NCBI GenBank assembly: GCA_033675265.1
Contig: JAUJYZ010000157.1
Coordinates: forward strand, 167,001 to 231,000
Direction of reading: 5' to 3'
Length of the DNA: 64,000 bases
Origin: Actinostola sp. cb2023
Lineage: Eukaryota; Cnidaria; Anthozoa; Actiniaria; Actinostolidae
Shown: in pieces, positions 1-64,000 of the stretch
Layout: every line of letters begins with the position of its first letter
Position numbering within the stretch: position 1 is the stretch's first letter
Position numbers and translations under genes: made by a program
Notes under the pieces: generated by a model
Databases searched by the model: none
Told to the model about the DNA's origin: nothing
The model's input: only the letters and a program-made list of their open reading frames with translations

Positions 1-183
1 CTCATAGCCAACTCCGACTCGTTGTCTAATTGTTTTAGTATAATCAAACTAGCATACTTAATTTTATACCAATATTTATTGTTTAATTTGCATAAGTAAT
101 AAGAATTTTATGCTAGTCATAACTCCATAAGTACACATTTGGCTGAACTAATCGAGCTGTTTAGTTTTACCATCAACTGAACA

Positions 184-382
184 AATAGACCTCTTTAGCT
201 TGTATGCAAATTGCCCATTTCAGATCATGTGATGTAAACATGATATTCTCTGGAGAATTGTTCCTTTATATTTCTGAAATTTATTCGTTCATATTGAAAG
301 GACTAATTCTCCAGAGAATATCAATGTTTACATCACATGATCTGAAATGGGCAATTTACATACGAAGCTAAAGAGGTCTATT
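184..382. repeat. Palindromic MITE-like element
   Basis: The sequence starting 'aatagacctctttagct' returns as its reverse complement 'agctaaagaggtctatt' at the right end. The arms are about 75 nt each, nearly perfect, and separated by a short AT-rich loop. This is the layout of a foldback MITE. No open frame is inside. Confidence 0.7.
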
Positions 383-1676
383 GAAAACTAAACCAGAAAA
401 GTTGGTTCTTTTGTTGAAAAACTTTCATCAATCAAATAACAAATGAACAAAACACGAGTCAAGAGTGGTGTAGCCTTCGTTTATTATCTTTATCGCTATC
501 AGTATTCCCTTTGACTTTGTCTTCGCTAAGGTTGAAGAATCGGCCCGAATTCGAAAAATCTTCAACTTTAACGGTCGTTTCTCGCTCAGTTTCTGCAGTG
601 TCAGCCAAAGAAAACTTGCTTGAATTGTCAATGAGATGTCTATATTTATGTGCTTTTTCCATTTCTTGTTCTTTAGATTTGTTTCTCGGTCTATTTTAGC
701 TCTTTTTAGCGAGAAAACAACTATCGGGTTTGTCCGCCATCTTGATCTTGCTTCATCGCCGTTCACGACAGTGGTTACCATGGTGATTCGCTACTAGGGG
801 ACTATCACTATTAGACCCCTAGTAGCGTAGCCAATCAGATTGCAGGATATGTGATAGACCACTAGTTAACAATTATTCCACTCAATCTCGTCGTACATGG
901 CTGATAGCCAACTCGGCTATTTTATTATATACACGGCAACCACTGGATTGTAAATATGTTTTCCGTAAAAGTAATTTGTATTTCCGCTTTTCGTACAAAA
1001 CATTTCCGCCATGCATGCGTACAACGCGGTACAACACAACCAAGCGATAACGTGTTTACCAAACGTTTCTTGATCGATGAAATCCAAGTTTTAAAAGCTT
1101 CTGTGTTACTTTATCTTCCAAAAATGTCGTCTGAATCACACCAAAAGACTTCGAAAACAATGCTAAAGGATTGAGAACTACAAGTTCAAAGCCGAAATTC
1201 TTGAAATCTTGGACAATGTTGAGGAAACCAACGAGGTTGTTTTGACGAGTTTACTTCTCGGCATTCGAGGCCGTTGGAGTTTGGTTTTCGCCTCCTAAAT
1301 GACTTTCAACGTGGATATTCACAGTTTTACTATTACCAGGCAGTTCTAGACATATCTGGTTCTTTTTCTCATAATTTGGTACACATCCTACAATTGTATA
1401 ACCATCGGAATGATATTTGTTTCGCGTGAATGGTGAGTTTATTTCTTTGTAAAAATATCAGTCAACAAATCTCATCCGTGTTTTTCGTCCCGAAAACCAT
1501 GTAAGAAGCAATTTTCATTGCCACAAAACATATCTTAGTTTTAAATGTACTCAGTTTGTACTTTATTCGGACCTTTTTTTATTGAGAATCTATCGAGAAG
1601 AAAAGGAAAACTTCGCTCGCAAATTTAGAAAATTGTTCGGCCATTTTGACAGATTTCTCTACTCACGGTATATTTA

Positions 1677-1863
1677 GTAAATAAACCCCTTCTGGCGACT
1701 GGTATATCGGCTGATAATGTCCGCGGCTGAGAGATGGTCCGAAAAATGAACAGTTGGCCGAGAAGCGAAGCTTCGAGGGCAACTGTGATATTTTGAGGAC
1801 CATCTCTAAGCCAAGGACATTATCAGCCGATATACCAGTAAGCCAGAAAGGGGTTTATTTATT
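1677..1863. repeat. Palindromic MITE-like element
   Basis: The ends 'taaataaacccc' and 'ggggtttattta' are inverted copies, and the inner 'ggtatatcggctgataatgt' returns as 'acattatcagccgatatacc'. The arms are about 60 nt around a loop of about 65 nt. Non-coding. Confidence 0.7.
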
Positions 1864-3100
1864 TTATTACCCTTCGATAAATTTTCTACGTCGATTTGAA
1901 TGTTGAAGAAACCGAAACAAAATGACGGATGAAGAAAACAAGTTTCATCGAGTTCAAAAATCCGTTCCGTTTGAAATATTTTCATGTGTAAACTTCTAAA
2001 AACGTATTCGAAAATAAAAGATTGATAGTTTTTGAAGCTTTTTGAGTGGTTTTCTTGATATTTTGGGTTTTATTTGAGTGAATTTTTGGGCGCCGATTTT
2101 GACGTTCGTTCGTAGTTCAAGGATCGAAAAATTATAAAAATACCTCAAATACCTGTCGAGTATCGACGTTAAAATCCCCCAAAAGGAACAAGTAAACCAC
2201 ATGTATGTTGTACAAGCTAATTTACCTATTAAAAATACATTACAGTCTTAAAAAAGTTCAGATAATTTCATTTTTCTCCAAACTGGGGGATATCATCTCC
2301 AAACTGGGGGATATTACCTGACATCCGTCCAGTGAAATCGTACCACGTGACCCGTTTTGACCAATGGGCGCGCGCGAAAATTTATCGATGGGTTATAAGA
2401 GCTGATAGCCTAGTAGTAGCGAACCAATCAGAGCGCGCGCTTGCTCATTATATCCAGTGGTTGTCTATATAATAATTATTTATATGGTCTCTTGGTTTTA
2501 CTAAAATATTATTATGCCCCTGCAATAAATATTACCAGGGGAAAATTACTAATTACTAAACCATTATAAATATTATTTACACTGCTTATTTCTTATTTAG
2601 GAGAAATCACTGAAATTACTCATTTCATATTTTAATATGTAATAAAATAATTGACTGCTTTTCTATTTTTTCCGTTGGCAGGTTTGTTATGGAAAGTCGC
2701 CATGGGTGAGTTAGCACATCTATCAGTGACTTTCGCAAGATCCCGCATAACTTTTCTACACAATATGCAATTATATGTAATATAACTAGCAGTTGCATAA
2801 TGCAAAGGAAGTGCTGCTGAGCCACACCAACAACACATTAGATACGAAACATGATTAGTCATTAGTGTGTCCTGTCAGTCAAGATTGAGAACTGTAGACT
2901 AGTGACAATTATTAACTGTAAAATATTAACTACAATGGGTAAGGGGTGGATCATTAGAAATGTCATTATTTATTGTGTGGGATTTTGGTCATAGGATTTG
3001 GGGGGAGGGGGGATCACTAGGATAAGGGGGGTTGTATCACTGTAAGGCTCCTACGATTCGGCCAGAAGTTCAATTTTCTGTCAGTTTAAACTTGCTGGAA

Positions 3101-3535
3101 ACTTCCATGTTTGGGTTACCTGTGTTTGGGACTTGTTGGATGTCCAACCTATACCCCTCACCAATTTCGCCGGATCTACTCGGTTCGCCAATTTCGCCGG
3201 ATCGACCCGGTCCGGGAATCGGTTCGCATCGAGCCGAGAACTTCCATGTTTGGGCTACCTGTGTTTGGGACTTGTTGGATGTCCAACCTATACCCCTCGC
3301 CAATTTCGCCGGATCGACTCGGTTCGCCACTTTCGCCGGATCGACTTGGTCCGAGAATCGGTTCGCATCGAGCCGAGAACTTCCATGTTTGGGTTACCTG
3401 TGTTTGGGACTTGTTGGATGTCCAAACCTATACCCCTCGCCAATTTCGCCGGATCGACTCGGTCCGAGAATCGGTTCGCATCGAGCCGAGAACTTCCATA
3501 TTTGGGCTACCTGTGTTGGTCCTCAGACGGTCAGG
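3101..3535 (+). repeat. Tandem repeat of 113-139 bp upstream of gag
   Basis: Three full units start at 3101, 3240 and 3379, each with 'acttccatgtttgggtta/cta'. A partial fourth starts at 3492. Each unit also carries 'caatttcgccggatcgac' and ends 'cgcatcgagccgagaa'. The first two units are 139 bp and the third is 113 bp because it lacks one internal sub-repeat. The array lies about 200 bp before the gypsy gag gene, so it may be part of that element's untranslated leader. I could not identify an LTR or a tRNA primer-binding site here. Confidence 0.75.
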
Positions 3536-3738
3536 ACTGTTCAGTGTTGAACCCTTAGAAAATGAAGAAGAAAGTCCATTCAAGCTTGACGGACACTTTG
3601 ACCTCCCAGATGACGAGTTTGTGTGTCACAGAAGAGGACGTCTTCGCCGTCATAAGCCTATGAGCCCTGTGTTTTTTAGGAGACCAGGGAAAACCATGTC
3701 ATAGTCAGTTACTGCCACCAGCGAGTTTTACAGCCCAT

Positions 3739-4722
3739 ATGTCTAGTTCACCTGTTCCAATACATCGTGCATCCACTTACGTGACGAGCAGATTTGACCC
3801 TGAGTTCAACGCCCAGCGAGATGGATCATCTCATGCATGCAATCCACCCATACCTGGTGTCGATACCCTTTCCATATTGGGCCGTATTCCACGTATTTCC
3901 ACATTTTCTGGAGCTAGTTCAAAAGCCGATGTCAGCTTTGAGACATGGAAGTTCGAAGTCAAGTGTATAATGAGGGAGAAGGCGTGTCACAAGGACTTCT
4001 TACTCCAAGGTGTGAGGAAATCTCTTAGAGGGGAAGCATGTAAACTGTGTATGCATCTTGAAGAGGATGCCTCTGTAGAGACGATCGTGCGGAAACTTGA
4101 AGGAGTATATGGCATAGTAGAGAGTGGAACTACCCTGCTTCAACAGTTTTATAATGCCAGAGAGGAGAATGACGAGTCCGTCGCTGCATACGGCTGTAGA
4201 TTAGAGGAAATCGTGAACAGAGCAATCAACCGAGGTGCCGTAGCAAAGGAGCAAGCTGACGAAATGTTGAGAAGCAAGTTGTGGACTGGACTGAAGGACG
4301 AGAGGATAAGGAATGCAACACGATATAAATATGAAATTATACCTGACTTTGACACCTTGAGGGCTGAACTTAGAGCGATGGAGCAAGAGATCAGAGAACT
4401 AGATAGTGTACGTGAGAAAGCCCCAAAACCACCGAGGGCAGTGCTGCCGGCGACGTTCATGCCGCAAACAAAGGGTGACAGCGACCACGACTCTACTAGA
4501 AAATCTGTAGCACAATTGACGGCAAAAGTGAAAGAGCTAGAGGAGAAAGTGGCAAAACAGCCAGATACAACCAAAATGCTCAGTAAAATTCTAGAGAAGA
4601 TTGAAAAATTGGAGGAGAAGAGTAAGGAGGTTGGTCGTGAAGGAGTAGTCGAAACTAAACCGTTAAACTCAAGAGGGCCTCTGCCGAGGGACAGCCAGAA
4701 GGTCCACCAATCGAGACAGTAA
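3739..4722 (+). CDS. Ty3/gypsy-type Gag protein
   Basis: An intact 327-codon frame from ATG to TAA. The N-terminal 60 residues are poorly ordered. A helical Gag core then starts near residue 50 with 'RIPRISTFSG' and 'FETWKFEVKCIM', the pattern found in capsid regions of metazoan Ty3/gypsy elements and the related PNMA-type proteins. A lysine- and glutamate-rich coiled coil ends the protein (about residues 255-310). No CCHC zinc knuckle is visible. Gag is expected to form the cytoplasmic particle that packages element RNA. The pol pieces follow directly in another frame, as expected for frameshift expression or decay. Confidence is high for the class; the exact clade is unknown. Confidence 0.8.
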   Translation: MSSSPVPIHRASTYVTSRFDPEFNAQRDGSSHACNPPIPGVDTLSILGRIPRISTFSGASSKADVSFETWKFEVKCIMREKACHKDFLLQGVRKSLRGEACKLCMHLEEDASVETIVRKLEGVYGIVESGTTLLQQFYNAREENDESVAAYGCRLEEIVNRAINRGAVAKEQADEMLRSKLWTGLKDERIRNATRYKYEIIPDFDTLRAELRAMEQEIRELDSVREKAPKPPRAVLPATFMPQTKGDSDHDSTRKSVAQLTAKVKELEEKVAKQPDTTKMLSKILEKIEKLEEKSKEVGREGVVETKPLNSRGPLPRDSQKVHQSRQ

Positions 4723-4724
4723 GT

Positions 4725-4985
4725 CCCATATTAGATCTGCTAGGAGATGTGAACGTAAGTATGTCTTATATAGATGGCACGCCTTGTCTGGCATTGATTG
4801 ATACTGGATCCCAGGTAACAACAGTAAGTGAGGATTTTCAACGAGAATATATTTCCAATTGTCCTAGTATGCAACTGGATAACATTCTGAAAATATAGGG
4901 AGCTGGGGGACAGTACGTTCCATTCCTTGGATATATAGAAGCTGGAATATATTTCCCGGAGCAGACCAGTGGCGTCCTTAAGCAA
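4725..4985 (+). pseudogene. Gypsy pol fragment: aspartic protease
   Basis: In a different frame from gag, the translation contains 'CLALIDTGSQVTTVS', carrying the DTGS active-site signature of retroviral-type aspartic proteases (Asp codon at 4800-4802). The frame meets an internal TAG at 4896-4898, inside the protease fold, and then reads on as 'GAGGQYVPFLGYIEAGIYFPE'-like sequence. The protease would normally process the Gag-Pol polyprotein. The stop and later frame changes make this copy non-functional. Confidence 0.75.
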
Positions 4986-5044
4986 TTCTAAACAATTGTA
5001 CTTGTTGTGCCAAATACTATAGCTTTAATAAGCAAGTACCCATA

Positions 5045-5620
5045 GTGATAGGAACGAACGTCATAAGGCGCTGCAAAGAAAGCTGCATCGAAGAGTATGG
5101 TAAGTGTTATGTTCAGAAAGGAAAACTGGATTTGACATGGAGATTGGCCTATCAGTATCTGACCCACCAAGGCCGTAAGCTTAAGAAGATACTGAGATCC
5201 AGTAAAGTAAGAACGGAAACAGCAGAACTTCGTGTTATCCATCCCAATGAAACAGCTGTGATATGGTCGTCTATTAAAACAAGAAGCGCTGGTGTAACAC
5301 TCCCTGTGTTGGTTGAACAAACGTCTTCCGGTCTTGCCCCGTCGTTACAGATAATCCCAACGCTGGTAAATCTTGAAATGAATGGAAACAGAAACTTCAT
5401 CCCTATTAAAATTCATAACGCATCAACTGAAGATGTCACTGTCCCACCGAAAACTGTGGTTTGTTCGCTGCATCAGGTAACTATATTCGATAAAGTTGAA
5501 GAGGCCAATAATCTTGAAGCAGCCAGTAAAATGGATAATTCGTTTGTTAATTTTGAACAGTCCCCTATGGATGATGAACAGGAGAACGCTGCCTTGGAAT
5601 TACTAGAAAGGTGGAATTAA
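5045..5620 (+). pseudogene. Gypsy pol fragment: protease-RT linker region
   Basis: A 191-codon open piece between the protease and the reverse transcriptase. It starts with 'IGTNVIRRC', typical of the end of a gypsy protease domain, and then covers the connecting region ending 'ENAALELLERWN'. It stops at 5618-5620; the RT coding sequence carries on in the next frame, so a frameshift lies near 5610-5616. No catalytic residues belong to this part. Its order between protease and RT supports one decayed pol gene, not a separate protein. Confidence 0.65.
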
Positions 5621-6306
5621 GGATAGTGTCTTCTCACAAGGACCAAATGACCTGGGGTGCACGTCGACTGTCAAGCATAATATTCCATTGTATGACGCAA
5701 CACCCTTTAAGCAAAGACATCGGCGCATTCCGCCAGAGCGATATGATGAAGTGCGCCAACATCTGCAGGACCTGTTAGGATGTGGAGTGATAAGAAAATC
5801 ACATAGTTCCTATAGTTCACCAGTGGTTTTAGTAAGAAAGCGAGATGGGTCGTTAAGGTTTTGTATTGACTTCCGCAAACTGAATCATTAAACAAGATGC
5901 CTATTGGCAGATCGAGATAGAGAAAGATGACAAACCAAAGACAGCCTTCACAGTAGGTCCTCTTGGATTTTACGAATGTAACCGCATGGCCTTTGGTCTC
6001 ACTAACGCCCCGGCAACTTTCCAACGATTAATGGAGCACTGTATGGCTGATCTGAACTTTAAGAAGTGTATATATATTGTTTAGATAGACGACATTATAG
6101 TCTATGCTAGAACGTTTGAGGAACATTTGGAGAGGCTCGAGGCGGTGTTTACCAGACTTCAACAGTATGGCTTGAAACTGAAACCATCCAAATGCTCATT
6201 TATCCAGGAAAAGGTGAAGTACTTGGGTCACATAATCTAATCTAGGGGCATCGAGACAGATCCTGAGAAGATAAACGCAATCAAGATCTGGCCTTTTCCA
6301 GACAAC
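5616..6306 (+). pseudogene. Gypsy pol fragment: reverse transcriptase, internally deleted
   Basis: The N-terminal RT part reads 'KQRHRRIPPERYDEVRQ' and 'VVLVRKRDGSLRFCIDFRKL', then stops at 5889-5891. Open sequence resumes at about 5902 with 'YWQIEIEKDDKPKTAF' and 'MAFGLTNAPATFQRLM'. The segment between these blocks, which in the family carries the first catalytic aspartate, is missing. In the resumed frame there is a TAG at 6082-6084 beside the conserved Asp-Asp pair and a TAA at 6238-6240. The RT is therefore dead by a deletion, two stops and frameshifts. Confidence 0.85.
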
Positions 6307-7416
6307 TTGGATCAATTGAGAACCTTTCTTGGATTTTCTGGTTATTACAGAAAGTTTGTACCAAGTTATGCAAAGCTGGTCAAACCACTCAATGACATGG
6401 TGACACGCATGCTCAAGTCTGGAAACTCGGACACAGGTAAGAGTGCTAAAAGAAAGGAAGCTAAAGTGGAATGGTCAGGGGAATGTCAAGCTGCATCTGA
6501 CGAGGTTGTCAAGATTTTATCATCTCCGGTGGTTCTCACTTATCCCGATTTTCAGTTGCCATTTATCGTTAATACTGATGCAAGTCAGGAGGGTCTTGGA
6601 GCGACACTAAGTCAGGTAAAAGAAGGATCAGAGAATTCGAAGGTGATAGCATATGCCAGTAGGGCCTTACGCAGGTCCGATAAGAACTACCCTGTCCACA
6701 AACTTGAATTTCTTGCCCTCAAGTGGGCCGTGACGGAGAAATTCCACGACTATCTTTATGGACATGGTTTCACTGTGCGCACAGATAACAACCCTTTGAC
6801 TTATGTGGCTACAACTGCCAAACTTGATGCTACTGGACACCGTTGGATGGCTGCACTGTCAGCATATAACTTCGACATTGTTTATCGCTCGGGGAAAAGG
6901 AACCAAGACGCTGACGCATTGTCTCGAAGACCCCACCCGGAATACCTACATGAAGAACAGGTAATCACACGAGAAGCATTTTCAACTATTTCCTGCAGTC
7001 TGATGGCAAATCCAGAAGCAGTTGGTAAACCGGACGAATCTGTGGCCACCCTGTTCGAGACGTTTTGCAATAATCAAACTGGACTTGACGTTGCCATGGA
7101 CAATTGTGGTACTAGAGACGAGTGTGTCTTGCCGTCACTTTCAGTTGAAAAGTTGAGATCGTATCAAGAAAATGATCCAGTGATTGGAAAAGTTATTTCG
7201 TATGTCAAGCTTAAGAATAGACCAAGCAAGAAGGAGACCAAAGGGGAGGACAAGAGAGTGTTACAGATACTTAAAGAATGGGATCGATTGCGCTTGGTTC
7301 GAGGGGTTTTGTACCGATATCGTCAAAACGACACGCACTCCCACGTGGTCGCATTGGTGGTCCCTGAAGTTTTAAGAGGGAATGTCCACTCATACCGAGC
7401 AAAAGGTGGCACATGA
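6307..7416 (+). pseudogene. Gypsy pol fragment: RT thumb and RNase H
   Basis: Open for about 370 codons in the same frame as 5902-6306. It starts with the RT connection 'LRTFLGFSGYYRKFVPSYAK', followed by an RNase H-like domain: 'FIVNTDASQEGLGATLSQ' (first Asp), 'VHKLEFLALKWAV' (Glu) and 'FTVRTDNNPLTYV' (second Asp). A run ending 'SGKRNQDADALSRRP' closes the domain. The frame enters the inverted-repeat insertion at about 7378 and ends at an accidental stop at 7414-7416. RNase H would degrade the RNA of the RNA-DNA hybrid during reverse transcription. The integrase piece lies on the far side of the insertion. Confidence 0.85.
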
Positions 7417-8910
7417 CGAAAAATTAAAACTCTTCATATTTTGTCCAAAAATACCCTATTATAGTCTTAGAAACGTGGTGGGATTTGTTTGTGAAAATAT
7501 TTATTTAAACGCCAAAAAAATATAAAAATCCGTGACGACCCCGCGTACCTTGAAAACACACGAAAAAATCGCGAGTCATACCTCCTCGTAAACTTCGCTA
7601 TGTCTGCTTCGCATCAGACTAAAGTCCTATTTTAACCTTGCAAAGTCGTAGTCGAAGTGTATATGAGTATCTTGAATCCAATTATAAACCTGTGGCTTAA
7701 TTGTAAAGGTCACGGCGAGTCGCTGAAAATCACTAAATTTCGCCTCTTCAAAATTATTGTTTTGGAGCAGTTTTTCAAAATAAAGTTTCCCCTCTCGGTA
7801 TAATTATATTTTACTTAAAATTTAGATTTTTTGAAAGTAGAAATGCTACTGTAAAAGGGGGTATGAAAATCTTCTTGGGGCTTTTTATCAGCGTTGAAAA
7901 ATAAATATCTTAAAATGACACTAATCCCAACATTTAGCTGTCAACAACTACTCACAGTCGGCACATACTTTGTACCAAATGACCGAAAGCTTGGCGAATT
8001 CTTCTATTTTCTTTGGTATTCAGTTCTAAACAACAGTTGTAACGTCGTATTTAGCTGACCTGAAATACCAGGGTCCATAAATGTCATAAATGTATCAGTG
8101 AGTCTAACCTTATTGTTGACGTGCGTGTCAACAAGATCAGTTAACTTAGATTACCTAAGTAATCAACTTGCAATGATCGAAAACGACTCATGAATATAAT
8201 TATTTTGCAATTGAGCTTTTTAAGCGTTGGTTGTGATCCCCTTGAAGAAATGTGTAAAAAGACATCGACATTTTGTGTATATCAGTCTTGGGTTGAGAAA
8301 GCTAATTTATGCAAATAGTGCCTGGAGAATTAAATATGATTGGCAGATGTTGGGATTAGTGTCATTTTAAGATATTTATTTTTCAACGCTGATAAAAAGC
8401 CCCAAGAAGATTTTCATACCCCTTTTACAGTAGCATTTCTACTTTCAAAAAATCTAAATTTCAAGTAAAATATAATTATACCGAGAGGGGAAACTTTATT
8501 TTGAAAAACTGCTCCAAAACAATAATTTTGAAGAGGCGAAATTTAGTGATTTTCAGCGACTCGCCGTGACCTTTACAATTAAGCCACAGGTTTATAATTG
8601 GATTCAAAATACTCATAAACACTTCGACTACGACTTTGCAAGGTTAAAATAGGACTTTAGTCTGATGCGAAGCAGAAATAGCGAAGTTTACGAGGAGGTA
8701 TGACTCGCGATTTTTTCGTGTGTTTTCAAGGTACGCGGGGTCGTCACGGATTTTTATATTTTTTTGGCGTTTAAATAAATATTTTCACAAACAAATCCCA
8801 CCACGTTTCTAAGACTATAATAGGGTATTTTTGGACAAAATATGAAGAGTTTTAATTTTTCGTCATGTGCCATATATTTCCGATTTTGCTCGGTATGAGT
8901 GGACATTCCC
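7378..8910. mobile_element. Inverted-repeat (foldback) element inserted in gypsy pol
   Basis: Arms of about 556 bp (7378-7933) and 564 bp (8347-8910) are near-perfect inverted copies. The outer ends are 'gggaatgtccactcat' and 'atgagtggacattccc', and the inner ends are 'ctaatcccaacat' and 'atgttgggattag'. The spacer is about 413 bp. The right arm carries an extra 9 bp near 8874. No transposase frame is present. The element separates the RNase H and integrase coding pieces. I see no clear target-site duplication; an inverted duplication of local sequence is an alternative, because the symmetry almost extends into flanking pol sequence ('tttaagag' / 'ctcttaaa'). Confidence 0.85.
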
Positions 8911-8928
8911 TAGCTCTTAAAGAGTAAA

Positions 8929-9423
8929 GCATTGAAAGGGATCCATGACGATATGGGACACTTTGGTGTTGAACGAACGCTCGATTTAGCAAAATCAAGA
9001 TTCTTTTGGCCACAAATGTCAAAGGAGGTAACACAGATGCTCAAGTTTTGCAAAGCTTGCGTACTGCGCAGATCTCCGCAACCGCATCGAGTTGCTCCAC
9101 TCGTGCGCATAACTTCCTCTGCACCACTGGAATTGGTTTGTATTGATTACCTGAAGATTGATAGGTCAATAGGAGGATATGAGAATGTCTTAGTGATAAC
9201 TGACCATTTCACCAGGTACGCACAGGCGATTCCCACTTTGAACCAAACAGCTAGGACAACAGCCCGTGTGTTATTCGACAAGTTCGTTGTACATTATGGG
9301 TTTTCCGAGAGACTGCATAGCGATCAGGGAAGGAACTTTGAATCAGGAATCATCCAACAGCTTTTCATAGGTTATGCGAACACTAAAGGGAGCCCACTAA
9401 TGATATTATATATGAAATGTTAG
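8929..9423 (+). pseudogene. Gypsy pol fragment: integrase, truncated
   Basis: The sequence resumes with 'LKGIHDDMGHFGVERTLDLA' and 'FWPQMSKEV', then 'CKACVLRR': the His-His-Cys-Cys zinc-binding N-terminus of an integrase. The catalytic core follows, with the first Asp in 'ELVCIDYLKID' and the second in 'LHSDQGRNFES'. Similarity ends near 9370, before the expected catalytic Glu, and an unrelated tail runs to a stop at 9421-9423. The element is thus 3' truncated and I find no 3' LTR. It is interrupted on its 5' side by the foldback element. Confidence 0.85.
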
Positions 9424-10340
9424 AAGTTTTTTGAAATCTTAGTAAAGAACCAACTATTATTATTATTATTATAATACTGATAACAATAAGCACAATTACG
9501 CATATACAAGAACAATGAAAGTGCGAACTAATAAAAGCAAAGATGCTGAATTGATAAATGTGGATTGCAGCAGTGTGTGGATTTCTGAACATAATAAGGG
9601 AACCAAGTTGGCATATGCAACTTGGCGTTTAAACAATACTTTGATTCAGTTGTTTAACAGCGTGGATGAACGACGTTTTTAATAGATGGCGCCGCGGTGC
9701 AGTTGCGTTGAAACTGAAAGATTATTGTTATTGCTAAGGTGCTCAGTGCACCTTTAATTTTGCTTTGAATAATTATTTGGTTTAGTTGAGCTAAACACTA
9801 AAAGGATTGTCACACCTTAGGTCACTGGGTTGGCGGTAACAGGTGGTTGCATAATAACAATTATGGCGGCAGGGGCGTAGCTAGCCGGACGCAAGGACGC
9901 AAATGCGTCACTCGAAATTGTTTGAATAAAAAAAGTAGCTTTAGAAAAAATAACAAGTGGAAAGAAAAAGAAAAAGAAAAAAGCCAAATAAACAAGCACA
10001 TAGAAAACAAAATATTATCACGCTATGGATTGTAGGGATTCGTTATTCGTGCTTGAAATTGTGCTTTTTCAAGCATATAATTATTCGGAGTTCGTAAAAT
10101 AAAGTAGAAGTTGGTAAGTTATGTAACAGGGAAGAAGAATCGCTCTTCCTATACTTATGTTATCTTAGTCCTATGTTATATACCCTTGCTTTCTCTCATC
10201 ATTAAGTCGTGGATCACATGAACTGAAAGTTACACTAATATCCCATTGCAGGCCCGTAGCAGGGGGAGGGGCAAGGGGGCACCGGATGCGATCCGAAATT
10301 CGTTTCGGGGAAGCGTAAGTGTGTTCGCGTATTGGACATG
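9424..10340. other. Intergenic, no gene seen
   Basis: Holds a short ATT microsatellite near 9455-9472, a run of AAG/AAA-rich sequence near 9940-9990, and short fragments resembling the widespread 'cgtagct(a)' repeat seen elsewhere in the window (near 9873 and 10251). No supported exon. Confidence 0.4.
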
Positions 10341-10342
10341 TC

Positions 10343-10741
10343 TGACCACAGGTAGCCCAACGTGTGATACGTGACAGAAAGATCGAAAATCTAGCTGGCA
10401 TCCAGACCACAGGTAGCCCAACGTGTTTTACGTGACAGAAAGATCGAAAATCTAGCTGGCATCCAGACCACAGGTAGCCCAACGTGTGATACGTGACAGA
10501 AAGATCGAAAATCTAGCTGGCATCCAGACCACAGGTAGCCCAACGTGTGATACGTGACAGAAAGATCGAAAATCTAGCTGGCATCCAGACCACAGGTAGC
10601 CCAACGTGCGATACGTGACAAAAAGATCGAAAATCTAGCTGGCATCCAGACCACAGGTAGCCCAACGTGTGATACGTGACAAAAAGATCGAAAATCTAGC
10701 TGGCATCCAGACCACAGGTAGCCCAACGTTTAACACGTGAC
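10343..10741. repeat. Minisatellite of about 61 bp
   Basis: Six to seven tandem copies of a unit that begins 'gaccacaggtagcccaacg' and ends 'atctagctggcatcca'. Copies differ at only a few positions (for example 'gtgtgatacg', 'gtgttttacg', 'gtgcgatacg'). The array runs unbroken, without spacers, so it is a minisatellite and not a CRISPR array. Confidence 0.85.
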
Positions 10742-10807
10742 AGAAATCCGGATACGGCAAAATATCGAGTGGTCAAGACTATTTCGCTGCTCGCTGCGCT
10801 CGCAGCA

Positions 10808-10813
10808 ATTATT

Positions 10814-10851
<38 letters not shown>

Positions 10852-10852
10852 G
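10808..10852. repeat. (TTG)n microsatellite
   Basis: About 14 consecutive TTG/GTT triplets follow an 'attatt' run. The open frames across it are low-complexity artefacts. Confidence 0.9.
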
Positions 10853-11237
10853 TTGAGGAACTTGTAGGTATGTGCGGTGAGGAGGTTTAATCCCTGACCC
10901 TGTTTGATACCAAGATGGAGCTCCAAAATCCTGATTGCTGGACCCTGAATGAGTCTTTTAAGACTATCAAAGTGAAGCCCGATTGCTCCCAAACCGAACC
11001 TGAAGAAATGAAAAATGCACTGCAAATCGAAACCACCATTATCCGATATCTTCAAGAAATAAAGATGAAAAACAACTCGATATATACGCATCATTGGCTG
11101 ACATTAAGGCTCCGTCCAAACTAATCCCATTTATATAGTTTCCCACATTAGCCAGGAAGCCCAAGCTCAATACTTGTGAACGAACTTAGATTTATATATT
11201 TCTTGGATATTTCGCTTGTTGAGACTGCGAAAGACTT

Positions 11238-11530
11238 GCTTAGCTTCATATTTTTTTGTAATATTTATTTAACTTGATATCTTTCACGCACTACAAAGAT
11301 CAAAGAGCGATCGCTATTTAATCTTTGTAGAGTGCAATTTAGAAAAGCGTGAAATAGTACTAACTTTAAATAGTACTAAATAGTGTTATTTCTATTGTTT
11401 TCTATTGTTTCATTAGTGCCATTTAGTATTAATTAGTTATTTAGTTTTCTAGCTTATTTAGTTTTCTAAATTGCACTCTAGTGCGTGAAAGATATGAAGT
11501 TAAATAAATATTACAAAAAATATGAAGCTA
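11238..11530. mobile_element. Nested MITEs with inverted ends
   Basis: The outer palindrome pairs 'gcttcatatttttttgtaat' with 'attacaaaaaatatgaagc'. Inside it, 11329-11478 is a second MITE beginning 'gagtgcaatttagaaaag' and ending 'ttctaaattgcactcta'. The inner family recurs at about 30931-31087 and 56652-56802. Confidence 0.65.
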
Positions 11531-11578
11531 GATTTATATATTCTACGGTTAATAAAGCAATATTCACATTAAGCTTAC

Positions 11579-11701
11579 CAACTTTTGCAAATGTGTTTCT
11601 GATGACATTGTGAACCTCTGTACGCAATGTGGAGCCAATCTGACGAATTCTAGTATGCTCAAACGGAAAAGTGCCGAGTCCGGGTAGAGGTATCTTTCGA
11701 A
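11579..11701 (-). CDS. Candidate internal coding exon, phase 1-1, minus strand
   Basis: On the minus strand a long T-rich tract ends in 'cttgtag', followed by 123 nt (41 codons) and then a consensus donor 'G|GTAAGC'. Read in phase 1 the exon is open: 'RKIPLPGLGTFPFEHTRIRQ', then residues ending 'NTFAKV'. The tract upstream is what makes the surrounding frame look like a transmembrane helix; it is better explained as the polypyrimidine tract. I do not recognise the peptide. It points to a second gene on the opposite strand, or to a pseudo-exon; no companion exon was found. Confidence 0.4.
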
Positions 11702-11961
11702 CTACAAGAACAGCAAGGCAAAAACAAAAACAAAAAGCCGATACAGCAAATGTAAAACTACAAGACTCAGTGAAATTATTAACATAGAAAGACGAAAAGG
11801 AACCTCTGCTCTCAGCTGGGTAATCATAATGAAGACTTTCTATTTCCAATAATTCACTTGTCTCAGTTTTCATAACGATTATAAAGTAAATTAAATCATG
11901 CAAAATACTAGTGACAATTTCATGCAGTCAGTCAAATGTCTTTTCTTTTCCTTCCATACAG

Positions 11962-11979
11962 CTGGACGGAAAGCAGTAG
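11962..11979 (+). CDS. Possible 18-nt micro-exon, phase 1-1
   Basis: A pyrimidine-rich tract ('ttttcttttccttccatacag') is followed by 18 nt and a perfect donor 'G|GTAAGT'. In phase 1 the piece would add about six residues (x-G-R-K-A-V-G). Its phase matches every other exon of the downstream plus-strand gene. So short an exon could arise by chance, hence low confidence. Confidence 0.25.
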   Translation: MDGKQ

Positions 11980-12292
11980 GTAAGTCTATCTATTAATGTG
12001 ACTGATACTACTACACGATGGCTCGATCACCATAACTATGTATAACTACAACTGTCCTTTGTCTTACACACATTGCATTCCAGGTAGTCGAACTCTTAAT
12101 TAAACATGTTTAGGATGCATTGAGCATTAATCGATGCAAGTATATCACACTTGAGTTGTCAACATTTATTATTCTTGGTTTTGTTTCAATTAGAAGCAAC
12201 ATGCACACTTTGAAAATATCAATATCTCTCAGAAATTAAAAGTGTGTTATTTTACAATTCACAACGAAACCAAACCGATACAATAACAGTAC

Positions 12293-12476
12293 AGTCGAAC
12301 CTCTATTAAGCGGCCAACCCCGGGGAATTGGCAAGTGGCCGCTAAATAAAGGTTGGCCGCTTAATAGAGGTGTAAAACAATACTAAAACACTCTTTCGAA
12401 CATTGACCACTGGCCGCTAAATAGAGGTTTACGTTGGCCGCTTAATAGGTGGCCGCTTAATAGAGGTTCGACTATA
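12293..12476. mobile_element. Tc1/mariner-type MITE
   Basis: The ends 'cagtcgaacctctattaag' and 'cttaatagaggttcgacta' are inverted copies, and the interior repeats 'ggccgctaaata' motifs on both strands. It is flanked by TA dinucleotides, as expected for Tc1/mariner-type insertion. Closely related 'aacctctatt' MITEs are widespread in invertebrate genomes. No transposase. Confidence 0.7.
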
Positions 12477-12850
12477 CTTGCAAAATAAGAAGAGTAGGGC
12501 GTTAAGTGGTGAATATTACAATCTAAAGACATTAGAAATATCTACTCCTAAGGTATTCATGCTGATTATAAGAACCCTTAGGAAACACACCTGTTGAATT
12601 CAACCATAATATTTGGAAATATTACACTGAACCTGCAGCTAGGAATAAATATCATGAAACGTTTTCATATATGATAGCTCAGCGAAGGGTAGAACGTTAT
12701 CAGTTGTGGCGGTAAATATTCAGAATAATCGTGTAGTCATTTTTCCCCATTTGTTACATAAGTATTTACAATTAGAACACGTTCATAAAATAGCGAGAAT
12801 GGGCTTGCTTCAAAAAGTGTCACTTTTACTGACATTCCATTTTTTTCTAG

Positions 12851-13207
12851 TTGTCTGCTTAAGGATCTCGTTTGAGGGTATGACTGCTTTATTGAACGAC
12901 CCGGAAGTACGAGATAAATTGAAGAAGAAAGTCGTAGAAGAGGTTGTGCAATTGGGATTCAACTATCTGACCGATCGTCCGGGTTCCGTCGTGTTTGTAC
13001 TGGAAACCACAAATCTGACGGCTTTAAAAGAACTCTGGAAGAAGTGCCGCGATGATTCACTTAGAAATGATCTCAATATAGCAATCAGTGAAAGTCAAGA
13101 AATGGAAGAAAAGTTCGAAGGGGTGGACATTGACTTCATAGTTGACATTGATGAGGAAGAGTTTCGTGAAGCATGCTGGGAACTCCACCTTTTCTCCCAA
13201 AATGAAG
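12851..13207 (+). CDS. Host gene, first recognised exon: TRADD-N-like domain
   Basis: A 357-nt exon (119 codons), phase 1 at both ends. It is bounded by 'ttttttctag' upstream and by 'GAAG|GTAAGG' downstream. The translation 'MTALLNDPEVRDKLKKKVVE' leads into 'RPGSVVFVLETTNLTALKEL', then 'W', and later 'VDIDEEEFREACWEL'. The order (Gly-Ser-hydrophobic strand, a helix ending Leu-Trp, then a strand and 'ID-E-E-F/Y-R') resembles the TRADD N-terminal fold found in many cnidarian and lancelet adaptor-like proteins. Assignment is by eye. The start is uncertain: an in-frame ATG lies at 12799-12801, before the acceptor, and gives a hydrophobic leader ('LLLTFHFFLVV'). Another lies at 12880-12882. The gene could also start in an unseen upstream exon. 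Confidence 0.6.
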
Positions 13208-13434
13208 GTAAGGATGGATGGCTAAAACGACGTAAGCCACGTCTTAAGGTAGACAAACCCAGCCCGAAGCCAGCCCTAGGCTTAGCCAAGGCGTGGCTTA
13301 GTTGGAAATGTGTTGTTTAGACCCATTTATACAAGTGGTCGTCTGCGACTGCGCTGCTTATTTTCTCTCGTTTAAATGAGCCTTACACAAAGTATAGTAG
13401 AGACTTTGTATCATGCATTTTTCATTTTATTCAG

Positions 13435-16128
13435 ATGTAGAAGAGCAAGAAAAGTCAAGTGAATTTGCTAAGAGGCAACGTCGGAACTCCTTATCATGTG
13501 AGCAGGATTTACCAGCTGGTGAAACAACTCAGCTGGTCTGGCAAGACTGGATCAAACTGAAAGAAACTTACAATGAGTTGACCATGGAAAGTAGTAAAAG
13601 GAGAAAAGCTGAGAAGAAGGTGGCTGAATTAACACATGAGATAGAGTTGCACACTATTCAGGAAGAAAGAAGAAATGTGCTGGAAGAACAACAAAGGTCA
13701 GAAAATGCAGCCAAGATTGTTGAGTTACAGCATGAGATCGAAATAATCAGCAAGCAAATGGTTGAAGTTGAGAGGCAGAATGCCAACTTGCAAAACAATA
13801 TAGCCCAGCTAAAATCGGAACTACAAGTTAGCAAAGACCTTGTCAACAGGCTTGTAGATCCTTTATCGAATTGCAAACCAGAAGAGATGGTGAAAACGTT
13901 AGAACAACTGACTATTGGTCTAATTGCAAAACTACCAGAATCTGCACCATTGCTAGAAAGACTGCTGCAGGAATGTACCGAAGCATTGACGAAGGCTGAC
14001 TGGGGCTCTCTTGATAATGAGAGTAAGATGAATCTTGCCTTAGGTATGATGACTTTAGTAAACCAGCGACTTGGTAAACATCCTGATCTCAGTCTGGATG
14101 TGTTGTTACAAGTAATGCAAGAAAATACAAAGGTATTGGAGAAAATTCATTGGTCCTCCCTTGATGATGGCAGTAGAATGAAGTTGGCCTCAGGTATTGA
14201 AAGTATGATGACGTCAGTAAACCAGCGACTTGGTGAACATCCTGATCTCAGTCTTGATGTGTTGTTAAAAATAATGCAAGAAAATACAAAAGTATTGAAA
14301 AAACGCAATTGGTACGCCCTTGATGATGGCAGTAGCATGAAGTTGGCCTCAGGTATTGAAAGTATGATGACGTCAGTAAACCAGCGACTTGGTGAACATC
14401 CTGATATCAGCCTTGATGTGTTGTTAAAAATAATGCAAGAAAATACAAAAGTATTGGAAAAACTCAATTGGTACGCCCTTGATGATGGCATTAGAATGAA
14501 GTTGGCCTCAGGTATTGAAAGTATGATGACGTCAGTAAACCAGCGACTTGGTGAACATCCTGATCTCAGTCTTGATGTGTTGTTAAAAATAATGCAAGAA
14601 AATACAAAAGTATTGGAAAAACTCAATTGGTACTCCCTTGATGATGGCATTAGAATGAAGTTGGCCTCAGGTATTGAAAGTATGATGACGTCAGTAAACC
14701 AGCGACTTGGTGAACATCCTGATATCAGCCTTGATGTGTTGTTAAAAATAATGCAAGAAAATACAAAGGTATTGGAGAAAATCCATTGGTCCCACCTTGA
14801 TGATGGCAGTAGAATGAAGTTGGCCTCATGTATTGAAAGTATGATGACGTCAGTGAATCAGCGGCTTGGCGAACATTCTGATCTCAGTCTTGATGTGTTG
14901 TTAAAAATAATGCAAGAAAATACAAAGGTATTGGACAAACTCCAATGGTCCCACCTTGATGGTGGCAGTAGAATGAAGTTGGCCTCAGGTATTGAAAGTA
15001 TGATGACGTCAGTGAACCAGCGGCTTGGTGAACATCCTGATTTCAGTCTTGATGTGTTGTTAAAAATAATGCAAGAAAATACAAAGGTATTGGAGAAAAT
15101 CTATTGGTCCGACCTTGATGATGGCAGTAGAATGAAGTTGGCCTCAGGTATTGAAAGTATGATGACGTCAGTGAATCAGCGGCTTGGCGAACATCCTGAT
15201 TTCAGTGTTGATGTGTTGTTAAAAATAATGCAAGAAAATACAAAGGTATTGGACAAACTCCAATGGTCCCACCTTGATGATGGCAGTAGAATGAAGTTGG
15301 CCTCAGGTATTGAAAGTATGATGACGTCAGTGAACCAGCGGCTTGGTGAACATCCTGATTTCAGTGTTGATGTATTGTTAAAAATAATGCAAGAAAATAC
15401 AAAGGTATTGGAGGAAATCCATTGGTCCCACCTTGATGATGGCAGTAGAATGAAGTTGGCCTCAGGTATTGAAAGTATGATGGCTTTAATGATCCAGCAG
15501 TTCCCTAAATATCCCGAACTGAACCTTGAAGTATTTCATGATGTTATTCGTATGAGTAGGGTGATTTTGGAAAAGATCAGTTGGTCTGATCTCCAACATG
15601 ATGTACAGATTAAAGTCATAACATGTTTAGAGGTGATGATGGATGTACTCTCTCAAATACTACCCGGTTCCTCTGATCAGATACTGACCAGTGACGCAGT
15701 GTGTATTATCCTAACAATGTCAAGTCTACTCCCACAGTCTTCTGACGTCATCTCAAGGTTACAAGCTCATCTCGAAACCATGATGAAGGCTATTGCGAAA
15801 GGAAGTTTCATGAAGTACGATATACATACAAGTTTAGTCATGGCGGAAAGATTAGTTGACAAGTTGCCAACCAAAGCAATGTCATCTGAAGTGGCGCTGG
15901 TGATACTGACTATCATATCCACTCCATTGAGCTTTATATTAGAAGAAAAAGAACGACATACAGGTCGATATCTTCAGGAAGCGATTAGTCATCACGACGA
16001 GATGTACGAGATGTTATCTTCCAGTATATACAAGCTATCATCCTTCCTAGGTATTTTAGATGTGTCAAACAGTGAACAGCTAAAAACACATGTTAATACT
16101 TTGGATCAAGTGTTGGACAACCTGAAAG
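13435..16128 (+). CDS. Host gene, large exon: coiled coil plus 53-residue repeat scaffold
   Basis: 2694 nt (898 codons), phase 1-1. It follows 'ttttcattttattcag' and ends 'CTGAAAG|GTATGA'; open sequence before and beyond these sites is intron. Residues about 30-160 form a heptad-rich coiled coil ('RRKAEKKVAELTHEIELH' and on). A degenerate helical unit follows, then nine nearly identical 53-residue repeats (14046-15476) and two or three diverged units ('MMALMIQQFPKYPELNLEVF' and on). The repeats look all-helical, as in alpha-solenoids, but I cannot match a named family. No signal peptide or membrane segment is in the exon. Spliced to 12851-13207 it makes a TRADD-N-like, coiled-coil, repeat protein, perhaps a cytosolic oligomerising adaptor (inference). 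The small exons downstream continue the same phase. Confidence 0.75.
14046..15476 (+). repeat. Nine tandem 159-bp coding repeats
   Basis: Exactly 9 x 159 bp. Each unit encodes 53 residues starting 'MMTSVNQRLGEHPD' (first unit 'MMTLVNQRLGKHPD') and ending 'KLASGIES'. The units are almost identical in DNA. Differences gather at a few codons: the residue after 'HPD' (L/I/F), the stretch before the Trp ('EKIH', 'KKRN', 'EKLN', 'DKLQ', 'EKIY', 'EEIH') and the residues just after it. From unit 5 to unit 9, I-type and 'DKLQ'-type units alternate, suggesting a 318-bp higher-order unit. Units 2-9 each carry one 'tgacgtca' palindrome. Confidence 0.95.
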
Positions 16129-16552
16129 GTATGACGCTAAACGTATTTTATTGTAGCTTTTATACTGCTTATATTTTGGGGTTGGAATCAATGTCGTTTG
16201 TACGATGTATGTTTGTATGTATGTATGTTTTGAAAATTTGGCTTATCACCTTTATCACCTTTATCATCATGGATTCATTCACTATAAAATTATGTTTTAC
16301 AAGTGTTTTATACCAGTAAGTTTGGCAAAGTCAAAGTTAAAGTTTATGCAAATGAAGACGACTTTATTTCTGAATTAAGCGGGGTAGACTAGGGAGGTTT
16401 TTGTCACTATCTAGTAGAGCAAAGAAATTATATGAAATTTTATTATCGATATTTTCCGATATTGAACATGCATAAATAACTGATCAATGCGTGCTTTAAT
16501 TCGCAAAATTCAGTATACATCGATCGGACGGTCGGGAAGCAAAAATATGTGA

Positions 16553-17429
16553 CATATCAAACTTATGTCCTGCATCATTGAACATTTGCTCCTGTTGGGA
16601 TCCAGTATCACGCGGACAACGTTTTTTGTTAATGCTTTGTTTACTAATGCACGTGAGGCCCGATTGATCCAGCAATTTGTTCACTGTGACCGCTAAATAA
16701 AGCAGATTCGTACGTGACTGGTTTATCATTTCTGAATTCATATTTTTCCTTTGACAATGTGTAAATCAGGTAGCTAAAATATAAGAGAGGATGGAAAAGC
16801 TGCATATGTTTCCTCAACGGGAAAATATATCACAAATTCGAACTAACTTATTGATCTCGTGCGTGTAAATATTGGAAATTGCCTTCAAAAAACGTCCTTT
16901 CCGAGCCATAATTTATTTGCGAATTCGCCGGCCTATGTAGCTTCTACATACAGACCGAGATACAGAGCACCAATATGATGTTCACAATTACCAAACAAAG
17001 AGTTTTAGATTTCATTTTGCCACCGCTTAATTAAGTTTAATATACATGTATTTTATATCAAAATGCGCGTACAATTACAGAGCATTAGAATCCGGCGGTA
17101 GGTTTTTGATTGACAGAATGAATTCAGAGGGATTTTGTGTGCAGCGTATGTCACGCTCTCCTATATCTCTTCAGAGATTTCAGTTCGATTGACTTTGAAG
17201 AAACGGAAAATGCCACCTTCAAACCTCTTTATTTGTGCTTGAATTGCCAGCTTATTCATTCGTTACATATTCGTCTTTTATATTCCGTTGGTAGGTTTTT
17301 GATTTGTATTTTAACAATGCAGTAAAAAGCAAAAAATGTATCAAAATCATGCTGTTTTTCGCCTAAACAAGACTCGCCTCATCTGCATATGTGAAACAAT
17401 GACCTTTTGTATAACATAAGTTTGATATG
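16553..17429 (+). mobile_element. TIR element, copy 1 (877 bp)
   Basis: The ends 'catatcaaacttatgt' and 'acataagtttgatatg' are inverted copies. Further copies lie at 42016-42872 (inverted) and 47637-48524 (direct). A 62-codon open frame (17137-17325 here) starting 'CSVCHALLYLF' is the same in all three, but it has no recognisable domain and may be chance. No transposase is seen, so the element is probably non-autonomous. It sits in the intron after the large exon. Confidence 0.8.
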
Positions 17430-17616
17430 GAAAAGAAAGATGCCTTATGATCATGACGGAGCTTACAGCTTAAGAGGAGATTTTTTAAGAACGCGCGTAT
17501 TGAGCGCCAAAAACCAATAGCATGGAGAATATGTTTTGTACAAGGCTGAAACTGCTTTAGCAAAGAGTTCAAGTTATTTGTGATGGTTTTTAACCGGCAA
17601 AAGTGAAATTAGAGTG

Positions 17617-20600
17617 TAATAATAATAATAATATAACTTTATTTAAACACGGTGGACCCATCAGGATTTTACAAAGAAATATGATAAAATTGTAAATATC
17701 TATATACATAAACACTCTATCTATCTAATTATTATATATAAAAACTAATACTATAAATAAACAAAATAACCTGCTTTTCAGGAGTGCCGTGTATTTAGTG
17801 AACTAGTTAAAAAATCGTTTACAGCCAGCACGAAAACTACTAAGGGTTTGTGCTTGCCGTAATTCGTTTGGGAGGCCATTCCAAAGAACAGCCCCATTAT
17901 AGCTAAAGCTATTTTTTCGATAATTAGTGCGAGGAAATGGTATAGTAAGTTTGCACTCGGTGTCCCGCAATGAATAGCTTGTAACGCTGCTACGGTCTAC
18001 AAATTTTGAGCGAAGGTAATCCGGAGCAAGACCATTAAGTGATTTATAGACCATAACAGCTTTTTGAATTTGGCGTTGGCAGTCCAGTTTTTTCCAACCG
18101 AGCAATTCAAATAGATCATCGGCATTAGTGTCATAGCTGGAGAAAGTTAAAACCCGAGCCGCACGATTTTGTAGCTTTTGTAATTTAGAGGCCAGGGTCT
18201 TACCACAATTTCCCCACACAACACTGCAGTAATCAAAATGTGGCTGGATCAGCGAAGTAAAGATAAGCTGCAGAGTTCTGTGAGGAACAAAAGGTCTAAT
18301 ACGTTTCAGGGCCCCGATACCAGAGGCAATTTTTTTAGATAATTTGTCGATATGTGCGTTCCAAGACAGACTTTCATCAATTAATACTCCAAGTGATTTC
18401 GTACTGGAGACTTGTTTGATAGAAGCTCCATTAATTGTTAATGACGGGACAGTCTCAACAGTCATTAACCTTTGCCTTGACCCTATTAACATGAATTCTG
18501 TCTTAGACGTATTTAAAGTAAGCTTGTTTGCGTTAAGCCACTCTTTGACATTGACCAAATCTTGATTTAGAAAATGGTTAATGCTATCAACATTATCAGA
18601 TGCGAAAGTTAGATGAGTATCATCTGCATACATACGAGGCTGACAATGGGAAATACAGTTTGGGAGATCGTTGATGTAAAGGAGGAACAGCAAAGGCCCC
18701 AGGATGGTCCCCTGAGGAATGCCACATGATAGTGAACAGTTATCTGACAAATAGCCATTCACTAAGCATTTTTGATTGCGTTCACTCAGATAGGAATTGA
18801 ACCAGTCATTAGAGATACCCCCAATGCCATACTCGTATAATTTCGACAAAAGAATGACATGGTCCACCGTATCGAAAGCTTTTTTAAGATCTAAGAAAAC
18901 TACGGCGTTTATTTCACCCTTGTCAATGTTAACAGCCCAATTGTCAGTAGCCTCGAGTAATGCAGTGACAGTAGAGTGAAGGTGTCGAAACCCTGACTGG
19001 TGACTAGAAAGTAGGTTATTATCAGTTAAATATGTGAAGACCTGATCGTAAACTATTCTTTCAAACACTTTCGCCACTACCGGGATAATTGAGATTGGGC
19101 GGTAGTTATTCAGATCGTCACGTTTCCCCTGTTTGAATAGTGGAATAACTTTAGAACACTTCCAGTCATCTGGGGAAATGCCTGTGACAATAGAGCGATT
19201 GAAAATGGAACAAAGAGAGTAAGCAATCAGGTCAGCACATTCACAAAGTAGCCTGGCAGAGATTGAATCTAGGCCAGTTGCTTTAGATTTGCTTAGTTTA
19301 GATACTAATGAATAAACTGTAGTTATATTGGTTTGTTTTAGCTCGAATAAATTTGCATTGTTGGAAATAAAATCAAGATATTCTAAATGTGAGCGGCTTT
19401 CATCGGGTATTGCACTAGCTAACCTAGGCCCAACACTAGCGAAGTGTTCATTAAAGGCCTCAGCTAGCTTTTGTGCATCAACAATGGAGTTACCGTTATT
19501 GTTTATCTCTTTTATATTCGAGCTTTTCAATTTTCTTGCAGAGAGCTCATTAGCGATTCTCCAAGTCGCTCTTGAGTTCCCTGCATTGTCATGAAAAGCC
19601 TTCTTGTAATACGATTCTTTTGCATTTTTTATTTCGGTATTCACAGAATTGCGGCATTTCTTGTAATTTAGCCAATCCGCAGGAGTATTTGAACAAGAAG
19701 CTTTTAATTTCAAGACATCTCTTTCATGCATGTGTTGTTTTAGCTGAGATGTAATCCAGGGTGATTTGGCAACACGAACACGTTTTGTGCGTATGGGAGC
19801 ATGCTTATCAACGACCTTATAAAAAATAGTTTTCCAAGCACACCACATACTGTTCGGATCATCATGTAGATTTATACTGCCCCAATTCTGTGAACAAATG
19901 TCATCACGAAAGTTTTGTGAGTTAAAGTGTTTAAACTTTCTATATGTCACCGTAGAATGACCCTTGTTAGGTAGACCAATAGAAATTTTTCGATAGGCGT
20001 AAACAAGACTATGATCACTAATGCCGACGTGCGAGACACCGGAGCAAACCACCCGATCCGGACAATTAGTAAATATTAAATCAATCAAAGTTGACGAGGT
20101 TTCGGTAACTCGCGTTGGTTTGTTTATGAATTGATGTAAACTGTAGAGATCAGTTATGCTGGTCAGCCGACGTGAATTATTATCCAGCTGCGTTGCAGCT
20201 AAATTACAATTCAAGTCACCAGCTATGTAAAATTCAATACCTTCGGCATCAAGCCTGCCAACGAGGGTTTCATATGAACTAAATTTGTCAATAGTTGAAT
20301 CCGGTGGCCTATACCATGTTGCAATGACAAAAGACTTCGATCGTGGCTTACGAATTTTCGAGTTGGTCGAGGGATAAATCTATGCGTTGTGCGTAAGTGA
20401 TAGTGGATAGAATGTAAAAACACACCCCTCCACCAAATCTCCCATTCACGCCTCGGTCACGACGGACAATATCATATCCCGGAATATACAGCTCGTTATC
20501 CGTAATTGACGAGTCAAGCCTTGATTCATTAATAGCTAAAACATCTATAGGATTGACAGTGTTAATCCAAAGTGAAAATTTGATTTGAAAACAGTCCACA

Positions 20601-20640
20601 TGGGCTAGATCTGTATATTTGCTAGTATTGCTGATGTTTT
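17617..20640 (-). mobile_element. 5'-truncated CR1/jockey-like LINE
   Basis: A minus-strand non-LTR retrotransposon about 3 kb long. Its 3' end is at 17617-17640, where the sequence ends in an (ATT)n tail just after 'aaataaagtt', the microsatellite-type tail of CR1/L2-like elements. The 5' end breaks off inside the endonuclease domain near 20640. The coding part is described separately. The bordering DNA on both sides contains a related 'aaattagagtgt' motif, so the LINE probably landed in an older repeat. Confidence 0.8.
17803..20600 (-). pseudogene. LINE ORF2-like: endonuclease C-terminus and reverse transcriptase
   Basis: A continuous frame of about 800 codons (17803-20214) begins in the C-terminal part of an apurinic-type endonuclease ('LIDLIFTNCPDRVV', 'GISDHSLVYAYR'). 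The RT follows: 'NYRPISIIPVVAKVFERIV', 'HQSGFRHLHST', 'VFLDLKKAFDTVDH' (first catalytic Asp), 'GIPQGTILGPLLFLLYINDL' and the YADD box in 'RMYADDTHL'. A C-terminal region follows ('YCSVVWGNCG', 'KLQNRAARVL'). Upstream, the endonuclease continues in other frames ('VLAINESRLDSSITD', 'FYIAGDLNCNL'), so at least two frameshifts separate the parts near 20215 and 20345. The N-terminus and any ORF1 are missing. The RT itself looks intact. Confidence 0.85.
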
Positions 20641-20644
20641 CCCC

Positions 20645-21135
20645 TGAATTACCTCAAATTTGAAACAAAAAGCAGGAAAATGGCTTTGTACAACGCTAAA
20701 ACAGCTTTAGGCAGAGAATTTACTTTGTTTTTAATAGTTTGTGCTTAGTTAAAATAAAATTAGAGTGTTAATCCAAGGCGAAAATCGAAATTCAAACTGT
20801 TCAAAAGCGCTCGTTTTTGGCGCTTTTGGCGGATATTACGCGATGTTGAAATAAATATCCTCTTAATCAGAATTGCCAAAAAATGTGTACATTTTTGAAT
20901 TATTCTGATTGACAACGATATATTTTTATTTCGAATTATGAAAGACATTTATATAGAAAGTTCAAGTCTTCCCGCCAAAAGCCGAAATTCCTTTTCGCGC
21001 AGGACTATTGATGTACAGTAACAAGGGTGCTGAATTACCTTAATTAGTTGTACTCCAGACTTAAAGCCTGAGTGACATAAATCTTTTGTCAAGGCGCGTA
21101 CGTACTACAGTTGTTTTCAATGAGGTGCATTTGAT
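20645..21135. other. Intronic DNA, no gene seen
   Basis: AT-rich sequence between the LINE and the next MITE. It includes a divergent copy of the DNA that flanks the LINE on its other side ('aaattagagtgttaatcc'). No exon with splice sites was found. Confidence 0.4.
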
Positions 21136-21139
21136 CATA

Positions 21140-21742
21140 CAGTGGAACCTCTACTTTGGGACACCTCTATTCAGGGGACACCTTCATTAAGGGAACACTT
21201 TTCCAGGTCCGGGCAAAACACTCATATAATCTTTGTATTTACCACCTTTATTAAAGGGACACCTCTATTAAGGGGACGGGGACACTTTTTGAGCTTCCCG
21301 AGTGCTATTTTAACCTTCATTAAGGGGACAACTACTACTAGTAATATACAGTACATTAAACAAATTTAACGATTCTGATTGGCTAAGAAGGTAATTTACA
21401 CGCTGCAATGCACTTGAATTGAAAAAGTAATTGTCTGTAAAACAAATCATGAATATTTATTACAGTAATTGGTAATCATATAATTACCCGGCTAAACTAA
21501 TCTATACAAGCGACAAGTCAAATCGCAATTTAAACAGTCCAAAGTTGCTGTTGTAAGCTTAAATCATGCATTTGACTGTTGAATAAATAAATGGATGCAT
21601 TCCAAGTAAAGAAAACAAGCATTTTTGTTTAGGTGGTTAATTATTAACAAACCCCGTCCAACCTCTATTCAGGAAACACCTCCTTTAAGGGGACACTTTC
21701 CCTGGTCCCGAGGGTGTCTCCTTAATAGAGGTTCCACTGTAT
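21140..21742. mobile_element. Tc1/mariner-type MITE (about 600 bp)
   Basis: The ends 'cagtggaacctctac' and 'aatagaggttccactg' are inverted, flanked by TA on both sides. The interior repeats 'aaggggacac' motifs on both strands. It is a cousin of the MITE at 12293-12476. No transposase. Confidence 0.7.
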
Positions 21743-21914
21743 GCATATGCGAATTTGCGCCGTGTACATAATACATTATTATTATTATTAATTATTATTG
21801 TCCAAATTTATCACGGAGATATTTCAATATCACTAGCTTGTATTATATGATGGAATACATTTCAATACCTAATAGAATATGTTCTGTTCTCTCATGTGAA
21901 TATTTTCCCACAAG

Positions 21915-22043
21915 TCATCAGAAAGAACGTGACTGACAGTGACGAGCCTTTAACCCTGGACAAAGTCGTCAACACTGTTGAGCTCCAGGTACAAGATCTA
22001 CAGAAAATGAGAAAGGATATGTCAGGCATGAAAGATGTGCAGG
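21915..22043 (+). CDS. Host gene exon, 129 nt, phase 1-1
   Basis: It follows 'attttcccacaag' and ends 'GTGCAGG|GTGAGT'. In phase 1 it reads 'VIRKNVTDSDEPLTLDKVVN' and continues as a heptad-like 'VELQVQDLQKMRKDM', a likely coiled coil. Splicing from the large exon's final G gives a Val codon and keeps the frame. Codon use is ordinary here, unlike the micro-exons further on. No named domain. Confidence 0.65.
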
Positions 22044-22586
22044 GTGAGTATACAATTTAGCTACTATAGTACATTGCCAGTTCAGTGCTGTACAACTCAG
22101 TTAAATTACTCATCCATGTGATCCTAGAGAATCATGGGAGCTACTATTTGCCAAGTCTTTCTATATACACATTGCGAAACGCAAGGGAAATGGTTCAGTT
22201 TAATTACACTAGAGAGTTTAATATATAGTACGCTTGTGTTGTTGCTTTTATTTAGGGGATGTTCATTAAATACATTGAGGGGGGGGGGGGGGGGGGGGGG
22301 GGATTGTTGGGGGGAGAGATTTTGCATATTCAAGCGAAAAATTCTTAGAGCCCCTCCGTCCATATCAGGATTTTTTTCCATGCCCCCCTTTAAAGCCCAA
22401 CTTATTTCGAGAGCCCCCCCCCCCCTCCCTTCGCCCATCGCCACCATATGTGCTTTTCATCAACCCATGAAACAAAGTGTACTAATTAGAGTGTAATACT
22501 CAGATAAACACAATAGAAAACAAAAGAATTAGAGTGAAGTAGTGCTAAATACGCTAAAGTGTATTTCACGGGTTTATGAAAACCAC

Positions 22587-23521
22587 TTAACGTTGTCCAG
22601 CTAAAAAGAGATTAACACTACAGTAAATGTCACGTGCCTCATTCTATATTCGTTTTGTACGCGTGGAATATATTAATTTTAATTTCAAAAGCATAAATCA
22701 CCTCTGCATGTGAAAACGAGCATTGTTAAAATTATTTTCTCACACTGAGGTGATTTATGCTTTTGAAATTGCTCAGGCCACTTAAGGCCAGGAGTTTTCG
22801 GCTGTACACATGAAATTCGGATGTACACTTTAAATTGTCCTTAATAGAGTTACATATAAGCAAATGGAGTGATTTTATGCCTTATGACATATTTCGTCGA
22901 ACTTAATATTTTGGTGATATTTTTGTGATATGGGATGTGTCACGTAACATGTTACGTCATAAATCACCTTTTTCAAAATGGACCAATGGGGACAAAAGGA
23001 ACTCAATATATTTTTGCAGTTTTAGTGTTGCCTTAATGTGTTCTTTAAAGATCAGCCTTAACAGCTGGGCCGTCATTCGTGTTTTAGGAGATAAAGGCTA
23101 AAATGTGAAGTCACGTGACCTATTTTGCATATTATCTCCTAAAACACGAATGGTGGCCCAGCTGTTAAGGCTGATCTTTAAAGAACACATTAATGCAACA
23201 CTAAAACTACAAAAATATCCTTAGTTCCTTTTGTTCCCATTGGCCCATTTTGAAAAAGGTGATTTATGACGTCACGTGTCACGTGACACGTCCCATACGA
23301 CCAAAATACCACCAAAATGTTAATTTCGTTGAAATATGTCATATGGCATAAAATTGTTTTATTTGCTTATATGTAACTCTAATAAGGCAATTTCAAGTGA
23401 ATAGCAGCGACTCCTGGCCTTAAGTGGCCTATTAAAATTCCACGCATGCAAAACGAATATAGAATGAGACACGTGGCATTTACTGTAGTGTTAATCTCTT
23501 TTTAGCTGGACAACATTAATG
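22587..23521. mobile_element. Large foldback element, nested
   Basis: The outer ends 'aacgttgtccagctaaaaag' and its inverted copy near 23500 match the MITE family at 53643-53914. Nested inverted blocks run inward: 'ggccacttaaggccaggagt' with 'actcctggccttaagtggcc', then 'gatcagccttaacagctggg' with 'cccagctgttaaggctgatc' around a centre near 23110. Almost the whole 935 bp is one imperfect palindrome. Non-coding. Confidence 0.8.
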
Positions 23522-23689
23522 ACATTGACCGTATATACATTGTTTTCTCCTTAATACTTTTCTATACCAAGATTCCGTATTTGGATTAAAGTCTATATTA
23601 ACATGTATTTTTGTAATTAATATAAATATTGATTTGATTTGTCTTTTTTGATTATCGACTGGTTAATCCAGAGCGATAGGTTTTGCAAG

Positions 23690-24500
23690 GTATTCGGACC
23701 AGCGTTGGTGTTGGGTAGTCAAGGTCTGTGTGTGTGTTTGGGGTGGAGGTGAATGGAGAAGGATATATTTTGTCTGCTGGGGATGATGTTAGAAAGGGAC
23801 TAGAGAGAACATGGGAATAGAGAATAATAAGTTGGGAGGCTAGGTTATGGAGTGGAAGTTGAAAGAAAGACATAAACGATAGGGGTGATGTTCACGGGAT
23901 TGGGGGCAATGGGATATGGGAGCTGGAAGAGAGTGTAGATTTATGGGGGGATAAAGTGACATAGGATATGGAGGAGGAAGCGAATGGATGAGGATGTACG
24001 TGATTAGCGGGTGAGGGGCTGTGGGAGAGGAAGGGGGAGAGAGTGTTGATAAGGAGGGCCGGAATGGGAGGGAAGTGTGAATTTGATATTTCCTTTTTTT
24101 GCAAGTTGAAATGGAAGAAAAGGAGAAATGAGGGGTGAAGGGAAGTAGGTGGATTGAAGGTGGGTGTTGGGGATGGAGGGAGTTATTCAAGGGCCGGGAC
24201 GGGGGTGAAGTGGAGGAAAGGTGAAGTTTTTCAGAGGGGGCGGAATTGAATAAAAAGGAGGAGGAATAAAGAAAGTGGGGTAAAAGGAGAGATGGGTGGA
24301 ATGGATGTGGAGATGCAAGAGTGTGAAGCAGAGAAGTGGATGGCAGAAAGGACGGAGAAAGAAGAAAGAGATCGAAAGTAAGTGGATGAACTAGAGTGAC
24401 AGGTGTAGATATGGATGATAGAAGAGAAGAGAATAATGAAAGAAGTGGAATGTGAGTGGAATAATAGAGTGACAGGTAGAGAGATGGATGTAGGCATTTT
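23690..24500. repeat. Purine-rich strand-asymmetric low-complexity DNA
   Basis: The plus strand is dominated by G and A ('gggaggaag', 'gagagaggaa'). The minus strand therefore reads as Ser/Pro/Leu/His-rich open frames, which are composition artefacts. It could form triplex or other non-B DNA. Confidence 0.7.
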
Positions 24501-24803
24501 GGCAATTAGTTGTTATGGTTAATGTACTCTAACATCAATAGCGTTTAACAAGTCTTTTTTTCTTCTCAGTCCTACTGGAGGTTATAATAACTTTGGAGCC
24601 CCCATTAAGAAGCTTAAATTTTTTCAGATCCCCCCTCGCCAAAGGATAACAATTTCGGAGCCCTCCCCCTCCCCCCCCCTTGATATCTTCCCGCCGTCCC
24701 CCTCAGAGTATTTAATGAACATTCCCTTACCTCACGGTGTACACCAAGCCTACGAGTTGCTTTATAGATTTGCTGTAACCAACAAGTGAACCGTTTGTTG
24801 TAG

Positions 24804-24851
24804 AGAAAACTGAAAAGTTAAAAGCAAAGCTGAAGAGGCATGGTCTCTATG
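24804..24851 (+). CDS. Host gene exon, 48 nt, phase 1-1
   Basis: It follows 'gtttgttgtag' and ends 'CTCTATG|GTGAGT'. In phase 1 it encodes 'EKTEKLKAKLKRHGLY', a charged, probably helical segment. The G left by the previous exon joins AG to make Glu. Length divisible by three with symmetric phase means it can be skipped without a frame change. It lies just outside the Harbinger-like element. Confidence 0.55.
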
Positions 24852-25289
24852 GTGAGTTAATGTGTTAATAATATTTGATCAAATGTTTTAGGTACGACAC
24901 GTGACTGACCACGTGACTAAAGCTATAGCTAAGTCACATGTTTATCAGGCGGACTTTATGACGTAGTAGAACGGCATAGCACTTGATTGGTAACAAATGT
25001 ATGTAAACTCAAACAGAGAATCGAAAGTGCATGGTTTGGGGATTTTAGTGTATTTAGACCATTTTCGTACCAGACCCTTCTCAGCTTTCTAAAGAAAAAT
25101 CGAAGGCTCTGGTAAGAGACCAATTCTAGGTCGTCAAATATGCGCATGCTCAATATTTTCTAAGGCCTAGTTCAAACGCCGTACTTTCCAAAAGCCGTTC
25201 TTAATGACTTCAAAAGAAGCCTCCTCATCTATTGTTTGAAATGAGAACGGCTCATGATTAGCACGACGTCTGAACTTGAAATGTCGATG

Positions 25290-26310
25290 AAGACGTGTCT
25301 CATCATCGTTTTGCTTGCATGAAACAAGCAATTATTGTGCACGTGGAGCTGATATAATTCAAAGTATGTCATGTATGAAGAACAGGAGGGAAATTTGCAT
25401 GAGCATGCGTTCGGCCGCTGAACCGTAATGGCTTGATCGCTGTAATCAATAACAGGAAAGTCCGTTTCAAGACCACAAATTGTTCCAAAATTACTCAAAA
25501 AGCTTCATAAACTATCCAACTTTATTTCTAAGCATTTATTTTTAAGGTTTTAGGTTTCCAAACTCTCCTATAATTTCTTCCCCATTTTTGTCAATCAAAA
25601 ATATTTTAGATAGCTTTTTAGACAGCATAGCTTTTAATATTTCTGCTCACAAAACTTGGGAGATCTATAGTAGATTTCGAGTTAATGAAGCATCAAACTT
25701 GCTAATACAAGAAGTTTTATGAAAATATACTAGGTTTAAGACTGTATTCTATGAACGTTTCGTCTTCGATCTTCATCAAAGTTGTATATTCAAGTCACTA
25801 TCACATGTGTTAGTACTTATCATCGTCCTTACTTCAGTAGAATATTTTCTTCAGTGCTTGCAATAATTAAACGCGAAACCATCGCTGGTAAATACCAAGA
25901 CGCCATTTTGTCAACACAGGGATGTTCGCTTGCAGTGATAATAAAGTGCTTTAGAACAATCTATTAAAGTCCAATTGCGTTCTTCCATGATAAATTGAAA
26001 TATCTAAGTCTTCGTATAGCCTCTGGTGGCAGTTAAGTCCAATGTCAGCCTTGGAAGTAGCAATAAAACCGTTTTAAAATCCTAAGTTAACTCGCATTCG
26101 ATGGCCTGAAGTCGAAGCTTCGCTTGAACTCACAACTGGTCGTGCATGCGCGCAACAGAATTCCCTCCTGCTTGTATGAAGTATATCGGCTCCATGTGCA
26201 CAATAATTGCTCAATATCGCGCGCGGAAAACGAATAGAGAATGAGACACGTGACATTTATTGTAGTGTTGATCTCTTTTTAGCTGGACAACGTTAATGAC
26301 ATTGACTGTA
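25290..26310. mobile_element. MITE (CAGTCAATG family), left-truncated, split by insertion
   Basis: The right end ('ggacaacgttaatgacattg', 'actgta') and the body ('ggctccatgtgcacaataat') match the complete copy at 53643-53914. The left terminal part is missing and the middle is split by a 792-bp insertion (25381-26172). The element stops only about 35 nt before the acceptor of the alpha-1 exon, just as in the other copy, so MITE and exon were duplicated together. Confidence 0.7.
25381..26172. mobile_element. 792-bp insertion with short inverted ends and 9-bp duplication
   Basis: It begins 'aacaggagggaa' and ends 'ttccctcctgct', giving about 10-bp inverted ends. It is flanked by 'tgtatgaag' on both sides (25372-25380 and 26173-26181). 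The related MITE near 53.78 kb has a single uninterrupted 'tgtatgaag' and so is a ready empty site. No transposase. The superfamily is uncertain; the duplication length is near that of hAT elements (8 bp). Confidence 0.7.
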
Positions 26311-26344
26311 TATATGTTTTAGATTAACTGTTGTCTTTTCACAG

Positions 26345-26386
26345 AGGAGTCGTTGGAGTTGGAAGAATATGAGATGAGCACGAGGC
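26345..26386 (+). CDS. Micro-exon alpha-1, 42 nt, phase 1-1
   Basis: The acceptor tract 'gttgtcttttcacag' and donor 'C|GTAAGGATTAATAA' bound 14 codons encoding 'EESLELEEYEMSTR', an acidic peptide. Nine of its 13 complete codons end in G. Its sister at 53959-54000 has the same flanks but a different peptide ('EESSELEDFEMRML'), with changes piled up at the 3' end of the exon. Splicing from 24851 (G) makes Glu; splicing out (C) to the beta-1 acceptor makes Pro. Confidence 0.65.
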
Positions 26387-26921
26387 GTAAGGATTAATAA
26401 ATAATTATTTATGTGGCACAGGTTGCATGTGATTATGATAACCACCTTCACATACATCATTTCACATTCATGCCGGACATATCGGCCAATCAGGATTCTT
26501 ATTTCAACTAGTCACTTGGAGATACATGAAAGCTAAGAAGAATCTAGTTAATGACCAAAACTAATTTGTGAATTCTGAGTGAAGCCTTCAGTGTCACGAA
26601 TTATCTCAGTTTTGGAGTCCAAATGTCTGTTTGAAAAATATCTATAATACACCTGTTTTCAGAAACGTTGTCCTAGTTGAAATAGTAAAATGTAAAAAGG
26701 AATAATTAAAACCGTTTGTCTGTGATAGTTGGCAAATACAATTCTATTTCAAAGTCCCTCTTGAATATGCCTTCATCATGGCTGCTTCATAATTAGTTAC
26801 TGTATTTATTTCTGCTTGAGTTATCTGCTTTGTGTTTTATGTTATACATTATTGTTTACTATTTCGACAACGTTTCTGAAAACTGGTGTATGTTGTATTT
26901 TTTATTTTTCTATTTTCACAG

Positions 26922-26984
26922 CTTACCGGACGCATATACATTTGCGTGAAAGTCGGTTGCGGATGAAGGAGAGGAAATGGAGGC
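26922..26984 (+). CDS. Micro-exon beta-1, 63 nt, phase 1-1
   Basis: Bounded by 'tttctattttcacag' and 'C|GTAAGGATGAATAA'. It encodes about 21 residues including 'YRTHIHLRESRLRMKERKW', strongly basic. Twelve of 20 complete codons end in G. Its relatives beta-2 (54654, 117 nt) and beta-3 (41883, 84 nt) have nearly the same intron flanks on both sides but different length and sequence. The downstream intron continues 'tttattctttatattgcaca', shared with beta-2 and beta-3. Confidence 0.65.
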
Positions 26985-27339
26985 GTAAGGATGAATAATT
27001 TATTCTTTATATTGCACAGGTTGCATGTGAATATTGTACCTGCTGTGCATTACGTCACACAGTAGCTACCTTAATCTAACTAAGACGTTATCAATCTAAT
27101 TGTCTATTAAGAAAACATTCGTAAAGTACTACTAGTTGTGATGGATGGGAGGCTTCAGAACATTTAGATTTCCGCGGCATAACAAAGTTATAAAAATGTC
27201 AGATTAGTCATAAACTAAGGTATACAGATATTTCAAAGCAAGTTATCGGTGAAATCACTGATTCAACTGTAAACAATATTTAATTTGAAAGCGCAGGCAA
27301 TCCATACTTACTTACCTACTTACTTATTTACTTACTCTT

Positions 27340-28195
27340 TACTTACTTACTCAGTCAGTCAGTCAGTCACTCAGTCAATCAGTCACGCAGTTTGTGAGTC
27401 GGTCGGTCAGTCAGTCAGTCGGTCAGCCACTCAGTCACTCAGTCACTCAGTCGGAAAGTCAGTCAGTCAGTCATTCAGTCACTCAGTCACTCAGTCACTC
27501 AGTCACTCAGTCACTCAGTCACTCAGTCACTCAGCCACTCAGTCACTCAGTCACTCAGTCACTCAGTCACTCAGTCACTTAGTCACTCAGTCACTCATGA
27601 TCAGTCGCTCAGTCAGTCACTCAGTCAGTAAGTCACTCAGTCACTCAGTCAGTCACTCAGTCATTCAGTCACTCAGTCACTCAGTCACTCAGTCACTCAG
27701 TCACTCAGTCACTCAGTCACTCAGTCACTCAGTCACTCAGTCACTCAGTCACTCAGTCACTCAGTCACTCAGTCACTCAGTCACTCAGTCACTCAGTCAC
27801 TCAGTCACTCAGCACTCACTCAGTCACTCAGTCACTCAGTCACTCAGTCACTCAGTCACTCAGTCACTCAGTCACTCAGTCACTCAGTCACTCAGTCACT
27901 CAGTCACTCAGTCACTCAGTCACTCAGTCACTCAGTCACTCAGTCACTCAGTCACTCAGTCACTCAGTCACTCAGTCACTCAGTCACTCAGCCACTCAGC
28001 CACTCAGTCACTCAGTCACTCAGCCACTCAGTAACTCAGTCAATCAGTCACTCAGTCGGTGAGTCAGTCAGTCAGTCAGTCAGTCAGTCAGTCAGTCAGT
28101 CAGTCAGTCAGTCAGTCAGTCAGTCAGTCAGTCAGTCAGTCAGTCAGTCAGTCAGTCAGTCAGTCAGCCAGTCAGTCAGTCAGTCAGTCTATCAC
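27340..28195. repeat. (CAGT)n / (CAGTCACT)n microsatellite, gamma-1 module
   Basis: About 850 bp of CAGT and CAGTCACT repeats lie directly upstream of the gamma-1 acceptor. The plus-strand frames through it (Ser-Gln-Ser-Val or Ser-His-Ser-Val) are artefacts. Shorter equivalents lie in the same place before gamma-2 (about 29076-29285) and gamma-3 (about 45797-45968). Confidence 0.95.
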
Positions 28196-28239
28196 TTCAT
28201 TACTCACTTACTTACTTTTGTATTTTTCTATTTTCACAG

Positions 28240-28272
28240 AGTCGCAGCCGGAGGGGTGGATGAAACCAATTC
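28240..28272 (+). CDS. Micro-exon gamma-1, 33 nt, phase 1-1
   Basis: Bounded by 'tttctattttcacag' and 'C|GTAAGGAATAATA'. It encodes 'QSQPEGWMKPI' when joined to a preceding C. Seven of 10 complete codons end in G. It starts about 45 nt after the CAGT microsatellite. Gamma-2 (29337) and gamma-3 (46011) share flanks and the 'K-P-S/I' end, but the middle residues differ. Confidence 0.6.
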
Positions 28273-28334
28273 GTAAGGAATAATACTGTCAAAATAACTA
28301 TACTTGTTAAAAACCTCGATTGCTTCATCTTTAC

Positions 28335-28435
28335 AGAAAAATATCAGACCGAGGTATTGAAGTTACGGACCAAGCGGTAGACTACATTTGTGCATAAAAG
28401 GACCGAGTCCTAGGTCTGATATTTTCTGTAACACC
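28335..28435. repeat. Palindromic repeat of the gamma module
   Basis: 'cagaaaaatatcagaccgag' pairs with 'taggtctgatattttctg'. The same block follows gamma-2 (about 29437-29535) and gamma-3 (about 46108-46205). It was duplicated with the exon. Confidence 0.7.
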
Positions 28436-28449
28436 GAGCAAGCGAGATT

Positions 28450-28760
28450 ATTAGGTTGTTATTAAGGTTGGTTCACACTTGAGTCGGAATCGGAATCGGA
28501 TCGAAGGAGAGCTACGACCAGTGTGAACTCCAAAATGGAGTCACCGGCAATCGGAGTCACCGGTAATCGGAGTCACCGGCAATCGGAGTCACCGGCATTC
28601 GGAGTCGGGAGGGCGGCGTATCGGAATGGGAAGGATCAGGTTTGCTTTTGCTTTCGATTCGATTCCGATCTTGCGCATGTGAACAAAAAACGAATCAGAG
28701 GCGTAATCGGAAAATTTGCTAATTAGCCAGAACTGGACACACTTTTATGTATCGCTCTGT
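28450..28760. repeat. Gamma-module repeat with 16-bp VNTR (4-5 copies)
   Basis: A block starting 'ttggttcacacttgagtcgg' carries tandem copies of a 16-mer 'agtcaccggcaatcgg'. Versions with about 3 copies (gamma-2 module, about 29640-29700) and about 33 copies (gamma-3 module, 46311-46855) occur in the duplicated modules. It ends with an inverted 'ccgattcgattccgat' segment, so the block may itself be an old MITE. Confidence 0.75.
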
Positions 28761-29075
28761 CTGAAGAAACGCGTGCAGAATAAGAAATCTGGGTCGAAGA
28801 CCTCTTGCTATAATTTTCTTTTACACGCACCATTTTTACTGTCAAGTATAATTTGTGAATTTCCATGATATTTATTCCAATGATTATATACTGTAGTGTT
28901 TTGGCCTCGGTTCGTCTCTGTCGTTGTTTTTTGTTTAAGCTTGCGGACCTCGACTATTACACGAGTACCTTTTTAAAGAGACAATCACTACACGCGTAAA
29001 CAATATTTAATTTGAAAGCGCAGGCAAACCATACTTACTTACCTACGTACTTATTTACTTACTGCTTGCTTACTT

Positions 29076-29238
29076 ACTCAGTCAGTCAGTCAGTTAGTCA
29101 GTCAGTCATTCAGTCAGTCAGTCAGTCACTCAGTCAGTCAGTCAGTCAGTCAGTCAGTCAAGTCAGTCACTAAGTTACTCAGTCAGTCAGACAGTCAGTC
29201 AGTCAGTCATTCAGTTAGTCAGTCAGTCAGTCAGTCAT

Positions 29239-29276
<38 letters not shown>

Positions 29277-29285
29277 AGTCACTTC
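29076..29285. repeat. (CAGT)n microsatellite, gamma-2 module
   Basis: Imperfect CAGT repeats, about 210 bp, upstream of the gamma-2 acceptor; the short version of the array at 27340-28195. Confidence 0.9.
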
Positions 29286-29336
29286 AGTCGGGATACTCAC
29301 TTACTCACTTACTTTTTTATTTTTCTATTTTCACAG

Positions 29337-29372
29337 AGTCGGAGCCGCATGCGTCGTTGATAAAACCAAGTG
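29337..29372 (+). CDS. Micro-exon gamma-2, 36 nt, phase 1-1
   Basis: Bounded by 'tttctattttcacag' and 'G|GTAAGGAATAATA'. It encodes '(Q)SEPHASLIKPS'. It keeps the gamma start 'AGTCG' and end 'AAACCAAGT', while the middle codons (CAT GCG TCG TTG) differ from gamma-1 and gamma-3. Six of 11 complete codons end in G. The module around it (about 29000-30110) is a copy of the gamma-1 module. Confidence 0.6.
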
Positions 29373-29639
29373 GTAAGGAATAATAATCTGTCAAAATAAC
29401 TATACTTGTTAAAAACCTCGATTGCTTCGTCTTTACAGAAAAATATCATACCAAGGTCTTGAAGTTACGGACCAAGCGCTAGGCTTCATTTGTGTAAAAA
29501 AGGATCGAGTCCTAGGTCTGATATTTTCTGTAACACCGAGCAAACGAGATTATTAAGTTGTTATTAAGGTTGGTTCACACTTGAGTCGGAATCGGAATCG
29601 GATCGAAGGAGAGCTACGACCACTAGTATGAACTCCAAA

Positions 29640-29705
29640 ATGGAGCCGGTCACCGGCAATCGGAGTCACCAGCAATCGGAGTCACCGGCAATCGGAGAGA
29701 GACGT
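29640..29705. repeat. 16-bp VNTR, about 3 copies
   Basis: 'agtcaccggcaatcgg' units in the gamma-2 module; the shortest of the three alleles seen here. Confidence 0.8.
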
Positions 29706-30118
29706 ATCGGAATAGGAAGCTAAGGATCAGGTTTGCTTTTTCTTCCGATTCATTTCCGATCTTGCGCATGTGAACAAAAAAAAAACGAATCGGAAGCGTA
29801 ATCGGAAAATTAGCCAATTAGCCAGAACTGGACCCACTTTTATGTATCGCTCTGTCTGAAGAAACGCGTGCAGAATAAGAAGTCTGGGTCGAAGACCACT
29901 TGCTATAATTTTCTTTGACGCGCGCCATTTTTACTATAAAGTATAATTGTGATTTTCCATGACTTTTATTCCAATGATTATATACTGTAGTGTTTTGGCG
30001 TCGGTTCGTCTCTGTCGTTGTACTTTGTTTAGGCTTGCGGTCAGCGACTATTACACGGGTACCTTTTTTAGAGAGACAATCACTACACGCGTAGATACAA
30101 CTCAAACTATATTACACG

Positions 30119-30285
30119 TAAGGTTAGAGAATAGGTTAGAGAATAAACACTCGTGCTTTATGGAATTTAGAGCTCCTCGCATTGATAGAAGGGCCACTCG
30201 GCGCTACGCGCCTCGTGGCCTTCTATCTGCTGCTCGGAGCTCTAAATCCCATAAAGCACTCGCGTTATTCTCTAACCGTTTTAGA
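30119..30285. repeat. Palindromic MITE-like element
   Basis: 'ggttagagaataaacactcg' and 'tatggaatttagagctcc' return inverted as 'ggagctctaaatcccata' and 'gcgttattctctaacc'. The centre is 'cggcgctacgcgcc'. Open frames on both strands through it are by-products of the palindrome. Confidence 0.75.
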
Positions 30286-30299
30286 ATATAGTCATACTC

Positions 30300-30930
30300 A
30301 CGAGAGTATTCTTTGGCTGCATGTCAGTTGCTTTCCCAAAGGAATACTGATTTCAAATGCAAATACGCTTATGCAAAGCTGTTCAGTTGTGTGTAACTTG
30401 GAGCCGGTGAAGATGAATATCCGAAGCTTGTGGCTTAATAATACAAGCTTGCAACGCTAGAAATTACCGGTATTTGTTGTGGAAATGAAGAGCAGCAATC
30501 TCAAAGTTTCCTCAAGCCAGTTAGAACGAACGAAATTGAAAAACGAGAGAAATAATGGACACCAAAGAAAACTAGCTAGCACGATGTGGACATTAATATA
30601 TTGAAAGATTGGGCTAACTATATCGCAATAATCATACGGAGAACTTGGACGACTGATGAATATCCGTACATCTACACTTCTTGTAGAACATGGAGAAACT
30701 CGTTTGTGATTTCATTTTGAAGAGTATAACGTAAGTGACTCGCTACGTTTCTTTAGTGTTTAGTAAAGTTATGATCTGTATTTCTGTACCATTTTTCGTG
30801 TATAAATCTATAGCTAGCTGCTACGAATCCAAATAACTGTCGATTTATTGGATTATGATATAATATTTGAATAGTATTTGAATATTAAACTAAGATTGTA
30901 TTATAATATTTTTTGTACACGTTATTCATT
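30300..30930. other. Intronic DNA, no gene seen
   Basis: AT-rich, no splice-bounded open exon found and no clear repeat boundary. Confidence 0.35.
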
Positions 30931-31087
30931 TAGAGTGCAAATATTATATCCGTGAAATTTAAGCGCCAACATTCAGTACTAATTAACATTTTACTACTAA
31001 GTAGACAACAATAATAAAGCATTTGGTGCTATTTATTAGTACTATTTAGTTAGTTAACTATTTCACGGATATAATATTTGCACTCTA
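30931..31087. mobile_element. MITE, TAGAGTGCAA family
   Basis: The ends 'tagagtgcaaatattatatc' and 'gatataatatttgcactcta' are inverted. Related copies lie at 11329-11478 and 56652-56802. Confidence 0.75.
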
Positions 31088-31103
31088 GTCAGGTATTCTC
31101 TAA

Positions 31104-31324
31104 GGGTGCGTTCGATTGACCTTATTCCAGAATAGGAATACACAGAATAACATCCCTAAATCGCTGTGACGCAGCTACTGTCCACTGTAAAATAAAACGA
31201 TTCCTTGTTGTATCATAATAAAGTTACAAGGAACAGTTTGGAATTTTAAATGTGCTGAAATAAAAGCATCCAAGTGTTTATTCCGTGTATTCCTATTCTG
31301 GAATAGGGTCAATCGAACGCACCC
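31104..31324. mobile_element. PIF/Harbinger-type MITE with TAA duplication
   Basis: The ends 'gggtgcgttcgattgacc' and 'ggtcaatcgaacgcaccc' are perfect inverted copies, flanked by TAA at 31101-31103 and 31325-31327. The inner arms 'aataggaatacacagaataa' are inverted too. A 3-bp TWA duplication and G-rich ends fit PIF/Harbinger MITEs. Confidence 0.8.
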
Positions 31325-31559
31325 TAAGTTAGTCATTAGTATTCCCTATATAGAGAATACTAATAAGGCTTTGTAACAAAAGAAAACAAAAAGCTTTATT
31401 AGTATTCTCTATATAGAGAATACTAATGAGTCCATTGTTAAAGCTATATTAGTTACTTTATGAGATATAGAGCGCACAAATGCTGGGCGCTGATTGGTCG
31501 AGTGAGTATGACTATATTCTAATCTTTGTTAGAACATTGAACTCTTATATATAGAAATA

Positions 31560-32060
31560 ATTGCGAATGCTATAATTCTCAAACAAGTTTACGAAAGAAA
31601 TACGAAGTTCCTTGTCGATCATTTCGTGGTCATTCGTGACACGATGTAATACTAGTTATGCAATGAGGGTTTATCATGTAATTTCAGGACAAAAAATGAT
31701 TATCATAGCTGGAAAGAGGTCGTTGAAATTTGTGAAAATGTGAAGTTTGGAAAAGATCGCTTCAAAAATTGAGAAGATATTAATTTTCAAAAATACGAGC
31801 TCTTTCCAGCTATGATAAAAATTTTGTTGTCCTATGTTAAAGTAAAGTCTCCTATAAGTTTTGAAATTAACTGATAATCCCTCATTATACGTTTGTAAGC
31901 TACGGTACAATATTTCCGCCTGCGATTATTCATTGGTCCATCGACACATCTCATTTCCATCCATGTAATTGTTCGTACAACCACCAATGGCTGTTATGAC
32001 TATTTAGCATGAGAGTGAGGCTATCGGACCAAACGCTAGTAGAGGCGTAAGGAATAATAA
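31560..32060 (+). pseudogene. Foldback remnant carrying a lone splice donor
   Basis: 31600-31900 is an imperfect palindrome ('aaaaaatgattatcatagct' with its inverted copy near 31810) of the type that also surrounds 47.3-48.7 kb. It is followed by a partial copy of the duplicated block known from 48.7 and 55.3 kb ('tatttccgcctgcgattatt', 'gagagtgaggctatcgg'). That block breaks off and joins 'AGAGGC|GTAAGGAATAATAA' (donor at 32047), the exon-end signature of the micro-exon modules. No acceptor in a matching phase precedes it, so I read this as a micro-exon whose 5' part was lost. Confidence 0.5.
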
Positions 32061-33490
32061 TTAATTATTTCTGTGGCACTAGCCTGCAAGCTGCATAGCT
32101 TGGCTTTCCGAGGAAAAGGCGACTGGGGCAAGGAGAGAAAGGAGGGGGGAGGGGAGGAGGAAAGGAGGGGGGATGGGGAAGGGGGAGGCGGAGGGAGGGA
32201 GGTTTGCTAACGGCGAATGGCTTATGAGTCTTATGGGATTACATTTCCTTATATAGAACAATGAGAACATATTGAAGAAGTTATAAAAATATCATAATAA
32301 TAAACTTTATTAGCCACCGTTGGCGAAATAATTACGGTGGTTTTACAATCATAATATCGCTTTTATGATTAATTTGAATATAATGACCAAAACTAATTTG
32401 TGAATTCGGAGTGCAGGTTGTAATAGAATTCAGTGATACAAATTATGTTTTGGAGTCCAAATATGTCTGTTTGAAAAGTATCTAAAATACTCCTGTTTTC
32501 AGAAACGTTGTCCTATTTGAAATATTAAAATGTAAAAAGGAATCATTATCACCATTTGTCTGTGATAGCAGAAACTTGTCAAATACTTGTCTATTCTATT
32601 TCGGAGGTCCTTCGAATATGGCTTCCAGGGCCGTAGCTAGGATTTTTTGTCTTTGGGGAAAACTCAGGCCCGTAACTGGCATTTTGAAAAGAGGGTTCGT
32701 TTCCGCTAATGAAAATATGCTGCGAGCCTCCAGGCGAGCAGCGAAACTAATCGTGACGGAGTTCCTGTGTCATGAGTGGTCGTGTGGGATCTGGGCACTT
32801 ATGTGGATGCGGCGAGAGTCGAGACTGCATTTCACGGAGTTTGTGTGTTTGTGTGTTTGTGTGTGGAGATGATTTTGTGAGCCACGGTACTTTTGATCAG
32901 CGCACACTCACAACACGTTCAATCGATTATTTATACTGGTTGGAGTATCGTTTATTTTTCGCTGATCCAAGCCAGGAAATTGTTTGTTTTCGGCTACAAA
33001 TCCATGATGTCAAATGCAACTTTATTCATTGTTGGAAGCATTCGTCAGGGTCATGAACAATTTAGTGACATTTCAAGGGGAAGACAATGTTCTTTTATGA
33101 GTTTTCAGTGCTCAGTCACGTCCAGTATCCACAATGAAGTCACATCCAGTATCCACAATGAAGTACATAAGCTTAAGTTTATACTTCTACAGTCGATCAG
33201 AGCCGGTTGACCGAAGGAGACAGCATGTACTTGAATGCTTTTGAAAGACACAGTTAGTATCCCCGATGCTGTCGCTGACCTATCTACCTGATCGAGCTCG
33301 TTGGTCTTCGTCAAACCAATCCGGCCCATGCCATTGGCATTGGCATCGAGGCAACTACTGAATCAAATTATACGATCCATCCTGATGTACTTTTATCTTC
33401 TACAAGTGTGCTATGAGGCTTCGACATCTTTCCTGATATCTGGCCAGTAGCATTGTATATAATATACACCAAACACAATTCTCTATTTCA
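32060..33490. other. Intronic repeat remnants, no gene seen
   Basis: Contains a purine-rich run (32120-32215), sequence shared with the alpha/beta modules ('tgaccaaaactaatttgtg', 'cctgttttcagaaacgttg') showing more exon-module debris, and a fragment of the 'gggccgtagct' repeat near 32628. The short open frames carry no domain. Confidence 0.45.
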
Positions 33491-33492
33491 TT

Positions 33493-33977
33493 GAATCCAT
33501 ATTTGTATTAACTTAATTAAGTTTTTACTGCATATCAGTAGAGTACAAACTATTAACAGTGTGCAACATTAAATAGTGCAAAGTATTGCATGCTTTTAGT
33601 GCTGGTCATGTCTATAGCTGTCTGTCAATGACCACATTATTATAGTGTTAGCATTTGTATATAGAATCCATATTTGTATTAATTACTGCATATCAGTAGA
33701 GTACAAACTATTAACAGTGTGCAACATAAATAGTGCAAAGTATTGCATGCTTTTAGTGCTGGTCATGTCTATAGCTGTCTGTCAATGACCACATTATTAT
33801 AGTGTTAGCATTTGTATATAGAATCCATATTTGTATTAATTACTGCATATCAGTAGAGTACAAACTATTAACAGTGTGCAACATAAATAGTGCAAAGTAT
33901 TGCATGCTTTTAGTGCTGGTACATGTCTATAGCTGTCTGTCTATGACCACATTATTATAGTGTTAGCATTTGTATTA
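33493..33977. repeat. Three tandem copies of a 157-171 bp repeat
   Basis: Units start 'gaatccatatttgtatta' at 33493, 33664 and 33821 and end 'tgttagcatttgtat'. They are almost identical. Non-coding. Confidence 0.9.
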
Positions 33978-34769
33978 AGCAACACCATACACCATTTTAA
34001 CGGTGTATATAGCAACTCGGTTGGGAATGAGAATTAATAGAGACATGGAAGGGGACAATGTGACCGGGACGGGAATGAGAATCAATGGAGATGTGGGATG
34101 GGAACAATGGGACAAGTGGGTGGGAATGAGAATCAGTAGAGATATGAGAGGGGGAGGGGATTTTAGTGGGTATAGATAGGTGTCTCGAATTAGTTTCTTG
34201 TAAGTTAGAACACATTATACTGCATTTTATTATTTTATTTTACCACTAATGCACCTTGCAGTGCTGACAAGGGACAGCCACATGTATAAAACCTATATTT
34301 ATTGGACTCAGTCTTCAGTACTGCTTTGCACCGTTATGTGAAACTGCTTTATTGATTGGCTACAAAGCCATCATCTGACTGCTGAAAACATTACCCTCTG
34401 GCATTGCCATACTGATATGCTGACAGGATTACAGTTTCATTATAATACTTTGCATCAATGTAAGCAGAAAATATCACGCACTGGATCAAGACATCTACAT
34501 CTACTTGTTTTTTTTCGGTGAAGAGGAGTTTTGAGTTACCTACTTCTGTTAGTCTGCAATGTATTACTTGTTAAAATCTCTATGACTTTATCCCAGAACA
34601 CTATAACATACATGTACTGTATGAATCTGAAACTATAAATTTACTGGATCCAACACATTATCTTCTACAAGTGTACTATGAGGCTTCGACATCTTTCCTG
34701 ATATCTGGCCAGTAAATAGTTATTTAACATTGTATATAATATACACCAAACACAATTCTCTATTTCATT

Positions 34770-36203
34770 GGGGAGTAACTAACTGTCGTGGGTCGTGGGT
34801 CGTGGGTACCAAGTCGTGGGTCGTGGGTACCATGTCGTGGGTCGTGGGTACCAAGTCGTGGGTCGTGGGTACCAAGTCGTGGGTCGTGGGTACCGATTAT
34901 TATTATTTTGATAAACAGCAAAGGACCATGAACGAAATATGCTCTTAGTATACACTTGATCTGTAAAAGATCTAGTCAGTCAAAGTATAATCATGCCGTA
35001 TAATATACAACGAAAATATGATGATAAAAGGCCGATACTGCGTAGAAAACTTGTAAACGATGACATGATACATCCCAAAAGAGTGAAGATGCAACACAAA
35101 TCGGAAAACATCGGAATTGGAACTCACTTGAGCCACTGTTGTTCGCGTTGGTTGCTTATACTATGTTTTGATGCTTCGCCGTGCTGATGGGGGTATCTTG
35201 TTTTTTTTATAAAGTATACAGATCATTTGATTACGCTTCTTTATTAAAATAACTGGATAAAACAAACAGATCAACCAAACAAAGTGCGTTCTGTTTTGAA
35301 TAACGCTGAATAACGCACTCGGCTCCGATTTGAAGGAATCGGACTCGGACCGTGTATTGAATGTCATTAACGTTTCCCACGTAACACTCGTATTTCGATT
35401 TTTAAGTACTATATACAATTTATGAGCGGCCGATCTGTATGGGATTTACAAACTCGAGCCGTAGGCGAGAGTTTGTATATTCCATACAGATCGGACGCGA
35501 ATATTGTATATTACTTATCGAATGTTTTACTATAATTTGGATGATAGGAAACAGTTTGGCCGAGAAAATCCAAGTTAAAGTTGAATGCAAATGAGGACGA
35601 ATCTGTATCCGATTTACAGATGTCTGCTACGCTTATGATTTCTATTGTATTTCCCTCATTAATTATTCATGAATTCGATAACTGAATAAAGAGTCACAGT
35701 GAACAGGGAATTATAATTATGAACTCTACATTTTCCGTTATAATGCTGGCCGTATCAAGCCTTAAAAGCGAATGTATTTGGTATTACGTAACGCTACAAA
35801 AATATAAATTCCGCGAAATTTGTATCTTGTATATTATTATTATTATGTAAATGTAAAAACAAATGTAGTCTTTTAATTATATAGCGCAATTCCTATGCGG
35901 ATAGTCCGATTTCGAATGTCAAGACAGAACGCGCTTTGTTTGGTTCAGTTGATTTTCTGTTCTGTTCTTTTCTCAGTTATTAAAAAAAACATTATCCAGT
36001 CATTTTAATAAAGAAGCATAATCAGGTCAGTTTGACTGACTTGATCTTTTACAGATCAAGTGTATACTAGGAGCATATTTCGTTCATGGTCCTTTGATGT
36101 TTATCAAAATAATAATAATCGGTATCTACGACCCACGACTTGGTACCCACGACCCACGACTTGGTACCCACGACCCACGACCCACGACCATTAGTTACTC
36201 CCC
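34770..36203. mobile_element. Foldback element with G-rich tandem ends
   Basis: The left end 'gggagtaactaactgtcgtg' is followed by tandem 'gtcgtgggtaccaa' units. The right end mirrors it with 'ggtacccacgacccacga' units and 'ttagttactccc'. Inner arms such as 'ggaccatgaacgaaatatgc' also pair. The total is 1.43 kb, with no transposase. Confidence 0.8.
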
Positions 36204-36204
36204 T

Positions 36205-38160
36205 TTCTTGTCATGGTGCGTGTACTAAAAATACATTTTTTTTGATATGATGTATCCTGGCAACTGACGGAAACCCAGGGGCTGTAGGGGGAGGGAAGGG
36301 GAAGAGGAGGGGAGGGGGGAGGAGAAATTATATTAATAATAATAAAACATGTAATTTGTATAGCGCCTGTCCAGCTCTGCTCTAGGCGCTTCTCATTAAA
36401 TAATTGAATAAACTAGGCTAACCATAGGTCAAACATTTCGACCTCCGAATTCGAAAACCAAGACAAATTGACAATCCTCCATGCACGTAAAAATGTTTTG
36501 ATTTCGCGATCGTTTCTTGTCCATTTCAGCCGTGGGAACGGTCCATTCTGATTGGTTGATTTTTACAGAGATGTGATTTCCGCTGTCATGTTACATAGGA
36601 GGCTAGTTATTGCAAGCCCGTGTAGTAGTACATAGCCACCTTCAGGAACAGTTTTAGAAATCTATTGACATAGAATTTATAAGCCATCTACGCTTCGCTC
36701 CGACGGCAATTATTATCACTGAAGAACTACATTAGTATCAATCAATAAACATCAACATACACTTTTTTTCTTTATCAATGTACGTACTTTATCGATTTTT
36801 CAGTATTCATTTTGCTACACTTATGAACGGTCTCTTATGAACACCTATATCTTGAATTTAGAATAAAGTTTGGTACGGTTGGCGGCACGATATAAAACGA
36901 ACGAGCTGTTAGGCAGATAATTCAGTGACAGTGACAATGTCTCTGCATCTGGGACTGATGACTTGGTTTCCAAGAGCTAGCATTTATACGGTACTAGGAT
37001 TCGATCGACTACTTATGTTGTCCACAGTGGAAATCAGTGCAGCGACTTAGCACACAACAGAGCTGAAAGACTAATAAAATAACATTGCCTTCCCCTCGAT
37101 ATGTTGATAACTGAAGCGATCGTCAACAATAAATGAAGATCTTTACATAATTCCATCGAAGAATCGGATATAAAGTACGAGCAAAAAGGCTTTGAATCCA
37201 CTCTAAACACGAGATCACGAGTCACAAATGCCCAAATGAACGACGGGAACGTACGATATATGACGTCAGGGCAAAAGTCACGTGAAAAAAATATTTCTCC
37301 ACTGAAAAACACAAATCGAGAATCGAGCTGGCATCTGAAACCATGGACCCATATCATAAAAATATTTTTATGATCCATGCTGAAACACAGGAAGCCCAAC
37401 CAAAGATTAGTGTTGCTCCCAGTTCGCTCGCTGGGGCTCGCTCACTGGTCGCAATAAATAAGGAAATTAACAATTAAAGGCTGATTTGAATAAAGCTTCG
37501 AGGGTTATTTTGGTACTGAAAAATTGAAGAATTTGGCTGGTTATTTTTGTACGATCTTTTAAAGGAATTACTAAGTAATTGGTTTTTGAAAACGTTGAAG
37601 AATCAAGAGTCACAAAATATTATTTGTTGAACATCAGAGTGTGGAAAAATTTGAAACACGATCCTCTATTAAACGTGACAGGGTTTGATCATCTAACTCG
37701 AGAATCGTCACTCCTTTTAATTAAAACTTCTTCCAATCGTCAATATAAATATTTTATTCTGTGTCCGCATATTAAAAAAAAGTACATTTATAAGAAATTG
37801 ATGCATTAATTTCATATTTTTGATTTTCACATGCAAAGAGTAATTTGTGTCTTCCGCGTTCAGCGACAGTCGAACACAGAATAAAATTTATGGTGTTGTT
37901 AATAAATCCTTTATCAACATGCGGCAAAGTTTTATGGCCAACGATGGAAAGGCACCAAATATATCAAAGTATTTTTACTGTTCTTGAGATTCAAGAGACT
38001 ATCTTCCCGGTATCTTGGTCTGAATCCAGTCAAAGTCTTGAAATTCGTTCATGCACCACTCAATAGCTCGATGTCTGTACGAGCCTTCTGTCGAAAATCA
38101 GCGGAAAATACTTAGTAAATAAACCTCGAAAAAGGCTGCTCTTTATATCATATATATAGC
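36205..38160. other. Intronic DNA, no gene seen
   Basis: A purine-rich run (36290-36340), a likely element 3' end near 36350-36400 ('tagcgcctgtccagctctgc'), and AT-rich sequence. Open frames up to about 120 codons occur but have no domain, compositional signal or splice support. Confidence 0.35.
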
Positions 38161-38229
38161 CCGGTCAGTGTGATTTGGCGCGAAACCATAAGGCTCAAAA
38201 CAAGCCTCAGCAGGAGACCATTATAGGGG

Positions 38230-38325
38230 CTCCTGGCATGGCCCCCGCTGACATGGCAACGGCACATTCATTTTAGTGATTTGATTTCCGTGTTTAAATA
38301 AAGTTCATTCATTCATTCATTCTCA
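38230..38325 (+). mobile_element. LINE/SINE 3' tail with (ATTC)n
   Basis: 'tgtttaaataaagttcattc' followed by ATTC repeats is the 3' end pattern of a microsatellite-tailed retroelement. The same end occurs on the minus strand at 49321-49440 and 61622-61860. Confidence 0.55.
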
Positions 38326-38539
38326 TGCAAGTGACGGGGTCACGTATCAGTACTTCGTGTCACTTTTCCAAACACAATGTATTCCTTGGTATTTTGTCTC
38401 GTTTCCTGTTGATTTATAGAATCAAATGTTTCCCAAGATGTAAATTATATTCAAGCAGAGAAATACTTCCATATGAATTATGAAACCAAAATAAAATATT
38501 TGTTTAAAATACATGGACTCTCGAGAATGTTTAAAAGAA

Positions 38540-38955
38540 GGAGTCCGCACATAGTCCGTACATAGTCCGCACGTAGTCCGCAAAAAGGAGTCCGCACATA
38601 GTCCGCACGTAGTCCGCAAAAAGGAGTCCGCACATAGTCCGCACGTAGTCCGCACGTAGTTCGCAAAAAGGAGTCCGCACATAGTCCGCACGTAGTCCGC
38701 ACGTAGCCCGCAAAAAGGAGTCCGCACATAGTCCGCACGTAGCCCGTAAAAAGGAGTCCGCACATAGTCCGCACGTAGCCCGCAAAAAGGAGTCCGCACA
38801 TAGTCCGCACGTAGTCCGCAAAAAGGAGTCCGCACATAGTCCGCACGTAGTCCGCGTAGTCCGCAAAAAGGAGTCCGCACATAGTCCGCACGTAGTCCGC
38901 ACGTAGCCCGCAGCCCGCAGCCCGCAGTCCGCAGCCCGCAGACCGCAGTCCGCAG
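38540..38955. repeat. Minisatellite of GTCCGCAC(A/G)TA units
   Basis: Tandem units of about 35-48 bp built from 'agtccgcacatagtccgcac' plus 'gtagtccgcaaaaagg', followed by a shorter 'cccgcag' array. The minus-strand frames through it (Arg-Thr-Cys-Gly-Leu) are artefacts in all three registers. Confidence 0.9.
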
Positions 38956-39209
38956 CCCGCATTTTAACGACAGCCCTTTACTCTTTGATAAGTAGACTAT
39001 TATAACTTAGTTCAGGATGTTATTATAATTTTGAATTCCTTAGCTTTCTTGGCTTTTCTACACGGCTATTTCATGTACATTTTTTGTTTCATCATAAATA
39101 AAATAAAATAAATAATTTCAGTTTTTAAAACGTTATATTTTTCATTTTTTCATTATTAATCAAAGTAATAAACTTGTCGTGAAAAGTAGAGAAATATACT
39201 GATTTTTCT

Positions 39210-39430
39210 GAGAGGGGGGGGGGGGGGGGGGTGGCGAATTCACCAGGAGATAAAATCACCAGAAGGGGGGGGCGAAATCACCAGAGGGGGGCGAAATCTC
39301 CGGTGAGGGGGGGGGGGGGGGGACAAATTCACCGGCGAATTCGCCCCGGGGGGGGGCGAATCCCACGGGGGGGGGGGGGGGGGAATTCCCCCCGACACCG
39401 GCACCCATCTAGGGGCAATACGGGGGCATG
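39210..39430. repeat. Poly-G and G-rich low-complexity tract
   Basis: Several runs of 10-20 G separated by 'cgaattcaccgg' or 'cgaaatcaccag' motifs. It has G-quadruplex potential on the plus strand. The length is likely unreliable in any assembly. Confidence 0.8.
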
Positions 39431-39479
39431 GGGCATGTCCCCCGGATAATTTGGAAATCTAGGTCCTCTTAAACATTTT

Positions 39480-40330
39480 TTCGCATAATTTAGAAAGTCA
39501 ACAGAGTTACCCTATTACTGGTTGCAAATATATATATATAATATATATAAATATAAATTCTGAGCTTTTGGTGCTTATGAATTTGCAAGATCGTTCTAAT
39601 AAAACGTTGCAAATAAAAAGAGTTATACAGAACGACTTGTAAGCCTGTGTAAGAACGAGATGTCATCGACCGCCGGATGGTGCTATCAACTACAGAGCCA
39701 GAGACCGTTGCTTCAGGCTGTTTGTCTTACATACCCCACATATACAGAAGACCGAACTCGAATTTAACGAAACAGTTACATTTTATTAATCCGACTGCTA
39801 AATACCGACATCAGGGATCCTTGGATAAAGATCAACTAACTTTTAAATATTGACAAAGAACAAGCAATACGATACACGTGCACATGCACAGAACAGAAAA
39901 TCCTTCGCAGGACTTCTACAACAGAAGAACTTTGTTTTCTAATCATAGATCGAGTCCCCGCTGATCAACAAGAGTTTTATATAGCGGAACAATACTGACA
40001 CTGATACTTGGAATTCTAGTAAAATAGCTTGAAATAGAATTGCTGTGAGATCTCGTCTAGACTCGCTAACGTTGCATATGACAAGGCGGCCGCGCCCAGC
40101 AATAGAAAAAACATATTTATTTTTGCTTTCTCTAGCATGCTAATTACAAGAACCAGTTCGAGCTCATTTCGTAAAAATCAAGAGTTTTGATATCGCTGTT
40201 GTCCCATAGCAATGGAAGAAGTCGTGGCTTTATTTTGTTGTTGTTGTTGCTGCGATTTGGCCGAACGTTTTAAGCAGTATTATTTTTATCGATTTTTTCT
40301 TGAGGGAGGCAAGTGTTTCTAGGTGTTGCC
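39480..40330. other. Intronic DNA, no gene seen
   Basis: Contains a short AT dinucleotide run at 39530-39552. No supported exon. Confidence 0.35.
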
Positions 40331-40333
40331 TTA

Positions 40334-41180
40334 TAATACTAATAATATAGATGCAAAAATTACTCGATGCTGATTGGCTGAGAGCAGTGAAGTTCAAGTG
40401 TAATACCAGTGCAAATTACAAAATTTTAAGGATCCTGATTGGCTAAAATACTATGGAAAATGATATTAGCCAATCACATTGCAAGAAATCACACCACATT
40501 GCAGTGGTTTCCATGGCAACAGAAAATTCACAGAAAATCAAGAAATTCAAGATGGCGGACCTTTGCCGAAAAAGGGTTAAAAAACGCTGCCAAACTCACT
40601 GAAAATCCATTTTATACAGTACAAAAGGCAGAAAGAATGCGAACGAAGGACTCGCTGCCTGTTATTCTGGAGTTAGCAAGCACCAAAAACAACATGAAAG
40701 TTGACGGGGGAGCCTTGACTAGAAAGGAAAACTGTGATAAATGAAGAACTTTGTTGGCTCTTGTAAGCAAAAGGCATTTCAAACGTCTACAAATTAATGA
40801 GTATTCAACTTTGGTTTGAGTGGTCAGGAAAGTAATCAAGAATATCCAGTGATTTACAGTAAGTTTAGTCGAATTTCTCTCTCTGAGTGCGTGAATGATT
40901 TCAGTCAATTAAAACTGAAGATCAAACTTTTGAGCTTACGGGAATAGAAAATCCGAGTTATGTACTCGTTTCAACTTTCTAAAAACGATGAACAGCCTTT
41001 GTACTTATTACTGTTTGTTGCTATAATCAGTATGTAGGGATTGTTGTGTTTGTGGTGTCGATTAATTTATTGAAAATTAATGTCAAATAAACGAGTACTT
41101 CGCTACGTGCATGCTTGTCAACATGTGTCTTTTGCTGTCTAATTTTCGCTAAATTTTTGCATCTATATTATTAATAAGTA
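40334..41180. mobile_element. TIR element (about 850 bp)
   Basis: 'taataatatagatgcaaaaa' on the left returns inverted as 'tttttgcatctatattatta' on the right. A 101-codon frame (40439-40744) lies inside but has no domain. Non-autonomous MITE-like. Confidence 0.6.
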
Positions 41181-41399
41181 ATCATACGATTTCTCGTTCA
41201 ATTTGAATTAATTTACACTCGTGTGTTTTTCAAAGAGTATCAAAATTGCACGAGCCCGTACTACCTATACTAATAATTTAATGATTGATAAATTTATATT
41301 GCGCACTTTTCATGACATGATCAAGTGCGCATTATAATAACTTGTCAATAAAGCCGAATTATTTATTTATTTATTTACAAAACTTCCACCATACAAAAT

Positions 41400-41735
41400 A
41401 ACAGGGGAAAAAAAGAACAAATCTACACGAGCAAGTTTTCCTTGACAAGTTTTCCTTGACAATTTTTCCTTGACAAGGAAAACTTGCTCGAGTAGACGAC
41501 AAAAACATCGCCAATGTTTCCTTGTCAAGGAAAACTCGCTGGTGTAGATAGATGACAAAAAATTGTCAATCTTTCCTTGTCAAGGAAAACTTGTCAAGGA
41601 AAACTTGTTCGTGTAGATGCGGCTTAAGCTCGTCAATCGTCCACTCTGAAAAATCCTCAAATTTATCACCAGGATCCATTTTGTGGAGTAAAAGCCGTGG
41701 TGTAAAGAATTTACACCACGGCTTTTACACCACGA
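41400..41735. repeat. Tandem and palindromic short repeats
   Basis: Repeated 'caaggaaaacttg' and its inverse (41430-41610) are followed by a short hairpin 'aaagccgtggtgtaaa' with 'tttacaccacggcttt' (41690-41730). Confidence 0.7.
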
Positions 41736-41882
41736 TAATGACGTCGCCACAGTTGTCACGTCATAACCACGCGTCACGTGGTACAAATCAACCAACCATG
41801 CAGAAGATACTATATCGACAACGTTTCTGAAAACTGGTGTATGACGTCGTAGATCGTGTTTTGTATTTTTCTATTTTTACAG

Positions 41883-41966
41883 GTTACCTGACTCAACCTT
41901 CGTTGCCTTCGTTGTCTGTGGTTTCTCCGTTGCAGTCGATGGAGAAGCCGAAGAGGCATTTTAGGG
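41883..41966 (+). CDS. Micro-exon beta-3, 84 nt, phase 1-1
   Basis: Bounded by 'tttctatttttacag' and 'G|GTAAGGATGAATAA', followed by 'tttattatttatattccaca', the beta-type intron start. It encodes 28 residues including 'YLTQPSLPSLSVVSPLQSME' and ending 'KPKRHFRG': Pro/Ser/Leu-rich, unlike the basic or Glu-Arg-rich beta-1 and beta-2. Seventeen of 27 complete codons end in G. The upstream 'gacaacgtttctgaaaactg' is also shared with beta-1 and beta-2. The TIR element at 42016 inserted just after its donor. Confidence 0.65.
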
Positions 41967-42015
41967 GTAAGGATGAATAATTTATTATTTATATTCCACA
42001 GGTTGCATGTGAATA

Positions 42016-42872
42016 CATATCAAACTTATGTTATACAAAAGGTCATTGTTTCACATATGCAGATCAGCATGATTTTGATACATTTTTGCTTTTTACTGCA
42101 TTGTTAAAATACAAATCAAAAACCTACCAACGGAATATAAAAGACGAATATGTAAGGAATGAATAAGCTGGCAATTCAAGCACAAATAAAGAGGTTTGAA
42201 GGTGGCATTTTCCGTTTCTTCAAAGTCAATCGAACTGAAATCTCTGAAGAGATATAGGAGAGCGTGACATACGCTGCACACAAAATCCCTCTGAATTCAT
42301 TCTGTCAATCAAAAACCTACCGCCGGATTCTAATGCTCTGTAATTGTACGCGCATTTTGATATAAAATACATGTATATTAAACTTAATTAAGAGGTGGCA
42401 AAATGAAATCTAAAACTCTTTGTTTGGTAATTGTGAACATCATATTGGTGCTCTGTATCTCGGTCTGTATGTAGAAGCTAAGCTAGATAGGCCGGCGAAT
42501 TCGCAATTAAATTATGGCTCGGAAAGGACGTTTTTTGAAGGCAATTTCCAATATTTACACGCACGAGATCAATAAGTTAGTTCGAATTTGTGATATATTT
42601 TCCTGTTGAGGAAACATATGCAGCTTTTCCATCCTCTCTTATATTTTAGCTACCTGATTTACACATTGTCAAAGGAAAAATATGAATTCAGAAATGATAA
42701 ACCAGTCACGTACGAATCTGCTTTATTTAGCGGTCATAGTGAACAAATTGCTGGATCAATCGGGCCTCAAACGTGCATTAGTAAACAAAGCATTAACAAA
42801 AAACGTTGTCCGCGTGATACTGGATCCCAACAGGAGCAAATGTTCAATGATGCAGGACATAAGTTTGATATG
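42016..42872 (-). mobile_element. TIR element, copy 2 (inverted, 857 bp)
   Basis: An inverted copy of 16553-17429, with ends 'catatcaaacttatgt' and 'acataagtttgatatg'. Flanking TA on both sides is a possible target duplication. It lies in the intron after beta-3, in DNA that in the beta-1 and beta-2 modules is uninterrupted. Confidence 0.8.
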
Positions 42873-43508
42873 TATAATATATATAATATTATATATACCT
42901 TACACTGATATATACTAAAATATAACTACCTAAATACATCAAATCTAACTAAGACGTTATCAATCTAATTGTCTATTGAGAAAACTTTCGTAAAGTAGTA
43001 CTAGTTGTGATGGATGGGAGGCTTCAGAACATTTAGATTTCCGCGGCATAACAAAGTTATAAAAATGCCAGGTTAGAGATGTCCGTTTTAGCGGCATAAG
43101 CTCAAGTTTGGCACAAATTAAGGGACCATTGTTTAAAACCAGTTAGCTGTGACTGCATTTCACAGTCATTGTTTGTAAAACAAAGCCGCCGAGGAAAGAA
43201 TTAGGAAAAGAACATTCTCCAAAATGATTTTGGATACTTCATAGATAAAATCGGCTAAAGCAATGTTTACATTATTTAACCCAATTCAAAACCTTTGGGA
43301 ACAAGAGCTTTTTGTTCCAAACAATTCCATTTCATTTCCATGTATGTCAATCCAGATTTGAAATGGGTCAAAGTATATAAGAATGTAAACATTGCGTTAG
43401 CCGATTTGGTCCATTATGGCGAGTTTTGACAGAATTACATTCATAATTTATTTACGGTAAAAACATCGATCAATGTCACGACACGTAACCGTGCGTCATG
43501 TCAGGTGT

Positions 43509-43660
43509 TCCATGCTCGAGAATCCAGCGGTGCTCTTCGGCGCGGCCGGTCTCGGAAACGTCGCCCCGCCAGAAGTCGTTCTAGCAGGCTTCTCTGGCGG
43601 GTCGACGTTTCATCCGAGCCCGCGCTGAAGAGCACCGCTGGATCAGTCTCGAGCATGCAG
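43509..43660. repeat. GC-rich hairpin element
   Basis: 'catgctcgagaatccagcgg' and 'tgctcttcggcgcgg' return inverted as 'ccgcgctgaagagca' and 'ccgctggatcagtctcgagc'. The inner arms are 'gccccgccagaa' and 'ttctctggcggg'. A strong stem of about 60 bp. Confidence 0.75.
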
Positions 43661-43799
43661 ATGAATCGTGGCAAGTTTACTGATTACAATATTTCATTGG
43701 TATTCTCTAAAAATAATTATATTCTGTCAGATATAGTTTTTGACATTGTCGAAAGATACGAAACCATCTGGACCGGCTACTGACCTACATGTATACCGT

Positions 43800-45140
43800 T
43801 TATACAGGACTGAAACAGAATATTTGTATAATATTTTACATGTAATACGTCTAGCAGTGTGAGTTCATACTATATTCCCATTTTTTCATATTCTCAATTT
43901 GTTGGGCAGAAAAAAAGAAAATAGATGATGCCCTTCCATAGTTATTATCTTCGGTAAAGGAGGCTGCAGAGGCCCATAGAGTGAGAGAGTACTTTCCAAG
44001 ATAGTGACTAGACGCAGTGTACATCCTGGTCCCGGGTTGTTCAAAAAGTGGGTAGCGCTATCCGTTGGATCTTTATTGAGTGGATTAATTGATGCTGTTA
44101 TCCATTGAAAAATGTATCCAACGGATAGTGTTATCCACTCTTTGAACATCCGCCACCTGGATTTCACTAGAGATGCAAGCATAAGTACTTGTGAAGCCAG
44201 TATCAATATAAATAGCAGCTCTCAGAAAAAATATTATTACCTTAATAATAATAATAATAAACTATATTTATAAAGCGTCATATTCAATATTTGCTCATGG
44301 CGCTATTAACCTATATCCAATATGCCATTTTCAGAATGATGTATTCATGTGTTCTTATCTTGCGTCAGTGAAAACTGGCTTAATTACTCATCAAATGAAA
44401 TTACAGGTGTAAAGCACGATTTTTGTCCATAAAATGTTTGCATGTAATCACATCAAAAATGAGTTGTAACTCATTTGATCAAGAAGTATATACTTTAATT
44501 TTAAAAAGTGTTGACTAATAGTACGAATCAGACTCTGTGGTCTCCATTTCAAGGAAATATGAAATGAGAAGGATGAAAGTAATGCAGGTTGTCATGTAGT
44601 TTATTGGTCCAACTACATATCGTAGAAAAGTATAATAATTAAAATTAACCTTAATTAGCCTTGCCCCTAAAAATTCCACTCACTCTAGTTGGATCGATAA
44701 GGTATGCACTAACGTACCATGATGCAAGAACGCAAAGACATCCGTCATGTTTAAAGAGTCTACCTTCCTCCCGGAGGTTTTTTCAACTGATTTTCTTACA
44801 ATAAGGGTTCAAAGATCATATTGCATTTCATGGAAACTGTTGAGACTGACAAAGTATCAAGAAAATAGTTTACAAAGATCTATGTGTAGGTTATCGACAT
44901 GTAGCGAGGGGTTATGGGATATATTCACCGAGGGCGCCCGAGGTTAATATATCCCATAACCCCGAGCGAAAGTTTGACAAAGATTTTCAAACAAAACACG
45001 GTCCTATGAGAAGGACGTCATTAATCAGGTTATGGTTCCTGATTTCCCAAGTGGAATTGCAAAACAAATGCTTTTCCATTCTGTATACTGTAATGTTAAC
45101 GAGCTTCATCAAAACAGCTAAAGCATTTTTTGTCCAGAAA
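43800..45140. other. Intronic repeats, no gene seen
   Basis: Holds a MITE-like hairpin at 44035-44152 ('gttcaaaaagtgg' with 'ccactctttgaac'), an AAT microsatellite near 44240, and a hairpin 'ggggttatgggatatattc' with its inverse at 44908-44965. No splice-bounded exon. Confidence 0.45.
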
Positions 45141-45142
45141 TA

Positions 45143-45225
45143 TCAATCAGTTAGCTCAATGGTATACAGTGTAAAGTGTGGTCTAGTAAGCCAAAGGTCT
45201 TGGGTTCGATTCCCGATATGTGTAT
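45143..45225 (+). repeat. tRNA-like sequence (SINE or tRNA pseudogene)
   Basis: An A-box-like 'tagctcaatgg' and a B-box 'ggttcgattcc' are spaced as in a tRNA. The acceptor and anticodon stems do not pair well, so a functional tRNA is unlikely. A tRNA-derived SINE head is the best guess. Confidence 0.4.
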
Positions 45226-45796
45226 TTATCAAATATTTTTTTCTTCATAAAAAAGGTGGAAAAACAAAGAAAACCGTGTCAAATTGAAATTACGAGCTGA
45301 TAGTTCGTTCTCTATTCAAATATTTAGTGAACGACTTCTGTAAAGAGAAAATATATTATAAAATAAATTATGCTCGGCATAGCTTGTGCCAGTGCCGCTA
45401 AAACGGACATCCCTGTTAGTCATAAACTAAGGTATTCCCTACTTTCTCATAATTTTATGGTTGACAGAAATCTCCCAGTTTCTTTTGTATTGTGAAATAA
45501 AATATCCATAGTTTTATTTGAAAGGTTTATCATATAGAATTCTCGTTTTTAATGTAATAATGTATATATTTGACTGGCATGCAATTAGAAGCCCCCAAGT
45601 GCCTGCTGTATCATGTCCATTAGCTTCAAGAAGAGTTTGTCTCAAGCTTCCTGCACAGCAATATTCTGGGTGCCAAAGCCAACAAACGTTTCGCGATTGC
45701 ATTTGCAGAGATTAAACACTAGTCTCGCAACTGTAAACAATGTTTAATTTGAAAGCGCAGGCAATCCATACTTACTTACCTACGTACTTACTTACT

Positions 45797-45968
45797 CAGT
45801 CAGTCAGTCAGTCACTCACTCACTCAGTCAGTATGTAGTCAGTCACTCAGTCACTACTGAAGTCAGTCAGTCAGTCAGTCAGTCAGTCAGTCAGTCAGTC
45901 AGTCAGTCAGTCAGTCAGTCAGTCAGTCAGTCAGTCAGTCAGTCAGTCACTCAGTCACTCAGTCACTT
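45797..45968. repeat. (CAGT)n microsatellite, gamma-3 module
   Basis: About 170 bp of CAGT repeats, ending about 45 nt before the gamma-3 exon, in the same relative place as at gamma-1 and gamma-2. Confidence 0.9.
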
Positions 45969-46010
45969 CAGTACTCACTTACTTATTTTTGTATTTTTCT
46001 ATTTTCGCAG

Positions 46011-46046
46011 GGTCGAAGCAGTCGGAGTCGTTGAAGAAACCAAGTC
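46011..46046 (+). CDS. Micro-exon gamma-3, 36 nt, phase 1-1
   Basis: Bounded by 'tttctattttcgcag' and 'C|GTAAGGAATAATAA'. It encodes 'GSKQSESLKKPS'. Eight of 11 complete codons end in G, with TCG used for all three internal Ser codons. Flanks match gamma-1 and gamma-2; the acceptor has CGCAG in place of CACAG. The module (about 45727-47250) repeats the order microsatellite, exon, palindrome, VNTR. Confidence 0.6.
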
Positions 46047-46310
46047 GTAAGGAATAATAATCTGTCAAAATAACTACTTGTAAAAAACCTCGATTGCTTC
46101 GTCTTTACAGAAAAATATCAGACCGAGGTCTTGAAGTTACGGACCAAGCGCTAGGCTACATTTGTGCAAAAAAGGACCGAGTCCTAGGTCTGATATTTTC
46201 TGTAACACCGAGCAAGCGAGATTATTAAGTTGTTATTAAGGCTGGTTCACACTTGAGTCGGAATCGGAATCGGATCGAAGGAGAGTTACGACCAGTGTGA
46301 ACTCCAAAAT

Positions 46311-46855
46311 GGAGTCACCGGCAATCGGAGTCACCGGCAATCGGAATCACCGGCAATCGGAGTCACCGGCAATCGGATTCAACGGCAATCGGAGTCAACT
46401 GTAATCGGAGTCACCGGCAATCGGAGTCAACGGCAATCGGAGTCACCGGCAATCGGAGTCACCGGCAATCGGAGTCAACGGCAATCGGAGTCACCGGCAA
46501 TCGGAGTCAACGGCAATCGGAGTCAACGGTAATCGGTAATCGGAGTCACCGGCAATCGGAGTCAACGGCAATCGGAGTCACCGGCAATCGGAGACAACGG
46601 CAATCGGAGTCACCGGCAATCGGAGTCACCGGCAATCGGAATCAACGGCAATCGGAGTCACCGGCAATCGGATTCAACGGCAATCGGAGTCAACGGTAAT
46701 CGGAGTCACCGGCAATCGGAGTCAACGGCAATCGGAGTCACCGGCAATCGGAGTCAACGGCAATCGGAGTCACCGGCAATCGGAGTCACCGGCAATCGGG
46801 GTCACCGGCAATCGGGGTCACCGGCAATAGGAGTCACCGGTAATCGGAGTCGGGA
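46311..46855. repeat. 16-bp VNTR, about 33 copies
   Basis: Tandem 'agtcaccggcaatcgg' with 'agtcaacggcaatcgg' variants interspersed in blocks. The same array has 4-5 copies in the gamma-1 module and about 3 in the gamma-2 module. Confidence 0.95.
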
Positions 46856-47259
46856 GAGTGACGTATCGGAAAAGGAAGGATCAGATTTGCTTTTTCTTCC
46901 GATTCGATTCCGATCTTGCGCATGTGACCAAAAAAAAACGAATCGCAAGCGTAATCGGAAAATTAGCCAATTAGCCAGAACTGGACCCACTTTTATGTAT
47001 CGCTCTGTCTAAAGAAACGCGTGCAGAATTGAAGACCTCTTGCTATAATTTTCTTTGACGCGCGCCATTTTTACTATAAAGTATAATTGTGAATTTCCAT
47101 GACTTTTATTCCAATGATTATATACTGTAGTGTTTTGGCGTCGGTTCGTTTCTGTCGTACTTTGCTTAGCCTTACGGTCCGTGACTAATACACGGGTACC
47201 TTTTTTAGAGAGACAATCACTACACGCGTAGATACAACTCAAACTATAGTACACTCTTT

Positions 47260-48840
47260 GTTAGAATATTGAACTCATATATATAGTGGACTATTGACTG
47301 TGAAATCATTACGAATCAAGTTTACGAAAGAAATACGAAGTTCCTTGGCGATCATTTTGTGGTCATTCGTGACACGATGTAATTATACTAGTTATGTAAT
47401 GAGGGTTTATCATGTAATTTCAAACCTCGCCTAGGACAAAAATATGATTATCATGGATGGAAAGATCTCGTTGAAATTAGTGAAAATGTGAAATTTGAAA
47501 AAGATCGCTTCACAAATTGCGAAGATATGAATTTTCAAAAATCGAAATTTTATATGAAAACCTTTGAACATTTACGCTGGTAGGTAGCCTACCAACAAAT
47601 GTTTTCATACAAAATTTCGATATTTGAAAATTCATACATATCAAACTTATGTCCTGCATCATTGAACATTTGCTCCTGTTGGGATCCAGTATCACGCGGA
47701 CAACGTTTTTTGTTAATGCTTTGTTTACTAATGCACGTGAGGCCCGATTGATCCAGCAATTTGTTCACTATGACCGCTAAATAAAGCAGATTCGTACGTG
47801 ACTGGTTTATCATTTCTGAATTCATATTTTTCCTTTGACAATGTGTAAATCAGGTAGCTAAAATATAAGAGAGGATGGAAAAGCTGCATATGTTTCCTCA
47901 ACGGGAAAATATATCACAAATTCGAACTAACTTATTGATCTCGTGCGTGTAAATATTGGAAATTGCCTTCAAAAAACGTCCTTTCCGAGCCATAATTTAT
48001 TTGCGAATTCGCCGGCCTATCTAGCTTAGCTTCTACATACAGACCGAGATACAGAGCACCAATATGATGTTCACAATTACCAAACAAAGAGTTTTAGATT
48101 TCATTTTGCCACCTCTTAATTAAGTTTAATATACATGTATTTTATATCAAAATGCGCGTACAATTACAGAGCATTAGAATCCGGCGGTAGGTTTTTGATT
48201 GACACAATTCCCAAAGAATTCAGAGGGATTTTGTGTGCAGCGTATGTCACGCTCTCCTATATCTCTTCAGAGATTTCAGTTCGATTGACTTTGAAGAAAC
48301 GGAAAATGCCACCTTCAAACCTCTTTATTTGTGCTTGAATTGCCAGCTTATTCATTCGTTACATATTCGTCTTTTATATTCCGTTGGTAGGTTTTTGATT
48401 TGTATTTTAACAATGCAGTAAAAAGCAAAAATGTATCAAAATCATGCTGTTTTTCGCCTAAACAAGACTCGCCTCATCTGCATATGTGAAACAATGACCT
48501 TTTGTATAACATAAGTTTGATATGCTTCGCAATTTGTGAAGCGATCTTTTCCAAACTTCCCGTTTTTACTCATTTCAACGAGCTCTTTCCAGCTATGATA
48601 ATCATTTTTTTGTCCTATGTCTCCTATAAGTTTAGAAATTAAGTGATAAACCCTCATTATATACGCTTGTAAGCTACGGTACAATATTTCCGCCTGCGAT
48701 TATTCATTCGTCCATCGACACATCTCATTTCCATCCATGTAATCGTAATCGTACAACCACCAATGGTTGTTATGACTATTAGCACTGCACGAGAGTGAGG
48801 CTATCGGACCAAAAGCTAGAAAAACACAAAAGGTTCCTAT
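47260..48840. mobile_element. Foldback element split by a TIR element
   Basis: Arms at about 47400-47545 and 48525-48670 are inverted ('gatcgcttcacaaattgcga' with 'tcgcaatttgtgaagcgatc'). The TIR element 47637-48524 lies in the middle. A related uninterrupted palindrome is at 31600-31900. Confidence 0.65.
47637..48524 (+). mobile_element. TIR element, copy 3 (888 bp)
   Basis: A direct copy of 16553-17429 with the same ends and the same 62-codon frame (48233-48421). It differs by small indels ('cccaaag' insertion near 48210). Confidence 0.8.
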
Positions 48841-49027
48841 GTACTTTCCTCTGTTACCCGTTATAGTTCCTCATGCAGGAAAATTAAATAATGATATTTA
48901 TGTAATAACAGAGGAAAACTACATACAATGGTTTGTTTTTCTAGCGGATAGCCTCGTTTTCATGCTAATAGTTATAACCGATAAATTCACTCGTTAATTC
49001 ACTGATGTGTTTTGTTTTTGACATCAG

Positions 49028-49066
49028 CGATACGTCGGTTTGAAGATGAACCAAAAGAAGCACAAG
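49028..49066 (+). pseudogene. Micro-exon delta-1, 39 nt, donor destroyed
   Basis: The acceptor 'gtttttgacatcag' is intact and the exon reads 'IRRFEDEPKEAQ', but the donor is 'CACAAG|CTAAGC' where the sister delta-2 at 55592 has 'CACAAG|GTAAGC'. This G-to-C change at donor +1 should abolish normal splicing. Two residues differ from delta-2 (R for W, P for S). Confidence 0.65.
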
Positions 49067-49320
49067 CTAAGCGTTGTTTTCCCTTTTTCACTTCCCTTAA
49101 AGTTGCGATATTTATAATGTTTCAATATTATGGGAATTATGCCCATTCACACTAGTCTCCCTCGCAGCCGTGTTCAGTGTCGTCACGCAACGCTCTCTCC
49201 CCTTACACACGGCTGCTTACCCAAGGACTACATTCCGTTACACATAATTATCCAATCAGAGCTTGTTGCCCGAAATAAGGTCAATGCTCGCGCCATACCA
49301 AAGACCAGTGACAAACAAGA

Positions 49321-49440
49321 TGAATGAATGAATGAATGAATGAATGAATGAACTTTATTTAGACATGAATCAAAATCACTAAAATTAAAATTAATTACAA
49401 AGTGCTCTCCCTTTGAGCCGTGTAAAAAGATGGCGTCCAT
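49321..49440 (-). mobile_element. LINE/SINE 3' tail with short (ATTC)n, copy 1
   Basis: On the minus strand, 'catgtctaaataaagttcat' followed by about 7 ATTC units. The copy-2 equivalent at 61622-61860 has about 37 units. Confidence 0.6.
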
Positions 49441-50059
49441 TGACGAAGCGTTTTGCCTTGCAGCGAAATAATTTCATATCAAAGAGTTTAACTGGGCAAT
49501 ACACTAAACCAATACACTAAACACGGCTGCCAGGAAGACTAGTAAATCGTGTACGTGAATTCATCTCCTAACTTTGCAACGTTCTTACAACAACGAAACA
49601 TGAGCCTGGGAGTGTCGAGTCGTTGACAACTAGTGAACATGAATAACGAATAACTTTATATGATTGGCTAAACACATACAATTGGAACGGAATGTAGCGC
49701 TTGGGTAAGCAGCCGTGTGTAAGGGGAGAGAGCGTTGCGTGACGACACTAAACACGGCTGCGAGGGAGACTACATTCACACCGTTTAGTCAGATTGGGGT
49801 TTTCTTGATTATAATTCTACATCGAAAACGCATCTGATTTAGAAACGATATTTAAAATGTTGCAATATTATGGGATGTATGTCCCATTCACACATGTTTA
49901 GTTAGACTGGGTTCTTTTCTTTTAATTTCTCGCATCTAATTTCAAAAAGTCAAACTACATGGTATTTATACTGTGTGGAACAAAGGACATTTTGAAACGA
50001 GTTTTGCACCAAAGGTTCTTCAGCATATAATTCTCAAAACCGGTTCAGGAGGGGGACGT

Positions 50060-50300
50060 TGGGGGTTAGGTGATACCGTAATACCACATCTAAAATTGAA
50101 ATTTGAAACAACACTAGCAATGTTTTGGAAAACAACTGAATACCGAAATACGCTAAAGAAATTTGAATTTCACCGTATACCGTAGCCCCAAATCGCGAAA
50201 TACCGCATACCGTAGACCAGGACGATACCGCAATACCGCATCTCAGAATATAAAATACCGCAATAAAATATACGGAACGACGGATACCGCAATACCGCAA
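50060..50300. repeat. 'ataccgca' degenerate tandem repeat
   Basis: Many spaced copies of 'aataccgcat' or 'accgtatacc' occur here and in the duplicate at 62480-62720. The open frames on both strands follow from this composition. Confidence 0.6.
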
Positions 50301-50544
50301 GCCCCCATGTTCCCCTCGTTCAGTTAAGCTACTTTTTTAAGCATCTGGGTGAATGGAGCATCAGTTAACTGTTCCAGTTTGATAATGCATGACGCAACAA
50401 TAGTAACAACAACAATCGTTATCTTCTCTTCAGTAGCCTTTAGAGCCGCTGATGAAGACATGCAGCCAAATGCCGAATAAGCTAAAAAGTTTAGAATAAT
50501 ATTATTCAAAAACTACAAAGAAGCAAATGGCACTGTAACGGATA

Positions 50545-50695
50545 ATATGAGTGTACCGTTGCATTCAATAGAGATAAGTGTAGAGCTATGGATTACTGTG
50601 ATTACTTGTCCCATGGTTTATGTAACGGATAATATGAGTGTACCGTTGCATTCAATAGAGATAGGTGTAGAGCTATGGATTACTGTGATTATCAA
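50545..50695. repeat. Two tandem copies of an 82-bp unit
   Basis: 'taacggataatatgagtgta' occurs at about 50536 and 50622, each followed by 'ccgttgcattcaatagagat' and 'gagctatggattactgtgat'. Confidence 0.85.
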
Positions 50696-50957
50696 AGCCT
50701 CTGGTCGCAGCCGTTACGAATCTCACTTTCATGCAGACACCTAATCAATGACAGCCGTCAAACATGTCAAATACAACCGACCAATCAGCGAAGGGGGATC
50801 GTCTTACGAAAGTACTAGAGGGGACCCTCATGATCAGAACATTGTGTACCATCAATGTATATCCCCAACAGGGGAGGGAGAGGATGTTGTCATTGATTTT
50901 TCTGCTCACGCAGAATATCCAGTCGATAATAACATCAAACGTATTGTACCAATAAAA

Positions 50958-52214
<1,257 letters not shown>

Positions 52215-52251
52215 AAAGCAACAATCTTTTATAATACATAATAATAAACTT

Positions 52252-53313
52252 GAAACTGTTAAATAATTCACTTACTTAGGAGTTAAATTAAGCTCAACTG
52301 GAAACTTTTCTGCACATCAAATTCAGTCAAGAGGAAAAGCTCTCAATGCTTTCTTCAATATTAATCGCACAGTTGATTTTATTAAACTTAAACCACAACA
52401 AGCTAATAAACTCTTTAACTCTATGATATCTCCAATTCTTACATATGCCAGTGAGGTTTGGGGAGTATATCAAAAACATGATTTTGAAAAGTGGGAAAAG
52501 AGCCCAATAGAAAAGGTACATTTACGTTTCTGTAAATACTACTTGGGTGTTAATAGCAAAGCATCAAATATAGCTTGTAGAGCTGAACTTGGTAGATTTC
52601 CTCTAAATATTTTTATAGACAAGATGGTACTTAAATATCACAACCACTTATTTAGTTTGTCTGATAATTCAATTGCAAAACAAGCTTTTTTCTTGTCAAA
52701 ATCCTTATATGAACGACATAAACCGTGTTATCACTCACATTTACTTTCAATGTTAAATTCCTATAAAATACACGACTCAAACAATATGATCAAACCCATT
52801 ACTAACAATATTATTAATAACTATCATGAGTCAATGAAAAAACAGTATTTCAAGGCATGGAAATCATATTTGACGCAATCTAAAAAATTGAAATTATATG
52901 AATTAATCAAAACAAATTATGAAACAGAAGATTACCTAGATACTATACGTAACTTTGATCAAAGAAGACATTTAACAACATTTAGAATTAGTAATCACAA
53001 ACTAGCCATTGAAACTGGAAGGTATGGAAAGCAAAGGATTCAAGCCAACCAAAGGCTCTGCATCTTTTGCAATAAAAACGAAATCGAAACAGAAGAACAC
53101 ATGTTATTAAAATGTTCATTATATTCCAAGTTACGTTTAGATTTCTTCAATGTAATAGCAGATAAGATAAAAATCAATAATCTAGACACAAGAACTTTGA
53201 CTTTAACTTTACTAAGTTCAAAGAATCAAGCTATTATATATTATGTATCAAAATTCATTTTGAAATGTTTTGAACTAAGGAATACAATAGCTCAAAATGA
53301 AAAGACAAAATGA
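52252..53313 (+). pseudogene. CR1/jockey-like LINE, C-terminal fragment
   Basis: Reads 'FTYLGVKLSSTGNFSAH' after an in-frame TAA at 52264-52266, then 'MISPILTYASEVWGVYQ', typical of the region behind the RT in CR1/jockey-like elements. It continues to a terminal Cys/His motif ('LCIFCNKNEIETEEHMLLKC') and stops at 53311-53313. The RT core and endonuclease are missing. The 3' end 'gcaaataaagttatctatc' leads into a (ATCT)n tail. It differs clearly from the LINE at 17.6-20.6 kb. Confidence 0.8.
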
Positions 53314-53467
53314 TCATATCAAAATTATATATCTATATTTATCAAACTCGTTAAAGTTCTATTGTAATTATTATTCATATTATTTTATATGAATTTCTCA
53401 TTATTTGTTACTATATTTGTAATACACTTTAGCAACACCTGTAAAATAATAGGTCATGCAAATAAAG

Positions 53468-53616
<149 letters not shown>

Positions 53617-53642
53617 CAAATGTCAGTTTAGTGATTATAATA

Positions 53643-53914
53643 CAGTCAATGTCATTAACGTTGTCCTACTAAAAAGAGATTAACACTACAATAAATGTCA
53701 CGTGTCTCGTCATCGTTTTGCGTGCACGAAACAAGCAATTATTGTGCACGTGGAGCTGATGTAATTCAAAATATGCCATGTATGAAGTATATCGGCTCCA
53801 CGTGCACAATAATTGCTCAATATCGCGCGCGGAAAACGAATAGAGAATGAAACACGTGACATTTATTGTAGTGTTGATCTCTTTTTAGCTGGACAACGTT
53901 AATGACATTGACTG
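53643..53914. mobile_element. MITE (CAGTCAATG family), complete copy
   Basis: The ends 'cagtcaatgtcattaacgtt' and 'aacgttaatgacattgactg' are perfect inverted copies flanked by TA, as in Tc1/mariner MITEs. The inner part is also palindromic around 'atgtatgaag' (53780-53789). It ends 45 nt before the alpha-2 exon. Confidence 0.8.
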
Positions 53915-53958
53915 TATATATGTTTTAGATTAATTGTTGTCTTTCTCTATTTTCACAG

Positions 53959-54000
53959 AGGAGTCGTCGGAGTTGGAAGATTTTGAGATGCGCATGCTGT
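53959..54000 (+). CDS. Micro-exon alpha-2, 42 nt, phase 1-1
   Basis: Bounded by 'tctctattttcacag' and 'T|GTAAGGATTAATAA'. It encodes 'EESSELEDFEMRML'. Nine of 13 complete codons end in G. The flanks match alpha-1 closely, including over 100 nt downstream ('ggttgcatgtgattatgata', 'cattcatgccggacata'). This exon leaves a T: joining to beta-2 (TT) gives Phe, but joining to an exon beginning AG would make TAG. Confidence 0.65.
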
Positions 54001-54653
54001 GTAAGGATTAATAATTAATTATTTATGTGGTACAGGTTGCATGTGATTATGATAACCACCTTCACATACATCATTTGGCATTCATGCCGGACATATATCG
54101 GCCAATCAGGATTCTTATTTCAACTAGTCACTTGGAGATACATGCAAACTAAGCCAGAATCTAGTTGACAAAAGTTTGTTTGACTGTTTTCACGAAACCA
54201 AAGCGATATACGGTATTCGAGGTTTGCTAAGCGAATGGCTTATGGGAATACATTTCCTTATGTAGAACAATGAGTGCCATACTTTTGATTAATTTGAATA
54301 TGATGACCGATCGAAACTAATTTGTGAATTCTGAGTGAAGCCTTCAGTTTGAAAAGTATCTATAATACACCTGTTTTCAGAAACGTCGTCGTATTTGAAA
54401 TAGTAAAATGTAAAAAGGAACAATTATAACCATTTGTCTGTGATAGCAGAAACTTGGCAAATACTATTCTATTTCAAAGTCCCTCTTGAATATGCCTTCA
54501 TCATGGCTGCTTCATAATTAGTTACTGTCTTTATTTCTGCTTGAGTTATCTGCTTTGTGTTTTATGTTATACATTATTATTTACTATTTCGACAACGTTT
54601 CTTAAAACTGGTGTATGTCGTAGATCGTATTTTGTATTTTTCTATTTTCACAG

Positions 54654-54770
54654 TTTACCAGAGGCACTTTGAGGATAGGATGGAGGAGAGGACGAAGGAG
54701 AGGATGGAGGTGTGGATGGAGGATAGGACGAAGGAGAGGATGAAGGAGAGGAAGGAGAGGCATTTGAAGC
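54654..54770 (+). CDS. Micro-exon beta-2, 117 nt, phase 1-1
   Basis: Bounded by 'tttctattttcacag' and 'C|GTAAGGATGAATAA'. It encodes 39 residues, nearly all from Glu, Arg, Lys and Met: 'YQRHFEDRMEERTKERMEVW', then a second 'MEDRTKERMKER' block. The two halves look like an internal duplication of about 33-36 nt. Thirty-two of 38 complete codons end in G. It is predicted to form a long charged helix. The flanks match beta-1 and beta-3. Confidence 0.7.
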
Positions 54771-55199
54771 GTAAGGATGAATAATTTATTATTTATATTG
54801 CACATGTTGCATGTGAATATTATAACCTGCACACAGTAGCTACCTTATCCATACACTGATATATACTAAATACATCAAATCTAACTAAGACGTTATCAAT
54901 CTAATTGTCTATTGAGAAAACATAGTACTACTAGTTGTGATGGATGGGAGGCTTCAGAACATTTAGATTTCCGCGGCATAACAAAGTTATAAAAATGCCA
55001 GGTTAGTCATAAACTAAGGTATACAGCTACTCCAAAGCAAGTTATCGGTGAAATCACTGATTCAACTGAAAACAATATTTTTAATTTTTTTTCAAAAAAT
55101 TCGCAAAGCATTCTGGTAGTTGTAGTCACATTACGTCATTTTGCATAAGGTCTATTTTCAATCAAGTTTACGAACGAAATAGGAAGTTCATTCGAGATC

Positions 55200-55657
55200 A
55201 TTTCGAGGTCATTCGTGACATGATGTAAGCTACGGTACAATATTTCCGCGTTGTTCGCCTGCGATTATTCATTCATCCATCGACACATCCCATTTCCATC
55301 CATGTAATTGTAATCGTACAACCACCAATGGTTGTTATGACTATTAGCACGAGAGTGAGGCTATGGGATCAAAAGCTAGAACAACTGACAAAAAAGGTTC
55401 CTATGTACTTTCTTCTGTTACCCGTTATTTCTCATGCAGGAAAATTAAATAATGATATTTCTCTAATAACAGAGGAAAACTACATACAAACCTGGTTTGT
55501 TTTTCTAGCGGATAGCCTCGTTCTCATGCTAATAGTTATAACCGAGAAATTCTCTCGTTAATTCACTGATGTGTTTTGTTTTTGACATCAGCGATACGTT
55601 GGTTTGAAGATGAATCAAAAGAAGCACAAGGTAAGCGTTGTTTTCCCTTTTTCACTT
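55200..55657. repeat. Segmental duplication, copy 2 (left part)
   Basis: Matches 48690-49100 of copy 1 and breaks off at the 5.7-kb insertion; the match resumes at 61392. Confidence 0.85.
55592..55630 (+). CDS. Micro-exon delta-2, 39 nt, phase 1-1
   Basis: Bounded by 'gtttttgacatcag' and 'G|GTAAGC'. It encodes 'IRWFEDESKEAQ'. Only one of 12 codons ends in G, so it does not share the composition of the other micro-exons. The intact donor contrasts with delta-1. It is the last exon I can place with fair confidence; the 5.7-kb element begins 27 nt after its donor. Confidence 0.6.
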
Positions 55658-56651
55658 TGTCTGAGAAAACCGGGCAGAGTTGAAAGATGGGGGTCGGCCG
55701 ATTCCTTTCAAATTGCTATCATTTATTACCTATAGGAATAGATTAAGAATGGTCATATTTAAAGTTTGGTTCAGGCTTTTGCTCGAAAGTTGACCACCCC
55801 CCCTTATTTTGCATCAAAATCGCCCTGAAAGACGCTAAAATTTCGGGTCACTTTGGCGCTCTGTAAAACTCATATTACATTATTTTCTATGATACATTTA
55901 GTTTGGTTGTAATATTTAGCCTATGTAGAGCTGGGTTACATGCAATAATGGCAAATTTTCGAAAAACATCTTATTTTCACTTCGAGTTAAAAGTCAGTTG
56001 TCGACGGCCTTCGGTGGTCGACTAAATTTAAGCCATTTTATGGAGGTCCGTTCTTAAAAGTGCGGCAGTTTATTTACTTAATTTAGCCATTTTTAACAAG
56101 TTTATTCTTTCCTTTCTTGATTTCCAAAAACTCTTACTCGGATATTTTCAACGACTTCGCGTGAGCAGCCTCCGACTCTTCAAGGTAGTCGGCTCTTTTC
56201 CCGTCAAATTTTGTTTGTTTATCATCAATAAGTCGGACTTGGTTCTTCGTATACTGTCTTTTTAACCGCAAGCCACTCTTTATTGCTTTAAAAGACCTTA
56301 AAATCTTACAAGAACATGATAAAAGGTAAATAGCTTCGTTTCACACATACTAATTAAGTCAATAAACACTCAGTCAGTCAACATCAGCAGATTGTGTGAC
56401 AGAAGTTTGCCGGGAAAACAAGGGTTTCAAGCTCTCTCTATGTACAACATATTACAATCCAATCAAAATAAATATATGTAATGCCTAGATGGATTTATTC
56501 AGTAAATATACCATTATTAAACATTTGAGAGTTCGTCCGCAAATCATCATTTAGAATCTGTATGTCAACAGCGACACTAAATGAATACTAATTACTTCAT
56601 TGAACATCGGGTCACGCATCACTAATTTAAATTTGGCTGTATTCACCGTTA

Positions 56652-56802
56652 AAGTAGAGTGCAAAATAAAAAAGCTTGAAAACTAAATAACTAATTAGTA
56701 CTAAATAACACTAATGAAACAATAGAAAACAATAGAAATAGCACTATTTAGTACTATTTAAAGTTAGTACTATTTCACGCTTTTCTAAATTGCACTCTAG
56801 CA
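56652..56802. mobile_element. MITE, TAGAGTGCAA family
   Basis: The ends 'tagagtgcaaaataaaaaag' and 'ttttctaaattgcactcta' are inverted. It lies just inside the left arm of the 5.7-kb element. Confidence 0.75.
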
Positions 56803-57451
56803 TTGGATTGCTGATACAATAGTATTGTAATATATCTTGTAATCCAGTGAGTTAAAAATGATACAACAAATCAACAAACTAGTGTGTTCAGTTACAGACA
56901 TAACTGGACTATAATAGTGAACTCTCACCAGCCAATCTCTCTACTGTCCAGTCGATGTCCAGTCTCATATTGCGTCAGTCCACGCACTGAGCCAGCCCCG
57001 TCCACACTAATCCGTTTTCGTTTGAAAACGCATACTTTTTTATCCGTTTTTAGCGATCGTCCACTAATAATAATAATATGTCGGTTCTTATATAGCGCAT
57101 TCCACTGACAAACAATCAAATGAAAACATAGATGAAAACGGAGGTTTTCGAAAACGCCTTCAAAAGTGGAGACGTTTGAAAACGCCGCATGCAGGTCTCA
57201 GATCCAGGAAAAGATGTGACCGTTTCCCGAACCGGCAGTTTTTTTACCTTTTTATGAATAAATTAAACATTCAAGAGAGCTATATATATATTACTCTTAC
57301 TTTGAACAAATTGACCGTTCTCCGGAAAACGGCGTAAACCGGTCTGGATCTGCGCCTGGATCTATATTTGGTGCAAAAACGGAGCTTTTCAGAAACGCTT
57401 ACGTAACAACTGGTTATGCAAGCCGCAGTTACCCGCAGGAAAAGAAGGGTA

Positions 57452-57757
57452 TCTCCACAGGGCCCGCTAATTCATCAATAATTTCACAAAAATGCTAGTA
57501 AAAGAATAAAAGTAATTATAGAGAAAAAGCTTTGTTTGATTAAAACTCGGCATAATGAACGTTACCAGCTAAAATTACAAATTCTATTACATTATAGTTG
57601 TTTTTTTGTTTTTCTTTATCACGCGCGCGCGCGCGCGCGGTGTTTCGCGGTGTACCACGCGCGCGCGTGACAAATAAAAACAAAAAGCAATATAATTACT
57701 TTTATTCTTTTATTAGCATTTTTGTGTAATTATTGATTAATTAGGGGGCCCTGTGGT
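57452..57757. mobile_element. MITE with (CG)n centre
   Basis: 'ccacagggcccgctaatt' pairs with 'aattagggggccctgtgg', and 'gaataaaagtaattata' pairs with its inverse. Two 'cgcgcgcg' runs (57623-57640 and 57658-57667) surround 'gtgtttcgcggtgtacca', giving Z-DNA or cruciform potential. Confidence 0.75.
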
Positions 57758-58084
57758 ATCTCTGGCGCTATTGGAGCGTGCGTTGGGGGAGGAAAGGGGA
57801 GGGGGAGGGGAAGGAAGAACGGTGGGCGGGGAAGGGGGAGGAGGGTGTTTGGAATAAAATTACTTTTTTTAATTCAACGTGTCAATCGATCTAGCATTAC
57901 TGCTAATTTGGGACACGACTCTCAACACTCATTTCTTACTACATTCTCTATTATGTACTATACACCCAACGCTCATCTCACTAGTTCGTTTTTAATGATG
58001 GAGGAAAATCGGAGTACCAGAAGAAAAACCCTCGAAACAAGGGAGAGAACGAACTGACAAACTCAACTCACATGAAGTGCCCGA

Positions 58085-58165
58085 TTCGTGAATTGAACCA
58101 GGCACCACAGCGTTTCATGAGAGGCGAATGCTCTCACCACTCGGCCACCAGTGCTCCCTAGAGGG
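58085..58165 (-). repeat. tRNA-like sequence (Ser/Leu-type SINE or pseudogene)
   Basis: On the minus strand 'tggccgagtgg' matches the A box of class II (Ser/Leu) tRNAs and 'ggttcaattc' the B box, with a variable-arm-like insert between. End pairing is poor. It lies between purine-rich tracts (57780-57845 and 58155-58260). Confidence 0.5.
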
Positions 58166-58715
58166 GGGATGGGGAAAGGATGAGGGGGAACGGGGGAAGG
58201 AGGAAAGGGAAGCGGGACGGGGGAGGGGGGAGGGAGAAGGGAGATGGGGTAGGGAACAGGCGGGAGACGTGCACGAGGAGTTTGAGAGGTGCACTACAGT
58301 CAAAGCCAGGCTATAGAAACTGCTATAAACTACAGATGGTTTAACGCCTGTTCTTGACAATAACGGAAGTGCATAAATTAAAAATAAGGTACGGTACCAA
58401 AATCAACAATTTACGGCGTCGAAACCACCCCTCCCCTCCCCTCCACATTCTCCCATCCAGATAACCAAAACAGAAAATGAGAAAAGATAGGAATAAAAAT
58501 CATAATCGTTAACTGTTTATACCACATACAAGCAATTCATGTTTTAGAATAATGTTCAGTGTTTTGTACATTTGAAAATCAAAGGAATATATAAGTGTTC
58601 TTTAACGATAATAGTTTTTTCAGTTTTCACGCGTAATGAAATAATGGTTCAAATGACGTTTCGGCTGCACTGGTGGCAGCCTTCACGTGAAAACCGTGAA
58701 AACTATTATCGTTAT

Positions 58716-60024
58716 CAGGCCCGTAGCCAGGGGGGTGCACGGGGTGCGTTCGCACCCCCATCCCCACAGACCCCAAAGGTCCACATTTTTTGGGGAAAGG
58801 TCCACTATTCACTGGCAAACTAAAACCGACTACACTCTCTTTCCACCGTGAACGAACCGCGCGCCAAACTTGTCCATGTAATCCATTATAACTTTGAATT
58901 TGACTTAGAAGAGGTGGTAAATCTGTTTGCCACCAAACACCCACAGAGCCGGCTGGATCACAGGCAACCCAATACGTTGGTAAGGGAATGTATGGGGATT
59001 TAAAATATGCCGTATTTTATTATATTTGGAAATAATTAATAAAAGTTTGTCAACTCTACCTGTTGTGTCATTCTGTTAAATAAATCCCTATTAAAATTCC
59101 CCCAAAACTGCACACAAGAGTCAAAAATCAACAGAATGATACAACACAGGTAAAGTTGACAAACTTTAATTAAATATTTCCAAATAAAATACGGCATATT
59201 TTAAATCCCCATACATTCCCTTACAAACGTATTGAGCTTGGGTTGTTTGTGATTAAATGGGACTGACTGGGAATGGCCATTTTTTTACACTGGGAAAATG
59301 GATTGTACCACTGGGACTGGGATTTTGCTAATGGGACTGGGAATTTCAAAACCACTTTGGGAATGGGAAAGCGTATTGCAAAACAGCATATTATTATAAG
59401 CCTTATACATTTTTCAATATGCATTGGTTTGCCGAGACAGTGTAGGAAGTAATTAGCAATACGCGTAAATCACAAATAGCTCTTGGAGAACGCTGGAAAT
59501 AGCATTTCCGAGCCGGCTCTAGATTTCAAAAATTTAGCGGCTCGCGCCTACGGCGCTCGCTAAACGTCTCCCACCACTTATTTTCCATTTCCGACGGCCC
59601 TGCAACGATATTATCCTTGCTGTGATAGGAGACGAGGATGAAGCTGCACATACAACCACAACACGCTCGGGAAGAATCATATAAAAGAGCGGAAATTGAT
59701 TATTTTTTTTGCAACCATTTATTATTCCACAAAATTCAGGTCAAATAGAGCAACCAAGAGAACGGTTTTTAATACGTTTCAAAGCAAGGAAGTCTTCAAA
59801 AAGCACACTTAGAAATGCAAACATAGTGAAACAATCATACTGGGATTTTCTTGAATTCATGTCAATGGGACTGGGATTTTTTTTTTAAATCGACTGGGAA
59901 ATGGGATTTGTAGGCTCCCTTCAGGACCCTCTATGAATTGCTGCTATCCTAAGTGCATTTTGATAGTTTGGTCCACTTTGGCCTGGGGAGCACCTCCCCA
60001 CAAAAAATCCTGGCTACGGGCCTG
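58716..60024. mobile_element. TIR element with 5-bp duplication (1.3 kb)
   Basis: The ends 'caggcccgtagccagg' and 'cctggctacgggcctg' are inverted, flanked by 'gttat' on both sides (58711-58715 and 60025-60029). Fragments with the same 'cgtagc' end occur near 9873, 10251 and 32628. It contains a nested palindrome at 58981-59222. No transposase seen. Confidence 0.75.
58981..59222. mobile_element. Nested palindromic MITE
   Basis: 'taagggaatgtatggggatt' at the left and its inverse at the right, with 'taaaatatgccgtattttat' arms and a short loop. Confidence 0.8.
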
Positions 60025-61391
60025 GTTATGTCTAACTCACGCGAAACTGGCCTAAAAGTACCCATTTGTTTATTCCCCGTATAGCCCAGACCCTACTAAC
60101 AGAACTGCACCGTGAACTTTCAGATGAAAACGAACAAATGATCGATATATCCATAGTGAAACACATGAGTTTCTCATACACACGAGGCAATTGTAATACT
60201 GATAGCACAACACAATTCAAAAGTAACAATTATTTATTTCAGGTAACCACTCAGTAACGTTCATTTGTACGACTGTGTAAAATTGAAATTAAAACACTAA
60301 TAACTATTAATTGTCCTGAATTACTCTGTGATAAATCAAATACAAAATTTTGATTCCATTTTAATGATAATGAAGCAGATTATTTCACGGCAATGTTGTA
60401 AGAAATATCGATATTGTTGCAAAGTCATTGCATGACCATGTTCAATGAAGTAATTAGTATTCATTCAGTACGTGTCGCTGTTGACATACAGATTCTAAAT
60501 GATGATTTGCGGACGAACTCTCAAATGTTTAATAATGGTATATTTACTGAATAAATCCATCTAGGCATTACATATATTTATTTTGATTGGATTGTAATAT
60601 GTTGTACATAGAGAGAGCTTGAAACCCTTGTTTTCCCGGCAAACTTCTATCACACAATCTGCTGATGTTGACTGACTGAGTGTTTATTGACTTAATTAGT
60701 ATGTGTGAAACGAAGCTATTTACCTTTTATCATGTTCTTGTAAGATTTTAAGGTCTTTTAAAGCACTAAAGAGTGGCTTGCGGTTAAAAAGACAGTATAC
60801 GAAGAACCAAGTCCGACTTATTGATGATAAACAAATACAATTTGACGGGAAAAGAGCCGACTACCTTGAAGAGTCGGAGTCTGCTCACGCGAAGTCGTTG
60901 AAAATATCCGAGTAAGAGTTTTTGGAAATCAAGAAAGGAAAGAATAAACTTGTTAAAAATGGCTAAATTAAGTAAATAAACTGCCGCACTTTTAAGAACG
61001 GACCTCCATAAAATGGCTTAAATTTAGTCGACCGCCGAAGGCCGTCGACAACTGACTTTTAACTCGAAGTGAAAATAAGATGTTTTTCGAAAATTTGCCA
61101 TTATTGCATGTAACCCAGCTCTACATAGGCTAAATATTACAACAAAACTAAATGTATCATAGAAAATCATGTAATATGAGTTTTACAGAGCGCCAAAGTG
61201 ACCCGAAATTTTAGCGTCTTTCAGGGCGATTTTGATGCAAAACAAGGGGGGGTGGTCAACTTTCGAGCAAAAGCCTGAACCAAACTTTAAATACGACCAT
61301 TCTTAATCTATTCCTATAGGTAATAAATGATAGCAATTTGAAAGGAATCGGCCGAACCCCATCTTTCAACTCTGCCCGGTTTTCTCAGACA

Positions 61392-62845
61392 ATGACACTT
61401 AAAGTTGCGATATTTATAATGTTTCAATATTATGGGAATTATGCCCCATTCACACTAGTCTCCCTCGCAGCCGTGTTTAGTGCCGTCACGCAACGCTCTC
61501 TCCCCTTACACACGGCTGCTTACCCAAGGACTACATTCCGTTACACATAATTATCCAATCAGAGCTTGTTGCCCGAAATCAGGTCAATGCTCGCGCCATA
61601 CCAAAGACCAGTGACAAACAAGATGAATGAATGAATGAATGAATGAATGAATGAATGAATGAATGAATGAATGAATGAATGAATGAATGAATGAATGAAT
61701 GAATGAATGAATGAATGAATGAATGAATGAATGAATGAATGAATGAATGAATGAATGAATGAATGAATGAACTTTAGTTAGACATGAATCAAAATCACTA
61801 AAATTAAAATTAATTACAAAGTGCTCTCCCTTTGAGCCGTTTAAAAAGATGGCGTCCATTGACGAAGCGTTTTGCCTTGCAGCGAAATAATTTCATATCA
61901 CAGAGTTTAACTGGGCAATACACTAAACCAATACACTAAATACGGCTGCCAGGAAGACTAGTAAATCGTGTATGTGAATTCATCTCCTAACTTTGCAACG
62001 TTCTTACAACAACGAAACATGAGCCTGGGAGTGTCAAGTCGTTGACAACTAGTGGACATGAATAACGAATAACTTGATATGATTGGCTAAACACTTACAA
62101 TTGGAACGGAATGTAATGCTTGGGTAAGCAGCCGTGTGTGTAAGGGGAGAGAGCGTTGCGTGACGACACTAAACACGGCTGCGAGGGAGACTACATTCAC
62201 ACCGTTTAGTCAGATTGGGGTTTTCTAATTGATAATTCTACATCGAAAACGCATCTGATTTAAAAACGATATTTAGAATGTTGCAATATTATGGGAATTA
62301 TGTCCCATTCACACATTTTTAGTTAGACTGGGTTTTCTTTTCTTTTAATTTCTCGCATCTAATTTCAAAAAGTCAAACTACCTGGTATTTATACTGTGTG
62401 GAACAAAGGACATTTTGCAACGAGTTTTGCACCAAAGGTTCTTCAGCATATAGTTCTCAAAACCGGTTCAGGACGGGGACGTTGGGGGTTAGGTGATACC
62501 GTAATACCGCATCTAAAATTGAAATTTGAAACAACAGTAGCAATGTTTTGGAAAACAACTGAATACCGAAATACGCTAAAGAAATTTGAATTTCACCGTA
62601 TACCGTAGCCCCAAATCGCGAAATACCGCATACCGTAGACCAGGACGATACCGCAATACCGCATCTCAGAATATAAAATACCGCAATAAAATATACGGAA
62701 CGACGGATACCGCAATACCGCAAGCCCCCATGACCCCCTCGTTCAGTTAAGCTACTTTTTTAAGCGTCGGGGTGAATGGAGCATCAGTTAACTGTTCCAG
62801 TTTGATAATGCATGACGCAACAATAGTAACAACAACAACAATATC
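61392..62845. repeat. Segmental duplication, copy 2 (right part)
   Basis: Resumes the match to copy 1 at 'cacttaaagttgcgatattt' and continues to the Penelope-like insertion. It ends with the first 'aacaacaatatc' of that element's target duplication. Confidence 0.85.
61622..61860 (-). mobile_element. LINE/SINE 3' tail with expanded (ATTC)n, copy 2
   Basis: About 37 ATTC units (61624-61769) behind 'gtctaactaaagttcat' on the minus strand. The same locus in copy 1 has about 7 units. The His-Ser-Phe-Ile frame is an artefact. Confidence 0.7.
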
Positions 62846-62898
62846 TTTTTTTGTAGTTATTTGAGTTTCCTCAACCCAAATTTATTGATCAACCAAGC

Positions 62899-62923
62899 TT
62901 TCGGGCTAATAGCCCATCATCAG
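62899..62923 (-). ncRNA. Hammerhead-type ribozyme core, left terminal repeat
   Basis: On the minus strand: CUGAUGA, a stem II hairpin (GGGCU / AGCCC) and GAAA, identical to the right-hand copy. Stem III and the cleavage site could not be settled by eye. Hammerhead motifs are known in Penelope-like terminal repeats. Confidence 0.55.
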
Positions 62924-62972
62924 GGTTAGAATAGTCAATCTTCAGTTACAATCTTCCCAACACAAAGTAGGA

Positions 62973-63626
62973 GTGATCCGTACTCTGTTTGATAGGGCAG
63001 ACCGCCTTTTATCGGATAACATTCACCAAGATCAAGAACGCACACATATTGGTAAAGCTCTTTCAAGCAACGGTTATCCAAAACAGTTCATACGGAAACA
63101 TTCAAGGTCTAACGAAAAGCGTAACCAGTCTCAACAGAAAGAAGATCCCGTGGGTTTTGCAGTTTTACCATATGTACATGGAGTAACGGAAAGGATTCAA
63201 CGAGTCTTAGGACAATATAACATCAAGTCCTGCGTTAAACCACATCAAACGCTAAGACAGATACTCTCCAAGCCCAAGGATGTTGTCCCTGCGGACAAGA
63301 AGGCCGGTGTAGTTTACATGGTACCATGTGCTGAATGTGACGCGCTTTACATCGGAGAGACTGGAAGGTCCCTTTCAACGAGAAAGAAAGAACACGAAGC
63401 AAGTGTGCGGCTTTGCAAGCCAGAAAAATCGGCTTTAGCAGAGCATGCAATCAAGAAAGGACATTCTATCGCCTGGGGCAGCACAAAAGTACTAGTAGAG
63501 GAGTCAAGATGGCACCAAAGGAAGTGGCATGAGTTATTAATAGCTAAGAACACTAATTCGATCACCAATAGAGATAGCGGTAGAATTCTTCCCAACAATT
63601 ATATTCCATTGATTAACAAATGTTAA
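62973..63626 (+). pseudogene. Penelope-like protein, C-terminal part with GIY-YIG endonuclease
   Basis: An open frame of about 217 codons without a supported ATG at its start; the RT that normally precedes it is missing. The first 100 residues match the linker after a Penelope RT ('GFAVLPYVHGVTERIQRVL'). The GIY-YIG nuclease domain follows: 'GVVYMVPCAECDALYIGETG' with its paired cysteines, then 'RSLSTRKKEH', with conserved Arg and His, and 'ALAEHAIKKGH' and 'RKWHELLI' further on. Such nucleases cut target DNA for integration. The nuclease domain looks complete, but the truncated copy cannot move by itself. Confidence 0.85.
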
Positions 63627-63844
63627 TGTTAGCTTGTAATTTGTGTTTTATCATGTAACTCATTGTAGTGTTTTTTTTAATTTTTTCTATTATGTTATTT
63701 ATTTTAATTACTTATCTGTAATTGTTTACATTCTATTTGTCTGTGCATTGATTAGCGCGCGCTACGTTATGCGCGCGCATGTATTTGTACACGCGTTTTT
63801 TGTTTGTAACAGCTGATTGTAACTGAAGATTGACTATTCTAACC

Positions 63845-63869
63845 CTGATGATGGGCTATTAGCCCGAAA
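63845..63869 (+). ncRNA. Hammerhead-type ribozyme core, right terminal repeat
   Basis: CUGAUGA at 63845-63851, a stem II of GGGCU (63853-63857) with AGCCC (63861-63865) closed by a 3-nt loop, and GAAA at 63866-63869. The flanking 'ttctaacc' and 'gggttgagga' could form part of stem I. Activity is not shown. Confidence 0.6.
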
Positions 63870-64000
63870 GCTTGGTTGATCAATAAATTTGGGTTGAGGA
63901 AACTCATATAACTATAAAAAATGTCAATACCAACCCACAAACAACTATTGAACAACAATATCGTTACCTTCTCTTCAGTAGCCTTTAGTGCCGCTGATCA

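Follow-up and report, generated by a model that had tools for sequence, protein, structure and literature searches.

The window, a 64,000-nucleotide stretch from the deep-sea anemone Actinostola sp. cb2023, contains a series of exons (Table 1) that likely belong to one 78-kb gene, with an array of small cassettes at its 3' end. In order, the gene comprises a first exon encoding a putative DED, two micro-exons of 24 and 18 nt, a TRADD-N-like exon, a 2.7-kb exon encoding a coiled coil and an alpha-solenoid, exons of 129 and 48 nt, and then the array; every recognised internal exon is phase 1-1.

Table 1. Exons of the host gene and cassettes of the array, in window coordinates
Feature	Position	Strand	Basis
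Micro-exon, 24 nt, phase 1-1	2682..2705	+	Retrocopy match with 3 mismatches; AG/GT sites
Micro-exon, 18 nt, phase 1-1	11962..11979	+	In retrocopy with one difference (by eye), between 24-nt exon and TRADD-N; AG/GT sites
TRADD-N-like exon, 357 nt, phase 1-1	12851..13207	+	Paralogs on C926, C93 and C97; retrocopy junction to next exon precise
Coiled coil and 159-nt tandem repeats coding alpha-solenoid, 2694 nt	13435..16128	+	Nine repeat marks; Exaiptasia homologs
Coiled-coil exon, 129 nt, phase 1-1	21915..22043	+	3' end conserved in C93; in MAKER model P0002; Exaiptasia counterpart
Exon, 48 nt, phase 1-1	24804..24851	+	Similar exon in C93 with acceptor and donor
alpha1, 42 nt, block A	26345..26386	+	Splice sites, phase 1, exon/flank comparison
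beta1, 63 nt, block A	26922..26984	+	Splice sites, phase 1, exon/flank comparison
gamma1, 33 nt, block A	28240..28272	+	Splice sites, phase 1, exon/flank comparison
gamma2, 36 nt, tandem copy within block A	29337..29372	+	Splice sites, phase 1, exon/flank comparison
Block A delta upstream flank without exon (delta lost)	31511..32039	+	Aligns to 47243-48819 and 55154-55379
Orphan alpha-type donor, block B alpha remnant	32047..32081	+	nhmmer E 4.9e-6; next intron matches alpha-beta intron
beta2, 84 nt, block B	41883..41966	+	Splice sites, phase 1; used in MAKER model P0002
gamma3, 36 nt, block B	46011..46046	+	Splice sites, phase 1, exon/flank comparison
delta1, inactivated cassette	49028..49066	+	Donor GT replaced by CT
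alpha2, 42 nt, block C	53959..54000	+	Last exon of MAKER model P0002, read past donor
beta3, 117 nt, purine-rich internal repeats, block C	54654..54770	+	Splice sites, phase 1, exon/flank comparison
delta2, 39 nt, block C, last recognised exon	55592..55630	+	Splice sites, phase 1, exon/flank comparison

The first exon matches the Pfam DED model with E 1.3e-7 and 32.2 bits, under the cut-off of 35.9. The TRADD-N domain can be assigned indirectly, through a paralog: the window's own exon gave no Pfam hit at E values up to 10, and is 46% identical across 80 aa (E 9.7e-14) to a paralog on C97 that itself matches PF20694, TRADD-like_N (2.2e-7, 31.0 bits, cut-off 23.7). A single-sequence AF2 model of this exon (mean pLDDT 52) was too poor to use. 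The nine repeat marks of the solenoid exon are spaced 159 nt apart, and AF2 modelled the residues coded by 13860-15470 as helices only (mean pLDDT 77.2). Foldseek against the PDB returned generic helical repeats and HEAT-type proteins, with query-normalised TM scores of 0.12-0.34 among the 50 matches listed, and at such low scores we claim no family. Bacterial Pfam families on the solenoid repeats and weak PYRIN and CUE matches under their cut-offs were taken as repeat artefacts. Because the gene begins with a DED and bears a TRADD-N-like domain, its product is predicted to be of the intracellular type, like those of the DED/TRADD-N immune genes (PMC8195603). The locus had been likened to fast-evolving secreted or immune genes; the immune-type half of that comparison stands, and the secreted half would by this inference fall.

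An intronless retrocopy on C926 joins the DED, the 24-nt and 18-nt exons, the TRADD-N exon and the first part of the solenoid exon in one open frame of 597 aa, strong evidence that the 5' exons are spliced together as far as the solenoid exon. Its end was considered as a beta exon and dropped, the frame not fitting. On C93 a DED is followed by TRADD-N 20 kb apart, the order being kept. The junction from the solenoid exon to the 129-nt exon finds support in the Exaiptasia protein models P0003 and P0004, in which the solenoid runs straight on into an equivalent of the latter (tblastn E 0.005 and 0.012). No such cassette array occurs in the Exaiptasia protein models, so its conservation is unsupported. 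Within the array, the depositors' homology/de novo MAKER model P0002 includes beta2 and alpha2, taking the acceptors given here for both, and ends beta2 at the same donor. The model is a chimera that incorporates a retroelement gag, it lacks the solenoid exon and most cassettes, and the genome annotation, in the part of its published account available to us, names no RNA (PMC10803348).

Paralogs appear to differ in their C-terminal regions: the C93 model P0001, itself a prediction, runs into TPRs, the C97 paralog into TPR-like repeats (by eye), and the window gene into the solenoid and cassettes. In cnidarians, DED/TRADD-N genes with variable C-termini are described as a class of immune type that has undergone expansion (PMC8195603). 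Among annotated relatives, the N-terminal exon alone as query gave no matches, short queries probably excluding long proteins; longer queries returned two proteins among 7128 candidates and six among 7995 scored.

The original prediction was of at least ten phase 1-1 exons divisible by three, and nine of these are intact. GTAAG donors and acceptors are present at the predicted starts in 9/10, the exception being delta1, which ends in CTAAGC and so has lost its GT donor. The splice sites give lengths of 42/42 nt for alpha, 63/84/117 nt for beta (as predicted), 33/36/36 nt for gamma and 39 nt for delta2, and cassettes of the beta and gamma families differ in length by multiples of three. Phase 1 alone is open throughout the nine intact cassettes (33-117 nt, every length a multiple of three), phase 0 being open in 2/9 and phase 2 in 3/9; none of 20,000 single-letter shuffles left all nine open in phase 1, and no phase but phase 1 was open throughout the 13 symmetric exons tested. 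The array can be read as an alpha-beta-gamma-delta block repeated three times in tandem and collinear, with single cassettes lost in each block. The surroundings of the array are rich in TEs. That the exons could serve as swappable cassettes holds as regards frame: 11 exons follow the solenoid exon, and each of their 2048 in-order subsets is open. Reading through the donor leads in 8/8 alpha, beta and gamma cassettes to a stop after the junction residue and KD, KDE or KE.

The exon side of the cassette donors is weak: G at -1 is missing in 6/9 intact cassettes, whereas the DED exon and six upstream internal exons all end in G. A generic splice-site scan therefore yielded no candidates at the thresholds used and is not informative. 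Motifs adjacent to the splice sites are common to different cassette families. Downstream of delta2, a search with the Exaiptasia tail found no convincing terminal exon. In the assembly, the alpha donor side gave four matches (4/4 candidates scored), all on C1156. For beta3 (8/8 scored), five of 19 matches fell on C1156, and the remaining 14 are confined to the coding repeat of beta3 except for one that runs 21 nt beyond it. No alpha or beta modules were found elsewhere in searches that skip simple repeats and very common words; one other search of the assembly scored 40/310 candidates. The conserved acceptor-side flank of alpha includes the end of a repeat present in many copies in the genome (40/1113 candidates scored), and a C93 match to the alpha flank proved on inspection to have no cassette.

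Within each family, the exon was held to vary while its flanks are kept, and module alignment with comparison of exon and intron rates was proposed as the check. The alignments upheld this for alpha, beta and gamma but not for delta. Alpha1 and alpha2 differ at 8/42 exon positions vs 9/300 in the flank; the gamma pairs at 8/33, 7/33 and 10/36 vs 13/278, 11/278 and 12/278; and the beta pairs at 26/58, 38/84 and 26/63 vs 20/326, 6/120 and 7/113. The exon/flank ratio is 5.2-9.0 in all seven of these pairs, with p values of 1.1e-3 to 1.2e-12 in one-sided Fisher tests, where pairs of the same family are not independent. The delta pair (2/39 vs 12/279, ratio 1.2) is not accelerated. Because the beta exons are so divergent, their alignment and rate are uncertain, beta1-beta3 differing at 21/63 positions in one alignment and 26/58 in another.

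The flanks behind these ratios were fitted pair by pair to whatever length could be aligned. When 120 nt is taken on every side instead, divergence of the alpha and gamma flanks and of the beta1-beta3 acceptor side is still 3-8%, and it rises to 23-42% in the remaining beta flanks and to 50% on the delta donor side, because homology stops or insertions intervene. Against the donor-side flank only, the three pairs compared gave p = 0.003 (alpha), 1.3e-5 (gamma2-3) and 9e-4 (gamma1-3). Sliding windows were applied to five of the eight pairs, and in each of the five the exon tops all others, the outside windows reaching it numbering 0 of 252, 698, 257, 240 and 441. Flank identity reaches hundreds of bases beyond the splice sites. 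In comparison with the C93 paralog, the solenoid exon differs at 17/345 positions over its first 345 nt, the TRADD-N exon at 51/345 and the intron between them at 42/222; the gap between TRADD-N exon and adjoining intron is small. Since neither exon is more divergent than the intron, the constant part shows no reversal.

We think it fairly probable that the cassettes form the variable 3' tail of a single sea-anemone DED/TRADD-N gene, produced by exon duplication and positive selection and joined by putative splicing. The alpha-beta-gamma-delta block would have been copied in tandem to three, probably recently given flank divergence of about 3-8%, after which single cassettes would have been lost and the alpha, beta and gamma coding letters would have changed five to nine times faster than the adjoining intron. 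The constant part, predicted to encode a DED, a TRADD-N-like domain, a coiled coil and an alpha-solenoid, would most likely assemble a cell-death or anti-invader complex. The tail would consist of short, charged, probably disordered modules diversified through exon duplication and positive selection, and the cassettes may be spliced on with optional inclusion; because every in-order skip keeps the frame, many tails would be possible. Weak donors, the unaccelerated delta, the lack of a terminal exon and the chimeric MAKER model count against this interpretation, as do the DED score under its cut-off, the absence of a Pfam match for the window's TRADD-N exon and the array-free Exaiptasia models. 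More specifically, we regard it as a tentative possibility that the array is germline-encoded and read combinatorially by a cell-death or immune adaptor, each cassette being spliced in, skipped or used as the last exon. If so, one gene would give rise to hundreds of tails, with coding letters under diversifying selection and splice modules fixed.

It is unlikely, in our judgement, that the cassettes are decaying duplicates, no longer spliced, whose differences are accidental or predate duplication and which amount to TE-driven debris beside a live gene. Alpha, beta and gamma exons outpace their introns, which neutral decay should not do; 9/9 are open in the frame common to the upstream gene, and the beta and gamma length differences preserve that frame. 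This stands against the TE-rich setting, the dead delta1 donor, the losses from each block, the weak donors unlike those upstream, the high-copy repeat in one acceptor flank (alpha) and the lack of a transcript, all of which speak for decay. We consider it highly improbable that the introns are the unusual partner, with gene conversion homogenising the flanks, or regulated splicing constraining them, and the exons drifting at an ordinary rate. Such constraint might explain the splice-adjacent motifs common to different families, but flank identity continues hundreds of bases past the splice sites, and delta exons in the same blocks are near-identical, so that such a pace of drift is not a property of exons in general.

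Positive selection is likely the driver of the exon change. Substitution counts bear also on the alternative of a faster exon mutation rate, through local slippage, template switching or exon-directed repair that spares the introns, and we judge this alternative quite unlikely. Alpha and gamma pairs have pN of 0.20-0.36 vs pS of 0-0.17, few synonymous differences arguing against the mutational alternative, although synonymous sites are also few (about 6-7 per pair); the delta pair has pN 0.07 and pS 0. In beta, pN is 0.37-0.55 and pS 0.26-0.64, pS being at or above pN in 2/3 pairs, and in the two pairs simulated (alpha1-alpha2, gamma2-gamma3) amino-acid changes are no more frequent than under random placement; both results count against selection and fit a mutational cause, as do the short purine-rich repeats of beta3, which are prone to slip. 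Alpha and gamma are not repeats, yet no window outside them is as divergent.

The diversification of invertebrate DED/TRADD-N genes has been described as whole-domain swapping. Tiny symmetric cassettes outpacing their own introns would give such a gene a second and finer way to diversify and would show the logic of micro-exon genes at work beyond the flatworms, and the sequence suggests a rapidly diversifying protein tail. The duplicated module would also provide a clean natural experiment, exon and intron rates being comparable inside it. The marine invertebrate expansions (eLife 2021, PMC8195603) resemble the present gene, with its putative DED, in their constant DED and TRADD-N-like N-terminus, variable C-terminus, retrotransposon association and cnidarian host; as far as that account goes, theirs vary by domain fusion, whereas here an alpha-solenoid is followed by a fast micro-exon array.

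The proposed analogy with schistosome micro-exon genes holds for construction and not for membership. These genes, as portrayed in the available parts of PMC4350168 and PMC10526429, likewise carry short exons in series, most of them divisible by three and separated by long introns, together with TE enrichment, accelerated evolution and protein variants made by skipping, which here means frame compatibility only; VAL-6 is described there as combining an ordinary gene with a MEG-like part. The likeness is one of architecture, and no sequence relation is claimed. The present gene differs in phylum, in its DED start without a secretion signal as far as seen, and in cassettes of up to 117 nt against exons of 6-81 bp; most of its coding sequence does not lie in tiny symmetric exons, since the 2694-nt and 357-nt exons dominate and micro-exons make up only the tail and two 5' exons. 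Sea-anemone SA8 toxin genes are separate small genes with other domains, for which the relevant part of PMC10210398 reports no cassette array; the likeness, seen in one anemone species, lies in 3-5 microexons, large introns and a variable second exon. A parallel in rate is ASSET, or accelerated exon evolution, in snake venom genes (PMC2711939), where exon segments are replaced or fast-evolving and introns are >85% alike. Those are secreted toxin genes, unlike the cassettes of one intracellular-type gene described here; exon divergence exceeds intron divergence in the alpha, beta and gamma families.

The micro-exon array is a real, unusual and specific feature of the window (C1156:167001-231000) in the 424 Mb assembly of the hydrothermal-vent sea anemone Actinostola sp. 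cb2023. Nine of the ten exons in the original prediction have an acceptor AG, a GTAAG donor and a length divisible by three and are open in phase 1, the exception being delta1, which has CTAAGC at the donor position. Only two of the nine intact cassettes are open in phase 0 and three in phase 2, and none of 20,000 within-exon shuffles kept all nine open in phase 1. Joined in order, all exons after the solenoid exon give a single open frame, as does every in-order subset of them (2048 of 2048), supporting the assertion that the cassettes are swappable as far as frame compatibility is concerned. Stops arise only at junctions placing alpha2 before one of five exons starting with AG (alpha2 itself among them), none of which lies downstream of alpha2. 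The nine cassettes code for 164 residues, 40% of them charged and none a cysteine. The G preceding the donor GT is present in the upstream exons but missing in six of the nine cassettes, which is compatible with optional inclusion and equally with unused exons. Left unspliced, the donors of all eight alpha, beta and gamma cassettes lead to a stop two to three codons past the junction residue (KD, KDE or KE), and alpha1 read-through also meets AATAAA within 60 nt; chance in AT-rich sequence may account for these stops.

Coordinates of the gene, its cassettes and associated repeats (window positions unless a contig is named)
Feature	Position	Donor	Strand	Phase	Block
First exon with DED	-23276 to -22976 (contig 143724-144024)		+	ends in 1	
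24-nt exon	2682		+	1-1	
18-nt exon	11962		+	1-1	
TRADD-N-like exon, 357 nt	12851		+	1-1	
Solenoid exon, 2694 nt	13435		+	1-1	
129-nt exon	21915		+	1-1	
48-nt exon	24804		+	1-1	
alpha1	26345	26387	+	1-1	A
beta1	26922	26985	+	1-1	A
gamma1	28240	28273	+	1-1	A
gamma2	29337	29373	+	1-1	A
Orphan alpha donor		32047	+		B
beta2	41883	41967	+	1-1	B
gamma3	46011	46047	+	1-1	B
delta1 (dead)	49028		+		B
alpha2	53959	54001	+	1-1	C
beta3	54654	54771	+	1-1	C
delta2	55592		+	1-1	C
159-nt solenoid repeats	14184-15614				
95-98% identical intronic repeat	16552-17429, 42016-42873, 47636-48524				
High-copy repeat, tail end	26227-26313				
Same, inverted copies	22587-22656, 53640-53768				
16-nt minisatellite and CACT/CAGT microsatellites (gamma introns)	46311-46851, 27273-28200				
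Retroelement-like frames	3664-4722, 6241-7416		+		
Retroelement-like frame	17803-20379		-		
Retroelement-like frame	62913-63626		+		
Intronless copy	C926:~298195-299783		-		
NLR-like paralog	C93:119380-154607				

Homology within the contig is collinear across the array, which reads as three tandem alpha-beta-gamma-delta copies, with delta represented by its flank only in block A and gamma gone from block C. A profile search of 204 kb (5 kb of that N) found no additional intact cassettes, and in genome searches neither the donor side of alpha nor the flanks of beta had a match outside this locus. Searching with beta3 gave 14 matches elsewhere, all in its purine-rich coding repeat and one extending 21 nt beyond it. 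The introns of the gene also hold three copies of a nearly identical repeat, and the gamma introns carry a 16-nt minisatellite and long microsatellites.

The proposed reversal of conservation, exons diverging more than introns, holds for the alpha, beta and gamma pairs but not for delta. With flanks trimmed pair by pair to the alignable stretch, the alpha pair differs at 8/42 exon and 9/300 flank sites. Divergence within the gamma exons is 21-28% over the three pairs, against 4-5% for their flanks. The three beta pairs vary in length and, among the exon sites that can be aligned, differ at 41-45%, versus 5-6% of the flanks; the delta pair differs at 2/39 exon and 12/279 flank sites. Fixed 120-nt flanks give higher values (23-27% for both beta2 pairs on the acceptor side; 32-42% for the three beta pairs and 50% for delta on the donor side) because insertions or homology ends fall inside that distance. 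An exon-sized window was slid along five of the eight pair alignments, and in each of these no position outside the exon matched its divergence. Part of the acceptor-side flank of alpha is where a high-copy repeat ends. This repeat gave 1113 first-look candidates in a genome search, 40 of them scored, and has inverted copies in the window. The exon excess is independent of this repeat-derived side, since the donor-side flank alone still gives p = 0.003 for alpha; for two gamma pairs it gives p = 9e-4 and 1.3e-5. Comparison of the constant part with the paralog on contig C93 showed 17/345 and 51/345 coding differences versus 42/222 in the intron, and the reversal is therefore limited to the tail. 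Amino-acid changes in alpha1-alpha2 and gamma2-gamma3 are not in excess over random mutation (P = 0.30 and 0.73, each pair offering only ~6-7 synonymous sites). In two of the three beta pairs the synonymous differences are at or above the nonsynonymous level.

The six internal exons recognised 5' of the array on the same strand are likewise symmetric. Contig C926 holds an intronless copy of the gene with one intact 597-aa open frame, comprising in order the DED, the 24-nt, 18-nt and TRADD-N-like exons and the beginning of the 2.7-kb exon; it stops short of the cassettes, has a much shorter repeat region and ends in an unrelated tail. As reverse transcription of spliced mRNA leaves such copies, this is strong evidence for splicing of phase 1-1 micro-exons in this gene family. 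The C93 paralog has the DED and TRADD-N exons in the same order, 20 kb apart, and its 48-nt exon and the 3' portion of its 129-nt exon can be recognised. It is an NLR-like relative that also carries a long array of TPRs and, as read by eye, a P-loop-like stretch. In the homologous Exaiptasia protein models P0003 and P0004 the solenoid continues directly into a counterpart of the 129-nt exon (tblastn to window 21890-22048, E = 0.005 and 0.012), followed in P0004 by ~100 residues of tail unlike the cassettes; the array was not seen among the Exaiptasia protein models.

The DED match of the first exon scores below the curated Pfam cut-off, and the TRADD-N-like exon has no Pfam match itself, its identity being indirect, via a paralog on contig C97 that matches PF20694 at 31.0 bits (cut-off 23.7). 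The 2.7-kb exon contains 159-nt repeats, with nine marks inside the exon, and its repeat part is predicted to form an alpha-solenoid (mean pLDDT 77) for which a structure search returned no specific family. These repeats have probably expanded recently; their protein is nearly identical between units and their number is unlike that of the retrocopy. An eLife 2021 study (PMC8195603) describes an expansion in cnidarians of proteins with DED plus TRADD-N, whose N-terminus is constant and whose flanking regions vary, and links these proteins to retrotransposons.

Support is good for the structure of the array and gene and partial for the mechanism. On the most economical reading, a death-adaptor-like protein would carry a flexible tail of modules whose inclusion is optional, and these modules may be under pressure to differ. 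The suggested resemblance to schistosome micro-exon genes (MEGs) extends to short symmetric exons that could potentially be skipped at will, but we do not class the gene as a MEG because ordinary exons hold most of its coding length; schistosome VAL-6 is described with a MEG-like part (PMC4350168). In its rates the array follows the pattern known from accelerated exons of venom genes (PMC2711939). Among the matches listed from an incomplete open-access literature, none dealt with arrays of micro-exons in TRADD-N genes or in other immune genes of cnidarians.

In the depositors' model at the locus, QZH41_017450, the TRADD-N exon is followed by the 129-nt exon, then by beta2 and alpha2; the model uses the acceptors and beta2 donor assigned here and terminates by read-through of the alpha2 donor. 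Because a retroelement gag forms its start and the solenoid exon is missing from it, it is at best weak support for the cassettes. The genome paper (PMC10803348), in the part available, reports 424.3 Mb with 62.4% repeats and names homology and de novo methods, and no RNA, for gene prediction, so the deposited models are not transcript evidence. The retroelement-like frames in the window are, in table order, PNMA/gag-like, RNase H of a reverse transcriptase, a reverse transcriptase that also matches an endonuclease weakly, and one whose GIY-YIG match falls below its cut-off; the gag-like frame is the one fused to the TRADD-N exon in the deposited model.
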